Of a DNA stretch of 64,000 nt, positions 1-64,000 are shown piece by piece. The translations under genes and the position numbers were made by a program. How positions within the stretch are numbered: position 1 is the first letter of the stretch; every line of letters begins with the position of its first letter. The notes beneath the pieces are model-generated. The model was not told where the DNA came from. It did not search any database and worked only from the letters and a program-made list of their open reading frames with translations. Origin of the DNA: Saccharothrix sp. ALI-22-I (lineage in GTDB: Bacteria; Actinomycetota; Actinomycetes; Mycobacteriales; Pseudonocardiaceae); contig NZ_MTQP01000067.1 of NCBI RefSeq assembly GCF_001984175.1, positions 434,001 through 498,000 on the forward strand. The letters are read 5' to 3'.

Positions 1-959
1 ACGACTTCGGCCGCCGCGTGCGATGAGATCACGGCGAGCGGCAGCCCGAGCAGCAGCCACTGGCCGAAACCGATGCCCGCTCCGGTCGCGGTGAGCAGCA
101 GGTGGCTGGTGATCAGGTGCGCGCCGGCGCCGATCAGGGTCGCGACGGCGGAGAGCAGGATGACCGTGGGGAACAGCAGGGACAGTGCGCGAACCACTCG
201 CGGCCGGTCGGCCAGTCCTTTGGCCAGTGCGAGGAACACGGGCAGGACCAGCGCGGCGCGTCCCGAGGTGGCCGGCACCGCGAACGCGGTCAGCACGAGG
301 GCGACCGTGACCAGGTGCGCCAGTTGCCGGACGCTGCGCGCCCTGGCGACCAGACCGACCGCCACCCGCGCGGGCAGGCCTGTCGCGCCGACACCGGCCG
401 CCAGGACGAACGCGGCGATCAACAGCCAGATCGTGTCACCGCCGAGCGCGCCGAACAGCTCGTCACCACCGAGCACGCCGAGCAGGACCAGCAGCAGCGC
501 GGCGGAGAGGGCGACGTACGTGTCGTCCAGCCCGGTGAACACCCAGGCGGCGACCGCGACGGCGAACACGAGCAACGTGGCCTTGCCGTCGGCAGGCAAG
601 CCGGTGCCACCGACGAGGAGGAACAGCGCGACCGCGCCCACACCCAGCACACCGATCACGGCCTTCACCACGGCTCGCTTGCGCCCCGGCACTGCGGTCC
701 GCCTGCGCCCCGGCCGGCCCGACGCGTTCCGACCCGGCGCATTCCCGCCCGAAGCATTCCGACCCGGCGCGTCCCTGCCCGGCGCGTCCCTACCCGGCGC
801 GTCCCTACCCGGCGTGGTCAGGTTCGGCGTGTTCAGGTTCGGTGCGGTCCGGTTCGGCGTAGTCCCGGCCTGAGAGGTCCCGGCCTGAGAGGGCTTGATC
901 GGCACAGTTCTGGCCGACGTCCAGGGTGGCGTCGTGTTCCCGTCTGTCGCGACCTTCAT
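1..959 (-). CDS. DASS/SLC13-type anion transporter, C-terminus beyond window edge
   Basis: A continuous minus-strand frame runs from ATG at 959 off the left edge, giving 319 visible residues. The first ~95 residues are polar and low-complexity, with tandem PGRDA/PGRNA pentapeptides at about 49-80. Transmembrane segments start at about residue 100. The helices and the stretches GDTIWLLIAAFVLAAG and GAGAHLITSHLLLTATGAG resemble the divalent anion:sodium symporter family (SLC13), which imports dicarboxylates, sulfate or related anions across the inner membrane. The substrate cannot be read from the sequence. The long disordered N-terminal tail is unusual for the family, so a later start is possible. 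Family call is moderate; the coding frame itself is clear. Confidence 0.72.
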   Translation of the reverse strand, partial: MKVATDGNTTPPWTSARTVPIKPSQAGTSQAGTTPNRTAPNLNTPNLTTPGRDAPGRDAPGRDAPGRNASGGNAPGRNASGRPGRRRTAVPGRKRAVVKAVIGVLGVGAVALFLLVGGTGLPADGKATLLVFAVAVAAWVFTGLDDTYVALSAALLLVLLGVLGGDELFGALGGDTIWLLIAAFVLAAGVGATGLPARVAVGLVARARSVRQLAHLVTVALVLTAFAVPATSGRAALVLPVFLALAKGLADRPRVVRALSLLFPTVILLSAVATLIGAGAHLITSHLLLTATGAGIGFGQWLLLGLPLAVISSHAAAEV

Positions 960-1059
960 GACGACCAGCCTGTGGCCGGCGGCTGAACGATCCGTGAGCG
1001 CTTGATGAAACTGCCCTCATGTGTGGACGGGTCGCCCGACCGCAGTGGTCTTGCCGGGA

Positions 1060-1725
1060 TCAGACCCCGAGGCGGTAGCCCATCCCCCGCACCGTCTGGA
1101 TCCGGTCGTTGCCGATCTTGCGGCGCAACGCCCGCACGTACACGTCGACCACGTTCGAACCCGGATCGAAGTCGTAGCCCCAGACGTGCGAGAGCATCTG
1201 CTCCCTGGACAGCACCTGGCCGGGATGCCGCAGGAACAGTTCCAGCAAGGCGAACTCCCTGGCCGTCAGGTCGACGACGGCATCGGGCAGTCGGGCCCGT
1301 CGGGTGCGCAGGTCGAGTGACAGCTCGTCGTGCCGCAGCACGGTCACCTCGGGTGCCCGGTCCGCCGGCCGCAGTCGCAGCCGGACCCTGGCGAGCAGCT
1401 CCTCGAACCGGAACGGCTTGGTCATGTAGTCGTCCGCGCCGCCCTCCAGGCCGGCGACCGTGTCGTGCACCGAGTCCCGGGCGGTCAGGATGACCACCGG
1501 CGTGGCCACCTTGGCCTCGCGCAGGGCGCGCAGCACGGCGAACCCGTCCCGGCCCGGCAACCCGAGGTCCAGCACGACCAGGTCGAAGTCACCGGTCAGC
1601 GCCCAGGCCAGCGCCGTGTCGCCGTCCCCGACCACGCTGGTGGTGAACCCGTTGGCGCGCAGCCCTTTCTCCACGAACGACGCGATGCGCTGCTCGTCCT
1701 CGACGATCAGTATCCGGCCGCTCAT
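1060..1725 (-). CDS. OmpR/PhoB-family response regulator
   Basis: 221 residues. The receiver domain (about 1-115) carries the acidic pocket in LIVEDEQ, phospho-acceptor D53 in VVLDLGLPG, the Thr of ILTAR and the Lys of MTKPF. A winged-helix DNA-binding domain follows, ending NDRIQTVRGMGYRLGV as is typical of the OmpR class. The ATG at 1725 overlaps the stop of the upstream histidine kinase (ATGA), so the two are translationally coupled and form a two-component system. The stimulus and target genes are not evident. Confidence 0.95.
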   Translation of the reverse strand: MSGRILIVEDEQRIASFVEKGLRANGFTTSVVGDGDTALAWALTGDFDLVVLDLGLPGRDGFAVLRALREAKVATPVVILTARDSVHDTVAGLEGGADDYMTKPFRFEELLARVRLRLRPADRAPEVTVLRHDELSLDLRTRRARLPDAVVDLTAREFALLELFLRHPGQVLSREQMLSHVWGYDFDPGSNVVDVYVRALRRKIGNDRIQTVRGMGYRLGV

Positions 1726-3182
1726 CCCACACCACCCTCCACAGCAGACGGTCCGGTCGGCAGTTCGATGCCCACGGTGGTGCCCTTTCCCGGTGAGGAG
1801 AGCACCTTCACCGTGCCCCGGTGCCCTTCGGCGATGGCCTTCACGATCGCCAGCCCCAGCCCGGCGCCGCCCCGGTCGGCGGGCCTGCTCGAACCCCTGG
1901 CGAACCGCTCGAAGATCCGCTCCAGGTCGGCGGGCACGATGCCGTGGCCGTCGTCGCTGATCCACAGGGACACCGCTCCGTCCCCCAACGCCGAACCGAG
2001 ACGGATCTCGTCACCCGCGGAGGTGTGCTGCACCGCGTTCTGGGCCAGTTGCACGACCGCCTGGGTCACCCGCTGCGGATCGAGCCGCACTGTTCCCTCC
2101 CCCAACGCCTCCAGCACCCACCTGCGCGGGCCCAATGCCCGGACCTTGGCGTCGATGTCGCTGGTCAGCTCCGCGAGGGACACCGGTTCCGGGCGCAGGA
2201 AGTCCGGCCGCTGCGCCTTGGCCAACAACAGCAGGTCCTCCACGATGCGGCTCATCCGGTCCAGTTCGTCGGTGCACAGCCGAACCACCTCGGCCCGTTC
2301 CACCGGGTCGTCCCCCATCACTTCCAGGTGCCCGCGCACGATCGTGATGGGGGTGCGCAGTTCGTGGCTCGCGTCGTCGATGAACTCTCGCTGCGCCCGG
2401 AACGCCTGTTCCAGCCGGTCGAGCATGGCGTTGAACTGCTCGGCCAACGCTGCGATGTCGTCCCGGCCGTGCACCGGGATGCGGCGCCTCAGGTCCTCCT
2501 CGCCGATCTGCGCCGCGGCCGACCGGACCATCCGCAACGGCGCCAGGATCTCGCCCGCGACCAGCCACGCCACCACGGCCGCGACCACCAGTCCCACCGC
2601 GCTGACCAGCACCATCAGGTCGATGGTCTGGCGGTCCTGCGCGCCGAGCCCGGTCAGGAAGTAGCCGGTGACGAACCACCCGCCCGCGCCGTCGCCCGTC
2701 CCCTCCCGCGGCAGGGCGTGCACCTTGCCCCAGCGGAACGGCCCGGCCGGGGTGTCCGCCTCGCCGTAGGGCGTCGGGGAGGCGACGATCCGCCGCAGCA
2801 GGGCGTCGTCGGCGCCGATGTCGTACGGTGGTTCGCCCTGACGCAGCGCGCGCAGCCGGTCACCGGTCTCGGTGATCCCGAGGTGCACCTCGAACGCGTC
2901 GGGGTACTGGGCCCGGAGATGGGCCTCCAGCAGTTGGTGCGGGTCGCTGATCGGCTGTCCGGTGGACGGGTCCTTCGCCACGCCGGCGAAGTTGCCGAAC
3001 TCGCCCGCCTCCTGCTCGATCGCCCTGGCCACCCGGTCGTCCATGCCGGAGGCGAGCAGCTGCCAGACCACGAGCACGACGGTGGTCAGCACGAGGACCA
3101 TCAGGCCGAGCATCCACGCCATGATCTTCACCCTGGCCGGGATGCGGGTGCCCCGCACGGGATCAGTCGTCGTCATCGTCAT
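1722..3182 (-). CDS. Membrane sensor histidine kinase
   Basis: 486 residues. One membrane helix at about 20-42, an extracytoplasmic sensor region of about 130 residues, a second helix at about 185-207, HAMP, a HisKA domain with phospho-accepting H273 in SHELRTPITI, and a HATPase_c domain (N box VVQLAQNAVQH, G boxes SDDGHGI and GGAGLGLAIV). It autophosphorylates and passes phosphate to the response regulator with which its stop codon overlaps. Its 5' end overlaps the 3' end of the small Asp-tailed membrane protein by 20 bp, so all three are likely co-transcribed. The sensor domain is not a family I recognise. Confidence 0.95.
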   Translation of the reverse strand: MTMTTTDPVRGTRIPARVKIMAWMLGLMVLVLTTVVLVVWQLLASGMDDRVARAIEQEAGEFGNFAGVAKDPSTGQPISDPHQLLEAHLRAQYPDAFEVHLGITETGDRLRALRQGEPPYDIGADDALLRRIVASPTPYGEADTPAGPFRWGKVHALPREGTGDGAGGWFVTGYFLTGLGAQDRQTIDLMVLVSAVGLVVAAVVAWLVAGEILAPLRMVRSAAAQIGEEDLRRRIPVHGRDDIAALAEQFNAMLDRLEQAFRAQREFIDDASHELRTPITIVRGHLEVMGDDPVERAEVVRLCTDELDRMSRIVEDLLLLAKAQRPDFLRPEPVSLAELTSDIDAKVRALGPRRWVLEALGEGTVRLDPQRVTQAVVQLAQNAVQHTSAGDEIRLGSALGDGAVSLWISDDGHGIVPADLERIFERFARGSSRPADRGGAGLGLAIVKAIAEGHRGTVKVLSSPGKGTTVGIELPTGPSAVEGGVG

Positions 3183-3453
3183 CGTCTCCGACCGGCGGTG
3201 GCGGGGGTACTACCGTGGTCAGGGGCGCTTGCGGTGGCGGTTCCTGGGTGGCCGGTGGCGGCGATGTGGTCGGCGCCGACGACGTGGTCGCACTGGGCGG
3301 CGGGGCGGACTCGCCGATCGTCACCTCGGCGGGCATCCGGGGCGGCTCGGCCTGTCCGGCGAGCGTGAAGACGACGAAGACCGCGGCGAACAGGGCCGCC
3401 GCTGCCGCGAGCAGAGCTGCGGTGCGCCGCGAGGGGATCACGCGTCCGAGCAT
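3163..3453 (-). CDS. Small single-pass membrane protein with Pro-rich stalk and poly-Asp tail
   Basis: 96 residues from ATG 3453 (MLGRVIPSRRTAALLAA), chosen because a GGAG lies about 9 nt upstream; an ATG at 3477 is in frame but lacks a ribosome site. Layout: short basic N-terminus, one hydrophobic helix at about 10-32, then a Pro/Thr/Ser-rich stretch that should be extracytoplasmic, ending in seven consecutive Asp residues. The last 20 bp overlap the histidine kinase start, which argues for a shared mRNA. No known domain. The acidic tail could bind cations or meet the kinase sensor domain outside the cell; that is inference only. Confidence 0.7.
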   Translation of the reverse strand: MLGRVIPSRRTAALLAAAAALFAAVFVVFTLAGQAEPPRMPAEVTIGESAPPPSATTSSAPTTSPPPATQEPPPQAPLTTVVPPPPPVGDDDDDDD

Positions 3454-3538
3454 CGTCGTCGACTCCGGCGGAACCATGAAACGACCATGAGGATTTCTTC
3501 ATGGAACGACGCGGCGGCCCGTCGACCGCCCGCGGCCC

Positions 3539-4405
3539 TCATGCGCCGGTCGACGGGCCGTCGACCGGGATGGTGTCCAGCACCGACTCCGCGATCGACC
3601 GGGCCGGCTCGCGGTAGGCCTCGGCGAGGCCGTGGAAGACCTGTTCGGCGCGGATCGCGGGCCAGTCGGCGGGCAGGTGCTCGGCGGGCAGCCGGGGGTC
3701 CTGCCGGACCAGTTGCAGCCATTCGGTGTGCAGCAGCAGTTGCCGGGCCAGGTCGTCCGGGGCGTCGGGCAACGGGAACTCGCCGTCCCAGCGGCGCAGG
3801 AACGCGTGGTAGCGCTCCGCGATCGCGGGCACGTCGAACGCGGCGTGCACGATCTGGTCGGCCTCGGTCGGCTTGGCCGTGTGCGCGGTGAACACGTTGA
3901 GGTGGTCGTTGAGGTCGAGGTCGTCGACCAGGTTGGGCACGTCCACCACGCCGGGGGCGACCCACAGGCCGTTCTGCAACGGGCCGAACCCGCCCCAGAC
4001 CAGACGGGAGCGCAGGTCGTGCCGCTGGCTGCGCCAGGATTCGGGCAGGGAGAACCCGACCATCGTCCAGGTGCCGTCCCAGTCGCTGTTGACCGCGCCG
4101 CTGTACCAGACCCGGTGCTCGCCGTCGTCCAGCACGGCCGCCGAGCGTGCGGTCAGGCCGAAGTACATCCGCCTGCCGTTGCGGTGCCGCACCAGGAGGT
4201 CCCGCTTGACCATCCGGGTCAACGTCGAGCGGACCGCCTCCTCGGAGACGCCGATCCGGGCGAACACGTCGATCACGCTGCCGGAGAACACCGCGATGCC
4301 CCGGTTGAGCACGTGAACGCCCAGGAAACTGAGCATGAGCGACTGCGGCCGCGCCGACGCCTCCTGCCCGGCACCCCGGACCGGCGGATCGTCGTGCGAG
4401 GTCAC
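3539..4405 (-). CDS. PaaX-family transcriptional regulator
   Basis: 288 residues. The N-terminal winged helix (SLMLSFLGVHVLNRGIAVFS, then VSEEAVRSTLTRMVKRDLL) and the C-terminal ligand/dimer domain match the PaaX family, regulators that usually sense aryl-CoA thioesters in aromatic catabolism. GTG 4405 is preferred because TACGCT sits 6-7 nt upstream, fitting a leaderless transcript; a longer frame to ATG 4468 would run into the control region. The gene is divergent from the Rieske oxygenase cluster, with an inverted repeat at 4458-4497 between them, so it probably controls that cluster. Confidence 0.9.
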   Translation of the reverse strand: MTSHDDPPVRGAGQEASARPQSLMLSFLGVHVLNRGIAVFSGSVIDVFARIGVSEEAVRSTLTRMVKRDLLVRHRNGRRMYFGLTARSAAVLDDGEHRVWYSGAVNSDWDGTWTMVGFSLPESWRSQRHDLRSRLVWGGFGPLQNGLWVAPGVVDVPNLVDDLDLNDHLNVFTAHTAKPTEADQIVHAAFDVPAIAERYHAFLRRWDGEFPLPDAPDDLARQLLLHTEWLQLVRQDPRLPAEHLPADWPAIRAEQVFHGLAEAYREPARSIAESVLDTIPVDGPSTGA

Positions 4406-4457
4406 CGGGCTAGCGTAACCGGAGCCGTTCACGGGCGTCCTCCTTCGTCGAGACGAT

Positions 4458-4497
4458 GTTAGGCACATTCTTGACGGCCGACACGTAGGAGCCTAAC
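4458..4497 (+). promoter_or_regulatory. Rieske-oxygenase promoter with GTTAGGC/GCCTAAC operator
   Basis: A perfect inverted repeat GTTAGGC (4458-4464) and GCCTAAC (4491-4497), with centres 33 bp apart (about three helical turns), brackets a sigma-70-like promoter: TTGACG at 4471-4476, a 17-bp spacer and TAACTT at 4494-4499. The right arm overlaps the -10 box, as expected for a repressor site. The divergent PaaX gene is the obvious candidate binder. The oxygenase start at 4542 has GGAGG about 11 nt upstream. Confidence 0.55.
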
Positions 4498-4541
4498 TTC
4501 GACGGATACCCCACCTCGCCACACCTGGAGGTAACAGAGTC

Positions 4542-5597
4542 ATGACGTTCGCACGCAACCAGTGGTACGTGGCGGCCTACGGCCACGAGATCGGGCGCGA
4601 GCTGTTCGGCAGGACGATCCTCGGCGAGCCTCTGGTGTTCTACCGCAGTGAGGAGACGGGCGAGGTCGTGGCGCTGGCCGACCGGTGCGTGCACCGGCGC
4701 TACCCGCTGTCGGAGAGCAGGCTCGAAGGCGACACGATCGTCTGCGGCTACCACGGCTTCACCTACGACAAGACCGGCACCTGCGTGTTCGTACCGGGGC
4801 AGGCACGGATTCCGCGCACCGCCCGGGTGGCGTCGTACCCGGTGGTCGAGCAGGACACGTTCGTCTGGGTGTGGATCGGCGAGCGCGACAAGGCCGACGA
4901 GGCGCTGATCCCCCGGGCGCCCTGGCTGGCCGACCCCGCGTACACCACGGTGTGCGGGATGGAGCCGCTGGCCGCGCGGTACGAGCTGCTGGTGGACAAC
5001 CTGATGGACCTGTCGCACGAGACCTACCTGCACGGCGGCTACATCGGCACGCCCGAGGTGGCGAACACGCCGATCACCACCGAGGTGGACGAGGACAACA
5101 AGGTCATCTACGTGAGCAGGCACATGGCCGACGCCGCCTGCCCGCCGTTCTACTCCAAGTCCACCGGCATCGAGGGCCGGATCACCCGGTGGCAGGACAT
5201 CGAGTACCACCCGCCGTGCCTGTACCTGCTGCACAGCCGGATCGCGCCGGTCGGCGTGCTGCCCAACGAGGACGGCACGGACCCGGACGCCTTCCACGTC
5301 GAGGTCGTCTACGCCATCACCCCGGAGACCGAGCACAGCACCCACGACTTCTGGGCCGTGGCGCGGGACTTCGCCCTCGGCGACCAGGAGGTGTCGGACT
5401 TCCTGCGCGAGAACAACCGCACGGTGGTGATGCAGGACGTCGTCGCGCTGGACATCCTGGAGCAGGTGATCCAGAAGGAGCCCGCCGACTACCAGGAGCT
5501 GTCGGTCAACATCGACACGGGCGGCCTGGCGGCGCGGCGCATCCTCAAGCGCATGGCGGCCGAGTCCGACGAGCCGGTGAAGGCGGCCAGGGCATGA
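4542..5597 (+). CDS. vanA: Aromatic ring/O-demethylating Rieske oxygenase, VanA-like
   Basis: 351 residues. An N-terminal Rieske [2Fe-2S] domain has C49-x-H51 and C68-x2-H71 (CVHRRYPL and CGYHG). A catalytic domain carries the mononuclear-iron region NLMDLSHETYLHGG. Overall it matches vanillate O-demethylase oxygenase subunits, which convert vanillate to protocatechuate plus formaldehyde using electrons from a VanB-type reductase. That reductase lies two genes downstream. The exact methoxy-aromatic substrate is inferred from family resemblance. The divergent PaaX regulator, and the small gene inserted before the reductase, distinguish this cluster from the common vanAB layout. Confidence 0.88.
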   Translation: MTFARNQWYVAAYGHEIGRELFGRTILGEPLVFYRSEETGEVVALADRCVHRRYPLSESRLEGDTIVCGYHGFTYDKTGTCVFVPGQARIPRTARVASYPVVEQDTFVWVWIGERDKADEALIPRAPWLADPAYTTVCGMEPLAARYELLVDNLMDLSHETYLHGGYIGTPEVANTPITTEVDEDNKVIYVSRHMADAACPPFYSKSTGIEGRITRWQDIEYHPPCLYLLHSRIAPVGVLPNEDGTDPDAFHVEVVYAITPETEHSTHDFWAVARDFALGDQEVSDFLRENNRTVVMQDVVALDILEQVIQKEPADYQELSVNIDTGGLAARRILKRMAAESDEPVKAARA

Positions 5598-5860
5598 ATG
5601 ACCGGGTCGCGATGCTGCGCGGCAACACGGTCTACCGGATCCACTGGGAACTCGGCACGGACGTGTTGATCGGCGTGTGCCATTGCGGCGCGGAGCACGA
5701 GTCGGAAGACCCGATCGAGCTGTGGGAGTGGCTGCTGGCCCACCCGGAGGGCCACGAACCACCGGCCGCCGACCGGCAGCCCGACCAGCCTCCCGCCGAT
5801 CAACCTCCCGCCGACCGTGAGCCCGTTGTCGACCGGCAGCCCGTCGGGGCCCAGGCCTGA
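5594..5860 (+). CDS. Small CxC-motif protein between oxygenase and reductase genes
   Basis: 88 residues. The ATG at 5594 overlaps the oxygenase stop (ATGA) and the gene ends 12 bp before the reductase start, so it is inside the operon. The first ~55 residues look folded (TVYRIHWELG..., then CHCGAEHESEDPIELWEWL and HPEGH). The CxC plus His residues could form a metal site. The remaining ~30 residues are a low-complexity tail built from PADRQP/DQPPAD-like repeats. I do not recognise the family. The position suggests a role with the Rieske system, for example as an assembly or electron-transfer accessory, but this is inference. Confidence 0.72.
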   Translation: MNDRVAMLRGNTVYRIHWELGTDVLIGVCHCGAEHESEDPIELWEWLLAHPEGHEPPAADRQPDQPPADQPPADREPVVDRQPVGAQA

Positions 5861-5872
5861 GGAGAAGTGCGG

Positions 5873-6835
5873 ATGACCACGTTCACCGAGCCGCGCGCCG
5901 TGGTGGAGTTCGACGTCCTGCTGGAGCACAAGGAGGTCGTGGCCGACGGCGTGGTGCGGCTGACGCTGCGCCACCCCGACGGCGAGCCGTTGCCCGCCTG
6001 GGAGCCCGGCGCCCACCTCGACCTGGTGCTGGGGCCTGATCTCGTGCGGCAGTACTCGCTGTGCGGCGATCCGGCGGACCGTTCGGTGTTCGAGGTGGCC
6101 GTGCTGCACGAGCCGGCGGGCCGCGGTGGCTCCCGGCACGTGCACGAACAGCTCGCGACGGGCAGCACGCTGCGCATTCGCGGGCCGCGCAACAACTTCC
6201 CGCTGGTGCCGGCGGAACGCTACCTGTTCATCGCGGGCGGTATCGGCATCACGCCGATCGTGCCCATGCTGGCCGCCGTCCACGAGCGTGGGGCGGACTG
6301 GCGGCTGCTGTACGGCGGGCGGACGCGTTCCTCGATGGCCTTCGTCGCGCAGTTGCGGGAGCAGTACGGCGATCGGGTGATCGTCGCGCCGCAGGACGAG
6401 ACCGGGCTGCTGGACCTCGACTCCTTCGTTTCGTCGGAGGCGCCGGAGACCGCTGTGTACTGCTGCGGGCCGGAGCCGCTGCTCACCGCCGTGGAGCAGC
6501 GGCTCCCACCCGGTCGCGCGCACGTCGAGCGCTTCACGCCCAAGGCGGGCGCCGACAGCGGTGAGCGCACGTCGTTCGAGGTGGAGCTGGCGCAATCGGG
6601 TCGGACGCTGGTCGTGCCGGAGGACAAGTCGATCCTGCACACCCTCGAAGAAGCGGGCGTCACCGTGCTGTCCTCCTGCCAGGAGGGCACCTGCGGGACG
6701 TGCGAGACGGGCGTGTTGGAAGGAGTGCCGGACCACCGGGACTCGCTGCTCAGCGAGGAGGAGAAGCAGGCCTGCGACGTGATGATGATCTGTGTGTCAC
6801 GGTCGTGCGGGCCGCGATTGGTGCTCGACCTCTGA
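5873..6835 (+). CDS. vanB: Ferredoxin-NAD(P)H oxidoreductase, VanB-like reductase of the Rieske system
   Basis: 320 residues from ATG 5873, with GGAG 8 nt upstream; GTG 5867 is too close to that site. The N-terminal flavin domain contains RQYSLCGDP, and the NAD(P)-binding domain contains FIAGGIGITPIVPM and YCCGPEPLL. The C-terminal plant-type [2Fe-2S] ferredoxin has the CxxxxCxxC pattern (CQEGTCGTC) plus a distal Cys. This domain order is the class IA phthalate dioxygenase reductase/VanB type. It passes electrons from NAD(P)H to the oxygenase encoded upstream. Confidence 0.93.
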   Translation: MTTFTEPRAVVEFDVLLEHKEVVADGVVRLTLRHPDGEPLPAWEPGAHLDLVLGPDLVRQYSLCGDPADRSVFEVAVLHEPAGRGGSRHVHEQLATGSTLRIRGPRNNFPLVPAERYLFIAGGIGITPIVPMLAAVHERGADWRLLYGGRTRSSMAFVAQLREQYGDRVIVAPQDETGLLDLDSFVSSEAPETAVYCCGPEPLLTAVEQRLPPGRAHVERFTPKAGADSGERTSFEVELAQSGRTLVVPEDKSILHTLEEAGVTVLSSCQEGTCGTCETGVLEGVPDHRDSLLSEEEKQACDVMMICVSRSCGPRLVLDL

Positions 6836-6845
6836 CCTCGTTCGC

Positions 6846-6873
6846 TTGTGCGACGCCGTTGATCCGCTACGCT
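6846..6873 (+). promoter_or_regulatory. Candidate promoter of the GH5 gene
   Basis: TTGTGC (6846-6851), a 16-bp spacer and TACGCT (6868-6873) lie 43 bp before the GH5 start. They suggest this gene has its own promoter rather than relying only on read-through from the oxygenase operon. Consensus match is moderate. Confidence 0.35.
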
Positions 6874-6915
6874 GAACGTGAAACGTCTTCATCTTCGGCG
6901 GAGTGAGAGGCGGAC

Positions 6916-8766
6916 GTGCTCGTGAAGCGATCGATGCTCGTGGTTGTGCTGCTGTTGATGTCACTGACGACACCCAGCGTCGCGGTCGCGGAAGGCCTCC
7001 CGTTCGACGGCGCCACGCTGGTCGTTGCCGACGGGACGTTCCGCGATCAGCACGGGCGTGAAGTCGTGCTGCGCGGGTTCAACGTCTCCGGCACCGCCAA
7101 GCTCGCCGAGAACCGGGGCCTGCCGTTCGCCGGCACGGCGGACGCCCGGTCGTCGGCGGTGGCGATGCGCCGGCTGACCGGTGCCAACGCGGTGCGCTTC
7201 CTGCTCACGTGGGCGTGGGTCGAGCCCGAGCCGCGGCGGATCGACCACGCCTACCTGGACCGGGTCACCGAGCAGATCGGCGCCTTCACCGACCAGGGCA
7301 TCCGGGTCTACCTCGACTTCCACCAGGACCTGTACTCGCGGTACATCTTCAACCGCGACAGCTGGTACACCGGCGACGGTGCGCCGGAGTGGGTCGTGCG
7401 CGCGGGCAATTACCCCAAGGAGTCGTGCGGGATCTGCGCGCACTGGGGCCAGAACATGAAGAACAACAACGCGGTCACCGCCGCCACGTACGACTTCTGG
7501 CACAACCGCGAGGTGACCACGTCCGCGGGGTCGATCCGCATCCGCGACGAATTCCTGTACCAGGCGGGCGAGGCGATGCGGCACGTGAAGTCGCGGCTGT
7601 CCGCCGAGGCGTTCCGGCTCGTGCTCGGCGTCAACCCGCTCAACGAGCCGTACGCCGGGAAGTACGACCAGGGGCAGGACGGCGTGAGCTGGGAACGTGA
7701 CCTGCTCTGGCCGTTCTACCAGCAGTTCCGGCAGCGGATGGACGACGCGGGGTGGGCGGACAAGCCGGCGTTCGTCGAGCCGCTGGTGTTCTGGAACCAG
7801 AACGTGGACTTCTTCGCCGAACCCGGTGGGTTCCCCGGCATTTCCACCCTCGGCAACCGTTACGTGTTCAACTCGCACTTCTACGACGGCGCCGCGCAGT
7901 CCGGTGTGCTCAAGCCGGGCAAGGCGGCCGACGGCGAGTACACGGCCGCGTTCGGCCGGATTCGTGACCGGGCGAGCGCGCTCGGCACGGCCGGGATCGT
8001 GTCGGAGTTCGGGCACCCGGTCTCGGGTTACACCTCCGACAAGAACCCGACCGTGCTGAAGGCGATGTACCAGGCGTTGGACTCCCGGCTGTCGGGCGCA
8101 CGGTGGTGGGCCGGCGCGGCGGGGTCCGGCCCGGTGCTGTCGGGCAGCCAGTGGCACTGGGACGTGAACTACGGGCGGCACCACGAGCTGATGAACGACA
8201 ACCCGGACAAGGTGCGCACCGAGGGTGACGCGATGAACGACGAGCACTTCTCCGCCGTGCGCCTCGACGACAGCGGGAACGCCGTGCTGACGGTGGAAAG
8301 CCGCGTCGTCGACCGGCTGTTCCCGCGCGCCGTCGCGGGCAAGACGCTCGCGTTCACGTACGAGGACCGCGCCCGGGACGGCAGTACCGTCCTCTCCTGG
8401 AACAAGATCCCCGACACGATGCCCGCCGTGCGCGCCCTGGTCGGCACTGGCCAGTTCGGCGTGCTCGTCTGGCGTTCCAGCGGCCTCACCGCCCCGACGG
8501 AACTGCACCTCCCGTCGTCCTTCACCCCTGCCTCCACGACCGTCGTGAGCACCCTGGCCACCCTCACCGGCCTCCCCTCCTACACCGGCACCGAGCGCGT
8601 CTCCGTCGCACCGGAACCCGGCACCCCCGGCGTGAACCGCCTACTCCTGTCCACCCCCACCCCCGGCCTGCACTTCGCCCTGATCACCAACACCCCGTCC
8701 CCCGGATCCCCCACCGCCGCCGCCGCCGAACTAGCCACCTGGGCAGCAGCCACCTTCCCCAACTAA
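6916..8766 (+). CDS. Secreted endoglycoceramidase-like GH5 glycosidase
   Basis: 616 residues from GTG 6916, with AGAGG 5 nt upstream. A signal peptide covers about 1-26 (hydrophobic core, cleavage near AVAEG). The catalytic domain has the opening VLRGFNVSGTAKL, FHQDLYSRYIF, acid/base E244 in NPLNEPY and nucleophile E364 in VSEFGHPVSG, the pattern of endoglycoceramidases that release the glycan from glycosphingolipids. A C-terminal beta-type region (about 440-600) matches the family's immunoglobulin-like domain. It should act outside the cell; actinomycete homologs cleave glycolipids or related beta-glycosides. Neighbouring genes do not indicate a pathway. Confidence 0.88.
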   Translation: MLVKRSMLVVVLLLMSLTTPSVAVAEGLPFDGATLVVADGTFRDQHGREVVLRGFNVSGTAKLAENRGLPFAGTADARSSAVAMRRLTGANAVRFLLTWAWVEPEPRRIDHAYLDRVTEQIGAFTDQGIRVYLDFHQDLYSRYIFNRDSWYTGDGAPEWVVRAGNYPKESCGICAHWGQNMKNNNAVTAATYDFWHNREVTTSAGSIRIRDEFLYQAGEAMRHVKSRLSAEAFRLVLGVNPLNEPYAGKYDQGQDGVSWERDLLWPFYQQFRQRMDDAGWADKPAFVEPLVFWNQNVDFFAEPGGFPGISTLGNRYVFNSHFYDGAAQSGVLKPGKAADGEYTAAFGRIRDRASALGTAGIVSEFGHPVSGYTSDKNPTVLKAMYQALDSRLSGARWWAGAAGSGPVLSGSQWHWDVNYGRHHELMNDNPDKVRTEGDAMNDEHFSAVRLDDSGNAVLTVESRVVDRLFPRAVAGKTLAFTYEDRARDGSTVLSWNKIPDTMPAVRALVGTGQFGVLVWRSSGLTAPTELHLPSSFTPASTTVVSTLATLTGLPSYTGTERVSVAPEPGTPGVNRLLLSTPTPGLHFALITNTPSPGSPTAAAAELATWAAATFPN

Positions 8767-8770
8767 CCCT

Positions 8771-9058
8771 CCCGAGAGTCGAACCCTCAGGCCCCGCGTG
8801 TCCAACGTTCACGTCGCGCGTGTCCAACGTTCAGAACAGGCGTGTCCAACGTTCAGAACAGGCGAGTTGAGCACTCGGAACGTTCGGGCCCCGCGCTCGC
8901 CTGTTCTGAACGTTGAACTCGGGGGTCCTGAACGTTGAACTCGGGGGTCCTGAACGTTGGACACGCGCGTTCTGAACGTAGGACACGCGCGTTCTGAACG
9001 TAGGACACGCGCGTTCTGAACGTTGGACACGCGCGACGTGAGGGTTCGACTCTCGGGG
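8771..9058. repeat. 22-bp mosaic repeat array 1, forms a long inverted repeat
   Basis: It fills the space between two convergent stop codons. Plus-oriented units with core GTGTCCAACGTTC start at 8798, 8820 and 8842, followed by GAGTTGAGCACTC at 8864: exact 22-bp steps. Reverse-oriented units follow. The ends are inverted copies: CCGAGAGTCGAACCCTCA at 8772-8789 pairs perfectly with 9039-9056, and the 26 bp at 8812-8837 pair with 9013-9038. The left arm contains exactly one extra 22-bp unit (8790-8811). Confidence 0.9.
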
Positions 9059-9064
9059 TTTGGG

Positions 9065-10360
9065 TTATGAGGTGGGGGTTAGGGACTGGATTTGGTTGTA
9101 GGTGGGGATGTTGGTGGGTGTGGGGGTGCCGTCTCGGACGGCTTCGGCGGTTCGGACGGCCTCGCCTAGTGCGGCGCGGAAGAGTAGTGAGCCGGTGCTG
9201 ACTCGTCGGACGCCCAGGTCTTGCAGGGTCTTGATGTTCAGCTGTGCCAGGACGTTCAGGGGGACGGGGACGGCGGCGACCACGTCGGCGATTCGCCGTT
9301 CGTCGTTCAGTCCGGGGACGAAGATGCCGTCGGCGCCTGCGTCTACGTATCGCAGGGCGCGGTCTACTGTGGAATCCCGGTCCACGGTCAGCCAGTGCGT
9401 GTCGACGCGGGCGTTGACGAACAGTCCGGGTGCGGCCTCCTTGAACGCCCGCACGATCGCGGCCTGATCGGCGGGGTCGGCCAAGCCTTCGCCGCGTCCG
9501 TCCTCGACGTTGACGCCGGCCACGCCCAGCTCCCAGAGCTCTGCCGCCAACGAACGCACGTCACCGCCGAAGCCGGCTTCGACGTCCACCGTGACCGGCA
9601 CGGGCAGGCGGACCAGCATCCGGGCCAACGCCAACGTCTCCGCACGCGCCGCCCCCGCCGCGTCCGGGATACCGTGCGCCGCCGCGACACCCAGGCTCGT
9701 CGTGCCGACCGCAGGGAACCCCGCCCGCACGAAAGCCGCCGCCGACGCGAAGTCCCAGGCGTTCGGCAGCACCAGGAACCCGTCGTGCAACCGGTGGAAC
9801 GCCCGCGCGCCCTCGACCAACGCCAACGCGTGCGCCCGCCCCGGGCACTCGTGCCGCCCGGCCCCGAACCAAGCGTCACGAAGATCCACCTCGACCACCG
9901 CACCATCAGGCGCGACCCGGCGGGTGATGGGGACCGGCGGCTCGACCCCGGCGATCAACGCCCGCGTCGCGTCACACGCCTGCACCAGCAACCCGATCCG
10001 GTTGGCCGTCTCCTCGTCCCACACCCCACCACACGCGGCGACCAGCCGTGCCACCGCCTCATCGGCCTCACGTGTCACCGCAACATGCGGCTGATAGCAG
10101 GTGGCCACCACCGCCACATCCGACGCGACCGACCGGGGCAGCCCCAACGCCTCCGCCAACACCGCCACCGGCATCCCCGCCCGCCGCAACGACTGAATAT
10201 CCACAGTGGACAGAGTCCGTCGCGCGAACGCCCGCCGCCGCTCGTGGTCCGCACCCTCGCTGAACCGCGCCCCACCGGCCCGCAGCCACGCCACCCCGGA
10301 CTCCGCTGCGGGCACTGGCGTTACGACGTAAGCCTTGCTGTGCAGAACTTCCGAAGTCAT
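9065..10360 (-). CDS. Mini-P450-like domain fused to isocitrate lyase/PEP mutase-family domain
   Basis: 431 residues from ATG 10360 (MTSEVLHSK). Residues ~1-185 look like a shortened cytochrome P450: GARFSEGADHERRR, an I-helix-like LLVQACDATRALI, RRVAPDG, and a heme-loop-like FGAGRHECPG with C172. Most of the usual ~400-residue P450 fold is missing. Residues ~186-420 are an isocitrate lyase/phosphoenolpyruvate mutase barrel: FLVLPNAWDFASAAAF, VDVEAGFGG, VNVEDG and NARVDTH. That family makes or breaks C-C or C-P bonds of 2-oxo acids with Mg2+. Divergent from an ArsR regulator, with repeated TAAGCCTT elements between. Substrate unknown; heme binding untested. Confidence 0.85.
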   Translation of the reverse strand: MTSEVLHSKAYVVTPVPAAESGVAWLRAGGARFSEGADHERRRAFARRTLSTVDIQSLRRAGMPVAVLAEALGLPRSVASDVAVVATCYQPHVAVTREADEAVARLVAACGGVWDEETANRIGLLVQACDATRALIAGVEPPVPITRRVAPDGAVVEVDLRDAWFGAGRHECPGRAHALALVEGARAFHRLHDGFLVLPNAWDFASAAAFVRAGFPAVGTTSLGVAAAHGIPDAAGAARAETLALARMLVRLPVPVTVDVEAGFGGDVRSLAAELWELGVAGVNVEDGRGEGLADPADQAAIVRAFKEAAPGLFVNARVDTHWLTVDRDSTVDRALRYVDAGADGIFVPGLNDERRIADVVAAVPVPLNVLAQLNIKTLQDLGVRRVSTGSLLFRAALGEAVRTAEAVRDGTPTPTNIPTYNQIQSLTPTS

Positions 10361-10381
10361 GCTGCGAACATAAGCCTTACT
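10329..10381. promoter_or_regulatory. Candidate operators with repeated TAAGCCTT
   Basis: Two TAAGCCTT elements (10329-10336 and 10371-10378) flank the start of the P450/PEP-mutase gene; the second continues as the palindrome-like TAAGCCTTA. They lie between the divergent fusion and ArsR genes, where an ArsR-family repressor would be expected to bind. Inferred from repetition and position only. Confidence 0.35.
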
Positions 10382-10416
10382 TACTTCGGCGCACACCGAA
10401 GCGTCGGGCGCGCACA

Positions 10417-11103
10417 ATGGCGGGCATGGCAGCCGACGAACTGGCGAACCTGGCCGCGTTGCTGGCCGACCGCAGCCGCGCCCGGTTCCTGCTCGCGCTC
10501 ATGGACGGCAAGGCGTGGACGTCCAGCGAACTGGCCAACGCCGCCGAAGTCGCACCCTCGACGGCCAGCGAGCACCTGACCCGGCTCGTTCAAGGCGGAC
10601 TGCTGGTCGAACGCCGCCAGGGCCGCCACCGCTACGTCCAACTCGCCGGCCCGAAGCAGGCCCGGCTGCTCGAAGACCTGCTCGGCTACCTGGGACCGAC
10701 CGAACCGCCGAAACCCACGCTCAGCGCGTCCGCCGCCAACCAGGCCCTCCGACGCGGCCGCACGTGCTACGACCACTTGGCCGGACGGCTGGGCGTGGCC
10801 ATCACCGACGCCATGACCGCACGCGGCCTGCTCACCGACGACCTCGCGGTCACAGACCAGGGCCTCGCATGGCTCAGGGACGAACTCGCGTTCACCCCAC
10901 CGAGCACTCGCCGCCCGCTCGCCAAAGCATGTCTGGACTGGACCGAGCGCCGCTCCCACCTCGCGGGCACGGCGGGCGCGCACGTGTGCGCCCAACTCCA
11001 CGCCCGCAACTGGGTCCGGAAGATCGGCACGAGCCGCGCCGTGCGCCTCACCCCGACCGGCGAGGCGGCACTGCACGACCTGCTCGGCGTCTCAACGCCC
11101 TAG
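10417..11103 (+). CDS. ArsR-family winged-helix transcriptional regulator
   Basis: 228 residues (in-frame ATGs at 10417 and 10426). The N-terminal ArsR helix-turn-helix is LAALLADRSRARFLLALMDG, then SSELANAAEVAPSTASEHL and QGRHRYVQL. The C-terminal ~120 residues are an extension seen in the larger, non-metal ArsR subfamily; no CxC or His metal site is visible. It is divergent from the P450/PEP-mutase fusion and probably controls it and itself through the TAAGCCTT elements. The ligand is unknown. Confidence 0.88.
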   Translation: MAGMAADELANLAALLADRSRARFLLALMDGKAWTSSELANAAEVAPSTASEHLTRLVQGGLLVERRQGRHRYVQLAGPKQARLLEDLLGYLGPTEPPKPTLSASAANQALRRGRTCYDHLAGRLGVAITDAMTARGLLTDDLAVTDQGLAWLRDELAFTPPSTRRPLAKACLDWTERRSHLAGTAGAHVCAQLHARNWVRKIGTSRAVRLTPTGEAALHDLLGVSTP

Positions 11104-11187
11104 ACCCTGGCTCAACGCCCTAGGCCCTGGCTCAACGTAGACCCTGGCTCAGCGCCCTAGCCCGTCCTGGCGGCGTGGACACGGATC
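11104..11187. repeat. Short CCCTGGCTCA repeats downstream of the ArsR gene
   Basis: The segment ACCCTGGCTCAACGCCCTAG occurs at about 11104, with variants at about 11123 and 11140, and a diverged fourth copy becomes the left arm of the hairpin at 11192-11220. It looks like duplication of terminator-arm sequence. Unrelated to the 22-bp family. Confidence 0.55.
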
Positions 11188-11191
11188 AGCA

Positions 11192-11220
11192 CCCTGGCTC
11201 TCAGCGCTCTGAAGCCAGGG
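11192..11220. terminator. Hairpin between convergent ArsR and PP2C genes
   Basis: CCCTGGCT (11192-11199) pairs with AGCCAGGG (11213-11220), and the inner bases partly pair as well. It ends two bases before the PP2C stop. A bidirectional intrinsic-type terminator is likely; there is no T-tract. Confidence 0.5.
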
Positions 11221-11221
11221 G

Positions 11222-11971
11222 TCAGCGGGTCAGCCACTTCGGCAGCCACGAGGAGTTGCCCGACGGCAGCACGTCGATCACGACGCAGGTGATGTTGTCC
11301 GGTCCGCCGCCCGCGTTCGCCGCCTGGATCAACGCCTGCACGGTCTCGTCACCGTCCGAGGTGGCCGCCAGCAGTCCGGCGATCTCGGCCGCGCCGACCA
11401 CGTCGGACAGACCGTCCGAGCAGATCAGGTACCGGTCGCCCGCCTCGACGTCCTGGAAGAACAGGTCCGGGTCGTGCGCGCTGCCCGCCTGGAGCGCGCG
11501 CATGAGCATGGACCGGCCGGGGTGCTCGGCGGCCTGTTCGGCGGCCATCCGACCGTCGTCCACCAACGCCTGGACCATGGTGTGGTCCCTGGTGATCTGG
11601 GTCAGCTCGCCCTCGCGGACGAGGTAGCAGCGCGAGTCGCCGATGTGCCCGACCGCGAACCGCTCCCCGTCCCACACCAGCGCGGTGAGCGTGGTGCCCA
11701 TGCCGCGCATGTCGAAGTTCTCCTCGGCCAGGTCCGTCAGCCGGATGGCGATCTCCCGCGCCGCGCCGGACAGTTCACCGAGGGGGTCGTCGGCCTCCAC
11801 GTCGAGGTCGGCCAGCACCGCCACCGCGATCGAACTCGCCACTTCGCCGTACGCGTGACCGCCCATGCCGTCGGCGACGGCGAACAGGCGTTCGCTGAAA
11901 TACACCGAGTCCTCGTTCGCTTCACGGCGCAGGCCGGGGTCGGTGCCGACGGCGTACCGGAGCGCATACAT
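11222..11971 (-). CDS. PP2C-type serine/threonine protein phosphatase
   Basis: 249 residues, the usual length of soluble actinobacterial PP2C enzymes. Metal- and phosphate-site motifs are visible: TDPGLRREANEDS, FAVADGMGGHAYGE, GMGTTLTAL, GHIGDSRCYLVR, TRDHT, LICSDGLSDVV and GPDNITCVVI. It dephosphorylates Ser/Thr phosphoproteins with Mn2+/Mg2+, usually opposing PknA/B-type kinases. No kinase gene lies next to it here, and there is no membrane segment. Confidence 0.95.
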   Translation of the reverse strand: MYALRYAVGTDPGLRREANEDSVYFSERLFAVADGMGGHAYGEVASSIAVAVLADLDVEADDPLGELSGAAREIAIRLTDLAEENFDMRGMGTTLTALVWDGERFAVGHIGDSRCYLVREGELTQITRDHTMVQALVDDGRMAAEQAAEHPGRSMLMRALQAGSAHDPDLFFQDVEAGDRYLICSDGLSDVVGAAEIAGLLAATSDGDETVQALIQAANAGGGPDNITCVVIDVLPSGNSSWLPKWLTR

Positions 11972-12026
11972 GCTGCACAGTGAATCACCCGCACGGGTGC
12001 CCGTGAGCAGGGCATCTCCAAATCAG

Positions 12027-13082
12027 TCACCTAGGGCGGCCGTAGAACTCGCTCAGGAGGAGCATGGCCGCACCCGCCGCGACCACATCGTCACCCAACG
12101 GGGTGATCGACACGTCCACCGGAAGCCACTCGTCCTTGGGCAACCGGGCCCGCACACCATCCAGGTAGGCGGCGGGTTCGGCGAGCACCGCGCGACCGGC
12201 CAGCACCACGTGGTCGATGTCGAGCAGCTGCACCAGATCGGCCACGGCCACGCCCACTATGGACGTCGCCTCCACCAGGTCACCGCGTGCGGCGGCGAGG
12301 TTGTGCAGCGCCTCGATGCACCCGCTCCGGCCGCACACGCACGGCGGGCCGTCGAGCTGGATGGTGGTGTGCCCGTACTCGCCCGCGTTGGTCCGCACGC
12401 CCCGGTGCACGCGGCCGTCGAGCAGCATCCCGATGCCGAGACCGGTGCCGACGAGCACGAGCACCGCGTCCCGCAGCTCCTCGCCGCGCCGCCACGCCTC
12501 GGCGACAACCGCCGTGTTGGTGTCCTTGTCGAGCACGACCGGCAGGCCCAGCCGCTTCTCGGCCAACGCGCGCAGCGGCACGTCGTGCCACGCGGTCAGG
12601 CCGGTCGGGTAGTGCACCACGCCGGTGCGGTGGTCGAGCGGTCCGACGAAACCGATGCCCACCCCGAGAAGCCGGTCGCTGCGGAGCCGGTCGCTGCGCA
12701 GGCCGTCGACCAAGCGGTTGAGCTCCTCCACGAACGTCGGCGGGTCGAAGTCGCGCGGGAGTGGTGCGACGGCGCGGTCCAGCACGGTGCCCGCGAGGTC
12801 GGTGAGCACGACGCGCAGTTCGTCCCGTTCGACCTGGGCGCCGAGCGCGAGCCTGCTGTCCGCGACCAGCTTGAGCAGGGTGCGCGGCTTGCCGACGCCG
12901 ACGTTGCGGGTGCCGGACTCGACCAGCAGACCGTCGACGATGAGCCTGCTCACCACCTTGGACACCGCTTGGGGGGTGAGGCCGCTGCGGTCGGCCAGTT
13001 CGACCCTGGTGACCGCGCCGGACCGGGCCAAGCCCAGCACTACCGCGTCGTTGTACCCCCGCAGAAAGCGCAAGTTGGCCAC
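12027..13082 (-). CDS. ROK-family protein with N-terminal winged helix (repressor/sugar-kinase type)
   Basis: 351 residues. The N-terminal helix-turn-helix is VTRVELADRSGLTPQAVSKV. The ROK fold follows, with an ATP/sugar site (VGIGFVGPLD, DKDTNTAVVAEAW, GTGLGIGMLLDG) and the zinc signature GHTTIQLDGPPCVCGRSGC. With the HTH it belongs to the NagC/XylR-type repressor class, responding to a sugar or sugar phosphate. It is divergent from the short Gfo/Idh gene. A target regulon cannot be read from the window; the chitinase and GH5 genes nearby are candidates only by proximity. Confidence 0.92.
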   Translation of the reverse strand: MANLRFLRGYNDAVVLGLARSGAVTRVELADRSGLTPQAVSKVVSRLIVDGLLVESGTRNVGVGKPRTLLKLVADSRLALGAQVERDELRVVLTDLAGTVLDRAVAPLPRDFDPPTFVEELNRLVDGLRSDRLRSDRLLGVGIGFVGPLDHRTGVVHYPTGLTAWHDVPLRALAEKRLGLPVVLDKDTNTAVVAEAWRRGEELRDAVLVLVGTGLGIGMLLDGRVHRGVRTNAGEYGHTTIQLDGPPCVCGRSGCIEALHNLAAARGDLVEATSIVGVAVADLVQLLDIDHVVLAGRAVLAEPAAYLDGVRARLPKDEWLPVDVSITPLGDDVVAAGAAMLLLSEFYGRPR

Positions 13083-13136
13083 GGGTCCATCATCGCACCT
13101 GGCTTTTTACTACACGGCGTTGCTTTAATCTCCCTC

Positions 13137-13514
13137 ATGTCTCTCCGCACCGGACTGCTCGGCTACGGCATCGCCGGCCGCGTGTTCCACGCACCGCTGA
13201 TAGCCGCCACTCGCGGCTTGGAGCTGAGCGCCGTCGTCACCGCCGATCCGGTGCGACGTGAGCAGGCTGGGGCTGCCTACCCCGGTGTCGAGCTGCCTTA
13301 CACGATCGAGGACCTGTTCACGCTGGACCTGGACCTGGTCGTGGTCGCCACCCCGAACCGGACGCACGTGCCGTTGGCGCTGGCGGCGATCGAGGCCGGT
13401 TTGCCGGTCGTGGTGGACAAGCCGTTCGCGCCGACGGAGTCGGCGGTGCGCACGCTGGAAGTCATCGAGGCGGCGTTCACCTCCGCCCGGACCGGACAGG
13501 TGGTGTCGCTGTGA
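13137..13514 (+). pseudogene. Gfo/Idh/MocA oxidoreductase with large internal deletion
   Basis: 125 residues against about 340 for the family. Residues 1-107 are the normal NAD-binding Rossmann part: TGLLGYGIAGRVFHAPLI, VVVATPNRTHVPLA and the signature VVVDKPFAPT. The last ~18 (EVIEAAFTSARTGQVVSL) resemble the extreme C-terminus of the same family. The middle, including the catalytic and sugar-binding domain, is absent with the frame kept. An internal in-frame deletion explains this best, so oxidoreductase activity is unlikely. Its stop still overlaps the UPF0303 start (GTGA), preserving the usual gene pair. Confidence 0.75.
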
Positions 13515-13972
13515 GCTTGCTGGAGACGTTGGTCGAACAGGAGTCCCGGCTGGTGTTCACGTCGTTCGACAACGAGGTGGCGCTGGCACTGGGCGCGTTC
13601 CTGCTGTCCGCCGCCCGGGACCAGGCGTTGCCGGTGACGATCTCGGTGCGACGCGGGCAGCAACGCCTGTTCCACGCCGCGCTGCCGGGGACTTCCGCGG
13701 ACAACGACGAGTGGATCGACCGCAAGAGCCGCGTGGTCGACCGGTACGCGCAGAGCTCGTACCGGGTCGGCGAGAGCTTCCGTGCGAGCGGCAAGACGTT
13801 CGAGGAGCACTCCCGCCTTGACCCCGACCGCTATGCCGCGCACGGCGGCGTGTTCCCCGTGAACGTGGTCGGCGTCGGCATGGTGGGCACCGTCGGGGTG
13901 TCCGGCCTCCCCCAAGCCGAGGACCACGCGTTCGTGGTGCAGCAGTTGGAGACGTTCCTGGCCTCGACCTGA
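13511..13972 (+). CDS. UPF0303/heme-degrading-domain family protein
   Basis: 153 residues from GTG 13511, overlapping the previous stop. Motifs FDNEVALALGAFLL, LPVTISVRRGQQ, LPGTSADNDEWIDRKSRVV and GGVFPVNVVGVGMVGTVGVS match the UPF0303 family, related to HbpS/GlcG-type small proteins. The molecular function of the family is not firmly established. Translational coupling to the Gfo/Idh remnant suggests the two once worked together. Confidence 0.9.
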   Translation: MSLLETLVEQESRLVFTSFDNEVALALGAFLLSAARDQALPVTISVRRGQQRLFHAALPGTSADNDEWIDRKSRVVDRYAQSSYRVGESFRASGKTFEEHSRLDPDRYAAHGGVFPVNVVGVGMVGTVGVSGLPQAEDHAFVVQQLETFLAST

Positions 13973-14051
13973 CCCGGGCGCACCCGGCTGTCCACTCAGC
14001 CGCGCCCCTCTCCCGACGCCGTTCTGCCCCCGGACGTGCCGTCGGACCGGC

Positions 14052-14090
14052 GTGCGGGGCTTCCCACTCCCCCCAGGGGAAGCCCCGCAC
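14052..14090. terminator. Strong hairpin between convergent UPF0303 and serine hydrolase genes
   Basis: The arm GTGCGGGGCTTCCC (14052-14065) pairs perfectly with GGGAAGCCCCGCAC (14077-14090) across an 11-nt loop, in the gap between two convergent genes. GC-rich actinobacterial terminator type. Confidence 0.8.
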
Positions 14091-14194
14091 CGCCTTCTAC
14101 GCCCAGTGCTACCGAATTCGCATTACCGACTCGTCGTGATACTCAACCCGCCCTTGGGTATCACCAGCCAGCGCTCCGACCCTGACCGCACGCG

Positions 14195-15304
14195 TCAGCA
14201 GAACACCTCCTCCAGCAATGCGCCGACCCCGCCGAGTTCGCCCGGGTCGGGTGCGGTGGTGATCGAGGCGGTCAGTCGGGTCTTGGTGTCCTCGGTGCTC
14301 GACATCATGCTGATGTAGCCCGGAATCCCGCCGTCGTGTCCCCACACGGTGACGCCGCACGACAGGTCGGCGCGGGAGATCCCGAGGCCGTAGCCGTCCG
14401 AGTACGGGAGCACGGCCGTCAGCTCCGCCTGCTGTGCGGGCCGCAGCAGGCGACCGTCCAGCAGGGCGTCGACGAACCGGTCCAGGTCCGCCGTCGTGGA
14501 GATCAGCTCACCGGCCGCGTACGCGACCGACGGGTTCAGCTCCGTCACGTCCACGACCTGCCCGCCCACCCGGTAGTAGCCGTGCGCGTGCGGGCCGGGG
14601 ATGCCGGTCCGCGTGCCGGGCACGGAGGTCGAGGTGAGCCCCAACGGGCGCAGGATGCGCTGCGTGAGCGCCACCGCGTACGGCCGTCCGGTGACCTTCT
14701 CGATCAGCATCCCGGCCACGACGTAGTTGGTGTTGGAGTAGCGCCAATCCGTGCCGGGCGGGAAGTCCAGCGGCTTCGCCGTGGACAGGGCGACCAGCTC
14801 CGCCGGCGTCCACGTCTTGTGCCGGATCGTCTCGAAGCCCTCAGGCCCCAGCGGCAGCGCGTCGGTGTAGTTGTACAGGCCGCTGGTGTGCTGGAGCAGG
14901 TTGCGCACGGTGATCTTGTCGCCGTCCGGCAGCAGCCCCGGCAGGTACCGCTGCACGGACGCGTCCAGCTCCACCTTCCCCTCGCCGACCAACTGGAGCA
15001 CGACGGTCGACACGAACGTCTTGGTGATGCTGCCGACCCGGAACCGGCCGTCGGTCGGCACCGGCCGCGGCGAGTCGACCAGCGCCGTGCCGCTGCGGGC
15101 GGTGAACTGCCGCCGCCCGTCGGTGATCCGGACCTGCACCCCCTGCGCACCGGTGCGCGCCATCTCGTCCAACGCCCGCTGGACGACCTCGCGATCGATC
15201 CGGCTCGCCTGGTCGGTGGTCGGCTCGGCCACCGCCGTCCCACTGAGCCCTAGCGCCGCCAACCCCACGACGGCCGCCAGGGCGATCCCCCTCTTGCCCA
15301 TCAA
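14195..15304 (-). CDS. Secreted serine hydrolase, class C beta-lactamase/D-Ala-D-Ala carboxypeptidase fold
   Basis: 369 residues. The signal peptide is about 1-26 (cleavage near AVAEP). Active-site triad of the family: Ser and Lys in VGSITKTFVS (SxxK), Tyr-Ser-Asn in WRYSNTNY, and HDG in VWGHDGGIPGY. Most similar to the DD-carboxypeptidase/esterase members common in actinomycetes. It probably acts in the cell wall or outside the cell; the substrate could be a D-Ala peptide, a beta-lactam or an ester. Divergent from the chitinase gene. Confidence 0.92.
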   Translation of the reverse strand: MMGKRGIALAAVVGLAALGLSGTAVAEPTTDQASRIDREVVQRALDEMARTGAQGVQVRITDGRRQFTARSGTALVDSPRPVPTDGRFRVGSITKTFVSTVVLQLVGEGKVELDASVQRYLPGLLPDGDKITVRNLLQHTSGLYNYTDALPLGPEGFETIRHKTWTPAELVALSTAKPLDFPPGTDWRYSNTNYVVAGMLIEKVTGRPYAVALTQRILRPLGLTSTSVPGTRTGIPGPHAHGYYRVGGQVVDVTELNPSVAYAAGELISTTADLDRFVDALLDGRLLRPAQQAELTAVLPYSDGYGLGISRADLSCGVTVWGHDGGIPGYISMMSSTEDTKTRLTASITTAPDPGELGGVGALLEEVFC

Positions 15305-15476
15305 CGTTTCCTCCCTCTCGACGTTGAGGACTCCGAGTCTGACCGTTCGGCGGCGCTCCTACGTCGGACCCTGGTCTAAGAGGTGATCAGACTTTAGGCT
15401 CGTCCACCCTTAGTGGTCGTCCAGCCGCTGAACCGGTTCCGAGGGCTCTGGCGCTAGTCCTTTCGAGTGACGAGAA

Positions 15477-15511
15477 TGGTCTAGACCTTGACCGTGAAGT
15501 GGTCTGAACCA
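15477..15511 (+). promoter_or_regulatory. Two DasR-type (dre) sites upstream of the chitinase gene
   Basis: TGGTCTAGACCT at 15477-15488 matches the streptomycete dre core TGGTCTAGACCA in 11 of 12 positions. TGGTCTGAACCA at 15500-15511 is a second copy with two central changes. Start-to-start spacing is 23 bp, and both lie 45-80 bp before the chitinase ATG. DasR, a GntR regulator sensing glucosamine-6-phosphate, controls chitinase genes through such sites in Streptomyces. No dasR gene is in the window. Confidence 0.7.
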
Positions 15512-15555
15512 CATCGTGATCTCACCCTGCACTCCTTCCCTGCACGAGGAGCACG

Positions 15556-17178
<1,623 letters not shown>

Positions 17179-17194
17179 CCCCACGCACCACCCC

Positions 17195-17230
17195 GAAGGG
17201 CCCTGCGGACACCTGCCCGCAGGGCCCTTC
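17195..17230. terminator. Chitinase terminator hairpin
   Basis: GAAGGGCCCTGCGG (17195-17208) pairs perfectly with CCGCAGGGCCCTTC (17217-17230), 17 bp after the chitinase stop. It is followed directly by a 22-bp repeat array, so this locus has both a classical terminator and an array. Confidence 0.82.
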
Positions 17231-17240
17231 CCCGTCCACC

Positions 17241-17390
17241 CGAACGTTCAACTCACCTGTTCCGAACGTTGGACATGCCCGTTCCCAACGTTGGACACGC
17301 GCGTTCTGAACGTTGGACACGCGCGTGTGTCCTACGTTCAGGCGCGGTGTGTCCTACGTTCAGGTATGCCGAGTTCGACGTTCAGGACGG
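17241..17390. repeat. 22-bp mosaic repeat array 2
   Basis: Reverse-oriented units (GAACGTTGGACAC) come first, then plus-oriented ones (GTGTCCTACGTTC). The turn at about 17305-17335 is a near-perfect palindrome around GGACACGCGCGTGTGTCC. The array ends two bases before the stop codon of the convergent carboxypeptidase gene. Confidence 0.85.
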
Positions 17391-17392
17391 GA

Positions 17393-19165
17393 TTAGACGG
17401 TCAGGCTCCAGGAGTTGATGCGGCCGGTGTCCGCGGAGGCGACGTCTTGGACGCGGAGCGTCCAGGCGCCGTTGCGGGCCTCCGAGGAGACGTTCGCGGT
17501 GTACGTGGTGTCGATGTTGTCGGCTGAGTCGTTGCCCGACGCCTTCAACCGGTACGCCGTGCCGTCCGGCGCGACGAGGTCGATCACCAGGTCACCCCGG
17601 TAGGTGTGCACGATGTGCACCTCGACCTGCGACGACGACGAAGCGTTGCCCGCACACCCGGCGATGGTGATGGTGCTGGTCACCGCGGCGCCGTTGTCCG
17701 GGATCGCCACGTCGGTGTCGTTGGTGGCCTTCGCGCACCCGACCGGCGGGTTGCCACCGCCGCCGCCGTACGGGTTGGTCGCCTTCTTCGCCGCGTACAT
17801 CAGCATCGGCTTGACCTTCGGCCAGAACGTCGACGTCTGGCACGAGAACGCCGGGAAGAACCCGGAGCAGGTACCGGACGAAGGCCCGACCTCCCACACG
17901 AACGACGCCACGCCCAGGTCGTCGTACACCCAGTCGTCCGTCGCGCCGGCCGCGTTGTACAGCACCTCGCCCGGCTGCCCGTACTGCCAGCCACCGGCCA
18001 GCGACGCCAGGTCCGCCGCCATCCCGCGCAGCGACGCGTCGTTGCCCGCCTTGGAGGCCGTGGTCCAGCCCCACGGGAACAGGATCAGGTTCGAGTAGCT
18101 GTGCATGGACACCACGACACCGGTCGTGTCGGCGGGCGCGGCGTCGGTCGTGCCGGTGCCGCGGCGGTCGCGGTAGAGGTTGCGCCACAACGACTGCAGC
18201 GACCGCGTCTCGACCTCGGAGTTCGCCGACGGGCCCTTGTAGGTCTGGGCGCACGGGTCGGTCGACGTGCCCGCGCCGCCCCAGTGCGAGTCGGTGTTGC
18301 GGTTGAGGTCGACGCCGACCTGCGACGACGACGTGCCGGAGCAGTTCGAGCCGTTGGTGGTGTTGGCGTTCTTGCGCTGGTAGCGCGGCGAGTTGCCGCC
18401 CTGCTGCACGATGTTCACGCCGTCCGGGTTGGCGATCGGCACGACCCACACCTCGGTGGTGTCCAGCAGCGCGGTGACCTCCGCGTCGACGCCGTAACCG
18501 GTGGTCAGGTGGTCGATCCAGCGCCACGCCATGTCACCGGTGGTGAGCTCGCGGGCGTGCAGCTGACCCATCACGAAGAACCGGGGCTTCGGCGCGGTCG
18601 GGCTCAGCGCGCAGTCGCCGGCGTTCTTCTTGGTGATGCAGATGGCGCGCAGGTCGTACCCACCCGAACCCTGGGTCTTGCGCCACGAGTCGCCGTAGTC
18701 GACCAGCGTGGTCAGGGCCGGGTACTGCTGCCCGACCAGGTCGAGGTGCGACCAGTGGGCGTTGATGGTGCGGTAGCCGCCGTAGTACGTCTCGTTGATG
18801 TCGGCCGCCTCGAACGTGGGCGACTGCGACTTCTTGGCGGGCGGCTGCCACTCCGGTGCGGGCAGCACCTCGTCGATGACGGCGGTGAACCCGGCCTGCT
18901 TGAGGCCTTGGCCGGTGGTGGCGTCGCCGAGCACGAACAGGTAGTCACCGTCCCGGTCCTCCAGCACGTCGAAGCCGCGCCCGAGCAGGTTCTGGGCGGC
19001 GGCGCCGAGCGGCGCGTGGACCTTGTAGACGTAGGTCGGCCCGGCTTGCACCGCGGCGACCTCGGGGGCGGGACCGGCGGTGCCGGGGGTGCCCCCGGTG
19101 ACCACGGCGGCCGCCGCGACACCGGCTATCGCCAGTGCCAGCAGGGAGCGTCTCCTCGACTTCAC
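17393..19165 (-). CDS. Secreted zinc carboxypeptidase (M14) with C-terminal P/Homo-B domain
   Basis: 590 residues from GTG 19165, which has an excellent AGGAGGAA upstream; an upstream ATG at 19246 lies in the leader. Signal peptide about 1-35, then a propeptide-like region. The M14 domain has zinc ligands in GQLHARELTTG (HxxE) and VVVSMHSYSN, substrate-site VGVDLNRN and catalytic-Glu region SFVWEVG. A Gly-rich linker leads to a ~115-residue proprotein-convertase P-type beta domain ending GRINSWSLTV. It removes C-terminal residues from peptides outside the cell; the P-domain probably aids secretion or stability. Confidence 0.95.
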   Translation of the reverse strand: MKSRRRSLLALAIAGVAAAAVVTGGTPGTAGPAPEVAAVQAGPTYVYKVHAPLGAAAQNLLGRGFDVLEDRDGDYLFVLGDATTGQGLKQAGFTAVIDEVLPAPEWQPPAKKSQSPTFEAADINETYYGGYRTINAHWSHLDLVGQQYPALTTLVDYGDSWRKTQGSGGYDLRAICITKKNAGDCALSPTAPKPRFFVMGQLHARELTTGDMAWRWIDHLTTGYGVDAEVTALLDTTEVWVVPIANPDGVNIVQQGGNSPRYQRKNANTTNGSNCSGTSSSQVGVDLNRNTDSHWGGAGTSTDPCAQTYKGPSANSEVETRSLQSLWRNLYRDRRGTGTTDAAPADTTGVVVSMHSYSNLILFPWGWTTASKAGNDASLRGMAADLASLAGGWQYGQPGEVLYNAAGATDDWVYDDLGVASFVWEVGPSSGTCSGFFPAFSCQTSTFWPKVKPMLMYAAKKATNPYGGGGGNPPVGCAKATNDTDVAIPDNGAAVTSTITIAGCAGNASSSSQVEVHIVHTYRGDLVIDLVAPDGTAYRLKASGNDSADNIDTTYTANVSSEARNGAWTLRVQDVASADTGRINSWSLTV

Positions 19166-19317
19166 AGTTGTTCCTCCTAGGCAGGGTGAATCGGAGGATG
19201 GGCCACGGAAGCCGCCCGCAACACCCGCCAACCGGCCATACCTCACCCGTTACGGCCTCGGGTTTTGACGGATACTCGTGAGGTACCCCGGATCTTGGTC
19301 CGGATGGAGGAGGAGTC

Positions 19318-19560
19318 GTGACGGACGAAGAACTAGTCGCGCGCATAACGCAACTGGTGGAGGAAGAGCACCGGCTGGAGGGCTCGCGCATCGGCGAGGG
19401 CCTCAGCGACGGTGACGCCCGGCGGCTGCGGGACCTCGAAGTGGCCCTGGACCAGACGTGGGACCTGCTGCGCCAACGCCGGGCACGCCGGGCGGCGGGC
19501 ATGGACCCGGACGGCGCCGAGGCCCGTGACCCCCGCACCGTGGAGGGTTACCGCCAGTAG
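19318..19560 (+). CDS. DUF2630-family small protein
   Basis: 80 residues from GTG 19318 behind GGAGGAGGAG. The charged helical sequence (ITQLVEEEHRLEG, RRLRDLEVALDQTWDLLRQRRA, DPRTVEGYRQ) is typical of DUF2630, a widespread actinobacterial protein of unknown function. Soluble, with no cysteines. It appears monocistronic. Confidence 0.88.
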   Translation: MTDEELVARITQLVEEEHRLEGSRIGEGLSDGDARRLRDLEVALDQTWDLLRQRRARRAAGMDPDGAEARDPRTVEGYRQ

Positions 19561-19810
19561 CCGCACCACCGCCGCGGCCGACTGGGAGACCGGGCAGGCG
19601 GGAAAGCCGTTGGAAAGCCACTGCCGCCTCGGCGCTCACCAGGCCGGTCAGCAGGCTTGGCCCATTATCGCTCATGAGCCCCCACAACGCCTGTGACCTG
19701 AGGATTCTGCCCACACCGGGGTCGGCTTCGCAGGCGTTCGACGCGGTGACCCCGTTTGGCGGGACGCGCCGCTTGACCCGTCCCTTGGGGCAGCCCGCAA
19801 GGTCGTCGGC
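19561..19810. other. 250-bp intergenic region, MerR promoter region
   Basis: I see no gene here. TTGACC at 19773-19778, with a matching GGTC at 19801-19804, gives a weak dyad just before the MerR start that could be its own operator. Otherwise unremarkable. Confidence 0.3.
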
Positions 19811-20638
19811 ATGGAGGATGCGGGGGTGGCACGGCTACTGGGCATCGGCGAGTTCGCCCGCCGGTCGCGGCTGTCGGTGAAGGCGTTGCGGCTGTACGAG
19901 CGACAGGGGTTGCTACGGCCGGCCGAGATCGACTCGGGCAACGGCTACCGGCGTTACCGGGAGGAGCAGTTGGCCGGGGCACGCCTGGTCGCGCTGTTGC
20001 GCAGGCTCGACATGCCGCTGGCCGTGGTGGCGAGGATCGTCGCCGCGCCCGAGGACGACCGGGCTCGGCTGGTGGCCGACTACTGGGCCGAGGTCGAGCA
20101 CCGGATGGCCGTGCAACGCGGTCTGGCCGCCCACCTCCGCGTCGTGTTGTCCGGAGGAAAGGGATTGTTGGACATGTACGAGGTCAAGCAGCGTGAAGTG
20201 CCCGAACAGGTGGTTCTGACCGAGCAGCGGCACCTGCTCCAGCCGGCGCTGGAGGAGTGGATCGGCGACTCGATGGGCAGGCTGCTCCGGGCGGCCGAGG
20301 GCTACGGCGGCACGTCGGCCGCGCCGTTCTACGTCTACCACGGTGAGGTGAACGACGAGAGCGACGGACCGGTGGAGGCCTGTTTCCCGGTGGGCACGGA
20401 CGGGCCGCCGAGCGGTGTGGCGGCGCGGATCGAACCGGCGCACCGGGAGGCGTACGTGCGGCTGACGAAGGCTCAGGTGGTGTTCCCGCAGATCCTGTCG
20501 GCCTACGACGCCGTCGCGGTGTGGATCAAGGAGAACGGGTTCACGATCCACGATTCACCGCGCGAGATCTACTTCACGGACTTCGACAGCGCGGGCCCTG
20601 AAGACGAGGTCTGCGACGTCGCGTTCCCGATGCGCTAG
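19811..20638 (+). CDS. MerR-family regulator with GyrI-like effector domain
   Basis: 275 residues from ATG 19811 (GTG 19826 is also possible). The N-terminal MerR DNA-binding domain is LLGIGEFARRSRLSVKALRLYERQGLL and GNGYRRYREEQL, written here in parts, with a coiled dimer helix to about 130. The C-terminal ~150 residues resemble the GyrI/SOUL small-molecule-binding fold (VYHGEVNDESDGPVEACFPV, REIYFTDF). This is the BmrR-type architecture that senses hydrophobic drugs. No efflux gene is adjacent. Its stop overlaps the convergent DUF397 gene by 4 bp. Confidence 0.92.
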   Translation: MEDAGVARLLGIGEFARRSRLSVKALRLYERQGLLRPAEIDSGNGYRRYREEQLAGARLVALLRRLDMPLAVVARIVAAPEDDRARLVADYWAEVEHRMAVQRGLAAHLRVVLSGGKGLLDMYEVKQREVPEQVVLTEQRHLLQPALEEWIGDSMGRLLRAAEGYGGTSAAPFYVYHGEVNDESDGPVEACFPVGTDGPPSGVAARIEPAHREAYVRLTKAQVVFPQILSAYDAVAVWIKENGFTIHDSPREIYFTDFDSAGPEDEVCDVAFPMR

Positions 20639-20823
20639 CGGGCCGCGACCGCCCGCAGGAACGCCGCGAACGACCGCGCGGGGACGGCAACATGCCCACC
20701 CGCGCGGAACTTCGTGTCCCGCACGGCCGCAAACCCCGGCACCACGGCCACTTCGACGCACGTCCCGGTGCCGTCAGTGCGGCTGGAGGTCTTGAAGGTG
20801 GCGGCGGAGAAGTCCGGAGTCAT
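20635..20823 (-). CDS. DUF397 protein
   Basis: 62 residues with the family pattern: FKTSSRTDGTGTCVEVAVVPG, split here as FKTSSRTDG and TCVEVAVV, then VAVRDTKF-like VRDTKFRAGG and an ARSFAAFL helix. DUF397 genes usually sit next to a DUF5753/XRE regulator, as here (20 bp downstream of it on the same strand), and form control pairs in Streptomyces, where one member can counteract the other. Partner assignment is from gene order. Confidence 0.92.
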   Translation of the reverse strand: MTPDFSAATFKTSSRTDGTGTCVEVAVVPGFAAVRDTKFRAGGHVAVPARSFAAFLRAVAAR

Positions 20824-20842
20824 GCGGGGATCACCTCTCGGA

Positions 20843-21715
20843 TCAGGCGTAGTGATCAGCCACGCTTTGGATGAACTTCCTCGATTGTTCCAGGTTCAGA
20901 GCGTCGGCCGTAAGGCTGCTCCACAGGTCTGTGTAGTCGGCGACCTCGTTAGCGCCGTCGAGGTAGTCGGCGTCGTGCAGATTCTCGACGTAGACCATCT
21001 CCAGCGGCGGCGCGCTCGTCGGAGCCGGAATCCGCAGGATGGTGAAGCTGAACGGGACACCGCCGCTGACCGGTGCGTCGAAGGGGAGGACCTGGATGCG
21101 GACGTTCCGTCGTCGCGCGAGCTTGTCCAGGTGGATCATCTGCTCGTGCATGACCGCGTTGCGGCCGAACGACCTGCGCAGGCAGCTCTCGCTCAGCACG
21201 AAGCCGGCTGTCGCGGGCACCTGGCGGAACAAGATCTCCTGCCGCTCCAACCGGGTGGCCACCACGTCCTCGACCACCTCCGGTGAGTCGATCTTGAAGT
21301 GGTTGCCCAGTGCGGTCCGCATGTAGTCCTCGGTCTGCAACAGGCCGGGGATCATCTCCATGCCGTAGTGCTGGATGACGTTCGAGTCCTGCTCGAAGTC
21401 GAGGTAAGCGCGTTGCTGGAGCGGCACGATCGCCCGGTGGTTGGCCCAGCGCCCGCGTTGCGAGCGGGTTCGCGCCAGTTCCATGATCTCCAGCTTCTGC
21501 TCCTCGGTGTGCACGTCGTAGCGGTCGAGGAGCATCTTGGCGTCGCCGGGGGTCAGGCCCTCTCGACCCTTCTCCATCTTCGTGACACGTGTGGTGTCGC
21601 GGCCGAGGAGTTTGGCGACCTCTTTCGGCTCAACGCCCGCACGCTCACGCGCCTCGCGCATGTAGATCGACAGGAACTTGAGCCGAACAGTCGGCGTCAT
21701 GGGCATCGGGATCAT
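20843..21715 (-). CDS. XRE-family DUF5753 transcriptional regulator
   Basis: 290 residues (starts possible at 21715, 21706 or 21700). N-terminal HTH: LKFLSIYMREARERAG, PKEVAKLLGRDTTRVTKME. The DUF5753 domain (about 105-285) includes VIQHYGMEMIPGLLQTEDYM, ATRLERQEILF, LSESCLRRSFG and VYVENLHDADYL. This large actinomycete class regulates development and secondary metabolism together with adjacent DUF397 proteins. An inverted repeat lies just upstream at 21726-21745. Confidence 0.94.
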   Translation of the reverse strand: MIPMPMTPTVRLKFLSIYMREARERAGVEPKEVAKLLGRDTTRVTKMEKGREGLTPGDAKMLLDRYDVHTEEQKLEIMELARTRSQRGRWANHRAIVPLQQRAYLDFEQDSNVIQHYGMEMIPGLLQTEDYMRTALGNHFKIDSPEVVEDVVATRLERQEILFRQVPATAGFVLSESCLRRSFGRNAVMHEQMIHLDKLARRRNVRIQVLPFDAPVSGGVPFSFTILRIPAPTSAPPLEMVYVENLHDADYLDGANEVADYTDLWSSLTADALNLEQSRKFIQSVADHYA

Positions 21716-21725
21716 CCGATCGTGT

Positions 21726-21745
21726 CAATTGCTGTGCAGCAGTTG
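21726..21745. promoter_or_regulatory. Inverted repeat upstream of the DUF5753 gene
   Basis: CAATTGCTG, a 2-bp spacer and CAGCAGTTG form an inverted repeat with one mismatch, 11 bp upstream of the DUF5753 start and 87 bp upstream of the divergent small gene. It is a plausible autoregulatory operator. Confidence 0.4.
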
Positions 21746-21831
21746 CGTGGAGACCTGACTCAGTCCAGGCTAGCAATCAGGCCGGTCGGAACGGGCCTCA
21801 GCAGACTTCGAACCACTCGAAAGGGGACACC

Positions 21832-22047
21832 ATGGAGAGCAAGCGGGAGTGGCTGGTGCGGTGCACGGACAACCACGACCAGCCGTCCGTGTGCTCGATC
21901 GCGGTCAGTGCCGGCATGGTGGAGATCTGGGACACCAACGGTCACGTGATCAAGCTCGGCGGCACGGAGATCGCCGACTTCCGCACCGCGTTCGCCGAAG
22001 CGGCCGACCGGGCGGCGTTGGACGAAGGCATGCTCCAGAGCAGCTGA
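21832..22047 (+). CDS. Small DUF397-neighbour-type protein, unknown function
   Basis: 71 residues, with AAAGGGG 5-10 nt before the ATG. The sequence EWLVRCTDNHDQPSVCSI, then AGMVEIWDTNGHVIKLGG and IADFRTAFAEAADRAAL, looks like a compact beta-rich then helical fold; it has two cysteines and no membrane segment. Divergent from the DUF5753 regulator and ends 4 bp before the convergent recD2 stop. I do not recognise a family; regulation by the neighbouring DUF5753/DUF397 pair is plausible. Confidence 0.75.
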   Translation: MESKREWLVRCTDNHDQPSVCSIAVSAGMVEIWDTNGHVIKLGGTEIADFRTAFAEAADRAALDEGMLQSS

Positions 22048-22051
22048 AGTC

Positions 22052-24217
22052 TCAGAGCAGCTGAGCCAGCCGGTGGTCCAGCGCCGTGTGCCGACGTCCC
22101 GCGCCCACGGTGCGGACCGCCTGTCCGATCGCCTTGCGCGATCCGACCAGCACCACCAGCTTCTTCGCCCGCGTCACCGCCGTGTACAACAAGTTCCGCT
22201 GGAGCATCATCCACGAGCTCGTCGTGAGCGGGATGACCACGCACGGGTACTCGCTGCCCTGCGAACGGTGGATCGTCATGGCATACGCGTGCGTCAGCTC
22301 GTCCAGCTCGCCGAACTCGTAGTCGACGTCCTCGTCCTCATCCGTCCGCACGGTCAGCTTCTGCTCCACCAGGTCGATGTCCGTCACCACACCGAGCGTG
22401 CCGTTGAAGACGTTCTTGTCGTAGTTGTTGCGCATCTGGGTGACCTTGTCGCCCACCCGGAACACCCGCCCGCCGAACCGACGTTCCGGCATGTCCTGTT
22501 TGGACGGTGTCAGCGCCTCCTGCAACAACGCGTTCAGCCCGCCCGCGCCCGCCGCTCCCCGGTGCATGGGGGCGAGTACCTGCACGTCGGTGCGCGGCTT
22601 CAGGCCGAACTTGCGGGGGATGCGGTTGGCGACGACGTCGACCACCAACGTCGCCGCCTCCTCGGCCTCCTCCACCGGGAACAGGAAGAAGTCCGGCATC
22701 CCTTGCACGATCGGGTAATCGCCGTTGTTGATCCGGTGCGCGTTGGTCACCACGCCGGACTGCTGCGCCTGCCGGAAGATGTGCGTGAGCCGGACGTTCG
22801 GGATGGGACTCCGCTCGGACAGCACGTCCCGCAGCACCTCACCGGCGCCGACGGACGGCAACTGGTCGACGTCACCGACCAACAGCAGGTGCGCACCGGG
22901 CGCGACGGCCTTGACCAGCTTGTTCGCCAGCAGCAGGTCGAGCATCGACGCCTCGTCCACCACGACCAGGTCCGCGTCGAGCGGCCGGTCGCGGTCGTAG
23001 GCGGCGTCACCGCCCGGCTTCAGCTCCAGCAGCCGGTGCACCGTGCGGGCCTCGTGCCCGGTCAGCTCGGTCAGCCGCTTGGCCGCCCGGCCGGTGGGCG
23101 CGGCCAGCACGACCTTCGCCCCCTTGGCCACGGCCAGCTTCACGATCGACCGCACGGTGAAGCTCTTGCCGCACCCCGGCCCACCCGTCAGCACGGCGAC
23201 CTTGCTGGTCAGCGCGAGTTGGACGGCGTCACGCTGCTTGTCCTCCAGTGACGCGCCCAGCCACGCGAACGCGCGTTCCCAATCGACCTTCTGGAACGCG
23301 GGCATCCGCTCGTCACCGGTCTTGAGCAGCCGCAACAGCTGGTTGGCCAGCGAGATCTCGGCCCGGTGGAACGCGACCAGGTAGATGCCGGGCTCGCCGT
23401 CCGGCATGATCTCGCGGACCACGCCCTCCTCCGCGACCAGCTCGGCCAGGCACTCGATGACCAGGCCCGCGTCGACCTGGAGGATCTTGATCGCGTCACC
23501 GATGAGTTCGTTCTCGGGCAGGTAGCAGTTGCCGTCGCCGGTGGCCTCGGACAGCGTGAACTGGAGCCCGGCCTTCACCCGTTGCGGGCTGTCGTGCGGG
23601 ATGCCGACGGCCTTCGCGATCACGTCGGCGGTGCGGAACCCGATGCCCCAGACGTCGTTGGCCAGGCGGTAGGGCTCCTGGCGGACGACGTCGATCGCCT
23701 TGTCGTCGTACTGCTTGTAGATGCGCACGGCCAACGACGTCGACACGCCGACGCCTTGGAGGAAGACCATGACCTCCTTGATGGCCTTCTGCTCCTCCCA
23801 CGCGGCGGAGATCAGCTTGGTGCGCTTCGGGCCGAGCTTGGGCACCTCGATCAGGCGCTGCGGCTCGTTCTCGATCACGTCCAGCGCGTCGACACCGAAA
23901 TGGGTGACGATCCGGTCGGCCAGCACCGGCCCGATGCCCTTGATCAGGCCCGATCCGAGGTAACGCCGGATGCCCTGGATGGTGGCGGGCAGCACGGTCG
24001 TGTAGTCGTCCACGTGGAACTGCTTGCCGTACTGCGGGTGCGACCCCCACCGCCCGCGCATCCGGATCGACTCGCCGGGCTGCGCGCCGAGCAACGACCC
24101 GACCACCGTCACCAGTTCCCCGCCGCGCCCGGTGTCGACGCGGGCCACCGTGTAGCCGGTCTCCTCATTGGCGAACGTGATCCGCTCCAGCACCGCTTCC
24201 AGGACCGCATCAGCCAC
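22052..24217 (-). CDS. recD2: RecD2-type SF1B ATP-dependent 5'-3' DNA helicase
   Basis: 721 residues from GTG 24217. The N-terminal OB-like domain and helix-hairpin-helix region (GIGPVLADRIV, VPKLGPKRTKLI) are typical of RecD2. Helicase motifs follow: GGPGCGKSFT (Walker A), AAPTGRAAKRL, VVDEASMLDL (Walker B), LVGDVDQLPSVGAGEVL, THIFRQ, THAYAMTIHRSQGSEY and LYTAVTRAK. It unwinds DNA in repair and recombination independently of RecBC. Length is standard. Confidence 0.96.
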   Translation of the reverse strand: MADAVLEAVLERITFANEETGYTVARVDTGRGGELVTVVGSLLGAQPGESIRMRGRWGSHPQYGKQFHVDDYTTVLPATIQGIRRYLGSGLIKGIGPVLADRIVTHFGVDALDVIENEPQRLIEVPKLGPKRTKLISAAWEEQKAIKEVMVFLQGVGVSTSLAVRIYKQYDDKAIDVVRQEPYRLANDVWGIGFRTADVIAKAVGIPHDSPQRVKAGLQFTLSEATGDGNCYLPENELIGDAIKILQVDAGLVIECLAELVAEEGVVREIMPDGEPGIYLVAFHRAEISLANQLLRLLKTGDERMPAFQKVDWERAFAWLGASLEDKQRDAVQLALTSKVAVLTGGPGCGKSFTVRSIVKLAVAKGAKVVLAAPTGRAAKRLTELTGHEARTVHRLLELKPGGDAAYDRDRPLDADLVVVDEASMLDLLLANKLVKAVAPGAHLLLVGDVDQLPSVGAGEVLRDVLSERSPIPNVRLTHIFRQAQQSGVVTNAHRINNGDYPIVQGMPDFFLFPVEEAEEAATLVVDVVANRIPRKFGLKPRTDVQVLAPMHRGAAGAGGLNALLQEALTPSKQDMPERRFGGRVFRVGDKVTQMRNNYDKNVFNGTLGVVTDIDLVEQKLTVRTDEDEDVDYEFGELDELTHAYAMTIHRSQGSEYPCVVIPLTTSSWMMLQRNLLYTAVTRAKKLVVLVGSRKAIGQAVRTVGAGRRHTALDHRLAQLL

Positions 24218-24239
24218 CGGGTCACCCTAAGCCGTCTCT

Positions 24240-24383
24240 GTGACGTCCCGCCCGCGGCCCAGCAAAGCAGGTGACGACTGGGAGCGCTCCCAGATTCGGC
24301 CGTTCGGCCGCGACGAGGAGCGGCCCACGGTGGACGCCCGGGACCGCGCCGCGGTCGAAGCGCGCCTCACCCCCGGCTTCTGA
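24240..24383 (+). CDS. Candidate 47-residue basic/acidic micro-protein
   Basis: GTG 24240 to TGA 24383, divergent from recD2 with 22 bp between starts. The supporting sign is codon use: nearly every third position is G or C, as in neighbouring real genes. The protein is highly charged and likely disordered or helical (DDWERSQIRPFGRDEERP, ARDRAAVEARLTPGF). No ribosome site is clear, and it may be leaderless. No family recognised. Confidence 0.4.
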   Translation: MTSRPRPSKAGDDWERSQIRPFGRDEERPTVDARDRAAVEARLTPGF

Positions 24384-24503
24384 CGGCGGCCGACAACGCG
24401 ACCTCGCCGGACGGGGACCGGTGAACCGCGCGGTTCGGGGTCTCCACAGGACGTTCACAAGTCACGGCGGCCACCTCCACAGCTCGCACATAGAGTCGGT
24501 CGC

Positions 24504-25178
24504 ATGACACGCCGGGTTCTGGTGGTCGAGGACGACCTGACCATCGCCGAGTCCGTGGCCGCACGGTTGCGCGCCGAGGGGTTCGAGGTGGAGTTGGCGC
24601 ACGACGGGCCGTCCGCCGTCAGGCGTGCCCGCGACATCCGGCCGGACCTCGTGGTGCTGGACGTGATGCTGCCGGGGTTCGACGGGCTGGAGGTGTGCCG
24701 GCGGATTCAGGCCGACCGGCCGGTGCCGGTGCTCATGCTGACCGCACGCGGTGACGAGACGGATCTGCTGGTGGGGCTCGCGGTCGGGGCGGACGACTAC
24801 CTGACCAAGCCGTTCTCGATCCGCGAGTTGGCCGCTCGGGTGCACGCGTTGTTGCGCCGGGTGGAGCGGGCGGCGTCGGCCGCGTCGGCTCGGATCACCG
24901 TGGCGGATCTGGAGATCGATCTGGAGGAACGACGGGTCATGCGTGGTGGGTCTGAGGCGCACCTGACGCCGACCGAGTTCGAACTGTTGGTGCACCTGGC
25001 CGAACGTCCGCGTGCCGTGCAGTCGCGGGAGCGGTTGTTGAGCGAGGTGTGGGGGTGGTCCGACGGGACGGGGACGCGGACGGTGGACAGCCACATCAAG
25101 GCGTTGCGGCGGAAGCTGGGGACGGACCTGATCCGGACCGTGCACGGCATCGGCTACGCCTTGGAGGTGCCCAGGTGA
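24504..25178 (+). CDS. OmpR-family response regulator (second two-component system)
   Basis: 224 residues. Receiver domain with LVVEDD, D53 in LVVLDVMLPG, LTARGDE and LTKPF; a winged-helix domain ends TDLIRTVHGIGYALEV. Its stop overlaps the histidine kinase GTG (GTGA), giving a coupled pair. It is followed at a distance by a DUF4173 membrane protein, which may or may not be a target. Confidence 0.95.
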   Translation: MTRRVLVVEDDLTIAESVAARLRAEGFEVELAHDGPSAVRRARDIRPDLVVLDVMLPGFDGLEVCRRIQADRPVPVLMLTARGDETDLLVGLAVGADDYLTKPFSIRELAARVHALLRRVERAASAASARITVADLEIDLEERRVMRGGSEAHLTPTEFELLVHLAERPRAVQSRERLLSEVWGWSDGTGTRTVDSHIKALRRKLGTDLIRTVHGIGYALEVPR

Positions 25179-26242
25179 GCCTGCGGACGGCGTTCGAGAC
25201 CACGGTCGAACTGCTGCCGCGCCCGTTGGACCCGGTGCGGTCGATCAAGTTGAAGCTCGGGATCTTGCTGGTGTCGGCGATGGCGTCCGGGTTCGCGTAC
25301 TTCTGGTACCGGATCGGGTGGCTGGCGCCGGGCACGACGTTCGGGACGATCGCGATCGTGCTGGTGACGTCGCAGATCCTCGCGCACGGGATGACCAGGC
25401 CGTTGCGGGAGATGACGGCGGCGGTGCGGGCGATGCGGGCCGGTGACTACAGCCGGCGGGTGCGGGCGACGGCCCGGGACGAGGTCGGCGAGTTGGCCGA
25501 GGCGTTCAACCAGATGGCGGACGACCTGGGTGCGGCGGACCAGCAGCGGCGCGAGTTGATCGCGAACGTGTCGCACGAACTGCGGACGCCGATCACCGCT
25601 TTGCAGAACGTGCTGGAGAACGTGGTGGACGGGGTCGCGCAGCCCGATGCGGCGACCATGCGGACGGCGTTGGCGCAGACCGAGCGGCTGGGCCGGCTGG
25701 TGACCGAATTGCTGGACCTGTCGCGGATAGACGCGGGGGCGCACCGGTTGGACAAGGCGGATTTCGCTTTGGCGCCGTTGTTGGAGGAGGTCGTGGCGGA
25801 AGCCTCGGTGGCCGCTCGAGGGGTGCGGTTCACCATCGACGTCTCGCCGCCCGACGCGACGGTTCATGCCGATGAGGCCCGGCTGGCCCAGGTGGTCGCG
25901 AACCTGTTGGACAACGCCGCCCGACACGGCCCGGCCGGTGGCGAGGTGCGGATTTCGGCTTCGGTGAACGCGAATCTGGTGCTGGAGGTCGCGGACGACG
26001 GCCCGGGAATCGCGCCACAGGACCGGGTACGGGTTTTCGAACGCTTCACCCGAGGTGAACGAGCCGCCGGCGGCGGCACCGGCCTGGGCCTCAACATCGC
26101 CCGCTGGGTCGTCGACCTGCACGGCGGCACCATCGCCGTCGTCGACGGCCCAGGCTGCCGAATCCGGGCCACCATCCCCGCCACCACCGCCGGCCCGACC
26201 CCCACCAGCTCAGCCACCACCAGCCGCCGCGCCGCAACCTGA
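25175..26242 (+). CDS. Sensor histidine kinase (second two-component system)
   Basis: 355 residues from GTG 25175. Two adjacent membrane helices at about 24-45 and 50-68 with almost no external loop, then HAMP, a HisKA domain with H134 in SHELRTPITALQ, and a HATPase_c domain (LLDNAARHGPAGG, VADDGPGI, GGGTGLGLNIA). The lack of an extracytoplasmic sensor suggests it senses the membrane or an intramembrane signal. The Thr/Ser/Pro-rich tail is low-complexity. Confidence 0.95.
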   Translation: MSLRTAFETTVELLPRPLDPVRSIKLKLGILLVSAMASGFAYFWYRIGWLAPGTTFGTIAIVLVTSQILAHGMTRPLREMTAAVRAMRAGDYSRRVRATARDEVGELAEAFNQMADDLGAADQQRRELIANVSHELRTPITALQNVLENVVDGVAQPDAATMRTALAQTERLGRLVTELLDLSRIDAGAHRLDKADFALAPLLEEVVAEASVAARGVRFTIDVSPPDATVHADEARLAQVVANLLDNAARHGPAGGEVRISASVNANLVLEVADDGPGIAPQDRVRVFERFTRGERAAGGGTGLGLNIARWVVDLHGGTIAVVDGPGCRIRATIPATTAGPTPTSSATTSRRAAT

Positions 26243-26346
26243 CCCACGCGAAGGCACAGCGCAGCAGAGGTCCCCGCCCAAGGGGAACCCCGAATTCAAT
26301 TCAACCACCGACCACCGACAATTCCGCCCCACCACCACACCACCCA

Positions 26347-26456
26347 CGCGTGTCCAACATCCAGAACACGCGTGTCCAACGCTCAGAACACGCGTGTCCA
26401 ACATCCAGAACACGCGTGTCCAACGCTCAGAACACCCGAGTTCAACGCTCAGAACA
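26347..26456. repeat. 22-bp mosaic repeat array 3 with 44-bp higher-order period
   Basis: Five consecutive 22-bp units. The first four alternate between a CCAACATCCAGAAC core and a CCAACGCTCAGAAC core, so the real repeated block is 44 bp, present twice. The fifth is the GAGTTCAACGCTC subtype. It lies between two co-directional genes, 87 bp before the DUF4173 start. Confidence 0.88.
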
Positions 26457-26542
26457 CGCGCACTCAGCCACACCAATCCCACACAGCCACGAACCGCCGC
26501 ACACTCGGCGGGCGATGGCGCACGCCCTGGAGGCAAGACCCG

Positions 26543-27874
26543 ATGACCCCCAACCGCGTACTGCTCACCGGCACCGCAGCCGGAATCGGGGCGGCCGTTC
26601 TCCTCCCTCTCGACAAACCCGGCCTGGGCTGGTCCCTCACCGCCGTCGTCGTCTTCGCGCTCCTGCGCAAAGTCAGACCGGCGTGGGCGGTCCTCTCCGT
26701 CGCGCTGTTCGCCGTCGGCGCGTTCGTCGCGGCCGAATGGCTCTTCGTGCTCAGCGCGATCGCCGGCTGCGCCGCCGCGTCACTCGCGGTCGTCGGAGGG
26801 CGGACGGCGACCGGCCTCGCGTTGGGCGCGGGAGCAGTGCCGGTGTCCGCGGTAAGGGCCCTGCCGTGGCTGGCACGCGGTGTCAAGGAACGCGGCGCCC
26901 CACCGATGACGCGCCCCGTCCTCGCCACCGCCGGCCTGCTGGTGGTCTTCGTCCCACTGCTGGCCGGCGCCGACGCCGCGTTCGCCGACCTGCTCGGCTC
27001 GGTCGTCCCCGACGAATCGTCGGGCCAGCCGATCATCCTGTTCCTGGCAGTCGGCCTGTGCACGGTCGGCGCGTGCTACCTCCGGGTCTCACCGGTGAAT
27101 CTGGAGAGCGCCGCCGTTCTCGACCGCACGGTCGCACGACGTGACTGGATGCTCCCCGTAGGCGCGTTGGTACTCCTCTTCGCCACCTTCGTGGCGGTCC
27201 AGATCAACACCCTCTTCGCGGGCGACGAGCACGTCATCACCACCGCCGACCTCACCTACGCCGACCACGCCCGCAACGGCTTCTGGCAACTGCTCGCCGT
27301 CACCGTGCTCACCCTGGGCGTCATCGCCATCGTCGCCCGCCGTGCCCACCTCGACTCAGCCACCGACCGCAAGTGGCTGCGCGGCCTCCTGGGCGCACTC
27401 AGCGGGCTCACGCTGGTGATCGTCGCCTCCGCCCTCACCCGCATGTGGCTCTACCAGCAGGCGTACGGCTTCACCGTGCTCCGCGTCCTCGTTTCCGCCT
27501 GCGAACTGTGGCTGGGCGTGATCTACCTGCTGGTCCTCGCCGCGGGCGTGCGGCTGGAAGCCGGGTGGCTGGCCCGCGCCGTCGTGGGCACGGGGTTCGC
27601 CACCCTGGTCGGACTGGCCGCGCTCAACCCCGACCGGTTCATCGCCGAACGCAACATCGACCGCTGGCACGAGACCCAGAAGATCGACATCTGGTACCTC
27701 GGCCGGCTCTCCGACGACGCCCTACCGGCCCTCGCCTCACTCCCGCCCGACCTGCGCGACTGCGCCCTGGCGTTCCGCCGCGTCGAGCCTGACGACTGGC
27801 GCGAGTGGAACCTCGGCCGCCAAGAGGCCCGCGCCACCCTCGCCGGTCTCAACCTCGGCGCGTGTAGGCGGTGA
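26543..27874 (+). CDS. DUF4173-type polytopic membrane protein
   Basis: 443 residues from ATG 26543, with GGAGG 9 nt upstream. About ten to twelve hydrophobic helices, with the family-like stretch PLLAGADAAFADLLGSVVP and a central TLFAGDEHVITTADLTYADHARNGFWQLL. The cytoplasmic or outer tail contains ALNPDRFIAERNIDRW, as in DUF4173/DUF4153 proteins. Function unknown. It follows a two-component system but is separated from it by 300 bp including a repeat array, so co-transcription is uncertain. Confidence 0.88.
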   Translation: MTPNRVLLTGTAAGIGAAVLLPLDKPGLGWSLTAVVVFALLRKVRPAWAVLSVALFAVGAFVAAEWLFVLSAIAGCAAASLAVVGGRTATGLALGAGAVPVSAVRALPWLARGVKERGAPPMTRPVLATAGLLVVFVPLLAGADAAFADLLGSVVPDESSGQPIILFLAVGLCTVGACYLRVSPVNLESAAVLDRTVARRDWMLPVGALVLLFATFVAVQINTLFAGDEHVITTADLTYADHARNGFWQLLAVTVLTLGVIAIVARRAHLDSATDRKWLRGLLGALSGLTLVIVASALTRMWLYQQAYGFTVLRVLVSACELWLGVIYLLVLAAGVRLEAGWLARAVVGTGFATLVGLAALNPDRFIAERNIDRWHETQKIDIWYLGRLSDDALPALASLPPDLRDCALAFRRVEPDDWREWNLGRQEARATLAGLNLGACRR

Positions 27875-27925
27875 CGCAGTAGGCGCGGCGCGGGTGTCGC
27901 AGCAGGTCAGCGCGCCAGCCAACCA

Positions 27926-28131
27926 CGTTCTGAGCGTTCAACTCGCCTGTTCCGAACGTTGGACACGCGCGTTCTGGGCGTTGGACACGCGCGTGAGTCG
28001 TACGTTCGGGTCGCGAGAGTCGAACGCTCAGGACGGAGAGGTGGGTGTGGAGGCTGGGCTCGCGTGTTCTGAGTGTTGAACTCACGGGGCCTGAGCGTTC
28101 GACTCTCGGGGCCTCGGAGTTCGGCTCACGG
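27926..28131. repeat. 22-bp mosaic repeat array 4
   Basis: Mixed subtypes between two co-directional genes: reverse units (GAACGTTGGACAC), then TGAGTCGTACGTTC and GAGAGTCGAACGCTC, then a reverse GTTGAACTC and GTTCGACTCTC pair. The left and right halves can pair through the GAGAGTCGAACGCTCAGG motif (about 28014-28031) and its reverse copy (about 28091-28109), a stem of about 17 bp. Confidence 0.8.
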
Positions 28132-28262
28132 GGATGGGGTGGGCGGGTGGGGTGAGGGGTGGGGAATGTCGCAATTGGCGGGGAAGAGGGGGAAGGTGGG
28201 CTGAACTGCTCCATTCGTGGGTACGGGGACTGGAACGTCCCCGCACGAGGAGGTGCCCGTCC

Positions 28263-29390
28263 GTGCTTGCAGCCGTCCTCACGTTCGCCGGCTCGCTGCT
28301 GGTCGCACTGATCGCCGTCACGCTCGTCCACCGGGTGGTCAGCCGCATCGGCCGGCGGTCGGCGTTGTTCGCCGGGCTCGCCCGGTACGCGCACCGGCCT
28401 GCGCTGGCCGTGGCGGTGTTGGTGGCCGTGCAGTTCTCGTTGGGTGTGGTGGCGCGGGGCGACTGGCGGCCGGTCGCGCTGCACGTCACGGGTATAGCGC
28501 TGATCCTGGCCGGCGCGTGGCTGCTCGCCTCACTGCTGGTGGTGATCGAGGACGCGACGCTGGCTCGCATCAAGATCGACGTGTCGGACAACCGGCACGC
28601 CCGCCGCGTGCACACGCAGATCACGCTGGTCCGACGGGTCACCGTGGTCGTGGTGAGCATCCTGGCGGCAGCCGCGGTGCTGATGACGTTCCCCGGCGCC
28701 CGTGCCGCCGGGGCGAGCATCCTGGCGTCGGCCGGTGTCATCGGCGCCATCGCCGCGCTGGCGGCGCAGTCGTTGCTGGGCAACGTGTTCGCCGGCGTGC
28801 AGATCGCGTTCAGCGACGCCCTCAGGCTGGACGACGTGGTGGTCGTGGAGAACGAGTGGGGCCGGATCGAGGACATCACCCTCACCTACGTGGTCGTGCA
28901 CCTGTGGGACGACCGGCGCCTGATCCTGCCCACCTCCTACTTCCTCGGCAAGCCGTTCCAGAACTGGACCCGGACCCAGTCGGCGCTCCTCGGCACGGTG
29001 GAGCTGGACCTCGACTGGACGGTGCCGGTCGAGGACATGCGCCACGAGCTGCGGAACGCGCTGGAGAGCAGCGACCTGTGGGACGGCCGGGTGTGCGTGC
29101 TCCAGGTGACGGACGCGGTCGGGTCGTTCGTGCGGATTCGGGCACTGGTGAGCGCGTCGGACGCCGGGCGGCTGTGGGACCTGCGGTGCGTGGCGCGCGA
29201 GCACCTGGTCGGCTGGCTGCGGTCGCACCACGCGGGCGCGCTGCCGCAGATCCGGGTGCGTGACCTGCCCCGAGCCAACGGTCAGGCGTCGGTGCAGCCG
29301 GCGAACGGGTCGTCCGACAACCGCGTGTTCGGTGAGAGCGCGGACGGCCAGGAACGCGTGCAGGCGTTCAGCGGCCCCGACCACAACTGA
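28263..29390 (+). CDS. MscS-family mechanosensitive ion channel
   Basis: 375 residues from GTG 28263, with AGGAGG 9 nt upstream. Four hydrophobic helices; the pore helix is Gly/Ala-rich (AGVIGAIAALAAQSLLGNVFAG), quoted here in pieces as GVIGAIAALAAQS and LLGNVFAGV. The MscS beta domain is DALRLDDVVVVENEWGRIED with RRLILPTSYF. It opens under membrane tension to release osmolytes. The C-terminal ~40 residues are polar and variable. Confidence 0.93.
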   Translation: MLAAVLTFAGSLLVALIAVTLVHRVVSRIGRRSALFAGLARYAHRPALAVAVLVAVQFSLGVVARGDWRPVALHVTGIALILAGAWLLASLLVVIEDATLARIKIDVSDNRHARRVHTQITLVRRVTVVVVSILAAAAVLMTFPGARAAGASILASAGVIGAIAALAAQSLLGNVFAGVQIAFSDALRLDDVVVVENEWGRIEDITLTYVVVHLWDDRRLILPTSYFLGKPFQNWTRTQSALLGTVELDLDWTVPVEDMRHELRNALESSDLWDGRVCVLQVTDAVGSFVRIRALVSASDAGRLWDLRCVAREHLVGWLRSHHAGALPQIRVRDLPRANGQASVQPANGSSDNRVFGESADGQERVQAFSGPDHN

Positions 29391-29463
29391 GACACCACAG
29401 CTGAGGCAACCGAAAGCGCCTCCTGGTCCGTCCTGGGGAGGAGGATCGTGGCCGGGAGGGCGC

Positions 29464-29922
29464 ATGCGAAGACTGGTGGTGGCGGCGGTGCTCGGGGCGG
29501 TGGCGCTGGGAACGGCGGGCTGCGGGCAAGCCGCGCAGCAGAGCGGCGCACAGCAGACCGGCGCACAGCAGACCGGCGCGGAGGTGACCGCGTCCCCGCA
29601 CGTGCTCACGGGTCCGGCTTCGGCGACCTCGGAGGTCCAGGTGTCCCCCAAGCTCAGCCCGCACGGCAAGGACGTCCTGGCACAGGCCGAACGCGCCGGC
29701 GCGACGTCGGTCGTGCTGACCATCGCCACCGAGCCCGGCGCGACCGAACGAACGGTCGCGGACCTGCAACGACTGGGCGCGACCGTAGAGGCGTCCGACG
29801 CCACGATCGGCTACGTCCGGGTGTCCGTGCCGATCGCGTTGGCCGAACGCGCGGCCTCCGCCGAAGGCGTCCGCCAGGCCGACGTGGACGAACCCCTGTC
29901 CTACGGCGACCCCACTCCTTAG
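29464..29922 (+). CDS. Lipoprotein with stand-alone subtilase-propeptide-like (I9) domain
   Basis: 152 residues. Signal peptide with lipobox (ALGTAGCGQ, lipid-modified Cys at about 20), a short GAQQT-repeat linker, then an ~85-residue domain. That domain closely resembles the propeptide of the S8 protease encoded at 31495-34740: compare YVRVSVPIALAERAAS and ADVDEPLSYGDP with YLKVSVPRDKAEQAAK and VDVDGLVALDDP. Subtilase propeptides act as chaperones and inhibitors, so this could be a membrane-tethered protease inhibitor or folding aid. That role is inferred; the similarity is seen directly. Confidence 0.85.
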   Translation: MRRLVVAAVLGAVALGTAGCGQAAQQSGAQQTGAQQTGAEVTASPHVLTGPASATSEVQVSPKLSPHGKDVLAQAERAGATSVVLTIATEPGATERTVADLQRLGATVEASDATIGYVRVSVPIALAERAASAEGVRQADVDEPLSYGDPTP

Positions 29923-29945
29923 CAACAGCCCAGCATCTCCGGTTT

Positions 29946-29985
29946 CACCGTGCGACCGGACGGGTATTGCCCGTCCAGCACGGTG
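29946..29985 (+). terminator. Two-stem hairpin after the lipoprotein gene
   Basis: CACCGTGC (29946-29953) pairs with GCACGGTG (29978-29985). Inside it GGACGGG (29958-29964) pairs with CCCGTCC (29970-29976) around a TATTG loop. It lies 24 bp after the lipoprotein stop and before the P-loop gene, and is likely a terminator or attenuator. Confidence 0.6.
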
Positions 29986-30033
29986 CAAGCGCCTCCGCTC
30001 CACCGGCGGTTCCAGGGGTGAGGGGTGTTGGCG

Positions 30034-31404
30034 ATGCACTGGTCTCTGCAACTGGCGGTCTCGGTCACGAGCGGTTTGCTCGTCACGGCGGTGGTGGCGG
30101 GCGTGCGCGCGTTACGGGCGCGCAGACGGATGCCCGACGCGTCGTCCCAGAAGGTCAACCGCCGCAACTACTTGTCCGCGATCCTCCACGCGTCCCAGGA
30201 CAAGGGGGTGCGGCGGTTGCACGCGTTGGTGCCCAACCTGACCCCGGCGGCCGGCAACGAGCAGCTGACCCGCATCCAGCAGGCGTGGGAGGCGATCAAC
30301 CGCCGCGGCGAGATCCGGATCGTCACCAGGGAGAGCCACGAGGGCATCGTGGCCGCCGCCGAACTGGCCGCGCGCGGTATCGAGGTCCGGGTCGACCGGT
30401 CCCACAACACCAACGGCCTGTCGTTCCACATCTTCAGCGGCGAGCGCGACAGCGTGGTGATCAACCACCGGGACGGCAGCCGCGACCGGCCGTCCCGGCT
30501 CAACGGCCCCGAGCCGGCGCAGGTCTTCCAAGGCGGCTTCGACCAGGCGTGGACGCAGGCCGTGCCGCTGGAGTCGGTGCTGGCCGAAGAGGTCCTCCGG
30601 CCCGGTGACAGCGTGGCGCGGGCGTGCGCCAGAACCCATGGCGTGCGGGCGAAGTACCGGCTGGACGACGACGTGACCGCGTCGCTGGTGCGGCACGTCG
30701 CGTTCCGGCACTCCGCGTCGGTCGTGTTCATCACCGGGCAGCCGGGGGTCGGGAAGTCGACGGTGCGCCGGCACCTGGCGGCGAAGCTGCGCGCGCTGCG
30801 GTTCCAGGTCGACGAGTTCACCGACTACCCGTTCGCCTTCCACGACCACGTGCACCGGCAGATCGCCCTCGAAGGGACGCGCGGCGAGGGGTTCACCGCG
30901 CACGCGGGCGGCGCGTTCCACGTGCGGGACGAGCGGGACCTGGAGCCGGCGCTGCGGTCGTTGTCCAACAAGGTGTGGGAGAACCGCGGCCACAGCCGCA
31001 TCACGCTGGTGGAGTTCGCCCGGTCCGACCTGGCCGCCGCGTTCCAGGTGTTCGGCGACGAGGTGCTGGCCGCGGCGCAGGTGATCCACGTGTCCGCGTC
31101 CGCCGCGACCCGGTCGGCACGCCTGGAGCGCCGTGCGCAGCCGCCGAAGCTGGCGATCGTGGGGCAGGACATAGTGATCAGCCCGTCCGACGACCACCAG
31201 CTGCCGAGCACGGCGGCGAACTCGCTCTACGCCTCCGACGACGGCGACCGCCAACTCGACCGCATCGGGTCGCTGAAGGCCCGGGTGCACCGGATCGACA
31301 ACGAGTACGACGACATCAACCTGGAACGGGCCGACGAGAAGCTGGACGCGTTCATCAAGGCCGTCGTGCGGCCCTACAAGTCCTCGCTCACCGTTGCGGC
31401 GTAA
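30034..31404 (+). CDS. Membrane-anchored protein with PLD-like and P-loop kinase-like domains
   Basis: 456 residues from ATG 30034, with AGGGG about 8 nt upstream. One N-terminal membrane helix (about 3-25). A domain at about 50-185 looks like a non-catalytic phospholipase D-type fold (RGEIRIVTRESHEGIVAAAE, LSFHIFSGERDSVVINH), and FQGGFDQAWTQA matches the end of such domains. A P-loop NTPase at about 220-400 has TGQPGVGKSTVRRHL (K241) and a nucleotide-kinase-like lid (VSASAATRSARLERRAQPPK). I do not recognise the full architecture. A signalling or small-molecule phosphotransfer role at the membrane is possible. Confidence 0.82.
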   Translation: MHWSLQLAVSVTSGLLVTAVVAGVRALRARRRMPDASSQKVNRRNYLSAILHASQDKGVRRLHALVPNLTPAAGNEQLTRIQQAWEAINRRGEIRIVTRESHEGIVAAAELAARGIEVRVDRSHNTNGLSFHIFSGERDSVVINHRDGSRDRPSRLNGPEPAQVFQGGFDQAWTQAVPLESVLAEEVLRPGDSVARACARTHGVRAKYRLDDDVTASLVRHVAFRHSASVVFITGQPGVGKSTVRRHLAAKLRALRFQVDEFTDYPFAFHDHVHRQIALEGTRGEGFTAHAGGAFHVRDERDLEPALRSLSNKVWENRGHSRITLVEFARSDLAAAFQVFGDEVLAAAQVIHVSASAATRSARLERRAQPPKLAIVGQDIVISPSDDHQLPSTAANSLYASDDGDRQLDRIGSLKARVHRIDNEYDDINLERADEKLDAFIKAVVRPYKSSLTVAA

Positions 31405-31425
31405 GGACAGCAGAGGAGATAAAGG

Positions 31426-31466
31426 CTCAGGGCCACCCCCGCGTCGAGCGCGTGAGTGGCCCTGAG
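31426..31466. terminator. Hairpin between the P-loop gene and the S8 protease
   Basis: CTCAGGGCCAC (31426-31436) pairs perfectly with GTGGCCCTGAG (31456-31466), between convergent stops at 31404 and 31495. Bidirectional terminator. Confidence 0.75.
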
Positions 31467-31494
31467 GTCTGTGTGGCGTCGTGGCGTTGTTGCG

Positions 31495-34400
31495 TCAGGC
31501 CACGTTCTGGATGATCACCGAGCTGCGGCCGACGATCGCGCCTTCCGCGGTCTGCACGGTCAGCTCACCGCGCAGCACCCGACCGGCACCGGCTGCACCG
31601 GCTGCGGTCACCGTGCCGGGGACCGTCCACGTCGCACCGGCGACGCGTTCGGCGTCGGCGTCGGTCACCGCGACCGTGCCGAGGCCCGGAGCGGTGAACA
31701 CGTCGACGTAGTCGTACTCCGTGGTGCCCGAGGGCACCTCGTAGCCGTCCACCCGGACCTGCCACGCGCCGGCGACCGGGTTGTTGATGGTCACCGACTC
31801 CTCCGAGTCGCCGTCCGCCTGCTGACCGGCCAGCACGCAGGTGCCGGAGGTGCAGTTGTAGACGAACAGGTCGAGGTCGGCGGAGACGTCACTGGTCTTG
31901 CCGATCGTCGCGCGCAGCGACGTCGAGCCCGGCGCCACGACCAGGTCGTACGCCTGGACCGTCGCGTCGGCGATGGTCGGGCGCGCGATCCGGGCGCTGG
32001 CAAGCGAGCCGCCCACGAGCCGGCCGTTGAACGCCGCCAGCGAGTTGGTCACCGCGTACTCGCGGCTGATCGGCGTGCCGATCGTGGCCGACGGGATGGT
32101 GTCCGGGTTCGGGCTGACCGTCGTGCCCAGCACGGACGCGGTCACCGAGAACGGGGCCGCGTCGGCGTCCGAGGTGCGCCGCGCCTCGACCACGATCTCC
32201 CACACGCCCGGCAGCGGGTTGCTGACCGTGCGGCTGGTCGGCGTGCCGTTGGTGCAACCGGCGCCCGCGTCGGGGTTGTAGCAGTTGGTCGAGGACGTGA
32301 CGTCGAACGGCACGCCGTACGGGTCGTAGCGCAGGAACCGGACCTGGCCCTTACCGGCCTCGGCGCCGCCGGCCACCATGTCGATCTTCAGCGCGCTGGC
32401 GCCCACGGGCACCTTCACGAAGAAGCTCTTCGACTGGTTGCGCGGGATCGTGCCGGTCTTGGTCACCGCGAACTTGCCCGCCGTGGTGAACTCGTCGGCC
32501 GCGAACACGGTGTTGAGCGTGAACACGTCCAGGCCGGTGGTGGCCGGGTTGTCCAGCTTCAACACGGCCGAGTGCGCGCCCGCCGTGGTCGGCTTGACCT
32601 TGACGTCGAACTTCACCGGCGTGTTCAGCGGCAGGCTGACCAGGGACTTGGACTTGAACGTGCCGTCGTTGCCCTGCCAGTTCACCATGAACTGCTGGTT
32701 GGTGTTCGGGCCCGTGGTGCGGGTCAGGGTGTACGTGCGCACGTACTCCTTGCCCACGACGACGCCCTCGCGGTCGTGGATGCCGACACCGGTGTTCGGG
32801 GTGGCCAGCAGGCCGGACAGCGCGGTGTTCACGGTCACCGAGGTGCTGACCGCCTGCGTCTCCGGGTGCTCGTCCAGGTGCTCCCACGCGTGCTTGGTGT
32901 CGAACAGACCCGCGCCCTGCTCGTAGGCCTGGAGCGTGGAGACCCACTTGGTGCTGGACTGGATCGCGTTGCGCAGCGCCGCGACCGGCGGGCGCTCGCC
33001 GTTGTGCTCGGCCTTGTACGCGCTGACGAGCAGTGCGGCGGCGCCGGTGGCCTGCGGTGCGGCCATCGAGGTGCCGTTGAACATCCCGTAGCCCGCGGGC
33101 AGGGCGAAGGTGCCCGCCAGCGGACCGGGCTGCTGCCACTGCGGCGTGGTGGAGACCGCCGAGCCGGGCGCGACGATGTTCGGCTTGAACCCGCCGTCCT
33201 CACGCGGACCGCGAGAGGAGAAACCGTGCAGGCCCTCGCGCTGCGCGGTCACCGAACCGTAGTTGGCCAGCCAGGTGTCCTTGGTGATGTACGAGCCGAC
33301 GCTCACCGCGTCCGTGGAGACCGACGGGTCGCCGACGGTGTTCGCGCCCGCGCCGCTGTTGCCCGCGGAGATGAACACCTGCACGTTGTACTCGGCGATG
33401 GTGCGGTTGTAGAGCTCCGCACGCGCGTTGTTGCCGTCGTTGAGCGCCGGCAGGCCGCCGATGGAGATGTTGATGACGTCGGCGCCGTTGCGCGCCGCGT
33501 ACAGCAGGCCGTCGATCAGACCGCTGTTGGTGCACGACGGGGTCGAGAGGCAGACCTTGACCGCCATCAGCTTCGCGCCGGGAGCGGCGCCGGCCATCTT
33601 GCCGCCGAACATCTTGTTCGCCGCGGTGATGCCCGCGACGTGCGAGCCGTGCGCGGCGGCCGAGATGCCGAGGTTGACCCACGCGGTGCCGGCGGCGTCG
33701 TAGATCGACTTGTCGGTCTGCACCACGAACGCCACGGTGTCCAGCACCGGGGTGGCCGGGTTGTCGACGCCGAAGTGGCCGACGTCCTTCTTGTACTTGT
33801 AGTCGATCATCGCGGTCTGGTCGGTGAAGTCGCCGTCACCGTCCACGTCCACGCGGACTTCCTTGGTGGTGATGTCCTGCAGCACGCCGAAGGCGTCCGT
33901 GCGGTCACCGTCGCGGTTGATGTCACCGCCGGTCTCGCTGTTGCCCAGGCCGAAGTCGCCCGCGGTCTCGCGGAACAGGCCGAAGCTGAACGGGCCGCCG
34001 GTGGCGGGCGCGGTGTAGGTCGCGCCGCCGGCGGTGAACGCGCCGTTGTAGCGGCCGGAGACCTGGAGCCAGGTGCCGTCACCGGAGTTGGTGGCGTTGG
34101 CGTTGTACCAGTCGACGATCTTGCGCTCACCGGTCGAGGTGGTCGCCAGCGCCGGGTGGTCCAGGTCGATGCCGGTGTCCATGATGGCGATCGTCGTGCC
34201 GCGGCCGTCCCACTGGGGGTGCTCGTCGGTGAACTGCGCCGCCTTGGTGTCCTGCGTCGGCATGTACGGGTTCTTCTTGGGCGTCTTCGCGCCCGGTGCC
34301 GGCTGCGGCAGCGGGCTGCCCATGCCGTCGGGGCGCGGGTCGTCCAGGGCGACCAGGCCGTCCACGTCCACCGCGTTCACGGACGCGAGCTTGGCGGCCT

Positions 34401-34740
34401 GCTCGGCCTTGTCCCGCGGTACCGAGACCTTGAGGTAGTCGACGTCACGCTCGGTGGACTCGACCACGCCGCCGAGCGCCTTGAGGTCGTTGGCGGCGGT
34501 GTCCAGCTTGCCCTCTTCGGCGGCGACCAGGAGAGTGACGTTCGCCTGACCGGTCTTCTCGGCCTCGGCGATCTGCTCCAGGTCCTGCTTGTCGAGCTGC
34601 TTGTCGGCGGGCGCGGGCGCGGTCGGCGCCTCCTGCGCGACGGCCGACCCGGCGGCGAAGCCGAACCCAGTGGTGCCCAGCACGGCGGCCAGTAAGGCCG
34701 CACTGGTGCGGTGTCTCCACCGGCTTCCTGAGTTGATCAC
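31495..34740 (-). CDS. Large secreted S8 (subtilisin-family) serine protease
   Basis: 1081 residues from GTG 34740 (AAGGG about 8 nt upstream; a longer frame to 34833 lacks support). Signal peptide about 1-36, propeptide about 45-140, then a subtilase domain with D188 in IAIMDTGID, H364 in HGSHVAGI and S558 in NGTSMAAP. A large insert between Asp and His contains Asp-rich possible calcium sites (GGDINRDGDRT, RVDVDGDGDFTDQ). About 500 C-terminal residues are beta-sandwich and pre-peptidase-like domains. Extracellular protein degradation is the expected role. Its propeptide resembles the lipoprotein encoded at 29464. Confidence 0.95.
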   Translation of the reverse strand: MINSGSRWRHRTSAALLAAVLGTTGFGFAAGSAVAQEAPTAPAPADKQLDKQDLEQIAEAEKTGQANVTLLVAAEEGKLDTAANDLKALGGVVESTERDVDYLKVSVPRDKAEQAAKLASVNAVDVDGLVALDDPRPDGMGSPLPQPAPGAKTPKKNPYMPTQDTKAAQFTDEHPQWDGRGTTIAIMDTGIDLDHPALATTSTGERKIVDWYNANATNSGDGTWLQVSGRYNGAFTAGGATYTAPATGGPFSFGLFRETAGDFGLGNSETGGDINRDGDRTDAFGVLQDITTKEVRVDVDGDGDFTDQTAMIDYKYKKDVGHFGVDNPATPVLDTVAFVVQTDKSIYDAAGTAWVNLGISAAAHGSHVAGITAANKMFGGKMAGAAPGAKLMAVKVCLSTPSCTNSGLIDGLLYAARNGADVINISIGGLPALNDGNNARAELYNRTIAEYNVQVFISAGNSGAGANTVGDPSVSTDAVSVGSYITKDTWLANYGSVTAQREGLHGFSSRGPREDGGFKPNIVAPGSAVSTTPQWQQPGPLAGTFALPAGYGMFNGTSMAAPQATGAAALLVSAYKAEHNGERPPVAALRNAIQSSTKWVSTLQAYEQGAGLFDTKHAWEHLDEHPETQAVSTSVTVNTALSGLLATPNTGVGIHDREGVVVGKEYVRTYTLTRTTGPNTNQQFMVNWQGNDGTFKSKSLVSLPLNTPVKFDVKVKPTTAGAHSAVLKLDNPATTGLDVFTLNTVFAADEFTTAGKFAVTKTGTIPRNQSKSFFVKVPVGASALKIDMVAGGAEAGKGQVRFLRYDPYGVPFDVTSSTNCYNPDAGAGCTNGTPTSRTVSNPLPGVWEIVVEARRTSDADAAPFSVTASVLGTTVSPNPDTIPSATIGTPISREYAVTNSLAAFNGRLVGGSLASARIARPTIADATVQAYDLVVAPGSTSLRATIGKTSDVSADLDLFVYNCTSGTCVLAGQQADGDSEESVTINNPVAGAWQVRVDGYEVPSGTTEYDYVDVFTAPGLGTVAVTDADAERVAGATWTVPGTVTAAGAAGAGRVLRGELTVQTAEGAIVGRSSVIIQNVA

Positions 34741-34995
34741 GGCACAACCCTTCGTGGCGGAAAGATTGCGCAAGCACATCCCCCCGACCACCGGGTGACA
34801 ATCAGACGAACAGCCCAACCCGTGAGTCCACATGGGACTGAACGGTGTATTGCGCGAACGCGCGGAAAGTGCCGCACCATAACGGAACGGGCGCGACTAC
34901 TCCAGTCAAGAGCCGACCGGCCGGAATGTCAAACACTGTCAACGGTGAAGCGCCCGGAAGCGTGGGAAATCCGTAACAAATCGCACATCAACGCG

Positions 34996-35826
34996 ATGGC
35001 GAGCACACTGGTCGGCATCGTGGACACCGCACCGATCGACCGGATCGCCGACGAGCTGTACGCCCTGCCGCCGGCGGAGTTCGTCGCGGCCAGGGACGCC
35101 CACGCCCGGCTGGCCGCCGAGCACGGCGACAAGGCGTTGGCCAAGCAGATCTCGGCGCTGCGCAAGCCGACCATGTCGGCGTGGGCGCTCAACCGGCTGG
35201 CCCGCGACGACGCGTCCGACCTGGCCGAGGCGATGACACTGGGCGACGAACTGCGCACCGCGCAGGAGGAGTTGCGCGGTGGGGCGCTGCGGCAGTTGGG
35301 GGCACGTCGGCGGGCCGTGCTGAACGCCCTCGTGCGGCGGGTCGAGGTGCTGGCCAGTCACGGGGGCCAACCGCTCGGACCGGACGCCGTGCAGCAGGTG
35401 CGCACCACGTTGAACGCGGCGCTGGCGGACGCGGTGCTGGCCGCGCGCATCCGGGCCGGGCGGCTGGTGAAGCCGGTCGAGCAGTCCGGGTTCGGTCCGT
35501 TGAGCGAGACCGCCGTGCCGGTGCCCGACGACTTGGCCCCGCGCCGTGAGCAGCGGCGGGAGCGGCAGCTGGCGCGGGCGCGGGACGACATCAGCGCCGC
35601 GCAGGCCGACGTGAAGAAGGCGGACAAGGCCGTCACCGAGGCCGAGCAGGCGTTGGCCGAACGCGAGGAGCACAGCGCCGCGCTGCGCGCCGAGCTGCGT
35701 CGGGCCCAGCAGGCCGAGCAGGAGGCGGCGGTCCAGCTGTCGAAGGCCAAGCGCCGTGCCGACACCGCGCGGGACAAACTCGCGGGCGCCGAGGCCCGGA
35801 TGACCGAGCTGCGCGGTGACGCCTGA
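34996..35826 (+). CDS. Coiled-coil protein of unknown function
   Basis: 276 residues from ATG 34996; the frame is open further upstream, but that part has poor codon use. The N-terminal half is helical with FVAARDAHARLAAEHGDKAL and KPTMSAWALNRLARDD, a pattern seen in an uncharacterised actinobacterial family. Residues ~165-270 form a long Ala/Glu/Arg-rich coiled coil (RDDISAAQADVKKADKAVTE, AELRRAQQAEQEAAVQL). No signal peptide or membrane segment. Divergent from the S8 protease. Confidence 0.8.
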   Translation: MASTLVGIVDTAPIDRIADELYALPPAEFVAARDAHARLAAEHGDKALAKQISALRKPTMSAWALNRLARDDASDLAEAMTLGDELRTAQEELRGGALRQLGARRRAVLNALVRRVEVLASHGGQPLGPDAVQQVRTTLNAALADAVLAARIRAGRLVKPVEQSGFGPLSETAVPVPDDLAPRREQRRERQLARARDDISAAQADVKKADKAVTEAEQALAEREEHSAALRAELRRAQQAEQEAAVQLSKAKRRADTARDKLAGAEARMTELRGDA

Positions 35827-36032
35827 CCGCCGGTCGGGTTGCGTGGTGACACTCCGTAGTGATACCCGACACCTCAGAGCCATCCGGGGAACACCTATCA
35901 GAACCCGTCCGTTCACCTAATAGTCGGCACGTGGACGCCGCACCGGACGTCGGTCCCGCAGGGCACCTCCCCCCAGGCCCCGCGCGGCACCTCTCCCCGA
36001 GACGTTGCAGGTGCGCCCACGCACGCCCGACC

Positions 36033-36073
36033 GCCGTCGGCCGAACGGTTCCCCCCACCGAACGGCCGACGGC
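36033..36073. terminator. Hairpin between convergent coiled-coil and cupin genes
   Basis: GCCGTCGGCCG (36033-36043) pairs with CGGCCGACGGC (36063-36073) across a 19-nt loop. The rest of the 290-bp gap (35827-36115) shows no gene. Confidence 0.6.
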
Positions 36074-36115
36074 CACTAACCTGGCCGACTTGGCTGATCT
36101 GGCTATAGCGGCAGC

Positions 36116-36589
36116 TCAGACCATGTACTGGTCGTGCCGGGCGTACAGCTCGGTCCACTCCTGCGGGCTGAGCTGCCGCCCGGATTCGCCGATCTCCGCC
36201 AGTTCCCGGAAGTACTCCTCGCGCGGCGGCGCGGGTGCGAACAGGATCAACATCGACGCGGGCTCGTCGGCGTCGTTGCGGAAAGCGTGCACACCGCCCT
36301 CCGGCACGTACAGGAAATCGCCCGCGACCGCGTTCACCCACGTCTCGCCGTTGAACAACCGGACCGTCCCCGAGATCACGTAGAACGACTCCGAGAACGT
36401 CTTGTGGAAGTGCGCGGCCGGGCCACCCGCGTGCGGCTCCATCCGCCACTCGAACAATCCGAACTGCTTGCGCGTGACGTCGCCGGTGCCGACCAACCTG
36501 GCCTGGGTCAGCGGCCGGTCGATGGTCGGCACCTCCGCCACCGGCCGCCACACCGCGCTGACCTCGCCGACGTCGCCCGTGTACGACAC
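36116..36589 (-). CDS. Single-domain cupin protein
   Basis: 157 residues from GTG 36589 (VSYTGDVG), chosen because AGGAGG lies 9 nt upstream. One cupin barrel with the metal-ligand pattern HFHKTFSESFYVISG and the second motif FLYVPEGGVHAFRND. Small cupins of this type act as isomerases, dioxygenases or binding proteins; the reaction is not evident. Divergent from the flavoprotein dehydrogenase with 71 bp between starts, so they may share regulation. Confidence 0.9.
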   Translation of the reverse strand: MSYTGDVGEVSAVWRPVAEVPTIDRPLTQARLVGTGDVTRKQFGLFEWRMEPHAGGPAAHFHKTFSESFYVISGTVRLFNGETWVNAVAGDFLYVPEGGVHAFRNDADEPASMLILFAPAPPREEYFRELAEIGESGRQLSPQEWTELYARHDQYMV

Positions 36590-36660
36590 CGTGACCAACC
36601 TCCTAAGGTGAAATTTATTCAAGTCTCGTCCGGACGTGCAGTTCGATCTAGACTCGCCCG

Positions 36661-38316
36661 ATGGCACATGACGCGGATGTCATCGTCGTCGGCGCCGGCC
36701 TGGCGGGTCTCGTCGCCACTGCCGAGCTGGTCGACGCCGGACGCAAGGTCATCCTGGTGGACCAGGAACCCGAGGCCGCACTCGGCGGCCAGGCGTTCTG
36801 GTCGTTCGGCGGGTTGTTCCTGGTCGACAGCCCGGAGCAGCGGCGGCTGAAGGTGAAGGACTCGGCGGACCTCGCCTTGCAGGACTGGCTGGGCTCGGCC
36901 GCGTTCGACCGGGACTGCGACCACTGGCCGCGTCAGTGGGCCGAGGCGTACGTGAACTTCGCGGCGGGCGAGAAGCGGTCCTGGCTGCACGCGATGGGCG
37001 TGCGCTGGTTCCCGCTCGTGCAGTGGGCCGAGCGCGGCGGGTACCTGGCCAACGGTCACGGCAACTCCGTGCCGCGCTTCCACGTCACCTGGGGCACCGG
37101 GCCCGGCATCGTGGCGCCGTTCGAGCGGCGGGTGCGCGAGGGCGTGGCGCGCGGGCTCGTGCAGCTGAAGTTCCGGCACCGCGTCACCGAGCTGACCACG
37201 ACCGGTGGTGCGGTGGACGGCGTGCGCGGTTCCGTGCTGGAGCCCAGCACGGTCGGCCGGGGCGAACCCAGCTCGCGCACCGTCGCCGGTGACTTCGAAC
37301 TGCGCGCGCAGGCGGTCATCGTCACCTCCGGCGGTATCGGCGCCAACCACGAGATGGTGCGCCGCAACTGGCCGTCGCGCCTGGGGACGCCGCCCGAGCA
37401 CATGCTGTCCGGCGTGCCCGACCACGTCGACGGCAAGATGCTGAAGGTCGTCCAGGACTCGGGCGGCGAGATCATCAACGAAGACCGCATGTGGCACTAC
37501 CCGGAGGGCATCGCCAACTACGCCCCGATCTGGGGCAGGCACGGCATCCGCATCCTGCCCGGACCGTCGTCGCTGTGGCTGGACGCCACCGGGCAGCGGC
37601 TGCCGATCCCGCTGTTCCCCGGCTTCGACGCGCTGGGCTCGTTGGAGCACATCGTGAAGACCGGGCACGGCTACTCGTGGTTCGTGCTCAACCAGCGCAT
37701 CATCGGCAAGGAGTTCGCGCTGTCCGGGTCGGAGCAGAACCCCGACCTGACCGGCAAGGACGTCAAGGCGGTGCTGAAGCGCGCGCTGCCCGGTGCCGTC
37801 GCGCCGGTGGAGGAGTTCGCGAAGCGGTCCGAGGAGTTCATCTTCGGCCGCACGGCGGCGGAGCTGGCGGCCGGCATGAACAAGCTGACCGGCACGTCGA
37901 TGATCGACGCCGACGCCCTGCACCGCACCATCGTGGAACGCGACCGCCAGGTGATCTCCGGCCTCGGCAAGGACATGCAGATCAACGCCATGCGCGAGGC
38001 CCGCAAGTTCATCACCGACAAGCTGATCCGCGTGGTCGAGCCGCACCCCCTGCTGGACCCGAAGGCCGGCCCCCTGATCGCCGTCCGCCTCTCCATCCTG
38101 ACCCGCAAAACCCTGGGCGGCCTGCACACCGACCTCTCCGCCCGAGTCCTGAAGCACGACGGCACCCCCCTGGACGGCGTCTACGCCGCAGGCGAGGCCT
38201 CCGGCTTCGGCGGCGGCGGCGTCCACGGCTACCGAGCCCTGGAGGGCACCTTCCTGGGCGGCTGCATCTTCTCCGGCCGAGTAGCCGGCCGAGCCGCCGC
38301 CAACGCCACCCGCTAA
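36661..38316 (+). CDS. FAD-binding dehydrogenase, 3-ketosteroid-dehydrogenase/fumarate-reductase superfamily
   Basis: 551 residues. N-terminal dinucleotide fold VIVVGAGLAGLVATAEL with DQE for ribose binding, a FAD/substrate region and a C-terminal FAD motif GVYAAGEASGFGGGGVHGY. It belongs to the KsdD-related FAD-binding dehydrogenases, often annotated only by superfamily; substrate unknown. TAGACT (36649-36654) lies 6 bp before the ATG, fitting a leaderless transcript. Divergent from a cupin gene. Confidence 0.9.
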   Translation: MAHDADVIVVGAGLAGLVATAELVDAGRKVILVDQEPEAALGGQAFWSFGGLFLVDSPEQRRLKVKDSADLALQDWLGSAAFDRDCDHWPRQWAEAYVNFAAGEKRSWLHAMGVRWFPLVQWAERGGYLANGHGNSVPRFHVTWGTGPGIVAPFERRVREGVARGLVQLKFRHRVTELTTTGGAVDGVRGSVLEPSTVGRGEPSSRTVAGDFELRAQAVIVTSGGIGANHEMVRRNWPSRLGTPPEHMLSGVPDHVDGKMLKVVQDSGGEIINEDRMWHYPEGIANYAPIWGRHGIRILPGPSSLWLDATGQRLPIPLFPGFDALGSLEHIVKTGHGYSWFVLNQRIIGKEFALSGSEQNPDLTGKDVKAVLKRALPGAVAPVEEFAKRSEEFIFGRTAAELAAGMNKLTGTSMIDADALHRTIVERDRQVISGLGKDMQINAMREARKFITDKLIRVVEPHPLLDPKAGPLIAVRLSILTRKTLGGLHTDLSARVLKHDGTPLDGVYAAGEASGFGGGGVHGYRALEGTFLGGCIFSGRVAGRAAANATR

Positions 38317-38330
38317 CCCCACCCCACGCC

Positions 38331-38526
38331 TGTCCTGAACGTTCAACTCACCTGTTCCGAACGTAGGACACGCCCGCGTGTCCAACGTTCAGAACGCGCG
38401 TGTCCAACGTTCAGAACGCGCGTGTCCAACGTTCAGAACGCGCGTGTCCAACGTTCAGAACGCGCGTGTCCAACGTTGGGAACGCGCGTGTCCAACGTTC
38501 GGGATACCCGAGTTGAGCGTTCGGGG
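38331..38526. repeat. 22-bp mosaic repeat array 5, six tandem units
   Basis: It fills the gap between the convergent FAD-dehydrogenase and AfsR-like stops. After two reverse units, GTGTCCAACGTT recurs at 38378, 38400, 38422, 38444, 38466 and 38488, exactly 22 bp apart; the first four units are almost identical. A final GAGTTGAGCGTTC unit abuts the AfsR-like stop codon. Confidence 0.92.
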
Positions 38527-41256
38527 TCAGGGGTAGGTGGTGACGTCGAGTTTGCGGGCGAGGTCGTCGGCGTCGGCCAGGCGGAGGTCGTGGTAGAGCT
38601 GCAGGGCGGCCAGCCAGTGCGGTCTTGCGGCGGCTGGGCCTTCCGATTGCTCCAGGACGTCGCCGATCGCGCGGTGGCACAAGGCCTCTTGGTAACGGTC
38701 GCCGAGGCGGGTGGCCAGCGCCAAGCCGGCGCGGTACGACTCCAAGGCCTCGTCGGCACGGCCCAGTTGCTGCGACGCCGTGCCCACGGTGTGCAGGGTC
38801 GCGGTGTGGGCCTTGGACGGCGCGGACGGGAACAGGCTCAGGGCTTCGGTGGCGTGGCGCAGGGCCTCCTCCGGCTGGTGCTTGCGCAGCAGCACGTTGG
38901 CCAGGTTGTTCTGGATGCTCGCCTGCGACCGGTTGTCCCCGACCTCCCGCGCCACCTCCAGCGCCTCCAGGATCGTCGCCTGCGCCCGGTCCAGCTGGTC
39001 GTCGGCCATCAAGCAGTAACCCAGGTTCGCCAACGCCGCCAGCTCCAGGTGCCGATCACCGTCGGCCAACGACGCCGCCCGCGTGCACGCCTCGATCGCC
39101 TCGTCGATCCGCTCCAGATCCGCCAGCGTGGACCCCAACCGCAGCAGGAACGTCGCCTCCGCGTGCCGGTCACCCAGGTCATGCGCCGCGGCCAGCCCGA
39201 TCCGGCACAACGTCAACCGGTCCAGCCGGTTGCCACGCCGGAAGTGGAACGCGTCCAGGCACAACGCCAGCTGCCAAGTCCGCTCCCGCTGCCCACCGTT
39301 CAACGCGATGTCCAGCGCCAGCCCCAGGTTCGCCTCTTCCAACGTGAACCAGTCCAACGCCGCCGCGTGCGACGACAGCTCCGGGAACGACGCCGGCCGG
39401 TGCTCGGCCGGCCCGAACGGCCGGACGTGGTCGGACAGGTGCGCCCGCGCATGGTCCGCCACGTGCAGGTAGTAGTCCAGCAACCGGTGAGTGGCCATCT
39501 GGTTGTCCACTTCGGACTCGGTGGCCGCCAGGTGGTGGGTGAACAGCCGCACCAGGTCGTGCCGCGAGTACCGGTCCGGCGTCGACTCGTGCAGCAGGTT
39601 CGCGTAGGCCAACGTGCGCAGGTGGGTGCGCGCGCTGACCACGTTGATCTCCAGCAACGCCGCCGCCGTGTAGCTGTCCAGTTCCGTGCCGAGGTGCAGC
39701 CCGAGCCGCCTGAACAGCCGCGCCGCACCTTCGGGCAGCTCCCGGTAGCTCACCGCCAACGCCGCGTGCACCCCGCGTCCCGCCTCGGGCAGCGACAACG
39801 CCGACAGCCGCCCCTGCTCGTCACGCAGCTCGTCCACCAGCGACTGGATCGTCCACCGCGGCCGTGACGCCAACCGCGCGCCCGCGATCCGCAACGCCAA
39901 CGGCAGCCGGTCGCACAGCTCCGCCAGCTCGGCCACCGCGTCCGGCTCCTGCTCGATGCGCTGACGTCCGAGCAGCGCCGCCAACAGGTGCTCGGCGCTC
40001 TCCTCCGGCAACGTCGGCACGTGCAGCGAGGACGCGCCCTCCATGACGACCAGGTCGTCCAACCGGTGCCGGCTCGTCACCAGCACCAGGCACCGCGCCG
40101 ACCCCGGCAGCAGCGGCCGGACCTGCTCGGCCGACCGGGCGTTGTCCAGGAACACCAGCACCCGGCGTCCGGCCAGCAGCGACCGGTACTGCGCGGCCTG
40201 GCCCTCCAGGTCCACCGCGATCTGCGAATCGGTCAGCCCCAACGCCCGCAGGAACCCGATCAACGCCGTCCGCGGGTCCAGCGGCTCGGTCTCGTCGAAC
40301 CCGCGCAGGTTCACGAACAGCTGTCCGTCCGGGAAGTCACCGGCCACCCTGTGCGCCCAACGCAGCGCCAGCGCCGTCTTGCCCACCCCGGCCGGGCCGA
40401 CCAGCAGCCCGATCGCCGAGTCCTGCCCGCTCAGGCTCGCACCGAGGTCCGACAGCTCCATCTCCCGGCCGACGAACCCGCGGTGCTCGCGCGGCAACTG
40501 CGCGGGCGCGTGGTCCACCGGCGTCGAAGGCGCGGTGTCGCCGGCCAGCACGGTCTGGTAGGCGTCACGCAGCTCCGGCCCGGGGTCCACGCCCAGCTCG
40601 TCGGCCAGCCGTTCCCGCGTCCGGTGGAACAACGCCAACGCCTCGGCCTGCCGCCCGGTCCAGTGCAGGGCCAGCACCAGCCGTGACACCAACGCCTCGC
40701 GCAGCGGGTTGGCGTCCACCGCGTCACGCAGCCCGGACACCGCCTCGGCCGCCCGGTCCAGCCGCGACAGCCGGGTCGCCAACTCCTGCACGGCCACCAG
40801 CCGCAGCTCCTCCAGCCGCGCGGACACCGCCTCCCGCAGGTGGTCGCCCGGCACGTCGGCCAGCACCGGCCCCCGCCACAACGCCAGCGCGTCCTGGAGC
40901 AGCTTCGCGGCCTCTTCGTCGGTGGCGTCACGTGCGGTGGCCAACAGGTCCTCGAACCGGAACACGTCCACCCGCGCCCGTTCGCCGGTCAGCACGTAAC
41001 CGGGGGCACGGGTGACAAGCGCTACACCGTCGGTCAGGACCTTGCGGAGTTGGGCGATATGTCCTTGAAGGGCGGCTTTCGCCTGCGGCGGGGGTGATCC
41101 GTCCCACACCAGATCCAGGAGTCGGTCACCGGACACCACCCGGTTCAGTTCCAGCGCGAGGGCCGCCAGGACCGTCCGCCGCTTGGCCGCGCCCAGCCGG
41201 ACAGTGTCACCACCTGCGGAAACCAGCTCAACGGGGCCAAGCAGGTTCACCCGCAT
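38527..41256 (-). CDS. AfsR/SARP-type regulator (BTAD, NB-ARC, TPR)
   Basis: 909 residues. N-terminal OmpR-like DNA-binding domain (MRVNLLGPVELV, ALQGHIAQLRKVL), bacterial transcriptional activator domain (~95-245, ending LGVDPGPELRDAYQ), an NB-ARC ATPase (LLVGPAGVGKTALALRWA, RVLVFLDNARSAEQV, RCLVLVTSRHRL, LPLALRIAGARL) and C-terminal TPRs (~650-900). AfsR-type proteins activate secondary-metabolism genes in Streptomyces when phosphorylated. No biosynthetic cluster is visible next to it. Its start is divergent from an ESX-type gene cluster. Confidence 0.95.
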   Translation of the reverse strand: MRVNLLGPVELVSAGGDTVRLGAAKRRTVLAALALELNRVVSGDRLLDLVWDGSPPPQAKAALQGHIAQLRKVLTDGVALVTRAPGYVLTGERARVDVFRFEDLLATARDATDEEAAKLLQDALALWRGPVLADVPGDHLREAVSARLEELRLVAVQELATRLSRLDRAAEAVSGLRDAVDANPLREALVSRLVLALHWTGRQAEALALFHRTRERLADELGVDPGPELRDAYQTVLAGDTAPSTPVDHAPAQLPREHRGFVGREMELSDLGASLSGQDSAIGLLVGPAGVGKTALALRWAHRVAGDFPDGQLFVNLRGFDETEPLDPRTALIGFLRALGLTDSQIAVDLEGQAAQYRSLLAGRRVLVFLDNARSAEQVRPLLPGSARCLVLVTSRHRLDDLVVMEGASSLHVPTLPEESAEHLLAALLGRQRIEQEPDAVAELAELCDRLPLALRIAGARLASRPRWTIQSLVDELRDEQGRLSALSLPEAGRGVHAALAVSYRELPEGAARLFRRLGLHLGTELDSYTAAALLEINVVSARTHLRTLAYANLLHESTPDRYSRHDLVRLFTHHLAATESEVDNQMATHRLLDYYLHVADHARAHLSDHVRPFGPAEHRPASFPELSSHAAALDWFTLEEANLGLALDIALNGGQRERTWQLALCLDAFHFRRGNRLDRLTLCRIGLAAAHDLGDRHAEATFLLRLGSTLADLERIDEAIEACTRAASLADGDRHLELAALANLGYCLMADDQLDRAQATILEALEVAREVGDNRSQASIQNNLANVLLRKHQPEEALRHATEALSLFPSAPSKAHTATLHTVGTASQQLGRADEALESYRAGLALATRLGDRYQEALCHRAIGDVLEQSEGPAAARPHWLAALQLYHDLRLADADDLARKLDVTTYP

Positions 41257-41467
41257 CCTGAAGACCTTTCGGCATTGTCACCGTGTAGTCGAAGAGTTTC
41301 GCACAGTCGTCGTCGCTGACCGGAGGGCCGCGTTGGGGTGACGTTGGCCGGGCGTTGGAGCACACCGGGAACGTGGGTTTCGTCCAGCAGGCTGCCTTCG
41401 CGAGGGATACCCGATGTACATCGCCGAATCCGGGGATGAAGTGGCCCCGCCCCAGGAGGTCCCGACC

Positions 41468-41830
41468 GTGAACGGTCAGGTCGTGGCACTCTCGGAGACC
41501 GTCAACTCCGGGCGGGTGTCGCTCGATCCCGCCACCGGCGAAGAACTGCGCAAGATGCTCCTGGAGCAGATCGACCAGGTGGACTCGTGGCTGGAGCGCG
41601 CCGGCCGGCTCGCCCGCCCCGCGCCGATCGGCGCGAACCCCGTCGGCGACAGGTTGGCGCAGAAGTTCGAGGCGCGCGCGGACGGCGACCCGCGGTCGTT
41701 CGTGGCCGTGATGACCGCCTACCGCGAGGTCCTGCAGCAGACGCACGACTCGGTGCAGAACGCGATCCGCAACTTCACCGCGATCGACGAGGAGCACGGC
41801 GCCGAGCTGACCAGGCTGAGCGGGAACTGA
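41468..41830 (+). CDS. Helical ESX-associated protein upstream of the PPE gene
   Basis: 120 residues from GTG 41468, chosen because AGGAGG lies 8 nt upstream; ATG 41414 is in frame but lacks a ribosome site. All-helical profile (EELRKMLLEQIDQVDSWLER, ALSETVNSG, VMTAYREVLQQTHDSVQNAI) like WXG100/ESX substrates or partners, though without a clear WxG. It precedes the PPE and EspG genes by 14 bp and is probably co-transcribed with them. Likely a type VII secretion substrate or partner. Confidence 0.8.
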   Translation: MNGQVVALSETVNSGRVSLDPATGEELRKMLLEQIDQVDSWLERAGRLARPAPIGANPVGDRLAQKFEARADGDPRSFVAVMTAYREVLQQTHDSVQNAIRNFTAIDEEHGAELTRLSGN

Positions 41831-41844
41831 GAGGGCTGGGGACG

Positions 41845-43491
41845 ATGGCGATGCAGCAAGACGACCGCGAGATCGACCTGGTCCTGACCGACACCCAGAA
41901 CTGGGCGTCCCGGTCGCACCGCGAGTTGTACGAGGCGGTGCACAACAACAACGACCCCGGCCAGACCGGTGAGATCGGCTCCGAGTGGGGCCAGTTCGGC
42001 ACCGAGCTGACCGAGTCCGCGCGGCTGATCAACGAGCGGGTGGCGGTCAGCGAGTCCGGGTGGACCGGTGACGCGGCGGACGCGGCGCGGCTGGCGATCA
42101 AGCGGCTGGCCGAGTGGGTCACGCACACCGCCGAGACCGCGGTCGAGGTCGGCAAGCGGGTGCAGGACGAGAGCCAGATCATGGAGAACGCCCGGGCCAG
42201 CATGCCGGCGCCGGTCGAGTTCAACTGGGACCAGGCCACCGGGGCGTTCACCGCGGGCGGCATCTCCGGGTTGGCCAGTTCCGCCGCCGACGTGCAGGCG
42301 GCCAACGACCACGCGCGGGCGTTGCACGAGCACGCCGTCACGGTCATGGGCACGATGGAGCGGGAGTCGCAGGCGGTCGACCAGACCACACCGCAGTTCA
42401 CCGCGCCGTTCAACCCGGTCACCGGCCGCACCGAAGAGCCGCAGGTCGCGATGATGCGCGCGACGGCCACCACCACGTTGGCCGGCGTGGCGGACAGCGC
42501 CGGTGGTGGCGGTGGGGACGCCGCGACCAAGCCTTCGGGCTACGTGACGCAGCAGGCCCAGCCGGCGCAGATGTCGCAGGCGGGGCAGCCGATGGAGCGG
42601 ACGCAGGCGCAGGCGGGGCAGCAGATGACGCCCGCGCAGCCGGCCGCGTACACGCCGGCGGCGGCTTCGTACTCGCCGGCTTCGTCCCCGACCGGTACTT
42701 CCGGTTCGTACTCCGGTGGCGGCGGCACGTACACGAGCGGCAGTGCGGCGCCGACGACTCCGGCGACTCCGATGTACCGGCCCGAGGGCACCACGGCCGC
42801 CGCCGCGGCGGCTCAGGTGCCGGTGGCGAACCCGTACACGCCGTCCAACACCGGTTACACCCCTTCCGGTGGTAACTACAACCCTCCCGGCGGCGGGTAC
42901 AACCCGCCCGGCAGCAGTGGTTACGTGCCGCCGTACCAGCCGGCCAACCCGAACGCCGTGCCGCGCCAGGGCGGTGGCACCCTGCCGCCCGGCGTGCGGC
43001 CGCCGAACTACATCCCGGCCGGCAGCCCAGGCACGCCTCCCGTGACCGGCACGCCCGGTGGTGGCGGTGCGGGTGGCGGTGGCGGCGGTGGTGCGGGCGG
43101 TGGTGCCGGCGCTGGGCGGATGCCCGGTGGTGGCATGCCTCCGGGTGGGTTCGGCGGCGGTGGCGGCGCCGGTGGCTTCGGCCCCACGGGGTCCGGTGGT
43201 GGCGGTGGCTCGATGTCCGCCGGTGGTTCGACCGGCGTGGTCGGCCCCGGTGCGCGTGGCCCGATGCAGGCCGGTGGTTTCGGTCCCGGTGGCGCGGGCG
43301 CGGCGGGGGCCCCGATGGGCGGCGCACCGATGGGTGGCGGCGCGCCCGCGGGTGGTCAGCAGGGCGAGGACAAGGAGCACCGGGCCGCGGCGTACATCCG
43401 CGGTGAGGACATCTTCGACGTGCCGGGCGAGAACCTGCCGCCGTCGGTGATCGGTGGCGCGAAGCCGCGCAAGAAGGGCGACTCGCAGTGA
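41845..43491 (+). CDS. PPE/WXG-domain protein with long Gly/Pro-rich tail
   Basis: 548 residues. The N-terminal ~180 are helical with the WXG turn SGWTGDAADAARLAI and a PPE-like helical pair. Residues ~215-510 are extremely Gly/Pro/Ser/Gln-rich, with YTPSNTGYTPSGGNYNPPGG and GGGGAGG runs. A short ordered C-terminus reads AAAYIRGEDIFDVPGENLPP. Likely a type VII (ESX) secretion substrate or partner. No EccC or other core ESX gene lies in the window. It overlaps the EspG-like gene (GTGA). Confidence 0.88.
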   Translation: MAMQQDDREIDLVLTDTQNWASRSHRELYEAVHNNNDPGQTGEIGSEWGQFGTELTESARLINERVAVSESGWTGDAADAARLAIKRLAEWVTHTAETAVEVGKRVQDESQIMENARASMPAPVEFNWDQATGAFTAGGISGLASSAADVQAANDHARALHEHAVTVMGTMERESQAVDQTTPQFTAPFNPVTGRTEEPQVAMMRATATTTLAGVADSAGGGGGDAATKPSGYVTQQAQPAQMSQAGQPMERTQAQAGQQMTPAQPAAYTPAAASYSPASSPTGTSGSYSGGGGTYTSGSAAPTTPATPMYRPEGTTAAAAAAQVPVANPYTPSNTGYTPSGGNYNPPGGGYNPPGSSGYVPPYQPANPNAVPRQGGGTLPPGVRPPNYIPAGSPGTPPVTGTPGGGGAGGGGGGGAGGGAGAGRMPGGGMPPGGFGGGGGAGGFGPTGSGGGGGSMSAGGSTGVVGPGARGPMQAGGFGPGGAGAAGAPMGGAPMGGGAPAGGQQGEDKEHRAAAYIRGEDIFDVPGENLPPSVIGGAKPRKKGDSQ

Positions 43492-44255
43492 TCGAGCCGG
43501 AGTTCGTGCTCACCCCGCGTGAGCTGGACGTGCTGTGGCACCACCTCGACCTGGGACGGCTGCCGTACCCGTTGGACGTGCCCAGCCAGGGCTCCACCGA
43601 GGAGGAGCGCAAGCGTTTGCGGGAGGAGGTGCTCGCCGCGTACGGCGAGCCCGACCCCCGGCTGCTGGGGCTGCTCCGGCTGCTCGGCAACCACGAGGTG
43701 GCGGTCGACGCGGTCGCCCACGTGGACCGCGCGGTGCGTGCGGTGGCCGTGTCCAACGGTGAGCGCGGTGCGTTGGCGGTGATCGACAGCGGCTCGATCG
43801 GCGTGCTGGAGATCCGGCCGACGGCGTTGGCGCGGTCGATCGTCGAGGTGCTGCCGGACGGGTCGGCGGGGCCGGGCAGCGCGTTGTCTCTGCGACTGGA
43901 GACGTTGAACGCGGCCGTGGCGTTGCAGGACGAGCAGCCGGACGACGACGAGGACGACCCGTGGGGCAGCGGCGGCGAGCTGGACGAGCGGGAGGCGTTG
44001 CAGAAGGCGGGGTTGTCGCGTGAGGACGCGACGGTGGTCAGCGAGCTGGCCACCAGCCGGGTCGCGGGCGGCCAGTTCGGCGTCATGGTCGGCGGCGGCT
44101 ACCGCCGTGAGCGCGCCGGCGCCCTGATCACGTGGTTCGACACCCACCAGGGCCGGTACCTGATGGTCCACGAAGACGGCTGGCTCAGCCTCGCCCCAAC
44201 CGACAACGACCGCATCGCCACCCGAATCGCCTCAGTCCTCTCCACCGTCTCCTGA
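43488..44255 (+). CDS. EspG-family ESX secretion-associated protein
   Basis: 255 residues from GTG 43488, overlapping the PPE stop. N-terminal FVLTPRELDVLWHHLDLGRLPYPL, a central ARSIVEVLPDG region and C-terminal ALITWFDTHQGRYLM match the EspG family. EspG chaperones bind PE-PPE tips in mycobacterial ESX systems, keeping them soluble until export. Here the partner is presumably the PPE protein encoded just upstream. Confidence 0.9.
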   Translation: MIEPEFVLTPRELDVLWHHLDLGRLPYPLDVPSQGSTEEERKRLREEVLAAYGEPDPRLLGLLRLLGNHEVAVDAVAHVDRAVRAVAVSNGERGALAVIDSGSIGVLEIRPTALARSIVEVLPDGSAGPGSALSLRLETLNAAVALQDEQPDDDEDDPWGSGGELDEREALQKAGLSREDATVVSELATSRVAGGQFGVMVGGGYRRERAGALITWFDTHQGRYLMVHEDGWLSLAPTDNDRIATRIASVLSTVS

Positions 44256-44259
44256 CAAC

Positions 44260-44520
44260 ACCCGAGAGTCGAACCCCCAGACCCCGAGAGTCGAACGCTC
44301 AAGACCCCCGAATTCAACACTCAAGACCCCCGAATTCAACACTCAGGACCCGCGTACCCCGTCCTGAGTGTTGAACTCACCCGACCTGAGCGTTCGACTC
44401 TCGCGACCCGAACGTACGACTCACGCGCGTGTCCAACGTTCAGAACGCGCGTGTCCAACGTTCAGAACGCGCGTGTCCAACGTTCGGAACGGGTGAGTTG
44501 AACGCTCGGGACGTGTGAGT
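44260..44520. repeat. 22-bp mosaic repeat array 6, most diverse subtypes
   Basis: Starts 5 bp after the EspG-like stop. Units in order: GAGAGTCGAACCCCC, GAGAGTCGAACGCTC, two GAATTCAACACTC, then reverse GTTGAACTC and GTTCGACTCTC, a TACGACTC unit, three GTGTCCAACGTTC units 22 bp apart, and GAGTTGAACGCTC. The first half is self-complementary: the plus and reverse units meet at about 44352-44360. Confidence 0.88.
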
Positions 44521-44897
44521 TGGGGTGGGGTCGCGCAAGGGTTCCCGAACGGTGGACTGGGTTGAGTGGGGTGTGGGGCGTTGCCATGCTCGGGACGTGA
44601 CCCAACCACTCGACCTGCGCGCCGCACGTCGATCGTATGCGCGCACGACACCGTCCGGCCAAGGCAGTCCGCGATTTGGACACCCGTCGAACCCCCGTTG
44701 ACGATGCCCCCGCACACCACTCCGCCGACCCCCTCGCGCGTCTCCCTCAACATCGTTGGCGCGTCGGCGTTTCCCCCCGCTACGGAAGGTACTGACGTGC
44801 CTGTTGACTTCCCGGGATCGGCGGCCCCAACGACGGTTCGGAGACGCACCCGGAAGCCCGACCGGCGCAGATCGGGGCCCTGTCGGAACGCTTCGCA
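44521..44897. other. Unassigned intergenic stretch
   Basis: I see no convincing gene. Open frames exist on both strands, but their codon use does not favour any of them. It separates array 6 from the structured element at 44898-44945. Confidence 0.4.
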
Positions 44898-44945
44898 GGG
44901 GTACCCGCCAGGGGACCCCTGCTTTCATTTTACTGGCGGGGTACG
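44898..44945 (+). other. Nested hairpin, possible leader RNA of the small gene at 44997
   Basis: GTACCCGCCAG (44901-44911) pairs with CTGGCGGGGTAC (44933-44944) with a single bulge. Inside, AGGGGACCCCT (44910-44920) forms a second short palindrome, followed by the AT-richest patch of this region (gctttcattttac). It lies about 50 bp before the GTG at 44997. Could be a 5' leader structure or a remnant. Confidence 0.4.
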
Positions 44946-44996
44946 ACAATTCCGGGCTGTTCGACCGCACCGACCGGCAGGCTCACCACGAGAAGC

Positions 44997-45164
44997 GTGG
45001 TCGCCCTGACCGCCCTGCTGGCGCGCGTCGTCTCCGGCTGGGGCGGCGCGGCCGATGCGGGCCGGTCTACCTTGCAACAGCGGCACATCGACGTGGTGAT
45101 GAGCACGGTCAACGGACTGCGTTACGCCCCCGACAACCAGCCCAACCGGGAGTTTCTCGCCTGA
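44997..45164 (+). CDS. Candidate 55-residue small protein
   Basis: GTG 44997 to TGA 45162-45164. About 90 percent of codons end in G or C. The translation looks natural: a hydrophobic start VVALTALLARVVSGWG, then STLQQRHIDVVMSTVNGLRY and NQPNREFLA. A strong terminator hairpin begins 24 bp after the stop, and a nested hairpin lies upstream. The frame is open further 5' without a clear start. No family recognised. Confidence 0.45.
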   Translation: MVALTALLARVVSGWGGAADAGRSTLQQRHIDVVMSTVNGLRYAPDNQPNREFLA

Positions 45165-45188
45165 ACCCGGCCCAGGGTGGGTAACGGG

Positions 45189-45231
45189 GTCGGTCGGATC
45201 GGGGCACTTCGCCTCCCCCGGTCCGACCGAC
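45189..45231 (+). terminator. Terminator hairpin after the small gene
   Basis: GTCGGTCGGATCGGGG (45189-45204) pairs with the region 45216-45231 (ending GTCCGACCGAC) with one or two mismatches. It ends a transcription unit between 44.9 and 45.2 kb, supporting a real transcript there. The remaining bases to 45457 hold no gene I can support. Confidence 0.6.
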
Positions 45232-45457
45232 GGTCCGATCAACAGTCCGATCGACCCCTCATGTGGCCCAGGAAGTCTTGATCGCCTTGCCGTTTGCCCG
45301 TCGAGGGCAAGTAAGCTGAATGGGACCGACGGTCCACCCTTACACCATTCGAGTGACAATGGGCCGGAAATGCGCACATCGGCGTATCGCGGTGATCTGC
45401 TCTCGCGCGACACGTCGACAACCACGGTGACCCTCGACGATTGGCCCGCAGAGCTGA

Positions 45458-47581
45458 ATGAAGATGGGCGAACAGGCAGGTGTGGCGGGGCTCGGTGACG
45501 AACCCGGGGCAGCCCGGGCCGGCTTCGCGCGCCGTTGGGCCGCGGCCATCGCCCCCACCGTCCCGGCCGACGCGGTCGCCGGCCTGGAGGAGCTGCTCGC
45601 CGGGTTCACCGCTGACCTGTGCGCGGCGGTCCGGCCTGACGGGCAGACGTCCGCCGCACAACAGGTCGGTCGTGGGCTGATCGGGCACGGCCTGGTGTCC
45701 GCCGAGACGTTGGAGCGGACGCTCGCGTTCGTCGGCGAACACCTGCTCACCGATTTCGACCTGCCCGACGAGCCCCGACGCCTGATGGCCGTGCTCGGCG
45801 CGCTCGCCGCCGGGTTCAGCGACGGCCTGCTCAAGCGCACGCTGGACGAGCAGGAGCACCACCGGGCCGAGGCGCTGCGGGCCGCCCGATCGGCCGAAGC
45901 GGCGGTACGGGCGGGTGAGGCGAAGTTCCGCGCCGTGTTCCAGACCTCGGCGCTGGGCATCGCGGTGTCCGACGTGAACGGCGTGATCCTCGACTGCAAC
46001 GACGCCTTGCTGGGCATGCTGGACCGCACCGTCGAGGAGTTGATCGGGTCGGTGAGCCGCGACCTGGTCCACCCCGACGAGCGCGCGGTGATCTCGCGGA
46101 CCGCCAACCAGTTGATGGCCGGCCACGAGCACGTGCGCGTGGAGACGCGGCTGGTGCGGGCCGACGGCGACATCGTCGACGTGCTCATCGCGCTGGCCCT
46201 TTTGCGGGACGACGACGGTGAGCCCGCCTACTACGTGACGATGGTCGAGAGCATGGACGAGGTCCGTGCTCTCCAGTCGCAGCTGCTCAGGCAAAGCCTG
46301 AACGACGTGCAGACGGGCTTGGCCAACCGCACGCAGTTCGTCGGCTGGCTGGAGAACGCGGTCGGCTCCCAGGGCCCGGCGACGCTCGCGCTGGTCGTGT
46401 TCGACCTCGACGGGTTCCGGGTGGTCAACGACGCGTACGGGCACGAGGTCGGCAACATGATCCTCACCGCCGTCGCCCGGCACCTGCGGTCGGTGTTCGA
46501 CGGGATCGGGCTGTGCGCCCGGATCGGGCCGGACGAGTTCGGCGTGCTGATCCGCGACCCGGCCGACGTGCCGACCGTGGTGGCGCTCGCCGAGGAGGTC
46601 GTCGACCGGCTCGCCGAACCGGTGTGGGTCGATGACGACGGCATCGGCGTCACCGCCAGCGTCGGCATCGTGGTCCAGCCCGCGCGCGGCGCGGACGCGG
46701 CCGAACTGCTGCGGCGCGTCGACCTGACCGTGCGGTGGGCCAAGGACGACGGCAAAGCCCAGTGGGCGCTCTACGACCAGGGCCGGGACCAGCGGGAACG
46801 GTCCCGGATGCGGTTGGCCGCGTCCATCTCCGGCGGGCTGGAGCAGGGCGATTTCCAGGTCCACTACGAGCCCGTTCGCTCACTTGAGGACGGCACGCTG
46901 CTCGCCGTCGAGGCGCGGTTGCTCTGGGACCACCCGACCGAGGGCCTGTTCGACCCGCAGACGCTGGTGTCGCTGTCCACGGCCACCGGCATGGCGGTGC
47001 GGCTGGGCAAGTGGGCGATCGAGCAGGCGTGTGCCGACGCCGGTCGGTGGTACGCGGAGTTCGGCGAAGCCGCGCCGGTGCTGAGCATGGACCTGAGCGC
47101 CCGGCAGTGCCAGGAGCCGGAGCTGGTGGCGACCGTGCGGCGGGCGTTGCGGGAGAGCGGCCTGCCGGCGCGGCTGCTGCAGTTCGAACTGGGCGAGCAG
47201 CTGCCCGTGCTGATCAGCGACGACCAGGTGGACGAGTTGACGTTCCTGGCCGAGCACGGTGTGCGGCTGGTGCTCGACCGGATGGGTGGCGGCAACGTGC
47301 CGGTGGAGCGGTGGCGGCGCATCCCGTTGACCGGGATGAAGTTCCAGGGTTCACCGGTGCAGGGGTTGGGCGAGCGCGCCAATCGGGTCGAGAAGAGCGC
47401 GGCCGTGGCGCTGCTCACGTGGGCGCGGACGTTGGGCATTCCTCTCTATGCGGCGGGTGTGCGGACCGGGTTCGAGGCGCGGCGGCTGGTGGAGCTGGGT
47501 GTGACCGGGGCGCAGGGGCCGCTGTACGGGTCGTCGCTGCTGGCGTTCGACGAGGTTTCCGCGATTCTTGGCAAGTCCTGA
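45458..47581 (+). CDS. PAS-GGDEF-EAL protein with degenerate catalytic motifs
   Basis: 707 residues (ATG 45458; later starts possible). An N-terminal helical region, a PAS domain at about 160-280 (KFRAVFQTSALGIAVSDVNG), a GGDEF-like domain (~285-445) and an EAL-like domain (~455-700). The GGDEF loop reads RIGPDEF, so the second Gly is lost. The EAL motif reads VEARLLW, the usual DDFG reads LDRMGGG, and the KxD position reads KFQ. Both activities are probably lost, so it may bind c-di-GMP or partners as an effector. No membrane segments. Confidence 0.92.
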   Translation: MKMGEQAGVAGLGDEPGAARAGFARRWAAAIAPTVPADAVAGLEELLAGFTADLCAAVRPDGQTSAAQQVGRGLIGHGLVSAETLERTLAFVGEHLLTDFDLPDEPRRLMAVLGALAAGFSDGLLKRTLDEQEHHRAEALRAARSAEAAVRAGEAKFRAVFQTSALGIAVSDVNGVILDCNDALLGMLDRTVEELIGSVSRDLVHPDERAVISRTANQLMAGHEHVRVETRLVRADGDIVDVLIALALLRDDDGEPAYYVTMVESMDEVRALQSQLLRQSLNDVQTGLANRTQFVGWLENAVGSQGPATLALVVFDLDGFRVVNDAYGHEVGNMILTAVARHLRSVFDGIGLCARIGPDEFGVLIRDPADVPTVVALAEEVVDRLAEPVWVDDDGIGVTASVGIVVQPARGADAAELLRRVDLTVRWAKDDGKAQWALYDQGRDQRERSRMRLAASISGGLEQGDFQVHYEPVRSLEDGTLLAVEARLLWDHPTEGLFDPQTLVSLSTATGMAVRLGKWAIEQACADAGRWYAEFGEAAPVLSMDLSARQCQEPELVATVRRALRESGLPARLLQFELGEQLPVLISDDQVDELTFLAEHGVRLVLDRMGGGNVPVERWRRIPLTGMKFQGSPVQGLGERANRVEKSAAVALLTWARTLGIPLYAAGVRTGFEARRLVELGVTGAQGPLYGSSLLAFDEVSAILGKS

Positions 47582-47626
47582 CGGGACGCTCAGGCTGTTC
47601 ATAGGGTCCGGGGCGAGTCTGGGGTC

Positions 47627-48463
47627 ATGACACAGGACTTCACCGCGTTGCGCGGGTCGTTGGAGGAGCGGGCGCCGTTCTGGCGGCGGCGCACGGGCAC
47701 GGTCGTGACGGCGGCGGCGCTGGCCGCCGCGTTGTTCGGCGGGGTCACCGGTGGGGTGGTCGGCGCGCTGAACGCGCCGGACGCTTCGGTGACGGCGGTC
47801 AGCAGTCCGGTCGCGCTGAACGCCTCGTCCACTTCGGATGTTTCGGCGATCGCGGCGAGCGTGCTGCCGAGCGTGGTGCAGGTGAACGTGGTGTCGGCGC
47901 AGGGGCAGGGCGTCGGTTCCGGCGTGGTGCTGACCGCGGACGGTCGGATCCTGACCAACAACCACGTGGTGGCGGGCGCGCAGCAGGTGACGGTGACGCT
48001 GAGCGACGGGCGGACCGTGGACGCCACCGTCGTGGGGACGGACCCGTCCAGCGACCTGGCGCTGGTGCAGGCGTCCGGGGTGAGCGGGCTGACGCCGGCC
48101 AAGTTCGGCGACTCCGACCAGGTGAAGGTGGGTGACCAGGTGGTGGCGATCGGCTCGCCGGAAGGCCTCCAGGGCACCGTCACGTCGGGGATCGTCAGCG
48201 CGTTGGACCGCACGGTGACCGTGCCCGGCACGTCGACCGGACGTCGTGGCTCGTCGGCGGTCAGCTACCAGGCCATCCAGACGGACGCGTCGATCAACCC
48301 GGGCAACTCGGGCGGGCCGCTGATCAACTCGGCCGGCCAGGTCGTCGGCATCAACTCGGCGATCTACTCGCCCGCGTCGGAGAGCGGTGAGGCGGGCAGC
48401 GTGGGCATCGGCTTCGCCATCCCGTCCAACCAGGTGCAGCAGATCATCGGCCAGTTGGGCTGA
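47627..48463 (+). CDS. HtrA/DegP-like trypsin-family serine protease without PDZ domain
   Basis: 278 residues. One N-terminal membrane helix at about 23-47, then a trypsin-like S1C domain with His in ILTNNHVVAG, Asp in PSSDLALVQ and Ser in INPGNSGGPLIN. The protein ends directly after the protease domain (FAIPSNQVQQIIGQLG). The C-terminal PDZ domain of typical HtrA/PepD enzymes is missing. Expected on the outer face of the membrane, in protein quality control. Confidence 0.93.
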   Translation: MTQDFTALRGSLEERAPFWRRRTGTVVTAAALAAALFGGVTGGVVGALNAPDASVTAVSSPVALNASSTSDVSAIAASVLPSVVQVNVVSAQGQGVGSGVVLTADGRILTNNHVVAGAQQVTVTLSDGRTVDATVVGTDPSSDLALVQASGVSGLTPAKFGDSDQVKVGDQVVAIGSPEGLQGTVTSGIVSALDRTVTVPGTSTGRRGSSAVSYQAIQTDASINPGNSGGPLINSAGQVVGINSAIYSPASESGEAGSVGIGFAIPSNQVQQIIGQLG

Positions 48464-48490
48464 TACCCCTCGAATATCCCTCGCAACCGT

Positions 48491-48512
48491 GCCGGCCCGC
48501 GAAAGGGCCGGC
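48491..48512. terminator. Hairpin after the HtrA-like gene
   Basis: GCCGGCCC (48491-48498) pairs with GGGCCGGC (48505-48512) around a GCGAAA loop, 28 bp after the stop. Confidence 0.7.
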
Positions 48513-48519
48513 AGGTTCG

Positions 48520-48630
48520 TGCGCGGGATGGGACACCGAACCGGGGCGCGAGGCGTACTTCATCGAGGCCGGCGGCGAACTCGCCGGGTTCGCACTGGCC
48601 CGCACCAGGCTCCGGTTCCGGGTGGCGTGA
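48520..48630 (+). pseudogene. Probable GNAT acetyltransferase remnant
   Basis: A short frame ending in TGA 48628-48630 reads TEPGREAYFIEAGGELAGFA, then LARTRLRF. This resembles the central strand region of GNAT acetyltransferases (...AYFVEAGGELAGFAL...). There is no start codon or acetyl-CoA motif. It looks like a decayed fragment left between convergent genes. Confidence 0.35.
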
Positions 48631-48657
48631 CCGACGGCCACGCCACCCTCACCAGGA

Positions 48658-49893
48658 TCAGCTCAACCACTCGGGGCGCAACGGCATCCCCGACGTGGTG
48701 CCGTCCAACTTCACGCCCAGCACCTGGTGCAGCTGGATGTTGTTGCGCTCGAACCCGAGCCGGGACGCGGCCAGGTACAGCCGCCACACCCTGGCCCGAC
48801 CCAGCCCCACCTCGGAGACCGCCTCGTCCCAGTGCTTGTCGAGGTTGGCGCACCACGCCGCCAACGTCATGGCGTAGTGCTCGCGCAGGTTCTCCTCGTG
48901 CCGCACCTCGAACCCGGTGTCGTGCATCAGCGACACGATGTGCCCCGGCCCGACCAGCTCGCCGTCCGGGAACACGTACCGGTCGATGAACCCGCCGGTC
49001 CGCGCCGGGTGCCGGTTGTCCGGCCGGGTGATGCAGTGGTTGAGCATCCGCCCACCGGGCCGCACCTTCCGGTACAGGGCGCGGAAGTACGCGGGCAGCT
49101 TCGCCTTGCCGATGTGCTCGGTCAGGCCGATCGAGCTGACCGCGTCGAACCCGTCCTCCCGCACGTCGCGGTAGTCCAGGTAGCGCACCTCGGCCAGCTC
49201 GGACAGCCCGGCCTCGACGATGGCCTTCTGCGCCCACTCCGCCTGGTTGCGCGACAGCGTCACGCCCAGCGCCTTCACGCCGTACTCGCGCGCGGCGTGC
49301 ATGACCATCCCGCCCCAGCCGCAGCCCACGTCCAGCAGCCGCATCCCCGGCTTGAGGCCGAGCTTGCGCGCCACCAGGTCGTGCTTGGCGAACTGCGCCT
49401 GCTCCAGAGTGGACTCCGCGGTGGGGTACACCGCGCACGTGTAGGCCATCGACGGCCCGAGGATCCACTCGTAGAACGTGTTCGACACGTCGTAGTGGTG
49501 CGCGATCGCCTCGCGGTCACGCGCCTTCGAGTGCCGCAGACCGCGCAACCGGCGCTCCTGCGGCGGCACCTCCACCCGCGTAGCCAGCCGGGTACGCCCG
49601 AGAGTCGCCAACAACTCCAACCGCTCGCCCCAGGGCACCTCCCTCAGCGACATCTCGGACAGGTGCGTCAACGCCCCGTACACGTCGCCGATGATCTCCA
49701 GGTGCCCGGTCACGTACGCGCGGGCCAACCCCAGCTCACCCGGCGCCGATGCCAGGTACGACAACGCCTCCGGTGTGCGCACCTCGATGCCTACATCCGC
49801 GTCGGCCGGCCCAGCCTTGCTGCCGTCGTACGCACTGAACCGCACGGACGCGTCTCCTCCGACCGCCCGCTGGAACACCTCCGCCAACCGCAT
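48658..49893 (-). CDS. tmsB: SAM-dependent fatty acyl methyltransferase (10-methylene fatty acid synthase), CFA-synthase family
   Basis: 411 residues from ATG 49893 (GGGAG 8 nt upstream; GTG 49911 overlaps the previous stop and is also possible). CFA-synthase fold: EAIAHHYDVSNTFYEWILG, SAM site LLDVGCGWGGMVMHAA, TLSRNQAEWA, SSIGLTEHIG and ITRPDNRHPARTGGFIDRYV. Paired with an FAD oxidoreductase directly upstream, it matches TmsB/BfaB, which methylates C10 of oleoyl chains in phospholipids to a 10-methylene intermediate on the way to tuberculostearic acid. Acts at the inner membrane face. Confidence 0.85.
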   Translation of the reverse strand: MRLAEVFQRAVGGDASVRFSAYDGSKAGPADADVGIEVRTPEALSYLASAPGELGLARAYVTGHLEIIGDVYGALTHLSEMSLREVPWGERLELLATLGRTRLATRVEVPPQERRLRGLRHSKARDREAIAHHYDVSNTFYEWILGPSMAYTCAVYPTAESTLEQAQFAKHDLVARKLGLKPGMRLLDVGCGWGGMVMHAAREYGVKALGVTLSRNQAEWAQKAIVEAGLSELAEVRYLDYRDVREDGFDAVSSIGLTEHIGKAKLPAYFRALYRKVRPGGRMLNHCITRPDNRHPARTGGFIDRYVFPDGELVGPGHIVSLMHDTGFEVRHEENLREHYAMTLAAWCANLDKHWDEAVSEVGLGRARVWRLYLAASRLGFERNNIQLHQVLGVKLDGTTSGMPLRPEWLS

Positions 49894-49907
49894 GACCCCG
49901 GCTCCCT

Positions 49908-51269
49908 TCACCTACGGAGAACACACTTGGCGTACAAATCGGGCAGCCGGCCCGCCGGGTCGTACCGCTTCTTCAGGTCCTGGTACGTCGGGCCGTTGTA
50001 GTTGTCCCAGAACTCCTCCTCGCCGTAGTACGAGTCGGAGTACAGCGACTTGTGCCCACCCAGCTCGGTGACCTTGTCCTCGATCAGCCGGTTCCGGCTG
50101 CCCAGCTCCTCGTCGGGCCGCAGCGACACCGTCGACCAGAAGCCGACGTTGACGTACAGCACCTCCGCGTCCATCGGGTAGAGCGGCCAGCCACCCGTGC
50201 GGTCCTTCAACCGCACGGGGCACAGCCACACCGGGCTGATGCCGATCTCCCGGTGGAAGAAGTCCAGGAACTCGGCGAGCCGGTCCACCGGGATCTCCAC
50301 GTCCTGGATCACCGGCTCCTGCACCGCCTTGTTCAACCGGTCCGACAGCTTGTGCCGCCGGTCCCACGCCACGACCTTGCGGTAGACGTCCGACCGCAGG
50401 TACCGCTTGGGGATCAGCCGGCGCACCACCGGGTGCTGCACGCCGAACGCGCGCGAGCACCAGAACCAGTCGGTGTCCCACCGCCACAGGTAGTCCCGCA
50501 CGGTCAGGTAGTCGGTGCGCCGCTCCTGGATGGACCGGTAGTAGATGTGGTTGCCGGTGTAGTCCGACGTCCACGGCGCGGTGTCGGCCCAGTTCGCCAG
50601 CGTCAGGTACTGCTCTCCGCCGGAGAACACCGTGCCGTCCACGAAGTCGACCGGCTCCCCCTGGTAGGCGCCCTCGGCACAGACCGCGGAGATCACCTCG
50701 GCGCACTGCGCCGCGTCACCGAACGGCACGTGCCGCAGCCGCACGAACGGCTTCACCGGTTCGAGTTCGATCTCCAGCCGCAACGCGTAGCCGAGCGTGC
50801 CGTAGGAGTTCGGGAATCCGCGAAACAGATCGTCCTCCGGGCCGACGACAACGACCTCGCCGTCACCGGTCATCACCTCCAGTTCGCGCACGGACTCGTG
50901 CGGGAGGCCGTTGCGGAACGAGCTGGACTCGATGCCGAGGCCGGCCACCGCGCCGCCCAGGGTGATCGTCTTGAGCTGCGGCACGACCAGGGGCATCAGG
51001 CCGTGCGGCAGGGTGGCGTCCACCAGGTGCTCGTAGGTCGTCATGCCCTGTACCTGCGCGGTTCGTGCGGCGGGGTCGACCGACAGCACCTGGTCGAACC
51101 GGGCGACGTCCAGCCCACCGGACTGGTCGGCGCGGAACCTGAACAGGTTCGACGTCGACTTGGCCAGGCGCACGGGTGCGCCCGCCGGAATCGCCGCGTA
51201 CTGACCGCGCAGCGCGGCCACCGCCTGACTGTGCTCCGATACGCGGCTCCGCCGAGGGTGATCGCTCAC
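49908..51269 (-). CDS. tmsA: FAD-binding reductase of 10-methyl fatty acid synthesis
   Basis: 453 residues from GTG 51269 (TAACGT about 7 bp upstream suggests a leaderless start; the frame is open to 51305). N-terminal FAD_binding_4 domain: KSTSNLFRFR, VDPAARTAQVQGMTTYEHLV and LGGAVAGLGIESSSFRNG. The C-terminal half matches the tms/bfa oxidoreductase (KSLYSDSYYGEEEFWDNYNG, YDPAGRLPDLYAKCV). TmsA/BfaA reduces the 10-methylene intermediate to 10-methyl stearate. The GTGA region couples it to the methyltransferase gene. Confidence 0.85.
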   Translation of the reverse strand: MSDHPRRSRVSEHSQAVAALRGQYAAIPAGAPVRLAKSTSNLFRFRADQSGGLDVARFDQVLSVDPAARTAQVQGMTTYEHLVDATLPHGLMPLVVPQLKTITLGGAVAGLGIESSSFRNGLPHESVRELEVMTGDGEVVVVGPEDDLFRGFPNSYGTLGYALRLEIELEPVKPFVRLRHVPFGDAAQCAEVISAVCAEGAYQGEPVDFVDGTVFSGGEQYLTLANWADTAPWTSDYTGNHIYYRSIQERRTDYLTVRDYLWRWDTDWFWCSRAFGVQHPVVRRLIPKRYLRSDVYRKVVAWDRRHKLSDRLNKAVQEPVIQDVEIPVDRLAEFLDFFHREIGISPVWLCPVRLKDRTGGWPLYPMDAEVLYVNVGFWSTVSLRPDEELGSRNRLIEDKVTELGGHKSLYSDSYYGEEEFWDNYNGPTYQDLKKRYDPAGRLPDLYAKCVLRR

Positions 51270-51357
51270 CGGGACGACGTTAGGCCGCCGAAGCTTGATC
51301 AGCACGCCTAAATTTCACCGGTCTCGAAGTTACCGACGGGTAGTACCCTCCAGGACT

Positions 51358-52950
51358 ATGACCCACACCACTCACGAGGTGACCAACCAGGTCCCGCCGA
51401 TGGAAGGCCACGACGTTTCCGCCGACCCGGTGCTGCTGGACGGGTTGCACCGCGGCGGGGCGGAGTGGGCCGAACCGGAGCTGCGCTCGCTCGGCGTGCT
51501 CGCGGGCACCGCGCACGTCCAGGCCCTCGGCCGGCAGGCCAACGCGCACCCACCCGTGCTGCACACCCACGACCGGTACGGGCACCGGATCGACGAGGTC
51601 GAGTTCCACCCCGCCTGGCACGAGCTGATGCGGACCGCGGTGTCGAACGGCCTGCACGCGGCGCCGTGGCGGGACGACCGGCCGGGCGCGCACGTCGCCC
51701 GCGCGGCCAAGTTCTTCGTCTGGATCCAGGCCGAGGCCGGGCACGGGTGCCCGATCTCGATGACCTACGCGGCCGTGCCCGCGTTGCGCCATACGCCCGC
51801 GTTGGCCGAGCGGTTCGAGCCGCTGCTGGCGTCCCGCGAGTACGACTTCGGGTTGCGCGCGCCGTCGTCGAAGCGCGGGCTTCTCGCGGGCATGTCGATG
51901 ACCGAGAAGCAGGGCGGCTCGGACGTTCGGGCGAACACCACGCGCGCCGTGCCACGGGGTGACCACTACCTGTTGACCGGGCACAAGTGGTTCACCTCGG
52001 CGCCGATGTGCGACCTGTTCCTGACCCTGGCGCAGGCGCCGGGCGGCCTGTCGTGCTTCGTGGTGCCGCGCGTGCTGCCGGACGGAACGCGCAACGCGAT
52101 GTTCCTGCAACGGCTCAAGGACAAGCTGGGCAACAAGTCCAACGCGTCGTCCGAGGTGGAGTACGACGGCGCGGTCGGCTGGCTGGTCGGCGAGGAGGGC
52201 CGGGGCGTGCGGACCATCATCGAGATGGTCAACCGGACCCGGCTGGACTGCGTGCTGATGTCGGCGGCCGGGATGCGGTTCGGGCTGACGCAGGCCACGC
52301 ACCACGCGGCGCACCGCAAGGCGTTCGGGGAGTACCTGGTCGACCAGCCCGCGATGCGCAACGTGCTGGCCGACCTGGCGGTGGAGTCGGAGGCGGCGAC
52401 CACGGTGGCGCTGTGGCTGGCCGGGAACCGCAGCCGGCTGGGGCTGGCGGTGACGAAGTACTGGGTGTGCAAGCGGGCTCCGGTGCACGCGGCCGAGGCG
52501 TTGGAGTGCCTGGGCGGGAACGGGTACATCGAGGACTCGGGGATGCCGCGGATGTTCCGCGAGTCGCCGTTGTCGTCCATCTGGGAGGGGTCGGGCAACG
52601 TCGCCGCGTTGGACGCGTTGCGTGCGCTCGGGCGTTCGCCGGAGGCCGTGGAGGAGTTCTTCTCCGAGTTGGACGCGGCACGCGGCGCCGATCGGCGGCT
52701 GGACGCGGCGGTCGACGGGATCAAGGATGAGCTGACCGATCTCGATGACCTCGAACTGCGGGCGCGCAGACTGGTGGAGCGGATGGCGTTGGTGTTCCAG
52801 GGGTCGTTGCTCGTGCGGCACGGGCACCCGGCGGTGGCGGACGCGTTCTGCGCGTCCCGGCTGTCCGGTGACTGGGGCGTGGCGTTCGGCACGCTGCCGC
52901 GCGGGGTGGACTTCGGTGCGATCGTGGAACGGGGGCTGCCGAAGCTGTGA
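51358..52950 (+). CDS. AidB-like acyl-CoA dehydrogenase family protein
   Basis: 530 residues. The AidB-type signature GMSMTEKQGGSDVRANTT, FAD/active-site region CLGGNGYIEDSGMPRMFRE and SSIWEGSGN place it in the isovaleryl-CoA dehydrogenase/AidB branch, which often lacks ordinary acyl-CoA dehydrogenation and can bind DNA. Divergent from tmsA by 88 bp. Its stop overlaps the enoyl-CoA hydratase start (GTGA), suggesting a role in acyl-CoA metabolism. Confidence 0.9.
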   Translation: MTHTTHEVTNQVPPMEGHDVSADPVLLDGLHRGGAEWAEPELRSLGVLAGTAHVQALGRQANAHPPVLHTHDRYGHRIDEVEFHPAWHELMRTAVSNGLHAAPWRDDRPGAHVARAAKFFVWIQAEAGHGCPISMTYAAVPALRHTPALAERFEPLLASREYDFGLRAPSSKRGLLAGMSMTEKQGGSDVRANTTRAVPRGDHYLLTGHKWFTSAPMCDLFLTLAQAPGGLSCFVVPRVLPDGTRNAMFLQRLKDKLGNKSNASSEVEYDGAVGWLVGEEGRGVRTIIEMVNRTRLDCVLMSAAGMRFGLTQATHHAAHRKAFGEYLVDQPAMRNVLADLAVESEAATTVALWLAGNRSRLGLAVTKYWVCKRAPVHAAEALECLGGNGYIEDSGMPRMFRESPLSSIWEGSGNVAALDALRALGRSPEAVEEFFSELDAARGADRRLDAAVDGIKDELTDLDDLELRARRLVERMALVFQGSLLVRHGHPAVADAFCASRLSGDWGVAFGTLPRGVDFGAIVERGLPKL

Positions 52951-53702
52951 GTTCGGTACGGGTGGAGCGGTCCGGGCCGGTGTTCACCGTGCTGCTGAAC
53001 CGGCCGGCCGTGCGCAACGCGGTGGACGGGCCGACCGCGCACACGTTGACCGAGGTGTTCCGGGAGTTCGACGAGGACCCGACGGCGGCGGTGGCCGTGC
53101 TGCACGGGGAAGGCGGCACCTTCTGCTCGGGTGCGGACCTGAAGGCTCTCGGTACGGCCCGCAGCAACGACCCCACGTCCCCGTCCGGCCCGATGGGCCC
53201 GACCCGGCTACGCCTGTCCAAGCCGGTGATCGCGGCGGTGTCCGGGCACGCGGTGGCGGGTGGGCTGGAGTTGGCTCTGTGGTGCGACCTTCGGGTGGCC
53301 GACGAGGACGCCGTGTTCGGGGTGTTCTGCCGACGGTGGGGCGTGCCGCTGATCGACGGCGGCACCGTGCGGTTGCCCCGGCTGATCGGCGCGTCCCGCG
53401 CCATGGACCTGATCCTGACCGGCCGCCCCGTCCAAGCCGACGAGGCCCTCCACATCGGCCTGGTGAACCGCCTCGTCCCGCCCGGCACCTCCCGCACCGC
53501 CGCCGAGGCCCTAGCCCTCGAACTAGCCGCCTTCCCCCAGATCTGCCTACGCGAGGACCGCCTCTCCCTCCTGGAACAAGAAGACCTCCCCGAGCAGGAC
53601 GCCCTGACCAACGAACTAACCCACGGCCTGACCTCTCTCAACGAGGTCGAAAAGGGCCTCCACCGCTTCCGCTCCGGCGAAGGCCGCCACGGCCACTTCT
53701 GA
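52947..53702 (+). CDS. Enoyl-CoA hydratase/isomerase family protein
   Basis: 251 residues from GTG 52947, overlapping the AidB-like stop. Crotonase motifs: VLLNRPAVRNAVDG, EGGTFCSGADLKAL (oxyanion hole), PVIAAVSGHAVAGGLELALW and the catalytic region CRRWGVPLIDGGTVRLPRLIG. It hydrates or isomerises enoyl-CoA thioesters in the cytoplasm. Translational coupling suggests it works with the AidB-like protein. The substrate is unknown. Confidence 0.93.
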   Translation: MSSVRVERSGPVFTVLLNRPAVRNAVDGPTAHTLTEVFREFDEDPTAAVAVLHGEGGTFCSGADLKALGTARSNDPTSPSGPMGPTRLRLSKPVIAAVSGHAVAGGLELALWCDLRVADEDAVFGVFCRRWGVPLIDGGTVRLPRLIGASRAMDLILTGRPVQADEALHIGLVNRLVPPGTSRTAAEALALELAAFPQICLREDRLSLLEQEDLPEQDALTNELTHGLTSLNEVEKGLHRFRSGEGRHGHF

Positions 53703-53706
53703 CCCC

Positions 53707-53920
53707 ACACGCGCGTGTCCTACGTTCCGACCGCGCGTGTCCAACGTCCAGAACAGGCGTGTCCAACGTCCAGAACACCCGAGTTGAACGTTCAGAACGG
53801 GCGTGCGAAGTCCTGAGCGTTCAACTCGCCCGTTCCGAACGTTGGACACGCGCGTTCCGAACGTTGGACACGCGCGTTCTGAACGTTGGACACGCGCGTT
53901 CCGAGCGTTGGACACGCGGG
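53707..53920. repeat. 22-bp mosaic repeat array 7
   Basis: It occupies the whole gap between the convergent enoyl-CoA hydratase and acyl-CoA dehydrogenase stops. Plus units (GTGTCCTACGTTC, two GTGTCCAACGTCC, GAGTTGAACGTTC) are followed by reverse units (GTTCAACTC, then four GTTGGACAC) in 22-bp steps. Plus and reverse halves are complementary, so a transcript from either side could fold into a stem of several units. Confidence 0.9.
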
Positions 53921-55075
53921 TTAGTGGAGGCCTAGGTCGCGGGCGATCAGGATTTTTTGGACCTCGCTGGTGCCCTCGCCGATTTCGAGGATCTTGGCGT
54001 CGCGGTAGAAGCGGCCGACGGGGTACTCGTTCATGAAGCCGTAGCCGCCGAAGATCTGGGTGGCTTCGCGGGCGTTGTCCATGGCCGCCTCGGACGACAC
54101 GAGCTTGGCGATGGCGGCTTCGCGCTTGAAGGGCTCGCCGCGCAGCATCTTCGCCGCTGCCTGGTAGTAGGCCAGGCGGGCGGTGTGCGTGCGGGCCTCC
54201 ATCTCGGCGATCTTGAACTGGATCGCCTGGTACGAGCCGATCTTGTGGCCGAACGCCTCCCGCTCCCCGGCGTACCGCAGGCACTCGTCCACGCATCCCT
54301 GCGCGAGGCCGACGCCGATGGCGGCGATGGCGACGCGTCCCTCGTCCAGAGTCTGGAGGAACTGCGCGTACCCGCGCCCCTGCTCGCCGACGAGGTTCGC
54401 GACAGGCACCCGGCAGTCCTGGAACGACAGCTCGCGGGTGTCCGAAGCGTTCCAGCCGACCTTGGAGTACTTGCGCGACACCGAGAAACCGGGCGTCCCG
54501 GCGGGCACGATGATCGCCGAGATCTCCGGGCGACCGTCCTCCCGCCGCCCGGTCACCGCCGCCACCGTCACCAATCCGGTGATATCCGTACCCGAATTGG
54601 TGATGAACGCCTTGGTCCCGTTGATCACCCACTCGCCACCGTCCAGCCGCGCGGTCGTGCGCAGAGCACCGGCGTCCGACCCGCTACCGGGCTCCGTCAA
54701 CCCGAACGCCCCCAGCGACGAGCCAGAGCACAGCCGGGGCAGCCACTCGGCCTTCTGCTCGGCCGAGCCGAACCGGAACAGCGGCATCGCGCCCAGCGAC
54801 ACCCCGGCCTCCAGCGTGATCGCCACCGACGAGTCGACCCGCGCCAACTCCTCCAACGCCAGGCACAACGCGAAGTAGTCGCCGCCCATCCCGCCGAACT
54901 CCTCCGGGAACGGCAGCCCGAACAGGCCCATCCGCCCCATCTTGGCGACGATCCCGTACGGGAACTCCTCGCGCTCGTAGAACCCGCCGATGACCGGCGC
55001 GACCTCCTCGCGCGCGAACTCCTGCACGGTCTTGCGCAGGGCCTCGTATTCCTCGTCAAGGCGGAAGTCCAACAT
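53921..55075 (-). CDS. Acyl-CoA dehydrogenase of the leucine/branched-chain cluster
   Basis: 384 residues. Standard acyl-CoA dehydrogenase fold: LEELARVDSSVAITLE, GLTEPGSGSDAGAL, INGTKAFITNSG, and FAD/catalytic C-terminus FGGYGFMNEYPVGRFYRDAKI. The gene order acyl-CoA dehydrogenase-biotin carboxylase-carboxyltransferase matches mycobacterial fadE19-accA1-accD1, where the enzyme oxidises isovaleryl- or 2-methylbutyryl-CoA. It starts 4 bp after the biotin carboxylase stop. Confidence 0.94.
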   Translation of the reverse strand: MLDFRLDEEYEALRKTVQEFAREEVAPVIGGFYEREEFPYGIVAKMGRMGLFGLPFPEEFGGMGGDYFALCLALEELARVDSSVAITLEAGVSLGAMPLFRFGSAEQKAEWLPRLCSGSSLGAFGLTEPGSGSDAGALRTTARLDGGEWVINGTKAFITNSGTDITGLVTVAAVTGRREDGRPEISAIIVPAGTPGFSVSRKYSKVGWNASDTRELSFQDCRVPVANLVGEQGRGYAQFLQTLDEGRVAIAAIGVGLAQGCVDECLRYAGEREAFGHKIGSYQAIQFKIAEMEARTHTARLAYYQAAAKMLRGEPFKREAAIAKLVSSEAAMDNAREATQIFGGYGFMNEYPVGRFYRDAKILEIGEGTSEVQKILIARDLGLH

Positions 55076-55078
55076 CGC

Positions 55079-57034
55079 TCACTCCTGGTGGGACACGACG
55101 ACGGCTAGGGGTTGGTCCAGCGCGACCTGTTGGCCCGCCTGGACCCGCACTTCGGCGAGCACGCCGTCCACGGGTGAGGTGACGGTGTGCTCCATCTTCA
55201 TCGCTTCGACCACGAACAACGCCTGGCCGGCGGTCACGTGCTCGCCCTGCGCGGCACGCACCACGAGCACCGTGCCGGGCATCGGGCTGGTTACCGGACC
55301 ACCCCTGCCCGCCACCGCCGACGACGACACCTCCGACGGCAGGGTCTCGGTCAACGCCCACGCGTGCCCGTCCGCACCCAGCCACAGCACGTCACCGGAC
55401 CGGGCCATCGCGTACCGCCGACCGCCGACCACGAGCGCCGAACCGTCGAGAAAAGCCCGCAACCGCAACGGTTCCCGGCCATCGACCGACACCTCGTCAC
55501 CACGCACCCGGACTTCGACACCGTCGATCAGCCACTTGGTCCACGCGTGCTCGCCGATCCGCCACCCGCCGGACCACTCCCACGGGTCGTCACCGCGCAC
55601 CGCGAGCTGCCGCTCCAACGCCGCCGCCGCCAGTACCTCGTCCGGCACGTCGTGCCGCACCAACGACTCCAGCTTGCGCTCCACCAACCCGGTGTCCAAC
55701 GCACCCGCACGCACGTCGGGGTCCGCCAGCAACGCCCGCAGGAACGGGATGTTCGTCGTCACGCCGAGCACGACCATCCGCCCCAAAGCGGAGTCCAACC
55801 GGCGCAACGCCTCCGCCCGCGACGACCCGTGCGCGATCACCTTGGCCAACATCGGGTCGTAATCGCTGCCCACGGTCAACCCGACCCGCAGCGCCGAGTC
55901 CACCCGCACGTCCGACGGCTCGTGCAGCGCCAGCACCGTGCCACCGGTCGGCAGGAACCCACGCGCCGGGTCCTCGGCGTAGACCCGGGCCTCCACGGCG
56001 TGCCCGGACAACGTCACGCTCGTGAAGCCGAGGGGTTCACCGGCCGCCACCCGGAGCTGCCACTCGACCAGGTCGACGCCCGTCACCAGCTCGGTGACCG
56101 GGTGCTCGACCTGGAGTCGGGTGTTCATCTCCATGAAGTAGTAGTCGCCGGACGCGCCGTCCACGATGAACTCGACCGTCCCGGCGCCGACGTACCCGAC
56201 CGCCTTCGCCGCCTCGACGGCCGCCGTGCCCATGGCCTCCCGCATGGCCTCGGAAACCAGCGGCGACGGCGCCTCCTCGATGATCTTCTGGTGTCGCCGC
56301 TGGAGGCTGCACTCCCGCTCGCCGAGGTGCACCACCCCGCCGTGCGCGTCGGCCAGCACCTGGATCTCGATGTGCCGCGGGTTGCCGACGTACCGTTCGA
56401 TCAGCAACGCGTCGTCACCGAACGACCCGCGCGCCTCCCGCCGTGCCGACTCGATCGCGTCCCGCAATCCCGCGGGCGACTCCACCAGCCGCATACCCTT
56501 GCCGCCACCACCGGCGGACGGCTTCAGCAGCACCGGGAACCCGATCTCCGCGGCGGCGGACACCAGGTCGTCGTCCGTCATCCCGACCTCGGTCCGCCCC
56601 GGCACCACCGGCACACCGGCCGCCGCGACGGTCAGCTTGGCGCGGATCTTGTCGCCCATCGCCTCGATCGCCTCGGCGGGCGGCCCGATGAACACCAGCC
56701 CGGCCTTCTCGCACGCCCGTGCGAACTCGGCGTTCTCGGCCAGGAACCCGTAACCGGGGTGCACGGCCTGCGCCCCCGTAGACAACGCGGCCTCGACGAT
56801 CCGCTCCACCGACAGGTAGCTCTCCCGCGCCGACGCCGGCCCGATCCGCACCGCCACGTCGGCCTGCCGCACGTGCAGCGCGTCCACGTCCGCGTCGCTG
56901 TAGACGGCCACCGACCGAATCCCGAACCGCCGCAACGCGCGGATCACGCGCACCGCGATCTCACCGCGGTTGGCCACCAGAACGCTGTCGAACATCTCTT
57001 GGCGAAACATCTCGCTGTTGAACATCCCCGTCAC
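55079..57034 (-). CDS. accA1: Biotin carboxylase/BCCP alpha subunit of acyl-CoA carboxylase
   Basis: 651 residues. GTG 57034 overlaps the carboxyltransferase stop (GTGA); the common family start [14 protein letters not shown] begins at residue 14, so a later ATG at 56995 is possible. Biotin carboxylase domain: [36 protein letters not shown]-like [20 protein letters not shown] and [14 protein letters not shown]. The C-terminal biotinyl domain has [10 protein letters not shown]. It carboxylates biotin, then 3-methylcrotonyl-CoA with its partner, in leucine breakdown (substrate by gene order). Confidence 0.94.
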
Positions 57035-58635
57035 ATCCGGAAGACGCCGTAGGAAACCGGCTCGATCGGGGCGTTAGCCGCCGTGGACAACGCCAGGCCC
57101 AGCACCATCCGGGTGTCGAGGGGGTCGATCACGCCGTCGTCCCACAGCCGCGCCGTGGAGTAGTACGGGTTGCCCTGGTCCTCGTACTGCTGCCGGATCG
57201 GCGCCTTGAACGCCTCTTCCTCTTCAAGCGACCACGCGTCGCCGAGCTGGTCGCGCCGCACCGTCGCCAACACCGAGGCGGCCTGCTCACCACCCATCAC
57301 GGAGATCCGCGCGTTGGGCCACATCCACAGGAACCGGGGCGAGTACGCCCGCCCGCACATGGAGTAGTTGCCCGCGCCGAACGACCCGCCGATGACCACG
57401 GTGAACTTCGGCACCCGCGCGCACGCCACCGCCGTCACCATCTTCGCGCCGTGCTTGGCGATGCCCGCCGCCTCGTACTCGCGGCCCACCATGAACCCGC
57501 TGATGTTCTGCAGGAACACCAGCGGCACGCTGCGCTGGTCGCACAGCTGGATGAAGTGCGCGCCCTTCAACGCCGACTCGCCGAACAGCACCCCGTTGTT
57601 GGCCACGATGCCGACCGGGTGACCGTGGATCCGGGCGAACCCGGTGACCAGCGTCGCGCCGTACTCCTTCTTGAACTCCTGGAACCGGCTGCCGTCCACC
57701 ACCCGCGCGATCACCTCGCGCACGTCGTAGGGGGTGCGGCTGTCCGTCGGCACCACCCCGTACAGCTCGGCGGGGTCGACGGCGGGCTCCACGGTCGGCT
57801 CGACCTGCCAGGGCCTCGGCAGACGCGGGCCCAGCGTGCTGACGATCGAGCGCACGATCCGCAGCGCGTGCGGGTCGTCCTCGGCCAGGTGGTCGGTGAC
57901 GCCGGACGTGCGCGAGTGCAGCTCGCCGCCGCCCAGCTCCTCGGCCGTGACGACCTCACCCGTCGCGGCCTTCACCAGCGGCGGGCCGCCGAGGAAGATC
58001 GTGCCCTGGCCGCGCACGATCACCGCTTCGTCCGACATCGCGGGCACGTACGCGCCGCCCGCCGTGCACGACCCGAGCACGGCCGCGATCTGCGGGATGC
58101 CCCGACTGGACATGGTGGCCTGGTTGAAGAAGATCCGGCCGAAGTGCTCGCGGTCCGGGAAGACCTCGTCCTGCTTCGGGAGGAACGCGCCGCCGGAGTC
58201 CACCAGGTAGACGCACGGCAGGTGGTTCTGCAACGCCACCTCTTGGGCGCGCAGGTGCTTCTTGACCGTCAACGGGTAGTAGGTGCCGCCCTTGACGGTG
58301 GCGTCGTTGGCCACGACCACGACCTCGCGGCCGGAGACGCGGCCGACACCCGTGATGACGCCGGCGGCGGGCGCCTCGTCGCCGTACATGCCGTCGGCGG
58401 CCAGCGGGGAGAGTTCGAGGAACGGCGAGCCGGGGTCGAGCAGCGTGTCCACCCGGTCACGGGGCAGCAGCTTGCCGCGCTCCACGTGCCGGGTGCGTGC
58501 CTTCTCCGGGCCGCCTCGGGCGGCCTTGCGGAGTTTGGCGCGCAGGTCGTGCACGAGCCGGGCGTGCTCGTCGTGGTAGCGCCGGAAGGCGTCGGCCGAC
58601 TTGTCGGCCGTGCTGCGCAGCACCGGGGCGTCCAT
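57031..58635 (-). CDS. accD1: Carboxyltransferase beta subunit, methylcrotonyl-CoA carboxylase type
   Basis: 534 residues with GAGGAG about 6 nt before the ATG. Carboxyltransferase motifs: [61 protein letters not shown] and [11 protein letters not shown]. The N-terminal half binds acyl-CoA and the C-terminal half biotin. The VDSGGAFLP motif is typical of methylcrotonyl-CoA carboxylase. It is the first gene of the leucine-type operon, and its leader contains two copies of a 16-bp operator. Confidence 0.94.
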
Positions 58636-58648
58636 CGGGCTCCTCGCG

Positions 58649-58690
58649 GTTAGCAGTCGTTAACCTGAGGAGATGTTAGCGCCTGTTAAC
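58649..58690 (-). promoter_or_regulatory. Two 16-bp operators in the accD1 promoter
   Basis: GTTAGCAGTCGTTAAC (58649-58664) and GTTAGCGCCTGTTAAC (58675-58690) are two copies of GTTAGCnnnnGTTAAC, 26 bp apart. A promoter reading leftward has TTGTGA near 58697 and TAACAT near 58674, so the operators overlap the -10 region and the leader. A third copy lies at the TetR gene. Confidence 0.65.
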
Positions 58691-58705
58691 TCCGGTTCAC
58701 AAGGC

Positions 58706-58733
58706 GAAGGGGGCCGTGCGCACGGCCCCCTTC
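58706..58733 (-). terminator. GDSL lipase terminator
   Basis: GAAGGGGGCCGTGC (58706-58719) and GCACGGCCCCCTTC (58720-58733) form a perfect 28-bp palindrome just after the lipase stop (58746, minus strand). It insulates the accD1 promoter region behind it. Confidence 0.8.
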
Positions 58734-58745
58734 AGACCGTGGACG

Positions 58746-59534
58746 TCAGCCCGTGACGGCGGTGAGCTGCGGCAGGTAGCCGAGGCGCTGGCCGTTGCGG
58801 TTGGGGTGGTAGGACTCCTCGACCGGCCAGGACAGGCTGTTCAGCCACCAGTCCGACGAGCAGATCTCGTGCCCGACGAACGCCGTGCGCAGGTCGCGGT
58901 AGGAGAACGCCTTCGCGCCCGCCCGCGCGGAGATGACCTGGTGCAGGGTGTCGGCGGCGGAGTTGATCGCCGAGCGCTTGGTGTCGCTCAGGCCGACCGA
59001 GCAGCTGCCCGGCACCTTGTACAGGCGCGGGTAGCCGAGCACGACGACCGTGGCGGACGGCGCGCGGTTGCGGATCTGCGTGTAGACGTTGTCCAGCAGG
59101 CCGGGCAGGGTGCCGGTGGCGTAGGCCTTGGCCTGGTTGACCCGGTTGACGCAGTCCTGGTCGGACCCGAACGTACAGGTGGTGATCACGTCGGTGAAGC
59201 CGGCGTCGTTCCCGCCGACCGAGATGCTGACCAGGGACGTGCTCGCGGCCAGCGCGCTGACCTGGTTGGCGAGCACGTCACCGGTCCGGGCGCCGGAGCA
59301 GGCCACGAACTTGAACGACGCGGGCGCGTGCGAGGCGGCCCAGAGGGCGGGGTAGCTGTACTGGCTGCGCTTGCAGCTGCCGGAATCGCTGTAGTACGAG
59401 CCGGTGCCCGTTCCGGAGGAGTAGGAGTCGCCGAGCGCGACGTAGTTGGCGGCGGCGGCTTCGGCCGGCACGACGAGTGCCAGTGACGCGGCGAATGCCA
59501 GCGCCGCGCTGGACAGGATTCGGACAAGGCGCAT
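58746..59534 (-). CDS. Secreted SGNH/GDSL lipase
   Basis: 262 residues from ATG 59534 (GGGAGG about 5 nt upstream). Signal peptide about 1-29 (cleavage after AEA). Block I YVALGDSYSSG with nucleophile Ser, block II ACSGARTGDV, block III ISVGGNDAGF (oxyanion Gly and Asn) and block V SYHPN with catalytic His. Several Cys pairs suggest disulfides. Close in layout to streptomycete extracellular GDSL esterases. It lies between the TetR gene and its likely target operon. Confidence 0.94.
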   Translation of the reverse strand: MRLVRILSSAALAFAASLALVVPAEAAAANYVALGDSYSSGTGTGSYYSDSGSCKRSQYSYPALWAASHAPASFKFVACSGARTGDVLANQVSALAASTSLVSISVGGNDAGFTDVITTCTFGSDQDCVNRVNQAKAYATGTLPGLLDNVYTQIRNRAPSATVVVLGYPRLYKVPGSCSVGLSDTKRSAINSAADTLHQVISARAGAKAFSYRDLRTAFVGHEICSSDWWLNSLSWPVEESYHPNRNGQRLGYLPQLTAVTG

Positions 59535-59676
59535 CGGAGCCTCCCGGAGGGAAACAACGCAGGGTGTGATGCGGGGCACAACAAGAGTTACCAGCAAGTA
59601 GCGCCAAATAAATAGAGTGGGTCAAGAGTTAACAACGTGTTTCCGATGCAATTGGTGATCTTCTGACGGCCAGCAG

Positions 59677-59717
59677 GTTAACGCCCGTTTACGTGCACTG
59701 GGCCGGCCGTTTAAGAT
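59677..59717 (+). promoter_or_regulatory. TetR gene promoter with matching operator
   Basis: GTTAACGCCCGTTTAC (59677-59692) matches GTTAGCGCCTGTTAAC from the accD1 promoter at 13 of 16 positions. It covers the -35 region (TTTACG 59688-59693); TAAGAT (59712-59717) is the -10 box, 7 bp before GTG 59725, so the transcript is probably leaderless. This implies autoregulation. Confidence 0.65.
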
Positions 59718-59724
59718 GGGCGGC

Positions 59725-60318
59725 GTGCCAGACGAGCCAGCCAAGCAAACCCGCCGGGAGCAGATCCTGTCCGCCGCCGCCGAACTGTTCGCCCGGCACG
59801 GTTTCCACGGCGTCGGCATCGACGACATCGGCGCGGCGGTGGGGATTTCCGGACCGGCGCTGTACCGGCACTTCCGCAGCAAGGACGCCATGCTGGGCGA
59901 GATGCTGACGTCCATCAGCGAACGACTGCTGGAGGGCGGGCAGCGCCGGGTGGCGGCGTCGACCGACCCGGCGCACGCGCTGCGCGAACTCATCAGGTGG
60001 CACGTCGACTTCGCGTTGGACGATCCGGCGTTGATCACCGTGCAGATTCGGAACCTCGCAAACCTGACCGATCCCGACCGGCGGCGGGTGCGAGCGCTCC
60101 AACGCCGTTACGTCGAGGTGTGGGTGGAGATGATCCGCAAGACCTCGCCCGAAGTGGAGGAGCCGACCGCCCGTGCCGCCGCGCACGCCGTCTTCGGTTT
60201 GATCAACTCCACGCCGCACAGCGCGCACCTGGACCGCGACCAGATGGCCACCCTGCTGTCACAGATGGCCCTGGCGTCGCTCTCCGGAGCGCTTCCGTAC
60301 CCGCGGGTGGGTGTTTGA
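59725..60318 (+). CDS. TetR-family regulator of the leucine-type catabolic cluster
   Basis: 197 residues from GTG 59725, supported by the leaderless promoter; ATG 59716 overlaps the -10 box. N-terminal HTH: RREQILSAAAELFARHGFHG, IGAAVGISGPALYRHFRSKD. The C-terminal ligand domain is the type found in regulators next to accD1/fadE19 genes in mycobacteria. Operator copies lie in its own promoter and twice at accD1, so it probably senses an acyl-CoA from leucine breakdown and represses the operon. The ligand is inferred. Confidence 0.9.
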   Translation: MPDEPAKQTRREQILSAAAELFARHGFHGVGIDDIGAAVGISGPALYRHFRSKDAMLGEMLTSISERLLEGGQRRVAASTDPAHALRELIRWHVDFALDDPALITVQIRNLANLTDPDRRRVRALQRRYVEVWVEMIRKTSPEVEEPTARAAAHAVFGLINSTPHSAHLDRDQMATLLSQMALASLSGALPYPRVGV

Positions 60319-60375
60319 CTCTGGGGTGGGGATGGCTGGCGGTCGGGGGTGGGTCGTCCGTACCCTCGGCTATCA

Positions 60376-62544
60376 ATGGGTGACGTGGCAGTGAACACCA
60401 CCGGGGGATGGCCGGGGCTTCGGTTGCTTGCCCGCTTACCGGCCTGGTTCAGGTTCGTGCTGGTGGCACTGGCCGTTTTCGTGTGCGGGGTGATCGCGTC
60501 CCGGCCTGCGGGCGCCACCGACACCACACCGCTCACCGGTGACATCGCGACCGCCGCCAGGGCGGTCGAGGCGATGGCCAACCCGTCCGCGGTCAACCCG
60601 CTGGTCGAGTTCCCGGCGGATTTCAACGAGGTGACCAACCGGAAGCCGGTGGTGGTCACCACACCGGACGGGACCAAGCGCGCGATCGACCCGGCCGGTG
60701 GCTGTTCGGGACCGGCCGGCGACACGGAGTGGGACTTCGGGCCCGGCTGCAGGGCGCACGACCTGGGTTACGACCTGCTGCGGTACGCCGAGCACAAGGG
60801 CCGTCCGCTCAACCAGGAAGCCCGCAAGGTCCTGGACGCCCGCCTCGCCCGCGACATGCACGCCCAGTGCGATATCAACCCGCGCGGCCACGGCACCCGC
60901 TGCCACGCCACCGCGCAGCTCTACGCCGCCGGCCTGGAGTTCAACTCCTGGCGGCAGCGCTGGGGCCCGCCGGGCCACGAACCGGTGCTCGCCTGGGGCT
61001 TCGGCAGCGCCGTCGTGGTCTTCCTGCTGCTCGCCCGGCTGCCCGGGCTGCCCCGCCGCAAGGAAGGTGACCGGGAGCCCGAACCCTCCGACACACCGCG
61101 ACCACGGGTCACCAACGACCGTTACGCCACCTTCCTGCGGCTGGCCGCGCTCGGCCTGGTGGTCCTGAGCCAGTCCCTGCTCACCGTGCTGCACTGGGCG
61201 GGCGTGAGCGCGAACTGGCTGTGGCTGCTCACCTGGGCCCTGCAGGCCATACCGGTGTTCTACTTCGCGGGCGGCCACGCGAACCTCACCAGCTGGCACG
61301 CCGTGCAGGCCGACCACGGCGGCTACGGCCGCTACCTGTCCGCCCGCATCTCGTGGCTGCTCCGCCCGGTCCTGGCGTTCGTGCTGGCGTGGCTGGTCCT
61401 GCCGCTGCCCCTGGAACTGCTCGACGTGGACAAGTCCCGCGTCGAGATGTTCGGCCGGCTGATCGCGTACCCGCTGTGGTTCCTCGGCCTCTACCTGGTC
61501 GCGGTGGCCGCCACCCCGGTCATGGCCTGGCTGCACCGCCACGCCCGCCTGGTCACGCCGGTCGCGCTGGTCGCCGTCATGATCGTGGTGGACGCGTTGC
61601 GGATCAGCCTGCACTGGCGCACCGGCGGCTACCTCAACCTGGTGCTGGGCGCGCTCCTGCTCCAGCAATTGGGCTTCCACTACGCCGACGGCAGCCTGCA
61701 CCGCATCTCGCGCAAGGTGCTCGGCGCCCTCGCCCTCACCGCCGTCCCGGTGCTACTCGCGCTGATCACGTTCGGCGGCTACCCGCGCACGATGATGACG
61801 CTGCCCGGCGAGGGGAGCTCGAACCTCAGCCCGCCCACGGTGTGCCTGCTGGTGCTCGGCCTGGCCCAGATCAGCCTGGTCCTGCTGCTCCGACCGCGCG
61901 TCACGGGCTGGCTCGCCGGCCACCGCCAGTGGCGGGTCGTCGAGTACGCCCGCTCCGCGCCCATGACCGTCTACCTCGGCTACCTCACCGTGCTGGCCGC
62001 CGTGATCGGCGTGCTCGGCCTGCTGGACGCGCCCGCCGCGTTCGACTGGGTCGCCACCCGCCCCCGCTGGCTGACCGTGCTGGTGCTGCTGCTCCTGCCG
62101 GTCCTGCTGGTGTTCCACCGCTTCGAGCGCAACGCCGCGCTCAGCCCCTCCCGCACCAGGGAGACCCACCGCACCCGGCTCGCCGTCACGCTCGGCGCCG
62201 GCTACGGCGTGCTGGGCGTGCTCGGGTTCGTGGTGACCGGTTTCGCGGGCGCCGCGGGCACCCTGCTGGTGTTCAAGGTCGATCCGCTGCAGAACCTCAT
62301 CCACCTGCTGCTCGGCTGGTACCTGCTGCACACCGCACACGCCGGCACCTGCCACGGCCGCCGTCCCTGGCTGCTCACCGCGCTGGCCTGCGTCCCGCCG
62401 CTGCTGGTGCTGGAGCCCACCGGCGCGATGGTCGTCCTGCACGGCGCGACGATCGCCGCCGCGCTGCTCGCGGCGATACCGAAGCAGTACCAGGCACGCA
62501 CAACCGAACACCGGCAGCCACGTCCCGCGCTCCAACACCCATAG
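60376..62544 (+). CDS. Phospholipase A2/acyltransferase-like/DUF4383 membrane fusion
   Basis: 722 residues from ATG 60376 (GTGs at 60385 and 60391 also possible). One N-terminal membrane helix or signal (~18-42). A bacterial phospholipase A2 domain (~80-195) has GCRAHDLGYDLLRYAE, with catalytic H128 and D129, and paired Cys residues. Another helix leads to an OafA-like multi-helix acyltransferase-type region (~245-560; GEGSSNLSPPTVCLLVLGLA) and a C-terminal DUF4383-like segment (FKVDPLQNLIHLLLGWYLL). It may hydrolyse or remodel membrane lipids and transfer the acyl group. The three-part fusion is unusual. Confidence 0.85.
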   Translation: MGDVAVNTTGGWPGLRLLARLPAWFRFVLVALAVFVCGVIASRPAGATDTTPLTGDIATAARAVEAMANPSAVNPLVEFPADFNEVTNRKPVVVTTPDGTKRAIDPAGGCSGPAGDTEWDFGPGCRAHDLGYDLLRYAEHKGRPLNQEARKVLDARLARDMHAQCDINPRGHGTRCHATAQLYAAGLEFNSWRQRWGPPGHEPVLAWGFGSAVVVFLLLARLPGLPRRKEGDREPEPSDTPRPRVTNDRYATFLRLAALGLVVLSQSLLTVLHWAGVSANWLWLLTWALQAIPVFYFAGGHANLTSWHAVQADHGGYGRYLSARISWLLRPVLAFVLAWLVLPLPLELLDVDKSRVEMFGRLIAYPLWFLGLYLVAVAATPVMAWLHRHARLVTPVALVAVMIVVDALRISLHWRTGGYLNLVLGALLLQQLGFHYADGSLHRISRKVLGALALTAVPVLLALITFGGYPRTMMTLPGEGSSNLSPPTVCLLVLGLAQISLVLLLRPRVTGWLAGHRQWRVVEYARSAPMTVYLGYLTVLAAVIGVLGLLDAPAAFDWVATRPRWLTVLVLLLLPVLLVFHRFERNAALSPSRTRETHRTRLAVTLGAGYGVLGVLGFVVTGFAGAAGTLLVFKVDPLQNLIHLLLGWYLLHTAHAGTCHGRRPWLLTALACVPPLLVLEPTGAMVVLHGATIAAALLAAIPKQYQARTTEHRQPRPALQHP

Positions 62545-63420
62545 CGCGTCCGACGGCGGCGTGTGCAGACCGCGCAGCGAACCGAACACCGAGCCCACCA
62601 ACGTCACCACCAGCAACGCGCTCTGGTGCACCAGGAAGATCGGCAACGCCCGCGCGTTCAACGCCTTGGCCTGGAACGACGGCCGGATCAGCAGCACCAG
62701 CCCGACCTGCGCCAAGGCCAACGCGAGGGCGGCGGCCGACGGCGGCGACAGGTTCGACTCCGCCGCGCCCGGCACCCCGACCGCGCTGGCCGGATAACCG
62801 GCGCGCAGGAGCAGGGCGAACGCCCCGGCACCCGCCACGAACAGCGCCGCACCCCACGAACGGTGCTGTCCTCTTTGGGCATGCCCGCGTTGGGCGAGGA
62901 GCACACCCACCTGCCACGGCGCCCACCACACCGCGACCACGTTCACCCAGCCGACGTCCAACGCCACCAACACCACCGGGATCACCACGCCCCACCACCC
63001 CAGCCGCAGCAGCAGCGGCGTGAACGCCGCCAGCACGACGTAAACGGCGAGGAACCACAACGGCGTGACGACGAGGTAGCCGACCGTCAGCACCGTCTGC
63101 TGCGGCAAGCCACGCATCGACAGTCCGAAAAGGACCGCAGCCCACAACCCCAGCAGCACCGCCACCGGCAGAACGAGCTTGCGCACCCGCCGCCACCAGG
63201 GCGTACCCGATCGGGCGGCCCCGAACCCCCCGGTGAAGAAGAACAGCCCCAACGTCTGGAGCACCCAGCTGACCGGCGCCAACTCGGGCATCCACCGCAG
63301 CGGGCTGTCCACCACCAGCCCGTCACCGGTCAGCACCACGGCCGTCACCAGCCAGTGCCCCAACACCACCCCGCCGATCGCGATCGCCCGCGTCGCGTCG
63401 ATAACCGGGTCCCGCGTCAT
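61753..63420 (-). CDS. OafA-like acyltransferase with no stop before the convergent gene
   Basis: From ATG 63420 the protein has about nine helices and a normal OafA/acyltransferase-3 start (IDATRAIAIGGVVLGHWLV, FFFTGGFGAARSG). The conserved part ends near 62470 (VFGCACLVLLRYRREQR). The frame then stays open for ~700 bp antisense to the phospholipase fusion gene, giving a Gln/Gly/Ala-rich tail that is probably not real family sequence. Either the stop was lost or the tail is translated. Its GAAESNLSPPSAAALALALA segment resembles the fusion protein's acyltransferase region. Its ATG overlaps the stop of the DUF1023 gene. Confidence 0.7.
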   Translation of the reverse strand: MTRDPVIDATRAIAIGGVVLGHWLVTAVVLTGDGLVVDSPLRWMPELAPVSWVLQTLGLFFFTGGFGAARSGTPWWRRVRKLVLPVAVLLGLWAAVLFGLSMRGLPQQTVLTVGYLVVTPLWFLAVYVVLAAFTPLLLRLGWWGVVIPVVLVALDVGWVNVVAVWWAPWQVGVLLAQRGHAQRGQHRSWGAALFVAGAGAFALLLRAGYPASAVGVPGAAESNLSPPSAAALALALAQVGLVLLIRPSFQAKALNARALPIFLVHQSALLVVTLVGSVFGSLRGLHTPPSDALWVLERGTWLPVFGCACLVLLRYRREQRGGDRRAVQDDHRAGGLQHQQRRDAGQRGEQPGTAAVAGAGVCGVQQVPAEQQVDEVLQRIDLEHQQGARGARETGHHEPEHAQHAVAGAERDGEPGAVGLPGAGGAERGVALEAVEHQQDRQEQQHQHGQPAGAGGDPVERGGRVQQAEHADHGGQHGEVAEVDGHGRGAGVLDDPPLAVAGEPARDARSEQQDQADLGQAEHQQAHRGRAEVRAPLAGQRHHRARVAAERDQRE

Positions 63421-64000
63421 GGCCCCTCCCCCACCGCGATCCGGCCGAGAGCGCGCAACGACGGCGTGCCCTCCCGGAAGTACTCGTCGTGCTTGGCATC
63501 ACCGACGTCGAACACCCGAGCCCCGAACGCCGGGTCGACCGGGTCCGTCCCGTGCCCCAGGTCCCCGAGCCGCACCGACGGCACCCACCGGGTCCAATCG
63601 CGACCACCGCGCGCCGCCCACACCCGCGCACCCGCGTCGACCGAATCCACCCGCACTCCGGGTGAGCCGAGGAACACCACGTCATCGACGGGCGGCTGGG
63701 CCAGCGCGCACACCACCGACCCGTAGCTGTGGCACATCAGGTGCACGTGACCGGGCAACGTTCGCACGTACTCGCCGAGCGCGACCGCACCGGCCCGCGC
63801 CAACCGCCCGCTCGCCGCGTCCACGCCGAGCCCGGACGGCGTCCGGTAGCCCATCCACGCGACCACGGCGACGTCGTCCCGGCCGACGGACGCGTGCAGG
63901 TCACGGGCCATCCGCCCGACCGTCGCCCCGAACCGCTGATCGTCCACATCGGACCCCGGCACGACCACCGCGACGTGGGCGGCACGCGCCAGGTCCCCGT
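63417..64000 (-). CDS. DUF1023-type alpha/beta hydrolase, N-terminus beyond window edge
   Basis: At least 193 residues, continuing past the right edge. The frame reads GDLARAAHVAVVVPGSD at the edge, then the nucleophile elbow VHLMCHSYGSVV, a region with VFLGSPGVRV, and a C-terminal catalytic-His region (DAKHDEYF). This matches DUF1023 alpha/beta hydrolases of actinomycetes, whose substrate is not known. It overlaps the downstream acyltransferase start (ATGA), so the two are co-transcribed. Confidence 0.85.
   Translation of the reverse strand, partial: GDLARAAHVAVVVPGSDVDDQRFGATVGRMARDLHASVGRDDVAVVAWMGYRTPSGLGVDAASGRLARAGAVALGEYVRTLPGHVHLMCHSYGSVVCALAQPPVDDVVFLGSPGVRVDSVDAGARVWAARGGRDWTRWVPSVRLGDLGHGTDPVDPAFGARVFDVGDAKHDEYFREGTPSLRALGRIAVGEGP

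What the first reader, a model, noticed from the sequence alone, without database searches (positions are those of the whole stretch)
8771..53920. Family of 22-bp mosaic repeats in seven arrays restricted to gene 3' ends
Arrays at 8771-9058, 17241-17390, 26347-26456, 27926-28131, 38331-38526, 44260-44520 and 53707-53920 are built from 22-bp units with the shared core G(T/A)GTnnAACGnTC in several subtypes (GTGTCCAACGTTC, GAGTTGAACGTTC, GAGAGTCGAACGCTC, TGAGTCGTACGTTC). None lies in a divergent promoter region; all follow a stop codon. Four fill the gap between convergent stops. Most other convergent pairs in the window have a conventional hairpin or overlap instead (the chitinase pair has both). 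22 bp is close to two helical turns, so a protein could bind one face. I know of no described element with these properties.
Basis: partly seen in the sequence, partly recalled or inferred. Interest (0 to 1): 0.88.

Follow-up and report, generated by a model that had tools for sequence, protein, structure and literature searches.

The report
Modular hairpin repeats at gene ends
Some soil actinobacteria finish many of their genes with arrays of a 22-letter DNA repeat that follow a strict order and usually fold into long hairpins, which probably mark where messages end, and we found no earlier description of them.

Summary
A profile from 58 window units finds 234 hits at >=10 bits in 856 kb of this genome (window included), against 8 in the reversed sequence. 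They form 30 arrays of >=3 units: 16 convergent, 13 tandem, 1 at a called gene's end, 0 divergent. Nine congeners: 30 convergent, 15 tandem, 1 in a called gene, 0 divergent. Of 109 gene 3' ends within 120 bp of an array, 86 lie <=15 bp from its edge.

Beyond the finding: same-strand runs are [GWGTC unit]n ending in a GAGTT 'cap' (50 of 55 here). Units abut exactly (594 of 602), heads meet at 0 bp (38 of 46), facing modules lie 8-9 bp apart (32 of 59) with variable spacer sequence. Facing modules share their subtype; head-to-head ones do not. Positions often persist between species while unit sequence changes.

Best reading: REP/BIME- and BOX-like hairpin elements at transcript 3' ends, probably bidirectional termination or 3'-end protection; mechanism inferred. 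Not a RAYT/REP family: eight array-rich congeners lack the Y1 transposase domain. New variant of a known kind.

The parts
8773..9055 (.). Array 1, convergent. Runs: + a T T T cap / - a T T T T cap cap (modules facing cap-to-cap; a = GAGTC unit, T = GTGTCC unit)
   Evidence: lies between stops at 8766(+) and 9065(-)
8883..8901 (.). Array 1 apex spacer between facing caps, 19 bp (atypical length)
17236..17389 (.). Array 2, convergent, head-to-head: - T T . cap / + T T cap; ends 3 bp before the stop of the minus-strand carboxypeptidase gene
17195..17230 (.). Ordinary 14-bp-stem hairpin after the GH18 chitinase gene; a like hairpin is seen in all 7 genomes printed for this gap (G000, G060, G059, G074, G077, G065, G058), whether or not an array follows
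26347..26456 (+). Array 3, tandem pair, one sense module T T T T cap
27926..28108 (.). Array 4, tandem pair: - T T cap / + a a / - a cap, with a 29-bp spacer
38331..38528 (.). Array 5, convergent, head-to-head: - T cap / + six T, cap. Nine of 25 genomes of the genus (this one included) bear an array at this 3' end, in species-specific sequence
44263..44513 (.). Array 6, tandem pair: + a a cap cap / - a a cap / + T T T cap
44351..44359 (.). Array 6 apex: 9-bp spacer between facing caps (44329-44350 and 44360-44381)
53712..53918 (.). Array 7, convergent: + T T T cap / - T T T T cap; an array at this gap in all 5 of the ten compared congeners that keep the gene pair adjacent in the stretch held
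53800..53808 (.). Array 7 apex: 9-bp spacer between facing caps (53778-53799 and 53809-53830)

Best explanation
The arrays are a clade-specific family of modular 3'-end elements. SHOWN: a module is a run of 22-bp units in one orientation ending, in Saccharothrix, mostly with a distinct cap unit. Modules meet head-to-head at 0 bp or face each other cap-to-cap, most often around an 8-9 bp spacer of variable sequence. 21 of 30 arrays sampled in this genome hold both orientations, and all 21 fold on paper well below shuffled sequence on at least one strand. Arrays mostly begin at or a few bp after stop codons and are often kept at the same 3' ends in related species while unit sequence changes. 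INFERRED: the working form is the transcribed hairpin. It ends transcription of the gene, or of both genes when they converge, or protects the mRNA 3' end, and so limits antisense read-through. Unit number changes by slippage. The agent that spreads or homogenises the units is unknown.
For: Context: 0 of 30 and 0 of 46 arrays divergent. Gaps >=60 bp bearing an array: 16 of 70 convergent, 13 of 245 tandem, 0 of 120 divergent. Among 109 gene 3' ends within 120 bp of 70 arrays the median distance to the array edge is 6 bp, and in 21 the array overlaps the stop. In tandem pairs 41 of 50 arrays are nearer the upstream stop than the next start. The 21 mixed arrays fold at -33 to -202 kcal/mol, each at z -3.6 or lower on at least one strand (30 shuffles). 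Facing units agree in the four subtype columns: 0.90 against 0.73 when right arms are dealt among arrays of the same species (n=42, 0 of 3000; own genome 0.875 vs 0.578, n=14, p=0.0007); head-to-head 0.60 vs 0.57, not significant. Tandem arrays with one orientation are sense 13 to 3, p=0.02 (own genome 5 to 0, others 8 to 3, p=0.23). Mismatches in tandem arrays on the sense strand are G.T 74 to A.C 46, p=0.013, with balanced composition (own genome alone 42 to 29, p=0.15); convergent arrays 129 to 135. In six array-poor congeners, orthologues of array-bearing genes have an ordinary hairpin at 16 of 35 3' ends, against 15 of 73 for genes never bearing one, p=0.012. At loci 2 (G059, G058) and 6 (G064) relatives carry an ordinary hairpin where others carry the array. 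One Amycolatopsis array directly follows rnpB.
Against: No transcript data exist here. 9 of 30 own-genome arrays have one orientation and, array 3 apart, fold weakly on at least one strand. Matching between arms is not in register and is absent in the tail columns, so inverted duplication with slow head columns explains it as well as pairing selection. The first pooled test of within-array arm identity was negative (0.798 vs 0.788, p=0.2). The cap is not itself a covarying hairpin. The apparent lack of ordinary hairpins at array ends (3 of 84 vs 56 of 231) vanishes once masked space is controlled for. Hairpin frequency in convergent gaps does not differ between array-rich (41 of 178) and array-poor genomes (26 of 92, 19 of them from G058 and G067), p=0.37; the orthologue contrast is not significant for convergent ends alone (10 of 21 vs 9 of 30, p=0.25). 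Behind rnpB (0 of 25) and tmRNA (1 of 25, about 85 bp off) the genus shows no array units with the own-species profile. No run of four T is seen directly behind the window arrays (by eye).
Confidence: 0.52

Rival explanations
1. DNA-level binding platform: a protein (gyrase, a nucleoid protein or a dedicated factor) binds the 22-bp-phased units on one face of the DNA and acts where positive supercoils gather, downstream of genes and between convergent genes, as BIMEs do with gyrase.
For: Exact 22-bp phasing (594 of 602 spacings 0), 0-bp head-to-head spacing (38 of 46) and 8-9 bp between facing modules (32 of 59) with variable spacer sequence; conserved cap motif GAGTT across Saccharothrix species. 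Gyrase binding by BIME-2 is reported in PMC2817692 (passages).
Against: The middle of the unit changes between species (GTGTCC, GAGTCG, GTGTCATG, GAGTCGTAA). Sense bias in tandem pairs and the G.T excess, both modest, are not expected of strand-blind DNA binding. No binding protein was sought or found.
Confidence: 0.2
2. A selfish or neutral short repeat that spreads and survives only where it does least harm, i.e. behind genes; hairpins are by-products.
For: Patchy distribution: many copies in one clade of the genus and in single species of other genera, no genome above 7 exact hits in a phylum sample. Turnover: an array in a 298-bp gap where a relative has a 1-bp gap. PMC3049150 (passages) offers this argument for BOX, RUP and SPRITE repeats.
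Against: Retention at the same 3' ends in congeners with the pair adjacent: array 5 in 6 of 7, array 7 in 5 of 5, array 6 in 3 of 4; weaker for array 2 (3 of 6), array 3 (1 of 9), array 4 (0 of 2) and array 1 (0 of 1). Median 6 bp from the stop is closer than mere tolerance needs. No flanking direct repeats (2 of 76 arrays with >=7 bp, mean not above null). Y1 transposase domain absent in 20 of 25 genomes, though present in this one. No match in viral contigs or, for array 5, in plasmids. Tandem gaps also offer room near the next start, but 41 of 50 arrays sit nearer the stop.
Confidence: 0.2
3. Stop-proximal translational damping: the structure so near the stop codon stalls terminating ribosomes and lowers output of the upstream gene, as reported for E. 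[quoted passage not shown]
For: 86 of 109 neighbouring 3' ends lie <=15 bp from the array edge. The E. coli effect and its 15-nt limit are described in PMC12306157 (passages).
Against: 23 of 109 are further away, and one array follows a non-coding RNA. The effect does not explain the preference for convergent gaps.
Confidence: 0.08

Closest known systems
REP / BIME elements (E. coli, Pseudomonas, Stenotrophomonas; GTAG and CGTC superfamilies)
   Same: Short species-specific extragenic repeats, in inverted clusters, mainly between convergent and co-directional genes, some just behind the stop; hairpin-forming (PMC3733652, PMC2817692, PMC12306157, passages)
   Different: The 22-bp unit is not itself a covarying hairpin, has no GTAG/CGTC tag, forms head-to-tail runs at exact 22-bp spacing with a terminal cap variant; Y1 transposase missing in most array-rich genomes
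BOX elements of Streptococcus (boxA-boxB(n)-boxC)
   Same: Modular: variable number of internal units bounded by fixed end units; predicted to fold as RNA; over-represented between convergent genes (PMC3049150, passages)
   Different: Much shorter 22-bp modules, two inverted modules per array, almost never in front of divergent genes. Sequences were not compared
SPRITE terminator-like repeats and inverted DNA-uptake-sequence pairs as predicted terminators (Neisseria)
   Same: A dispersed repeat, or an inverted pair of it, that may end transcription behind genes (PMC3049150, passages)
   Different: Single hairpins with a uridine-rich tract (SPRITE) or 10-bp uptake signals; here multi-unit hairpins, no U-run; competence in this genus unknown to me
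Hairpin clusters as intrinsic terminators without U-trails; bidirectional terminators
   Same: Hairpin clusters mostly within 80 bases of the stop, U-run not required (PMC8355165, abstract and section 13); bidirectional transcript ends reported in Streptomyces (PMC8269248, passages)
   Different: Described as local hairpins, not as a homologous repeat family with a grammar (as far as the parts seen go)

Membership tests
REP/RAYT system (REPtron-mobilised REPs) | Cognate Y1/HUH tyrosine transposase (PF01797) in genomes rich in the repeat | tested here: not met
   5 of 25 genomes of the genus have PF01797, this one (2 matches), G060 and G061 among them; array-rich G059, G064, G065, G069, G071, G074, G075 and G077 have none. 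Only this Pfam family was tried
REP/RAYT system (REPtron-mobilised REPs) | Each unit an imperfect palindrome of 20-40 bp | tested here: not met
   The one stem tested pairs at 0.75 vs 0.76 in column shuffles for caps and 0.583 vs 0.582 for internal units
REP/RAYT system (REPtron-mobilised REPs) | GTAG or CGTC tag at one end | tested here: not met
   Unit begins CGCGTGTCC / CCCGAGTT
REP-like repeats in the wide sense (BIME-like behaviour) | Extragenic, many copies, inverted clusters, 3'-end preference | tested here: met
BOX elements | Fixed end modules with variable number of internal modules | tested here: met
   Formal resemblance only: cap last in 177 of 221 modules over all sources, 50 of 55 runs in this genome
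BOX elements | Homology to boxA/B/C | not tested
   No box sequences were compared
Intrinsic transcription terminators | Hairpin close behind the stop codon | tested here: met
   for the 21 mixed arrays; 9 of 30 arrays have one orientation and mostly fold weakly
Intrinsic transcription terminators | RNA 3' ends at the element in vivo | not testable with these tools
   No transcript data for these species here
Known structured RNA (Rfam 15) | Match above gathering score | tested here: not met
   0 matches in the window
IS/MITE remnant | Target-site duplication at the element's edges | tested here: not met
   Longest flanking direct repeat not above permuted flanks; 2 of 76 with >=7 bp
CRISPR-like array | Unique spacers between repeats | tested here: not met
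   Same-orientation units abut with 0 bp between in 594 of 602 cases

The most novel reading that the evidence does not exclude
A previously unknown class of genetic punctuation: hairpin 3'-end elements assembled by a dedicated machinery from polar modules (head, n internal units, cap), the machinery measuring the 22-bp unit and the 8-9 bp gap between facing caps. In this clade the modules take the place of ordinary terminators at part of the genes, their sequence drifting species by species as a code recognised by a co-evolving factor. The spacer, nearly fixed in length and free in sequence, would be the footprint of that factor (recombinase-like or loop-measuring).
Probability: 0.15. Interest if true: 0.88.

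Novelty: new variant of a known kind. Interest (0 to 1): 0.68.

Why it matters
How GC-rich actinobacteria end transcription without U-runs is, to my knowledge, poorly understood. Here a single homologous, countable element occurs in perhaps 130 to 360 arrays behind genes of one genome (extrapolated two ways), has an orientation, a copy number and natural presence/absence between close species at the same genes. That makes both the function of 3'-end repeats and the way such families spread and stay homogeneous directly testable. The strict grammar is, to my knowledge, unlike REP families and would constrain any mechanism of formation.

Tried and rejected
Rejected: RAYT/REP membership (but this genome itself has two PF01797 matches). 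CRISPR-like reading. Insertion element with target duplication. Spread by phage or plasmid: 0 stretches in the viral contigs for the exact two-unit pattern, no plasmid match for array 5 (the phage record collection was not searched). Rfam family. The cap as a small covarying hairpin.

Tried, negative or withdrawn: lower hairpin frequency at array-bearing ends looked strong (p=6e-7 in mixed orthogroups), but a masking control removed it, so it is not used as evidence. Pooled within-array arm identity was not above cross-array. A whole-unit version of the facing-arm test was borderline in this genome (p=0.058) and p=0.005 pooled. In-register pairing against out-of-register: no difference in either version. 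rnpB and tmRNA 3' ends in the genus do not carry arrays by the own-species profile, apart from one tmRNA with units from about 85 bp downstream, behind an ordinary hairpin. A second repeat family in array-poor species: the 24-bp repeat behind one G066 gene has 5 exact hits in that genome and none in 24 others. A transcript-level test could not be made.

Caveats: genes were called with my own codon-model script, not a published caller. The species-specific profile for G069 drifted to a palindrome; G069 was left out and, for the stop distances, 70, and rescanned with the own-species profile. It is still in the counts (and the flank-repeat test) with the drifted profile. Named loci were picked by a two-unit pattern and belong partly to the species of G059 and G060, so those sets overlap in species; one search did not remove duplicates. 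In one search identical arrays were dropped and species with one pair do not enter the permutation (42 of 46 facing pairs, 38 of 42 head-to-head pairs used at rank 0). Facing junctions are all '+ then -' pairs, including some whose apex units are not of the GAGTT type.
Full report
WHAT IS THERE. The seven arrays are real and built from 22-bp units at the stated places. A profile built from 58 window units was run over 856 kb of the same contig, window included: 234 hits at >=10 bits, against 8 in the reversed sequence. Genome-wide there are 288 exact GWGTNNAACGTTC matches and none of the reversed pattern. Named records with two adjacent units (54 stretches) belong to Saccharothrix (including S. 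luteola, S. carnea, S. deserti, S. yanglingensis), an Actinophytocola MAG and Amycolatopsis pithecellobii. Contig lengths identify G060 with S. deserti and G059 with S. carnea; that G062 (9,360,653 bp, array-poor) is S. espanaensis is recalled, not looked up.

CONTEXT. With genes called by my own codon-model script, the 30 arrays of >=3 units in 856 kb lie in 16 convergent and 13 tandem gaps; 1 lies at the end of a called gene (all 30 fall in 17 convergent and 13 tandem gaps with a 15-bp tolerance); 0 are divergent, although divergent gaps make up 29 of 116 kb of intergenic DNA. Without the window: 12 convergent, 10 tandem, 1 in a called gene. Arrays occur in 16 of 70 convergent gaps of >=60 bp, 13 of 245 tandem and 0 of 120 divergent (convergent vs divergent p=3e-8; tandem vs divergent p=0.006). 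Nine congeners: 46 arrays, 30 convergent, 15 tandem, 1 in a called gene, 0 divergent (chance of none by gap count 3e-6). Six array-poor congeners: no array in strips of 80 kb each. Named loci: 56 arrays, 24 convergent, 21 tandem, 9 unplaced, 2 divergent. Of the two divergent ones, L101 directly follows an RNase P RNA gene, and L092 is a real exception. Two genomes of another genus, with units spaced 21 bp: 5 arrays, 3 tandem, 2 convergent.

CLOSENESS TO THE STOP. 109 gene 3' ends lie within 120 bp of one of 70 arrays (this genome's 856 kb and eight congener strips; G069 left out); the median distance is 6 bp and 86 are <=15 bp. In 21 the array overlaps the stop, 10 of them at the same offset of 8 bp; in one such case, G075 at the array 6 locus, the TGA of the repeat's TGAACG is the stop codon. 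Only 15 gene 5' ends are that near. In tandem pairs 41 of 50 arrays are nearer the upstream stop than the next start (p=6e-6).

GRAMMAR. In this genome each same-strand run reads [GWGTC unit]n then a GAGTT unit ('cap'): the cap is last in 50 of 55 runs of >=2 units, in the middle 5 times and first in none. Over all sources the cap is last in 177 of 221 modules, in the middle 18 times and first 6 times. The rule is a Saccharothrix one: Actinophytocola modules lack caps (1 of 19 ends in one) and Amycolatopsis units are mostly cap-like. Same-strand units follow at exactly 0 bp in 594 of 602 cases, head-to-head modules at 0 bp in 38 of 46, and facing modules (+ then -) lie 8 or 9 bp apart in 32 of 59, with spacer sequence differing from locus to locus. 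The apex of array 7 is alike in G059, G071, G074 and G077 and different in this species, so it looks inherited.

FACING MODULES MATCH. Pairing units outward from the apex, the four columns that define subtypes (3, 5, 9, 10) agree in 0.90 of cases at rank 1, against 0.73 when right arms are dealt among arrays of the same species (n=42, 0 of 3000 shuffles); in this genome alone 0.875 against 0.578 (n=14, p=0.0007). Head-to-head modules do not match (0.60 vs 0.57), and in this genome match less than shuffled ones (0.36 vs 0.55, n=11). Nine subtype combinations occur on both arms alike, so the matches involve changes on both sides (also, whose shuffles cross species). Against a simple pairing argument: the tail columns do not match in facing arms (0.56 vs 0.56), and in-register units match no better than out-of-register ones (0.883 vs 0.867, n=31). 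So the facing pair behaves as one evolutionary unit, but selection for base pairing is not proved.

FOLDING AND STRAND. All 21 arrays with both orientations fold at z -3.6 or lower on at least one strand (down to -34); of the 9 with one orientation most fold weakly, array 3 (z -4.7 and -6.9) being the clearest exception. Where a tandem array has one orientation, it is the sense one in 13 of 16 (5 of 5 here, 8 of 11 elsewhere). In tandem arrays G.T mismatches outnumber A.C on the sense strand 74 to 46 (p=0.013; 42 to 29, p=0.15, in this genome alone) while composition is balanced; in convergent arrays 129 to 135. Both are modest, but point to the transcript. The first pooled arm test was negative.

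EVOLUTION. At the 3' end of the array 5 neighbour, 9 of 25 genomes of the genus (this one included) have an array in their own unit sequence, for example GTGTCATGCGTTC in G075 and GAGTCGTAA in G064. Where both flanking genes are still adjacent in the ten strips compared, arrays recur in 6 of 7 (array 5), 5 of 5 (array 7), 3 of 4 (array 6), 3 of 6 (array 2), 1 of 9 (array 3), 0 of 2 (array 4) and 0 of 1 (array 1). G060 has a 1-bp gap where this genome has array 1; at locus 2 G059 and G058, and at locus 6 G064, have an ordinary hairpin where others have the array. The core is common in the 13 congeners whose orthologue of window 38527-41256 is >=90% identical (6 to 101 exact hits) and near absent in the other 11 (0 to 3). 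In a sample of 396 genomes of the phylum no other genome has more than 7 exact hits; other subtypes would be missed by this pattern. Viral contigs and plasmids gave no match.

ARE THEY TERMINATORS? In six array-poor congeners, orthologues of genes that carry arrays in at least 30% of the array-rich genomes have an ordinary hairpin at 16 of 35 3' ends, against 15 of 73 for genes never carrying one (p=0.012). For convergent ends alone it is 10 of 21 vs 9 of 30, not significant, and overall hairpin frequency does not differ between the two groups of species. A stronger-looking result, few ordinary hairpins beside arrays, was an effect of masked space. Stable RNA genes of the genus mostly do without arrays: 0 of 25 rnpB and 1 of 25 tmRNA have array units within about 400 bp by the own-species profile. 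Termination or 3'-end protection is therefore the best reading, at about even odds.

COMPARISON. REP/BIME elements share the place and the inverted clusters (passages of PMC3733652, PMC2817692 and PMC12306157). Membership fails on the transposase (PF01797 in 5 of 25 genomes, this one included, but in none of eight array-rich congeners), on the palindromic unit and on the tag. BOX elements share the plan of fixed ends and variable middle and the convergent preference (passages of PMC3049150). Hairpin clusters without U-runs are proposed as terminators in PMC8355165 (abstract and section 13). Ten paper searches found no description of this family; only open-licence papers are held, and papers not named here were seen as listings only. 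Passages only of PMC8269248 and PMC1590033 were seen; the latter already reports that stem-loops in bacteria prefer convergent spaces.

VERDICT. A real, clade-restricted repeat family with unusual modular order at gene 3' ends; ordinary in kind (extragenic 3'-end repeat), new in sequence, grammar and spacing as far as the searches go.

Noticed in passing
L101:1632-2103: In Amycolatopsis pithecellobii an array starts about 10 bp behind the end of the RNase P RNA gene, so the element is not tied to protein genes.
   Followed up: yes
L092:5886-5981: One array in a Saccharothrix yanglingensis locus lies in a 259-bp divergent gap, the only real exception seen.
   Followed up: partly
contig C65 of G000 as a whole: The 856-kb stretch holds 65 of the 288 exact core matches of the genome (8 percent of the length, 23 percent of the hits); arrays are unevenly spread.
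   Followed up: no
arrays with first-unit offset -8, e.g. G075 at the array 6 locus (L170-L173 strip): In at least one gene the repeat supplies the stop codon (the TGA of TGAACG); offset -8 occurs for 10 of 109 neighbouring 3' ends.
   Followed up: partly
head-to-head junctions in the window's contig: Units meeting head-to-head with 0 bp between match less than shuffled ones in their subtype columns (0.36 vs 0.55, n=11), as if perfect spacer-less palindromes were avoided.
   Followed up: partly
L146 (G066), behind the orthologue of window 38527-41256: An array-poor relative has a 24-bp tandem repeat behind the same gene; G057, G066 and G068 share a large imperfect palindrome there. The 24-bp repeat has only 5 exact hits in G066.
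   Followed up: yes
L241 (G075 tmRNA): Behind tmRNA an ordinary hairpin with a short T run comes first and array units follow from about 85 bp downstream.
   Followed up: no
G006 and G021 (L197-L203): A related repeat in another genus of the family has a 21-bp instead of a 22-bp period and the same 3'-end placement (5 arrays seen).
   Followed up: partly
G000:C52:16101-16466 and G000:C51:107701-108051: The window's genome has two Y1 transposase (PF01797) matches although most array-rich congeners have none; whether they are IS200-type genes was not examined.
   Followed up: no
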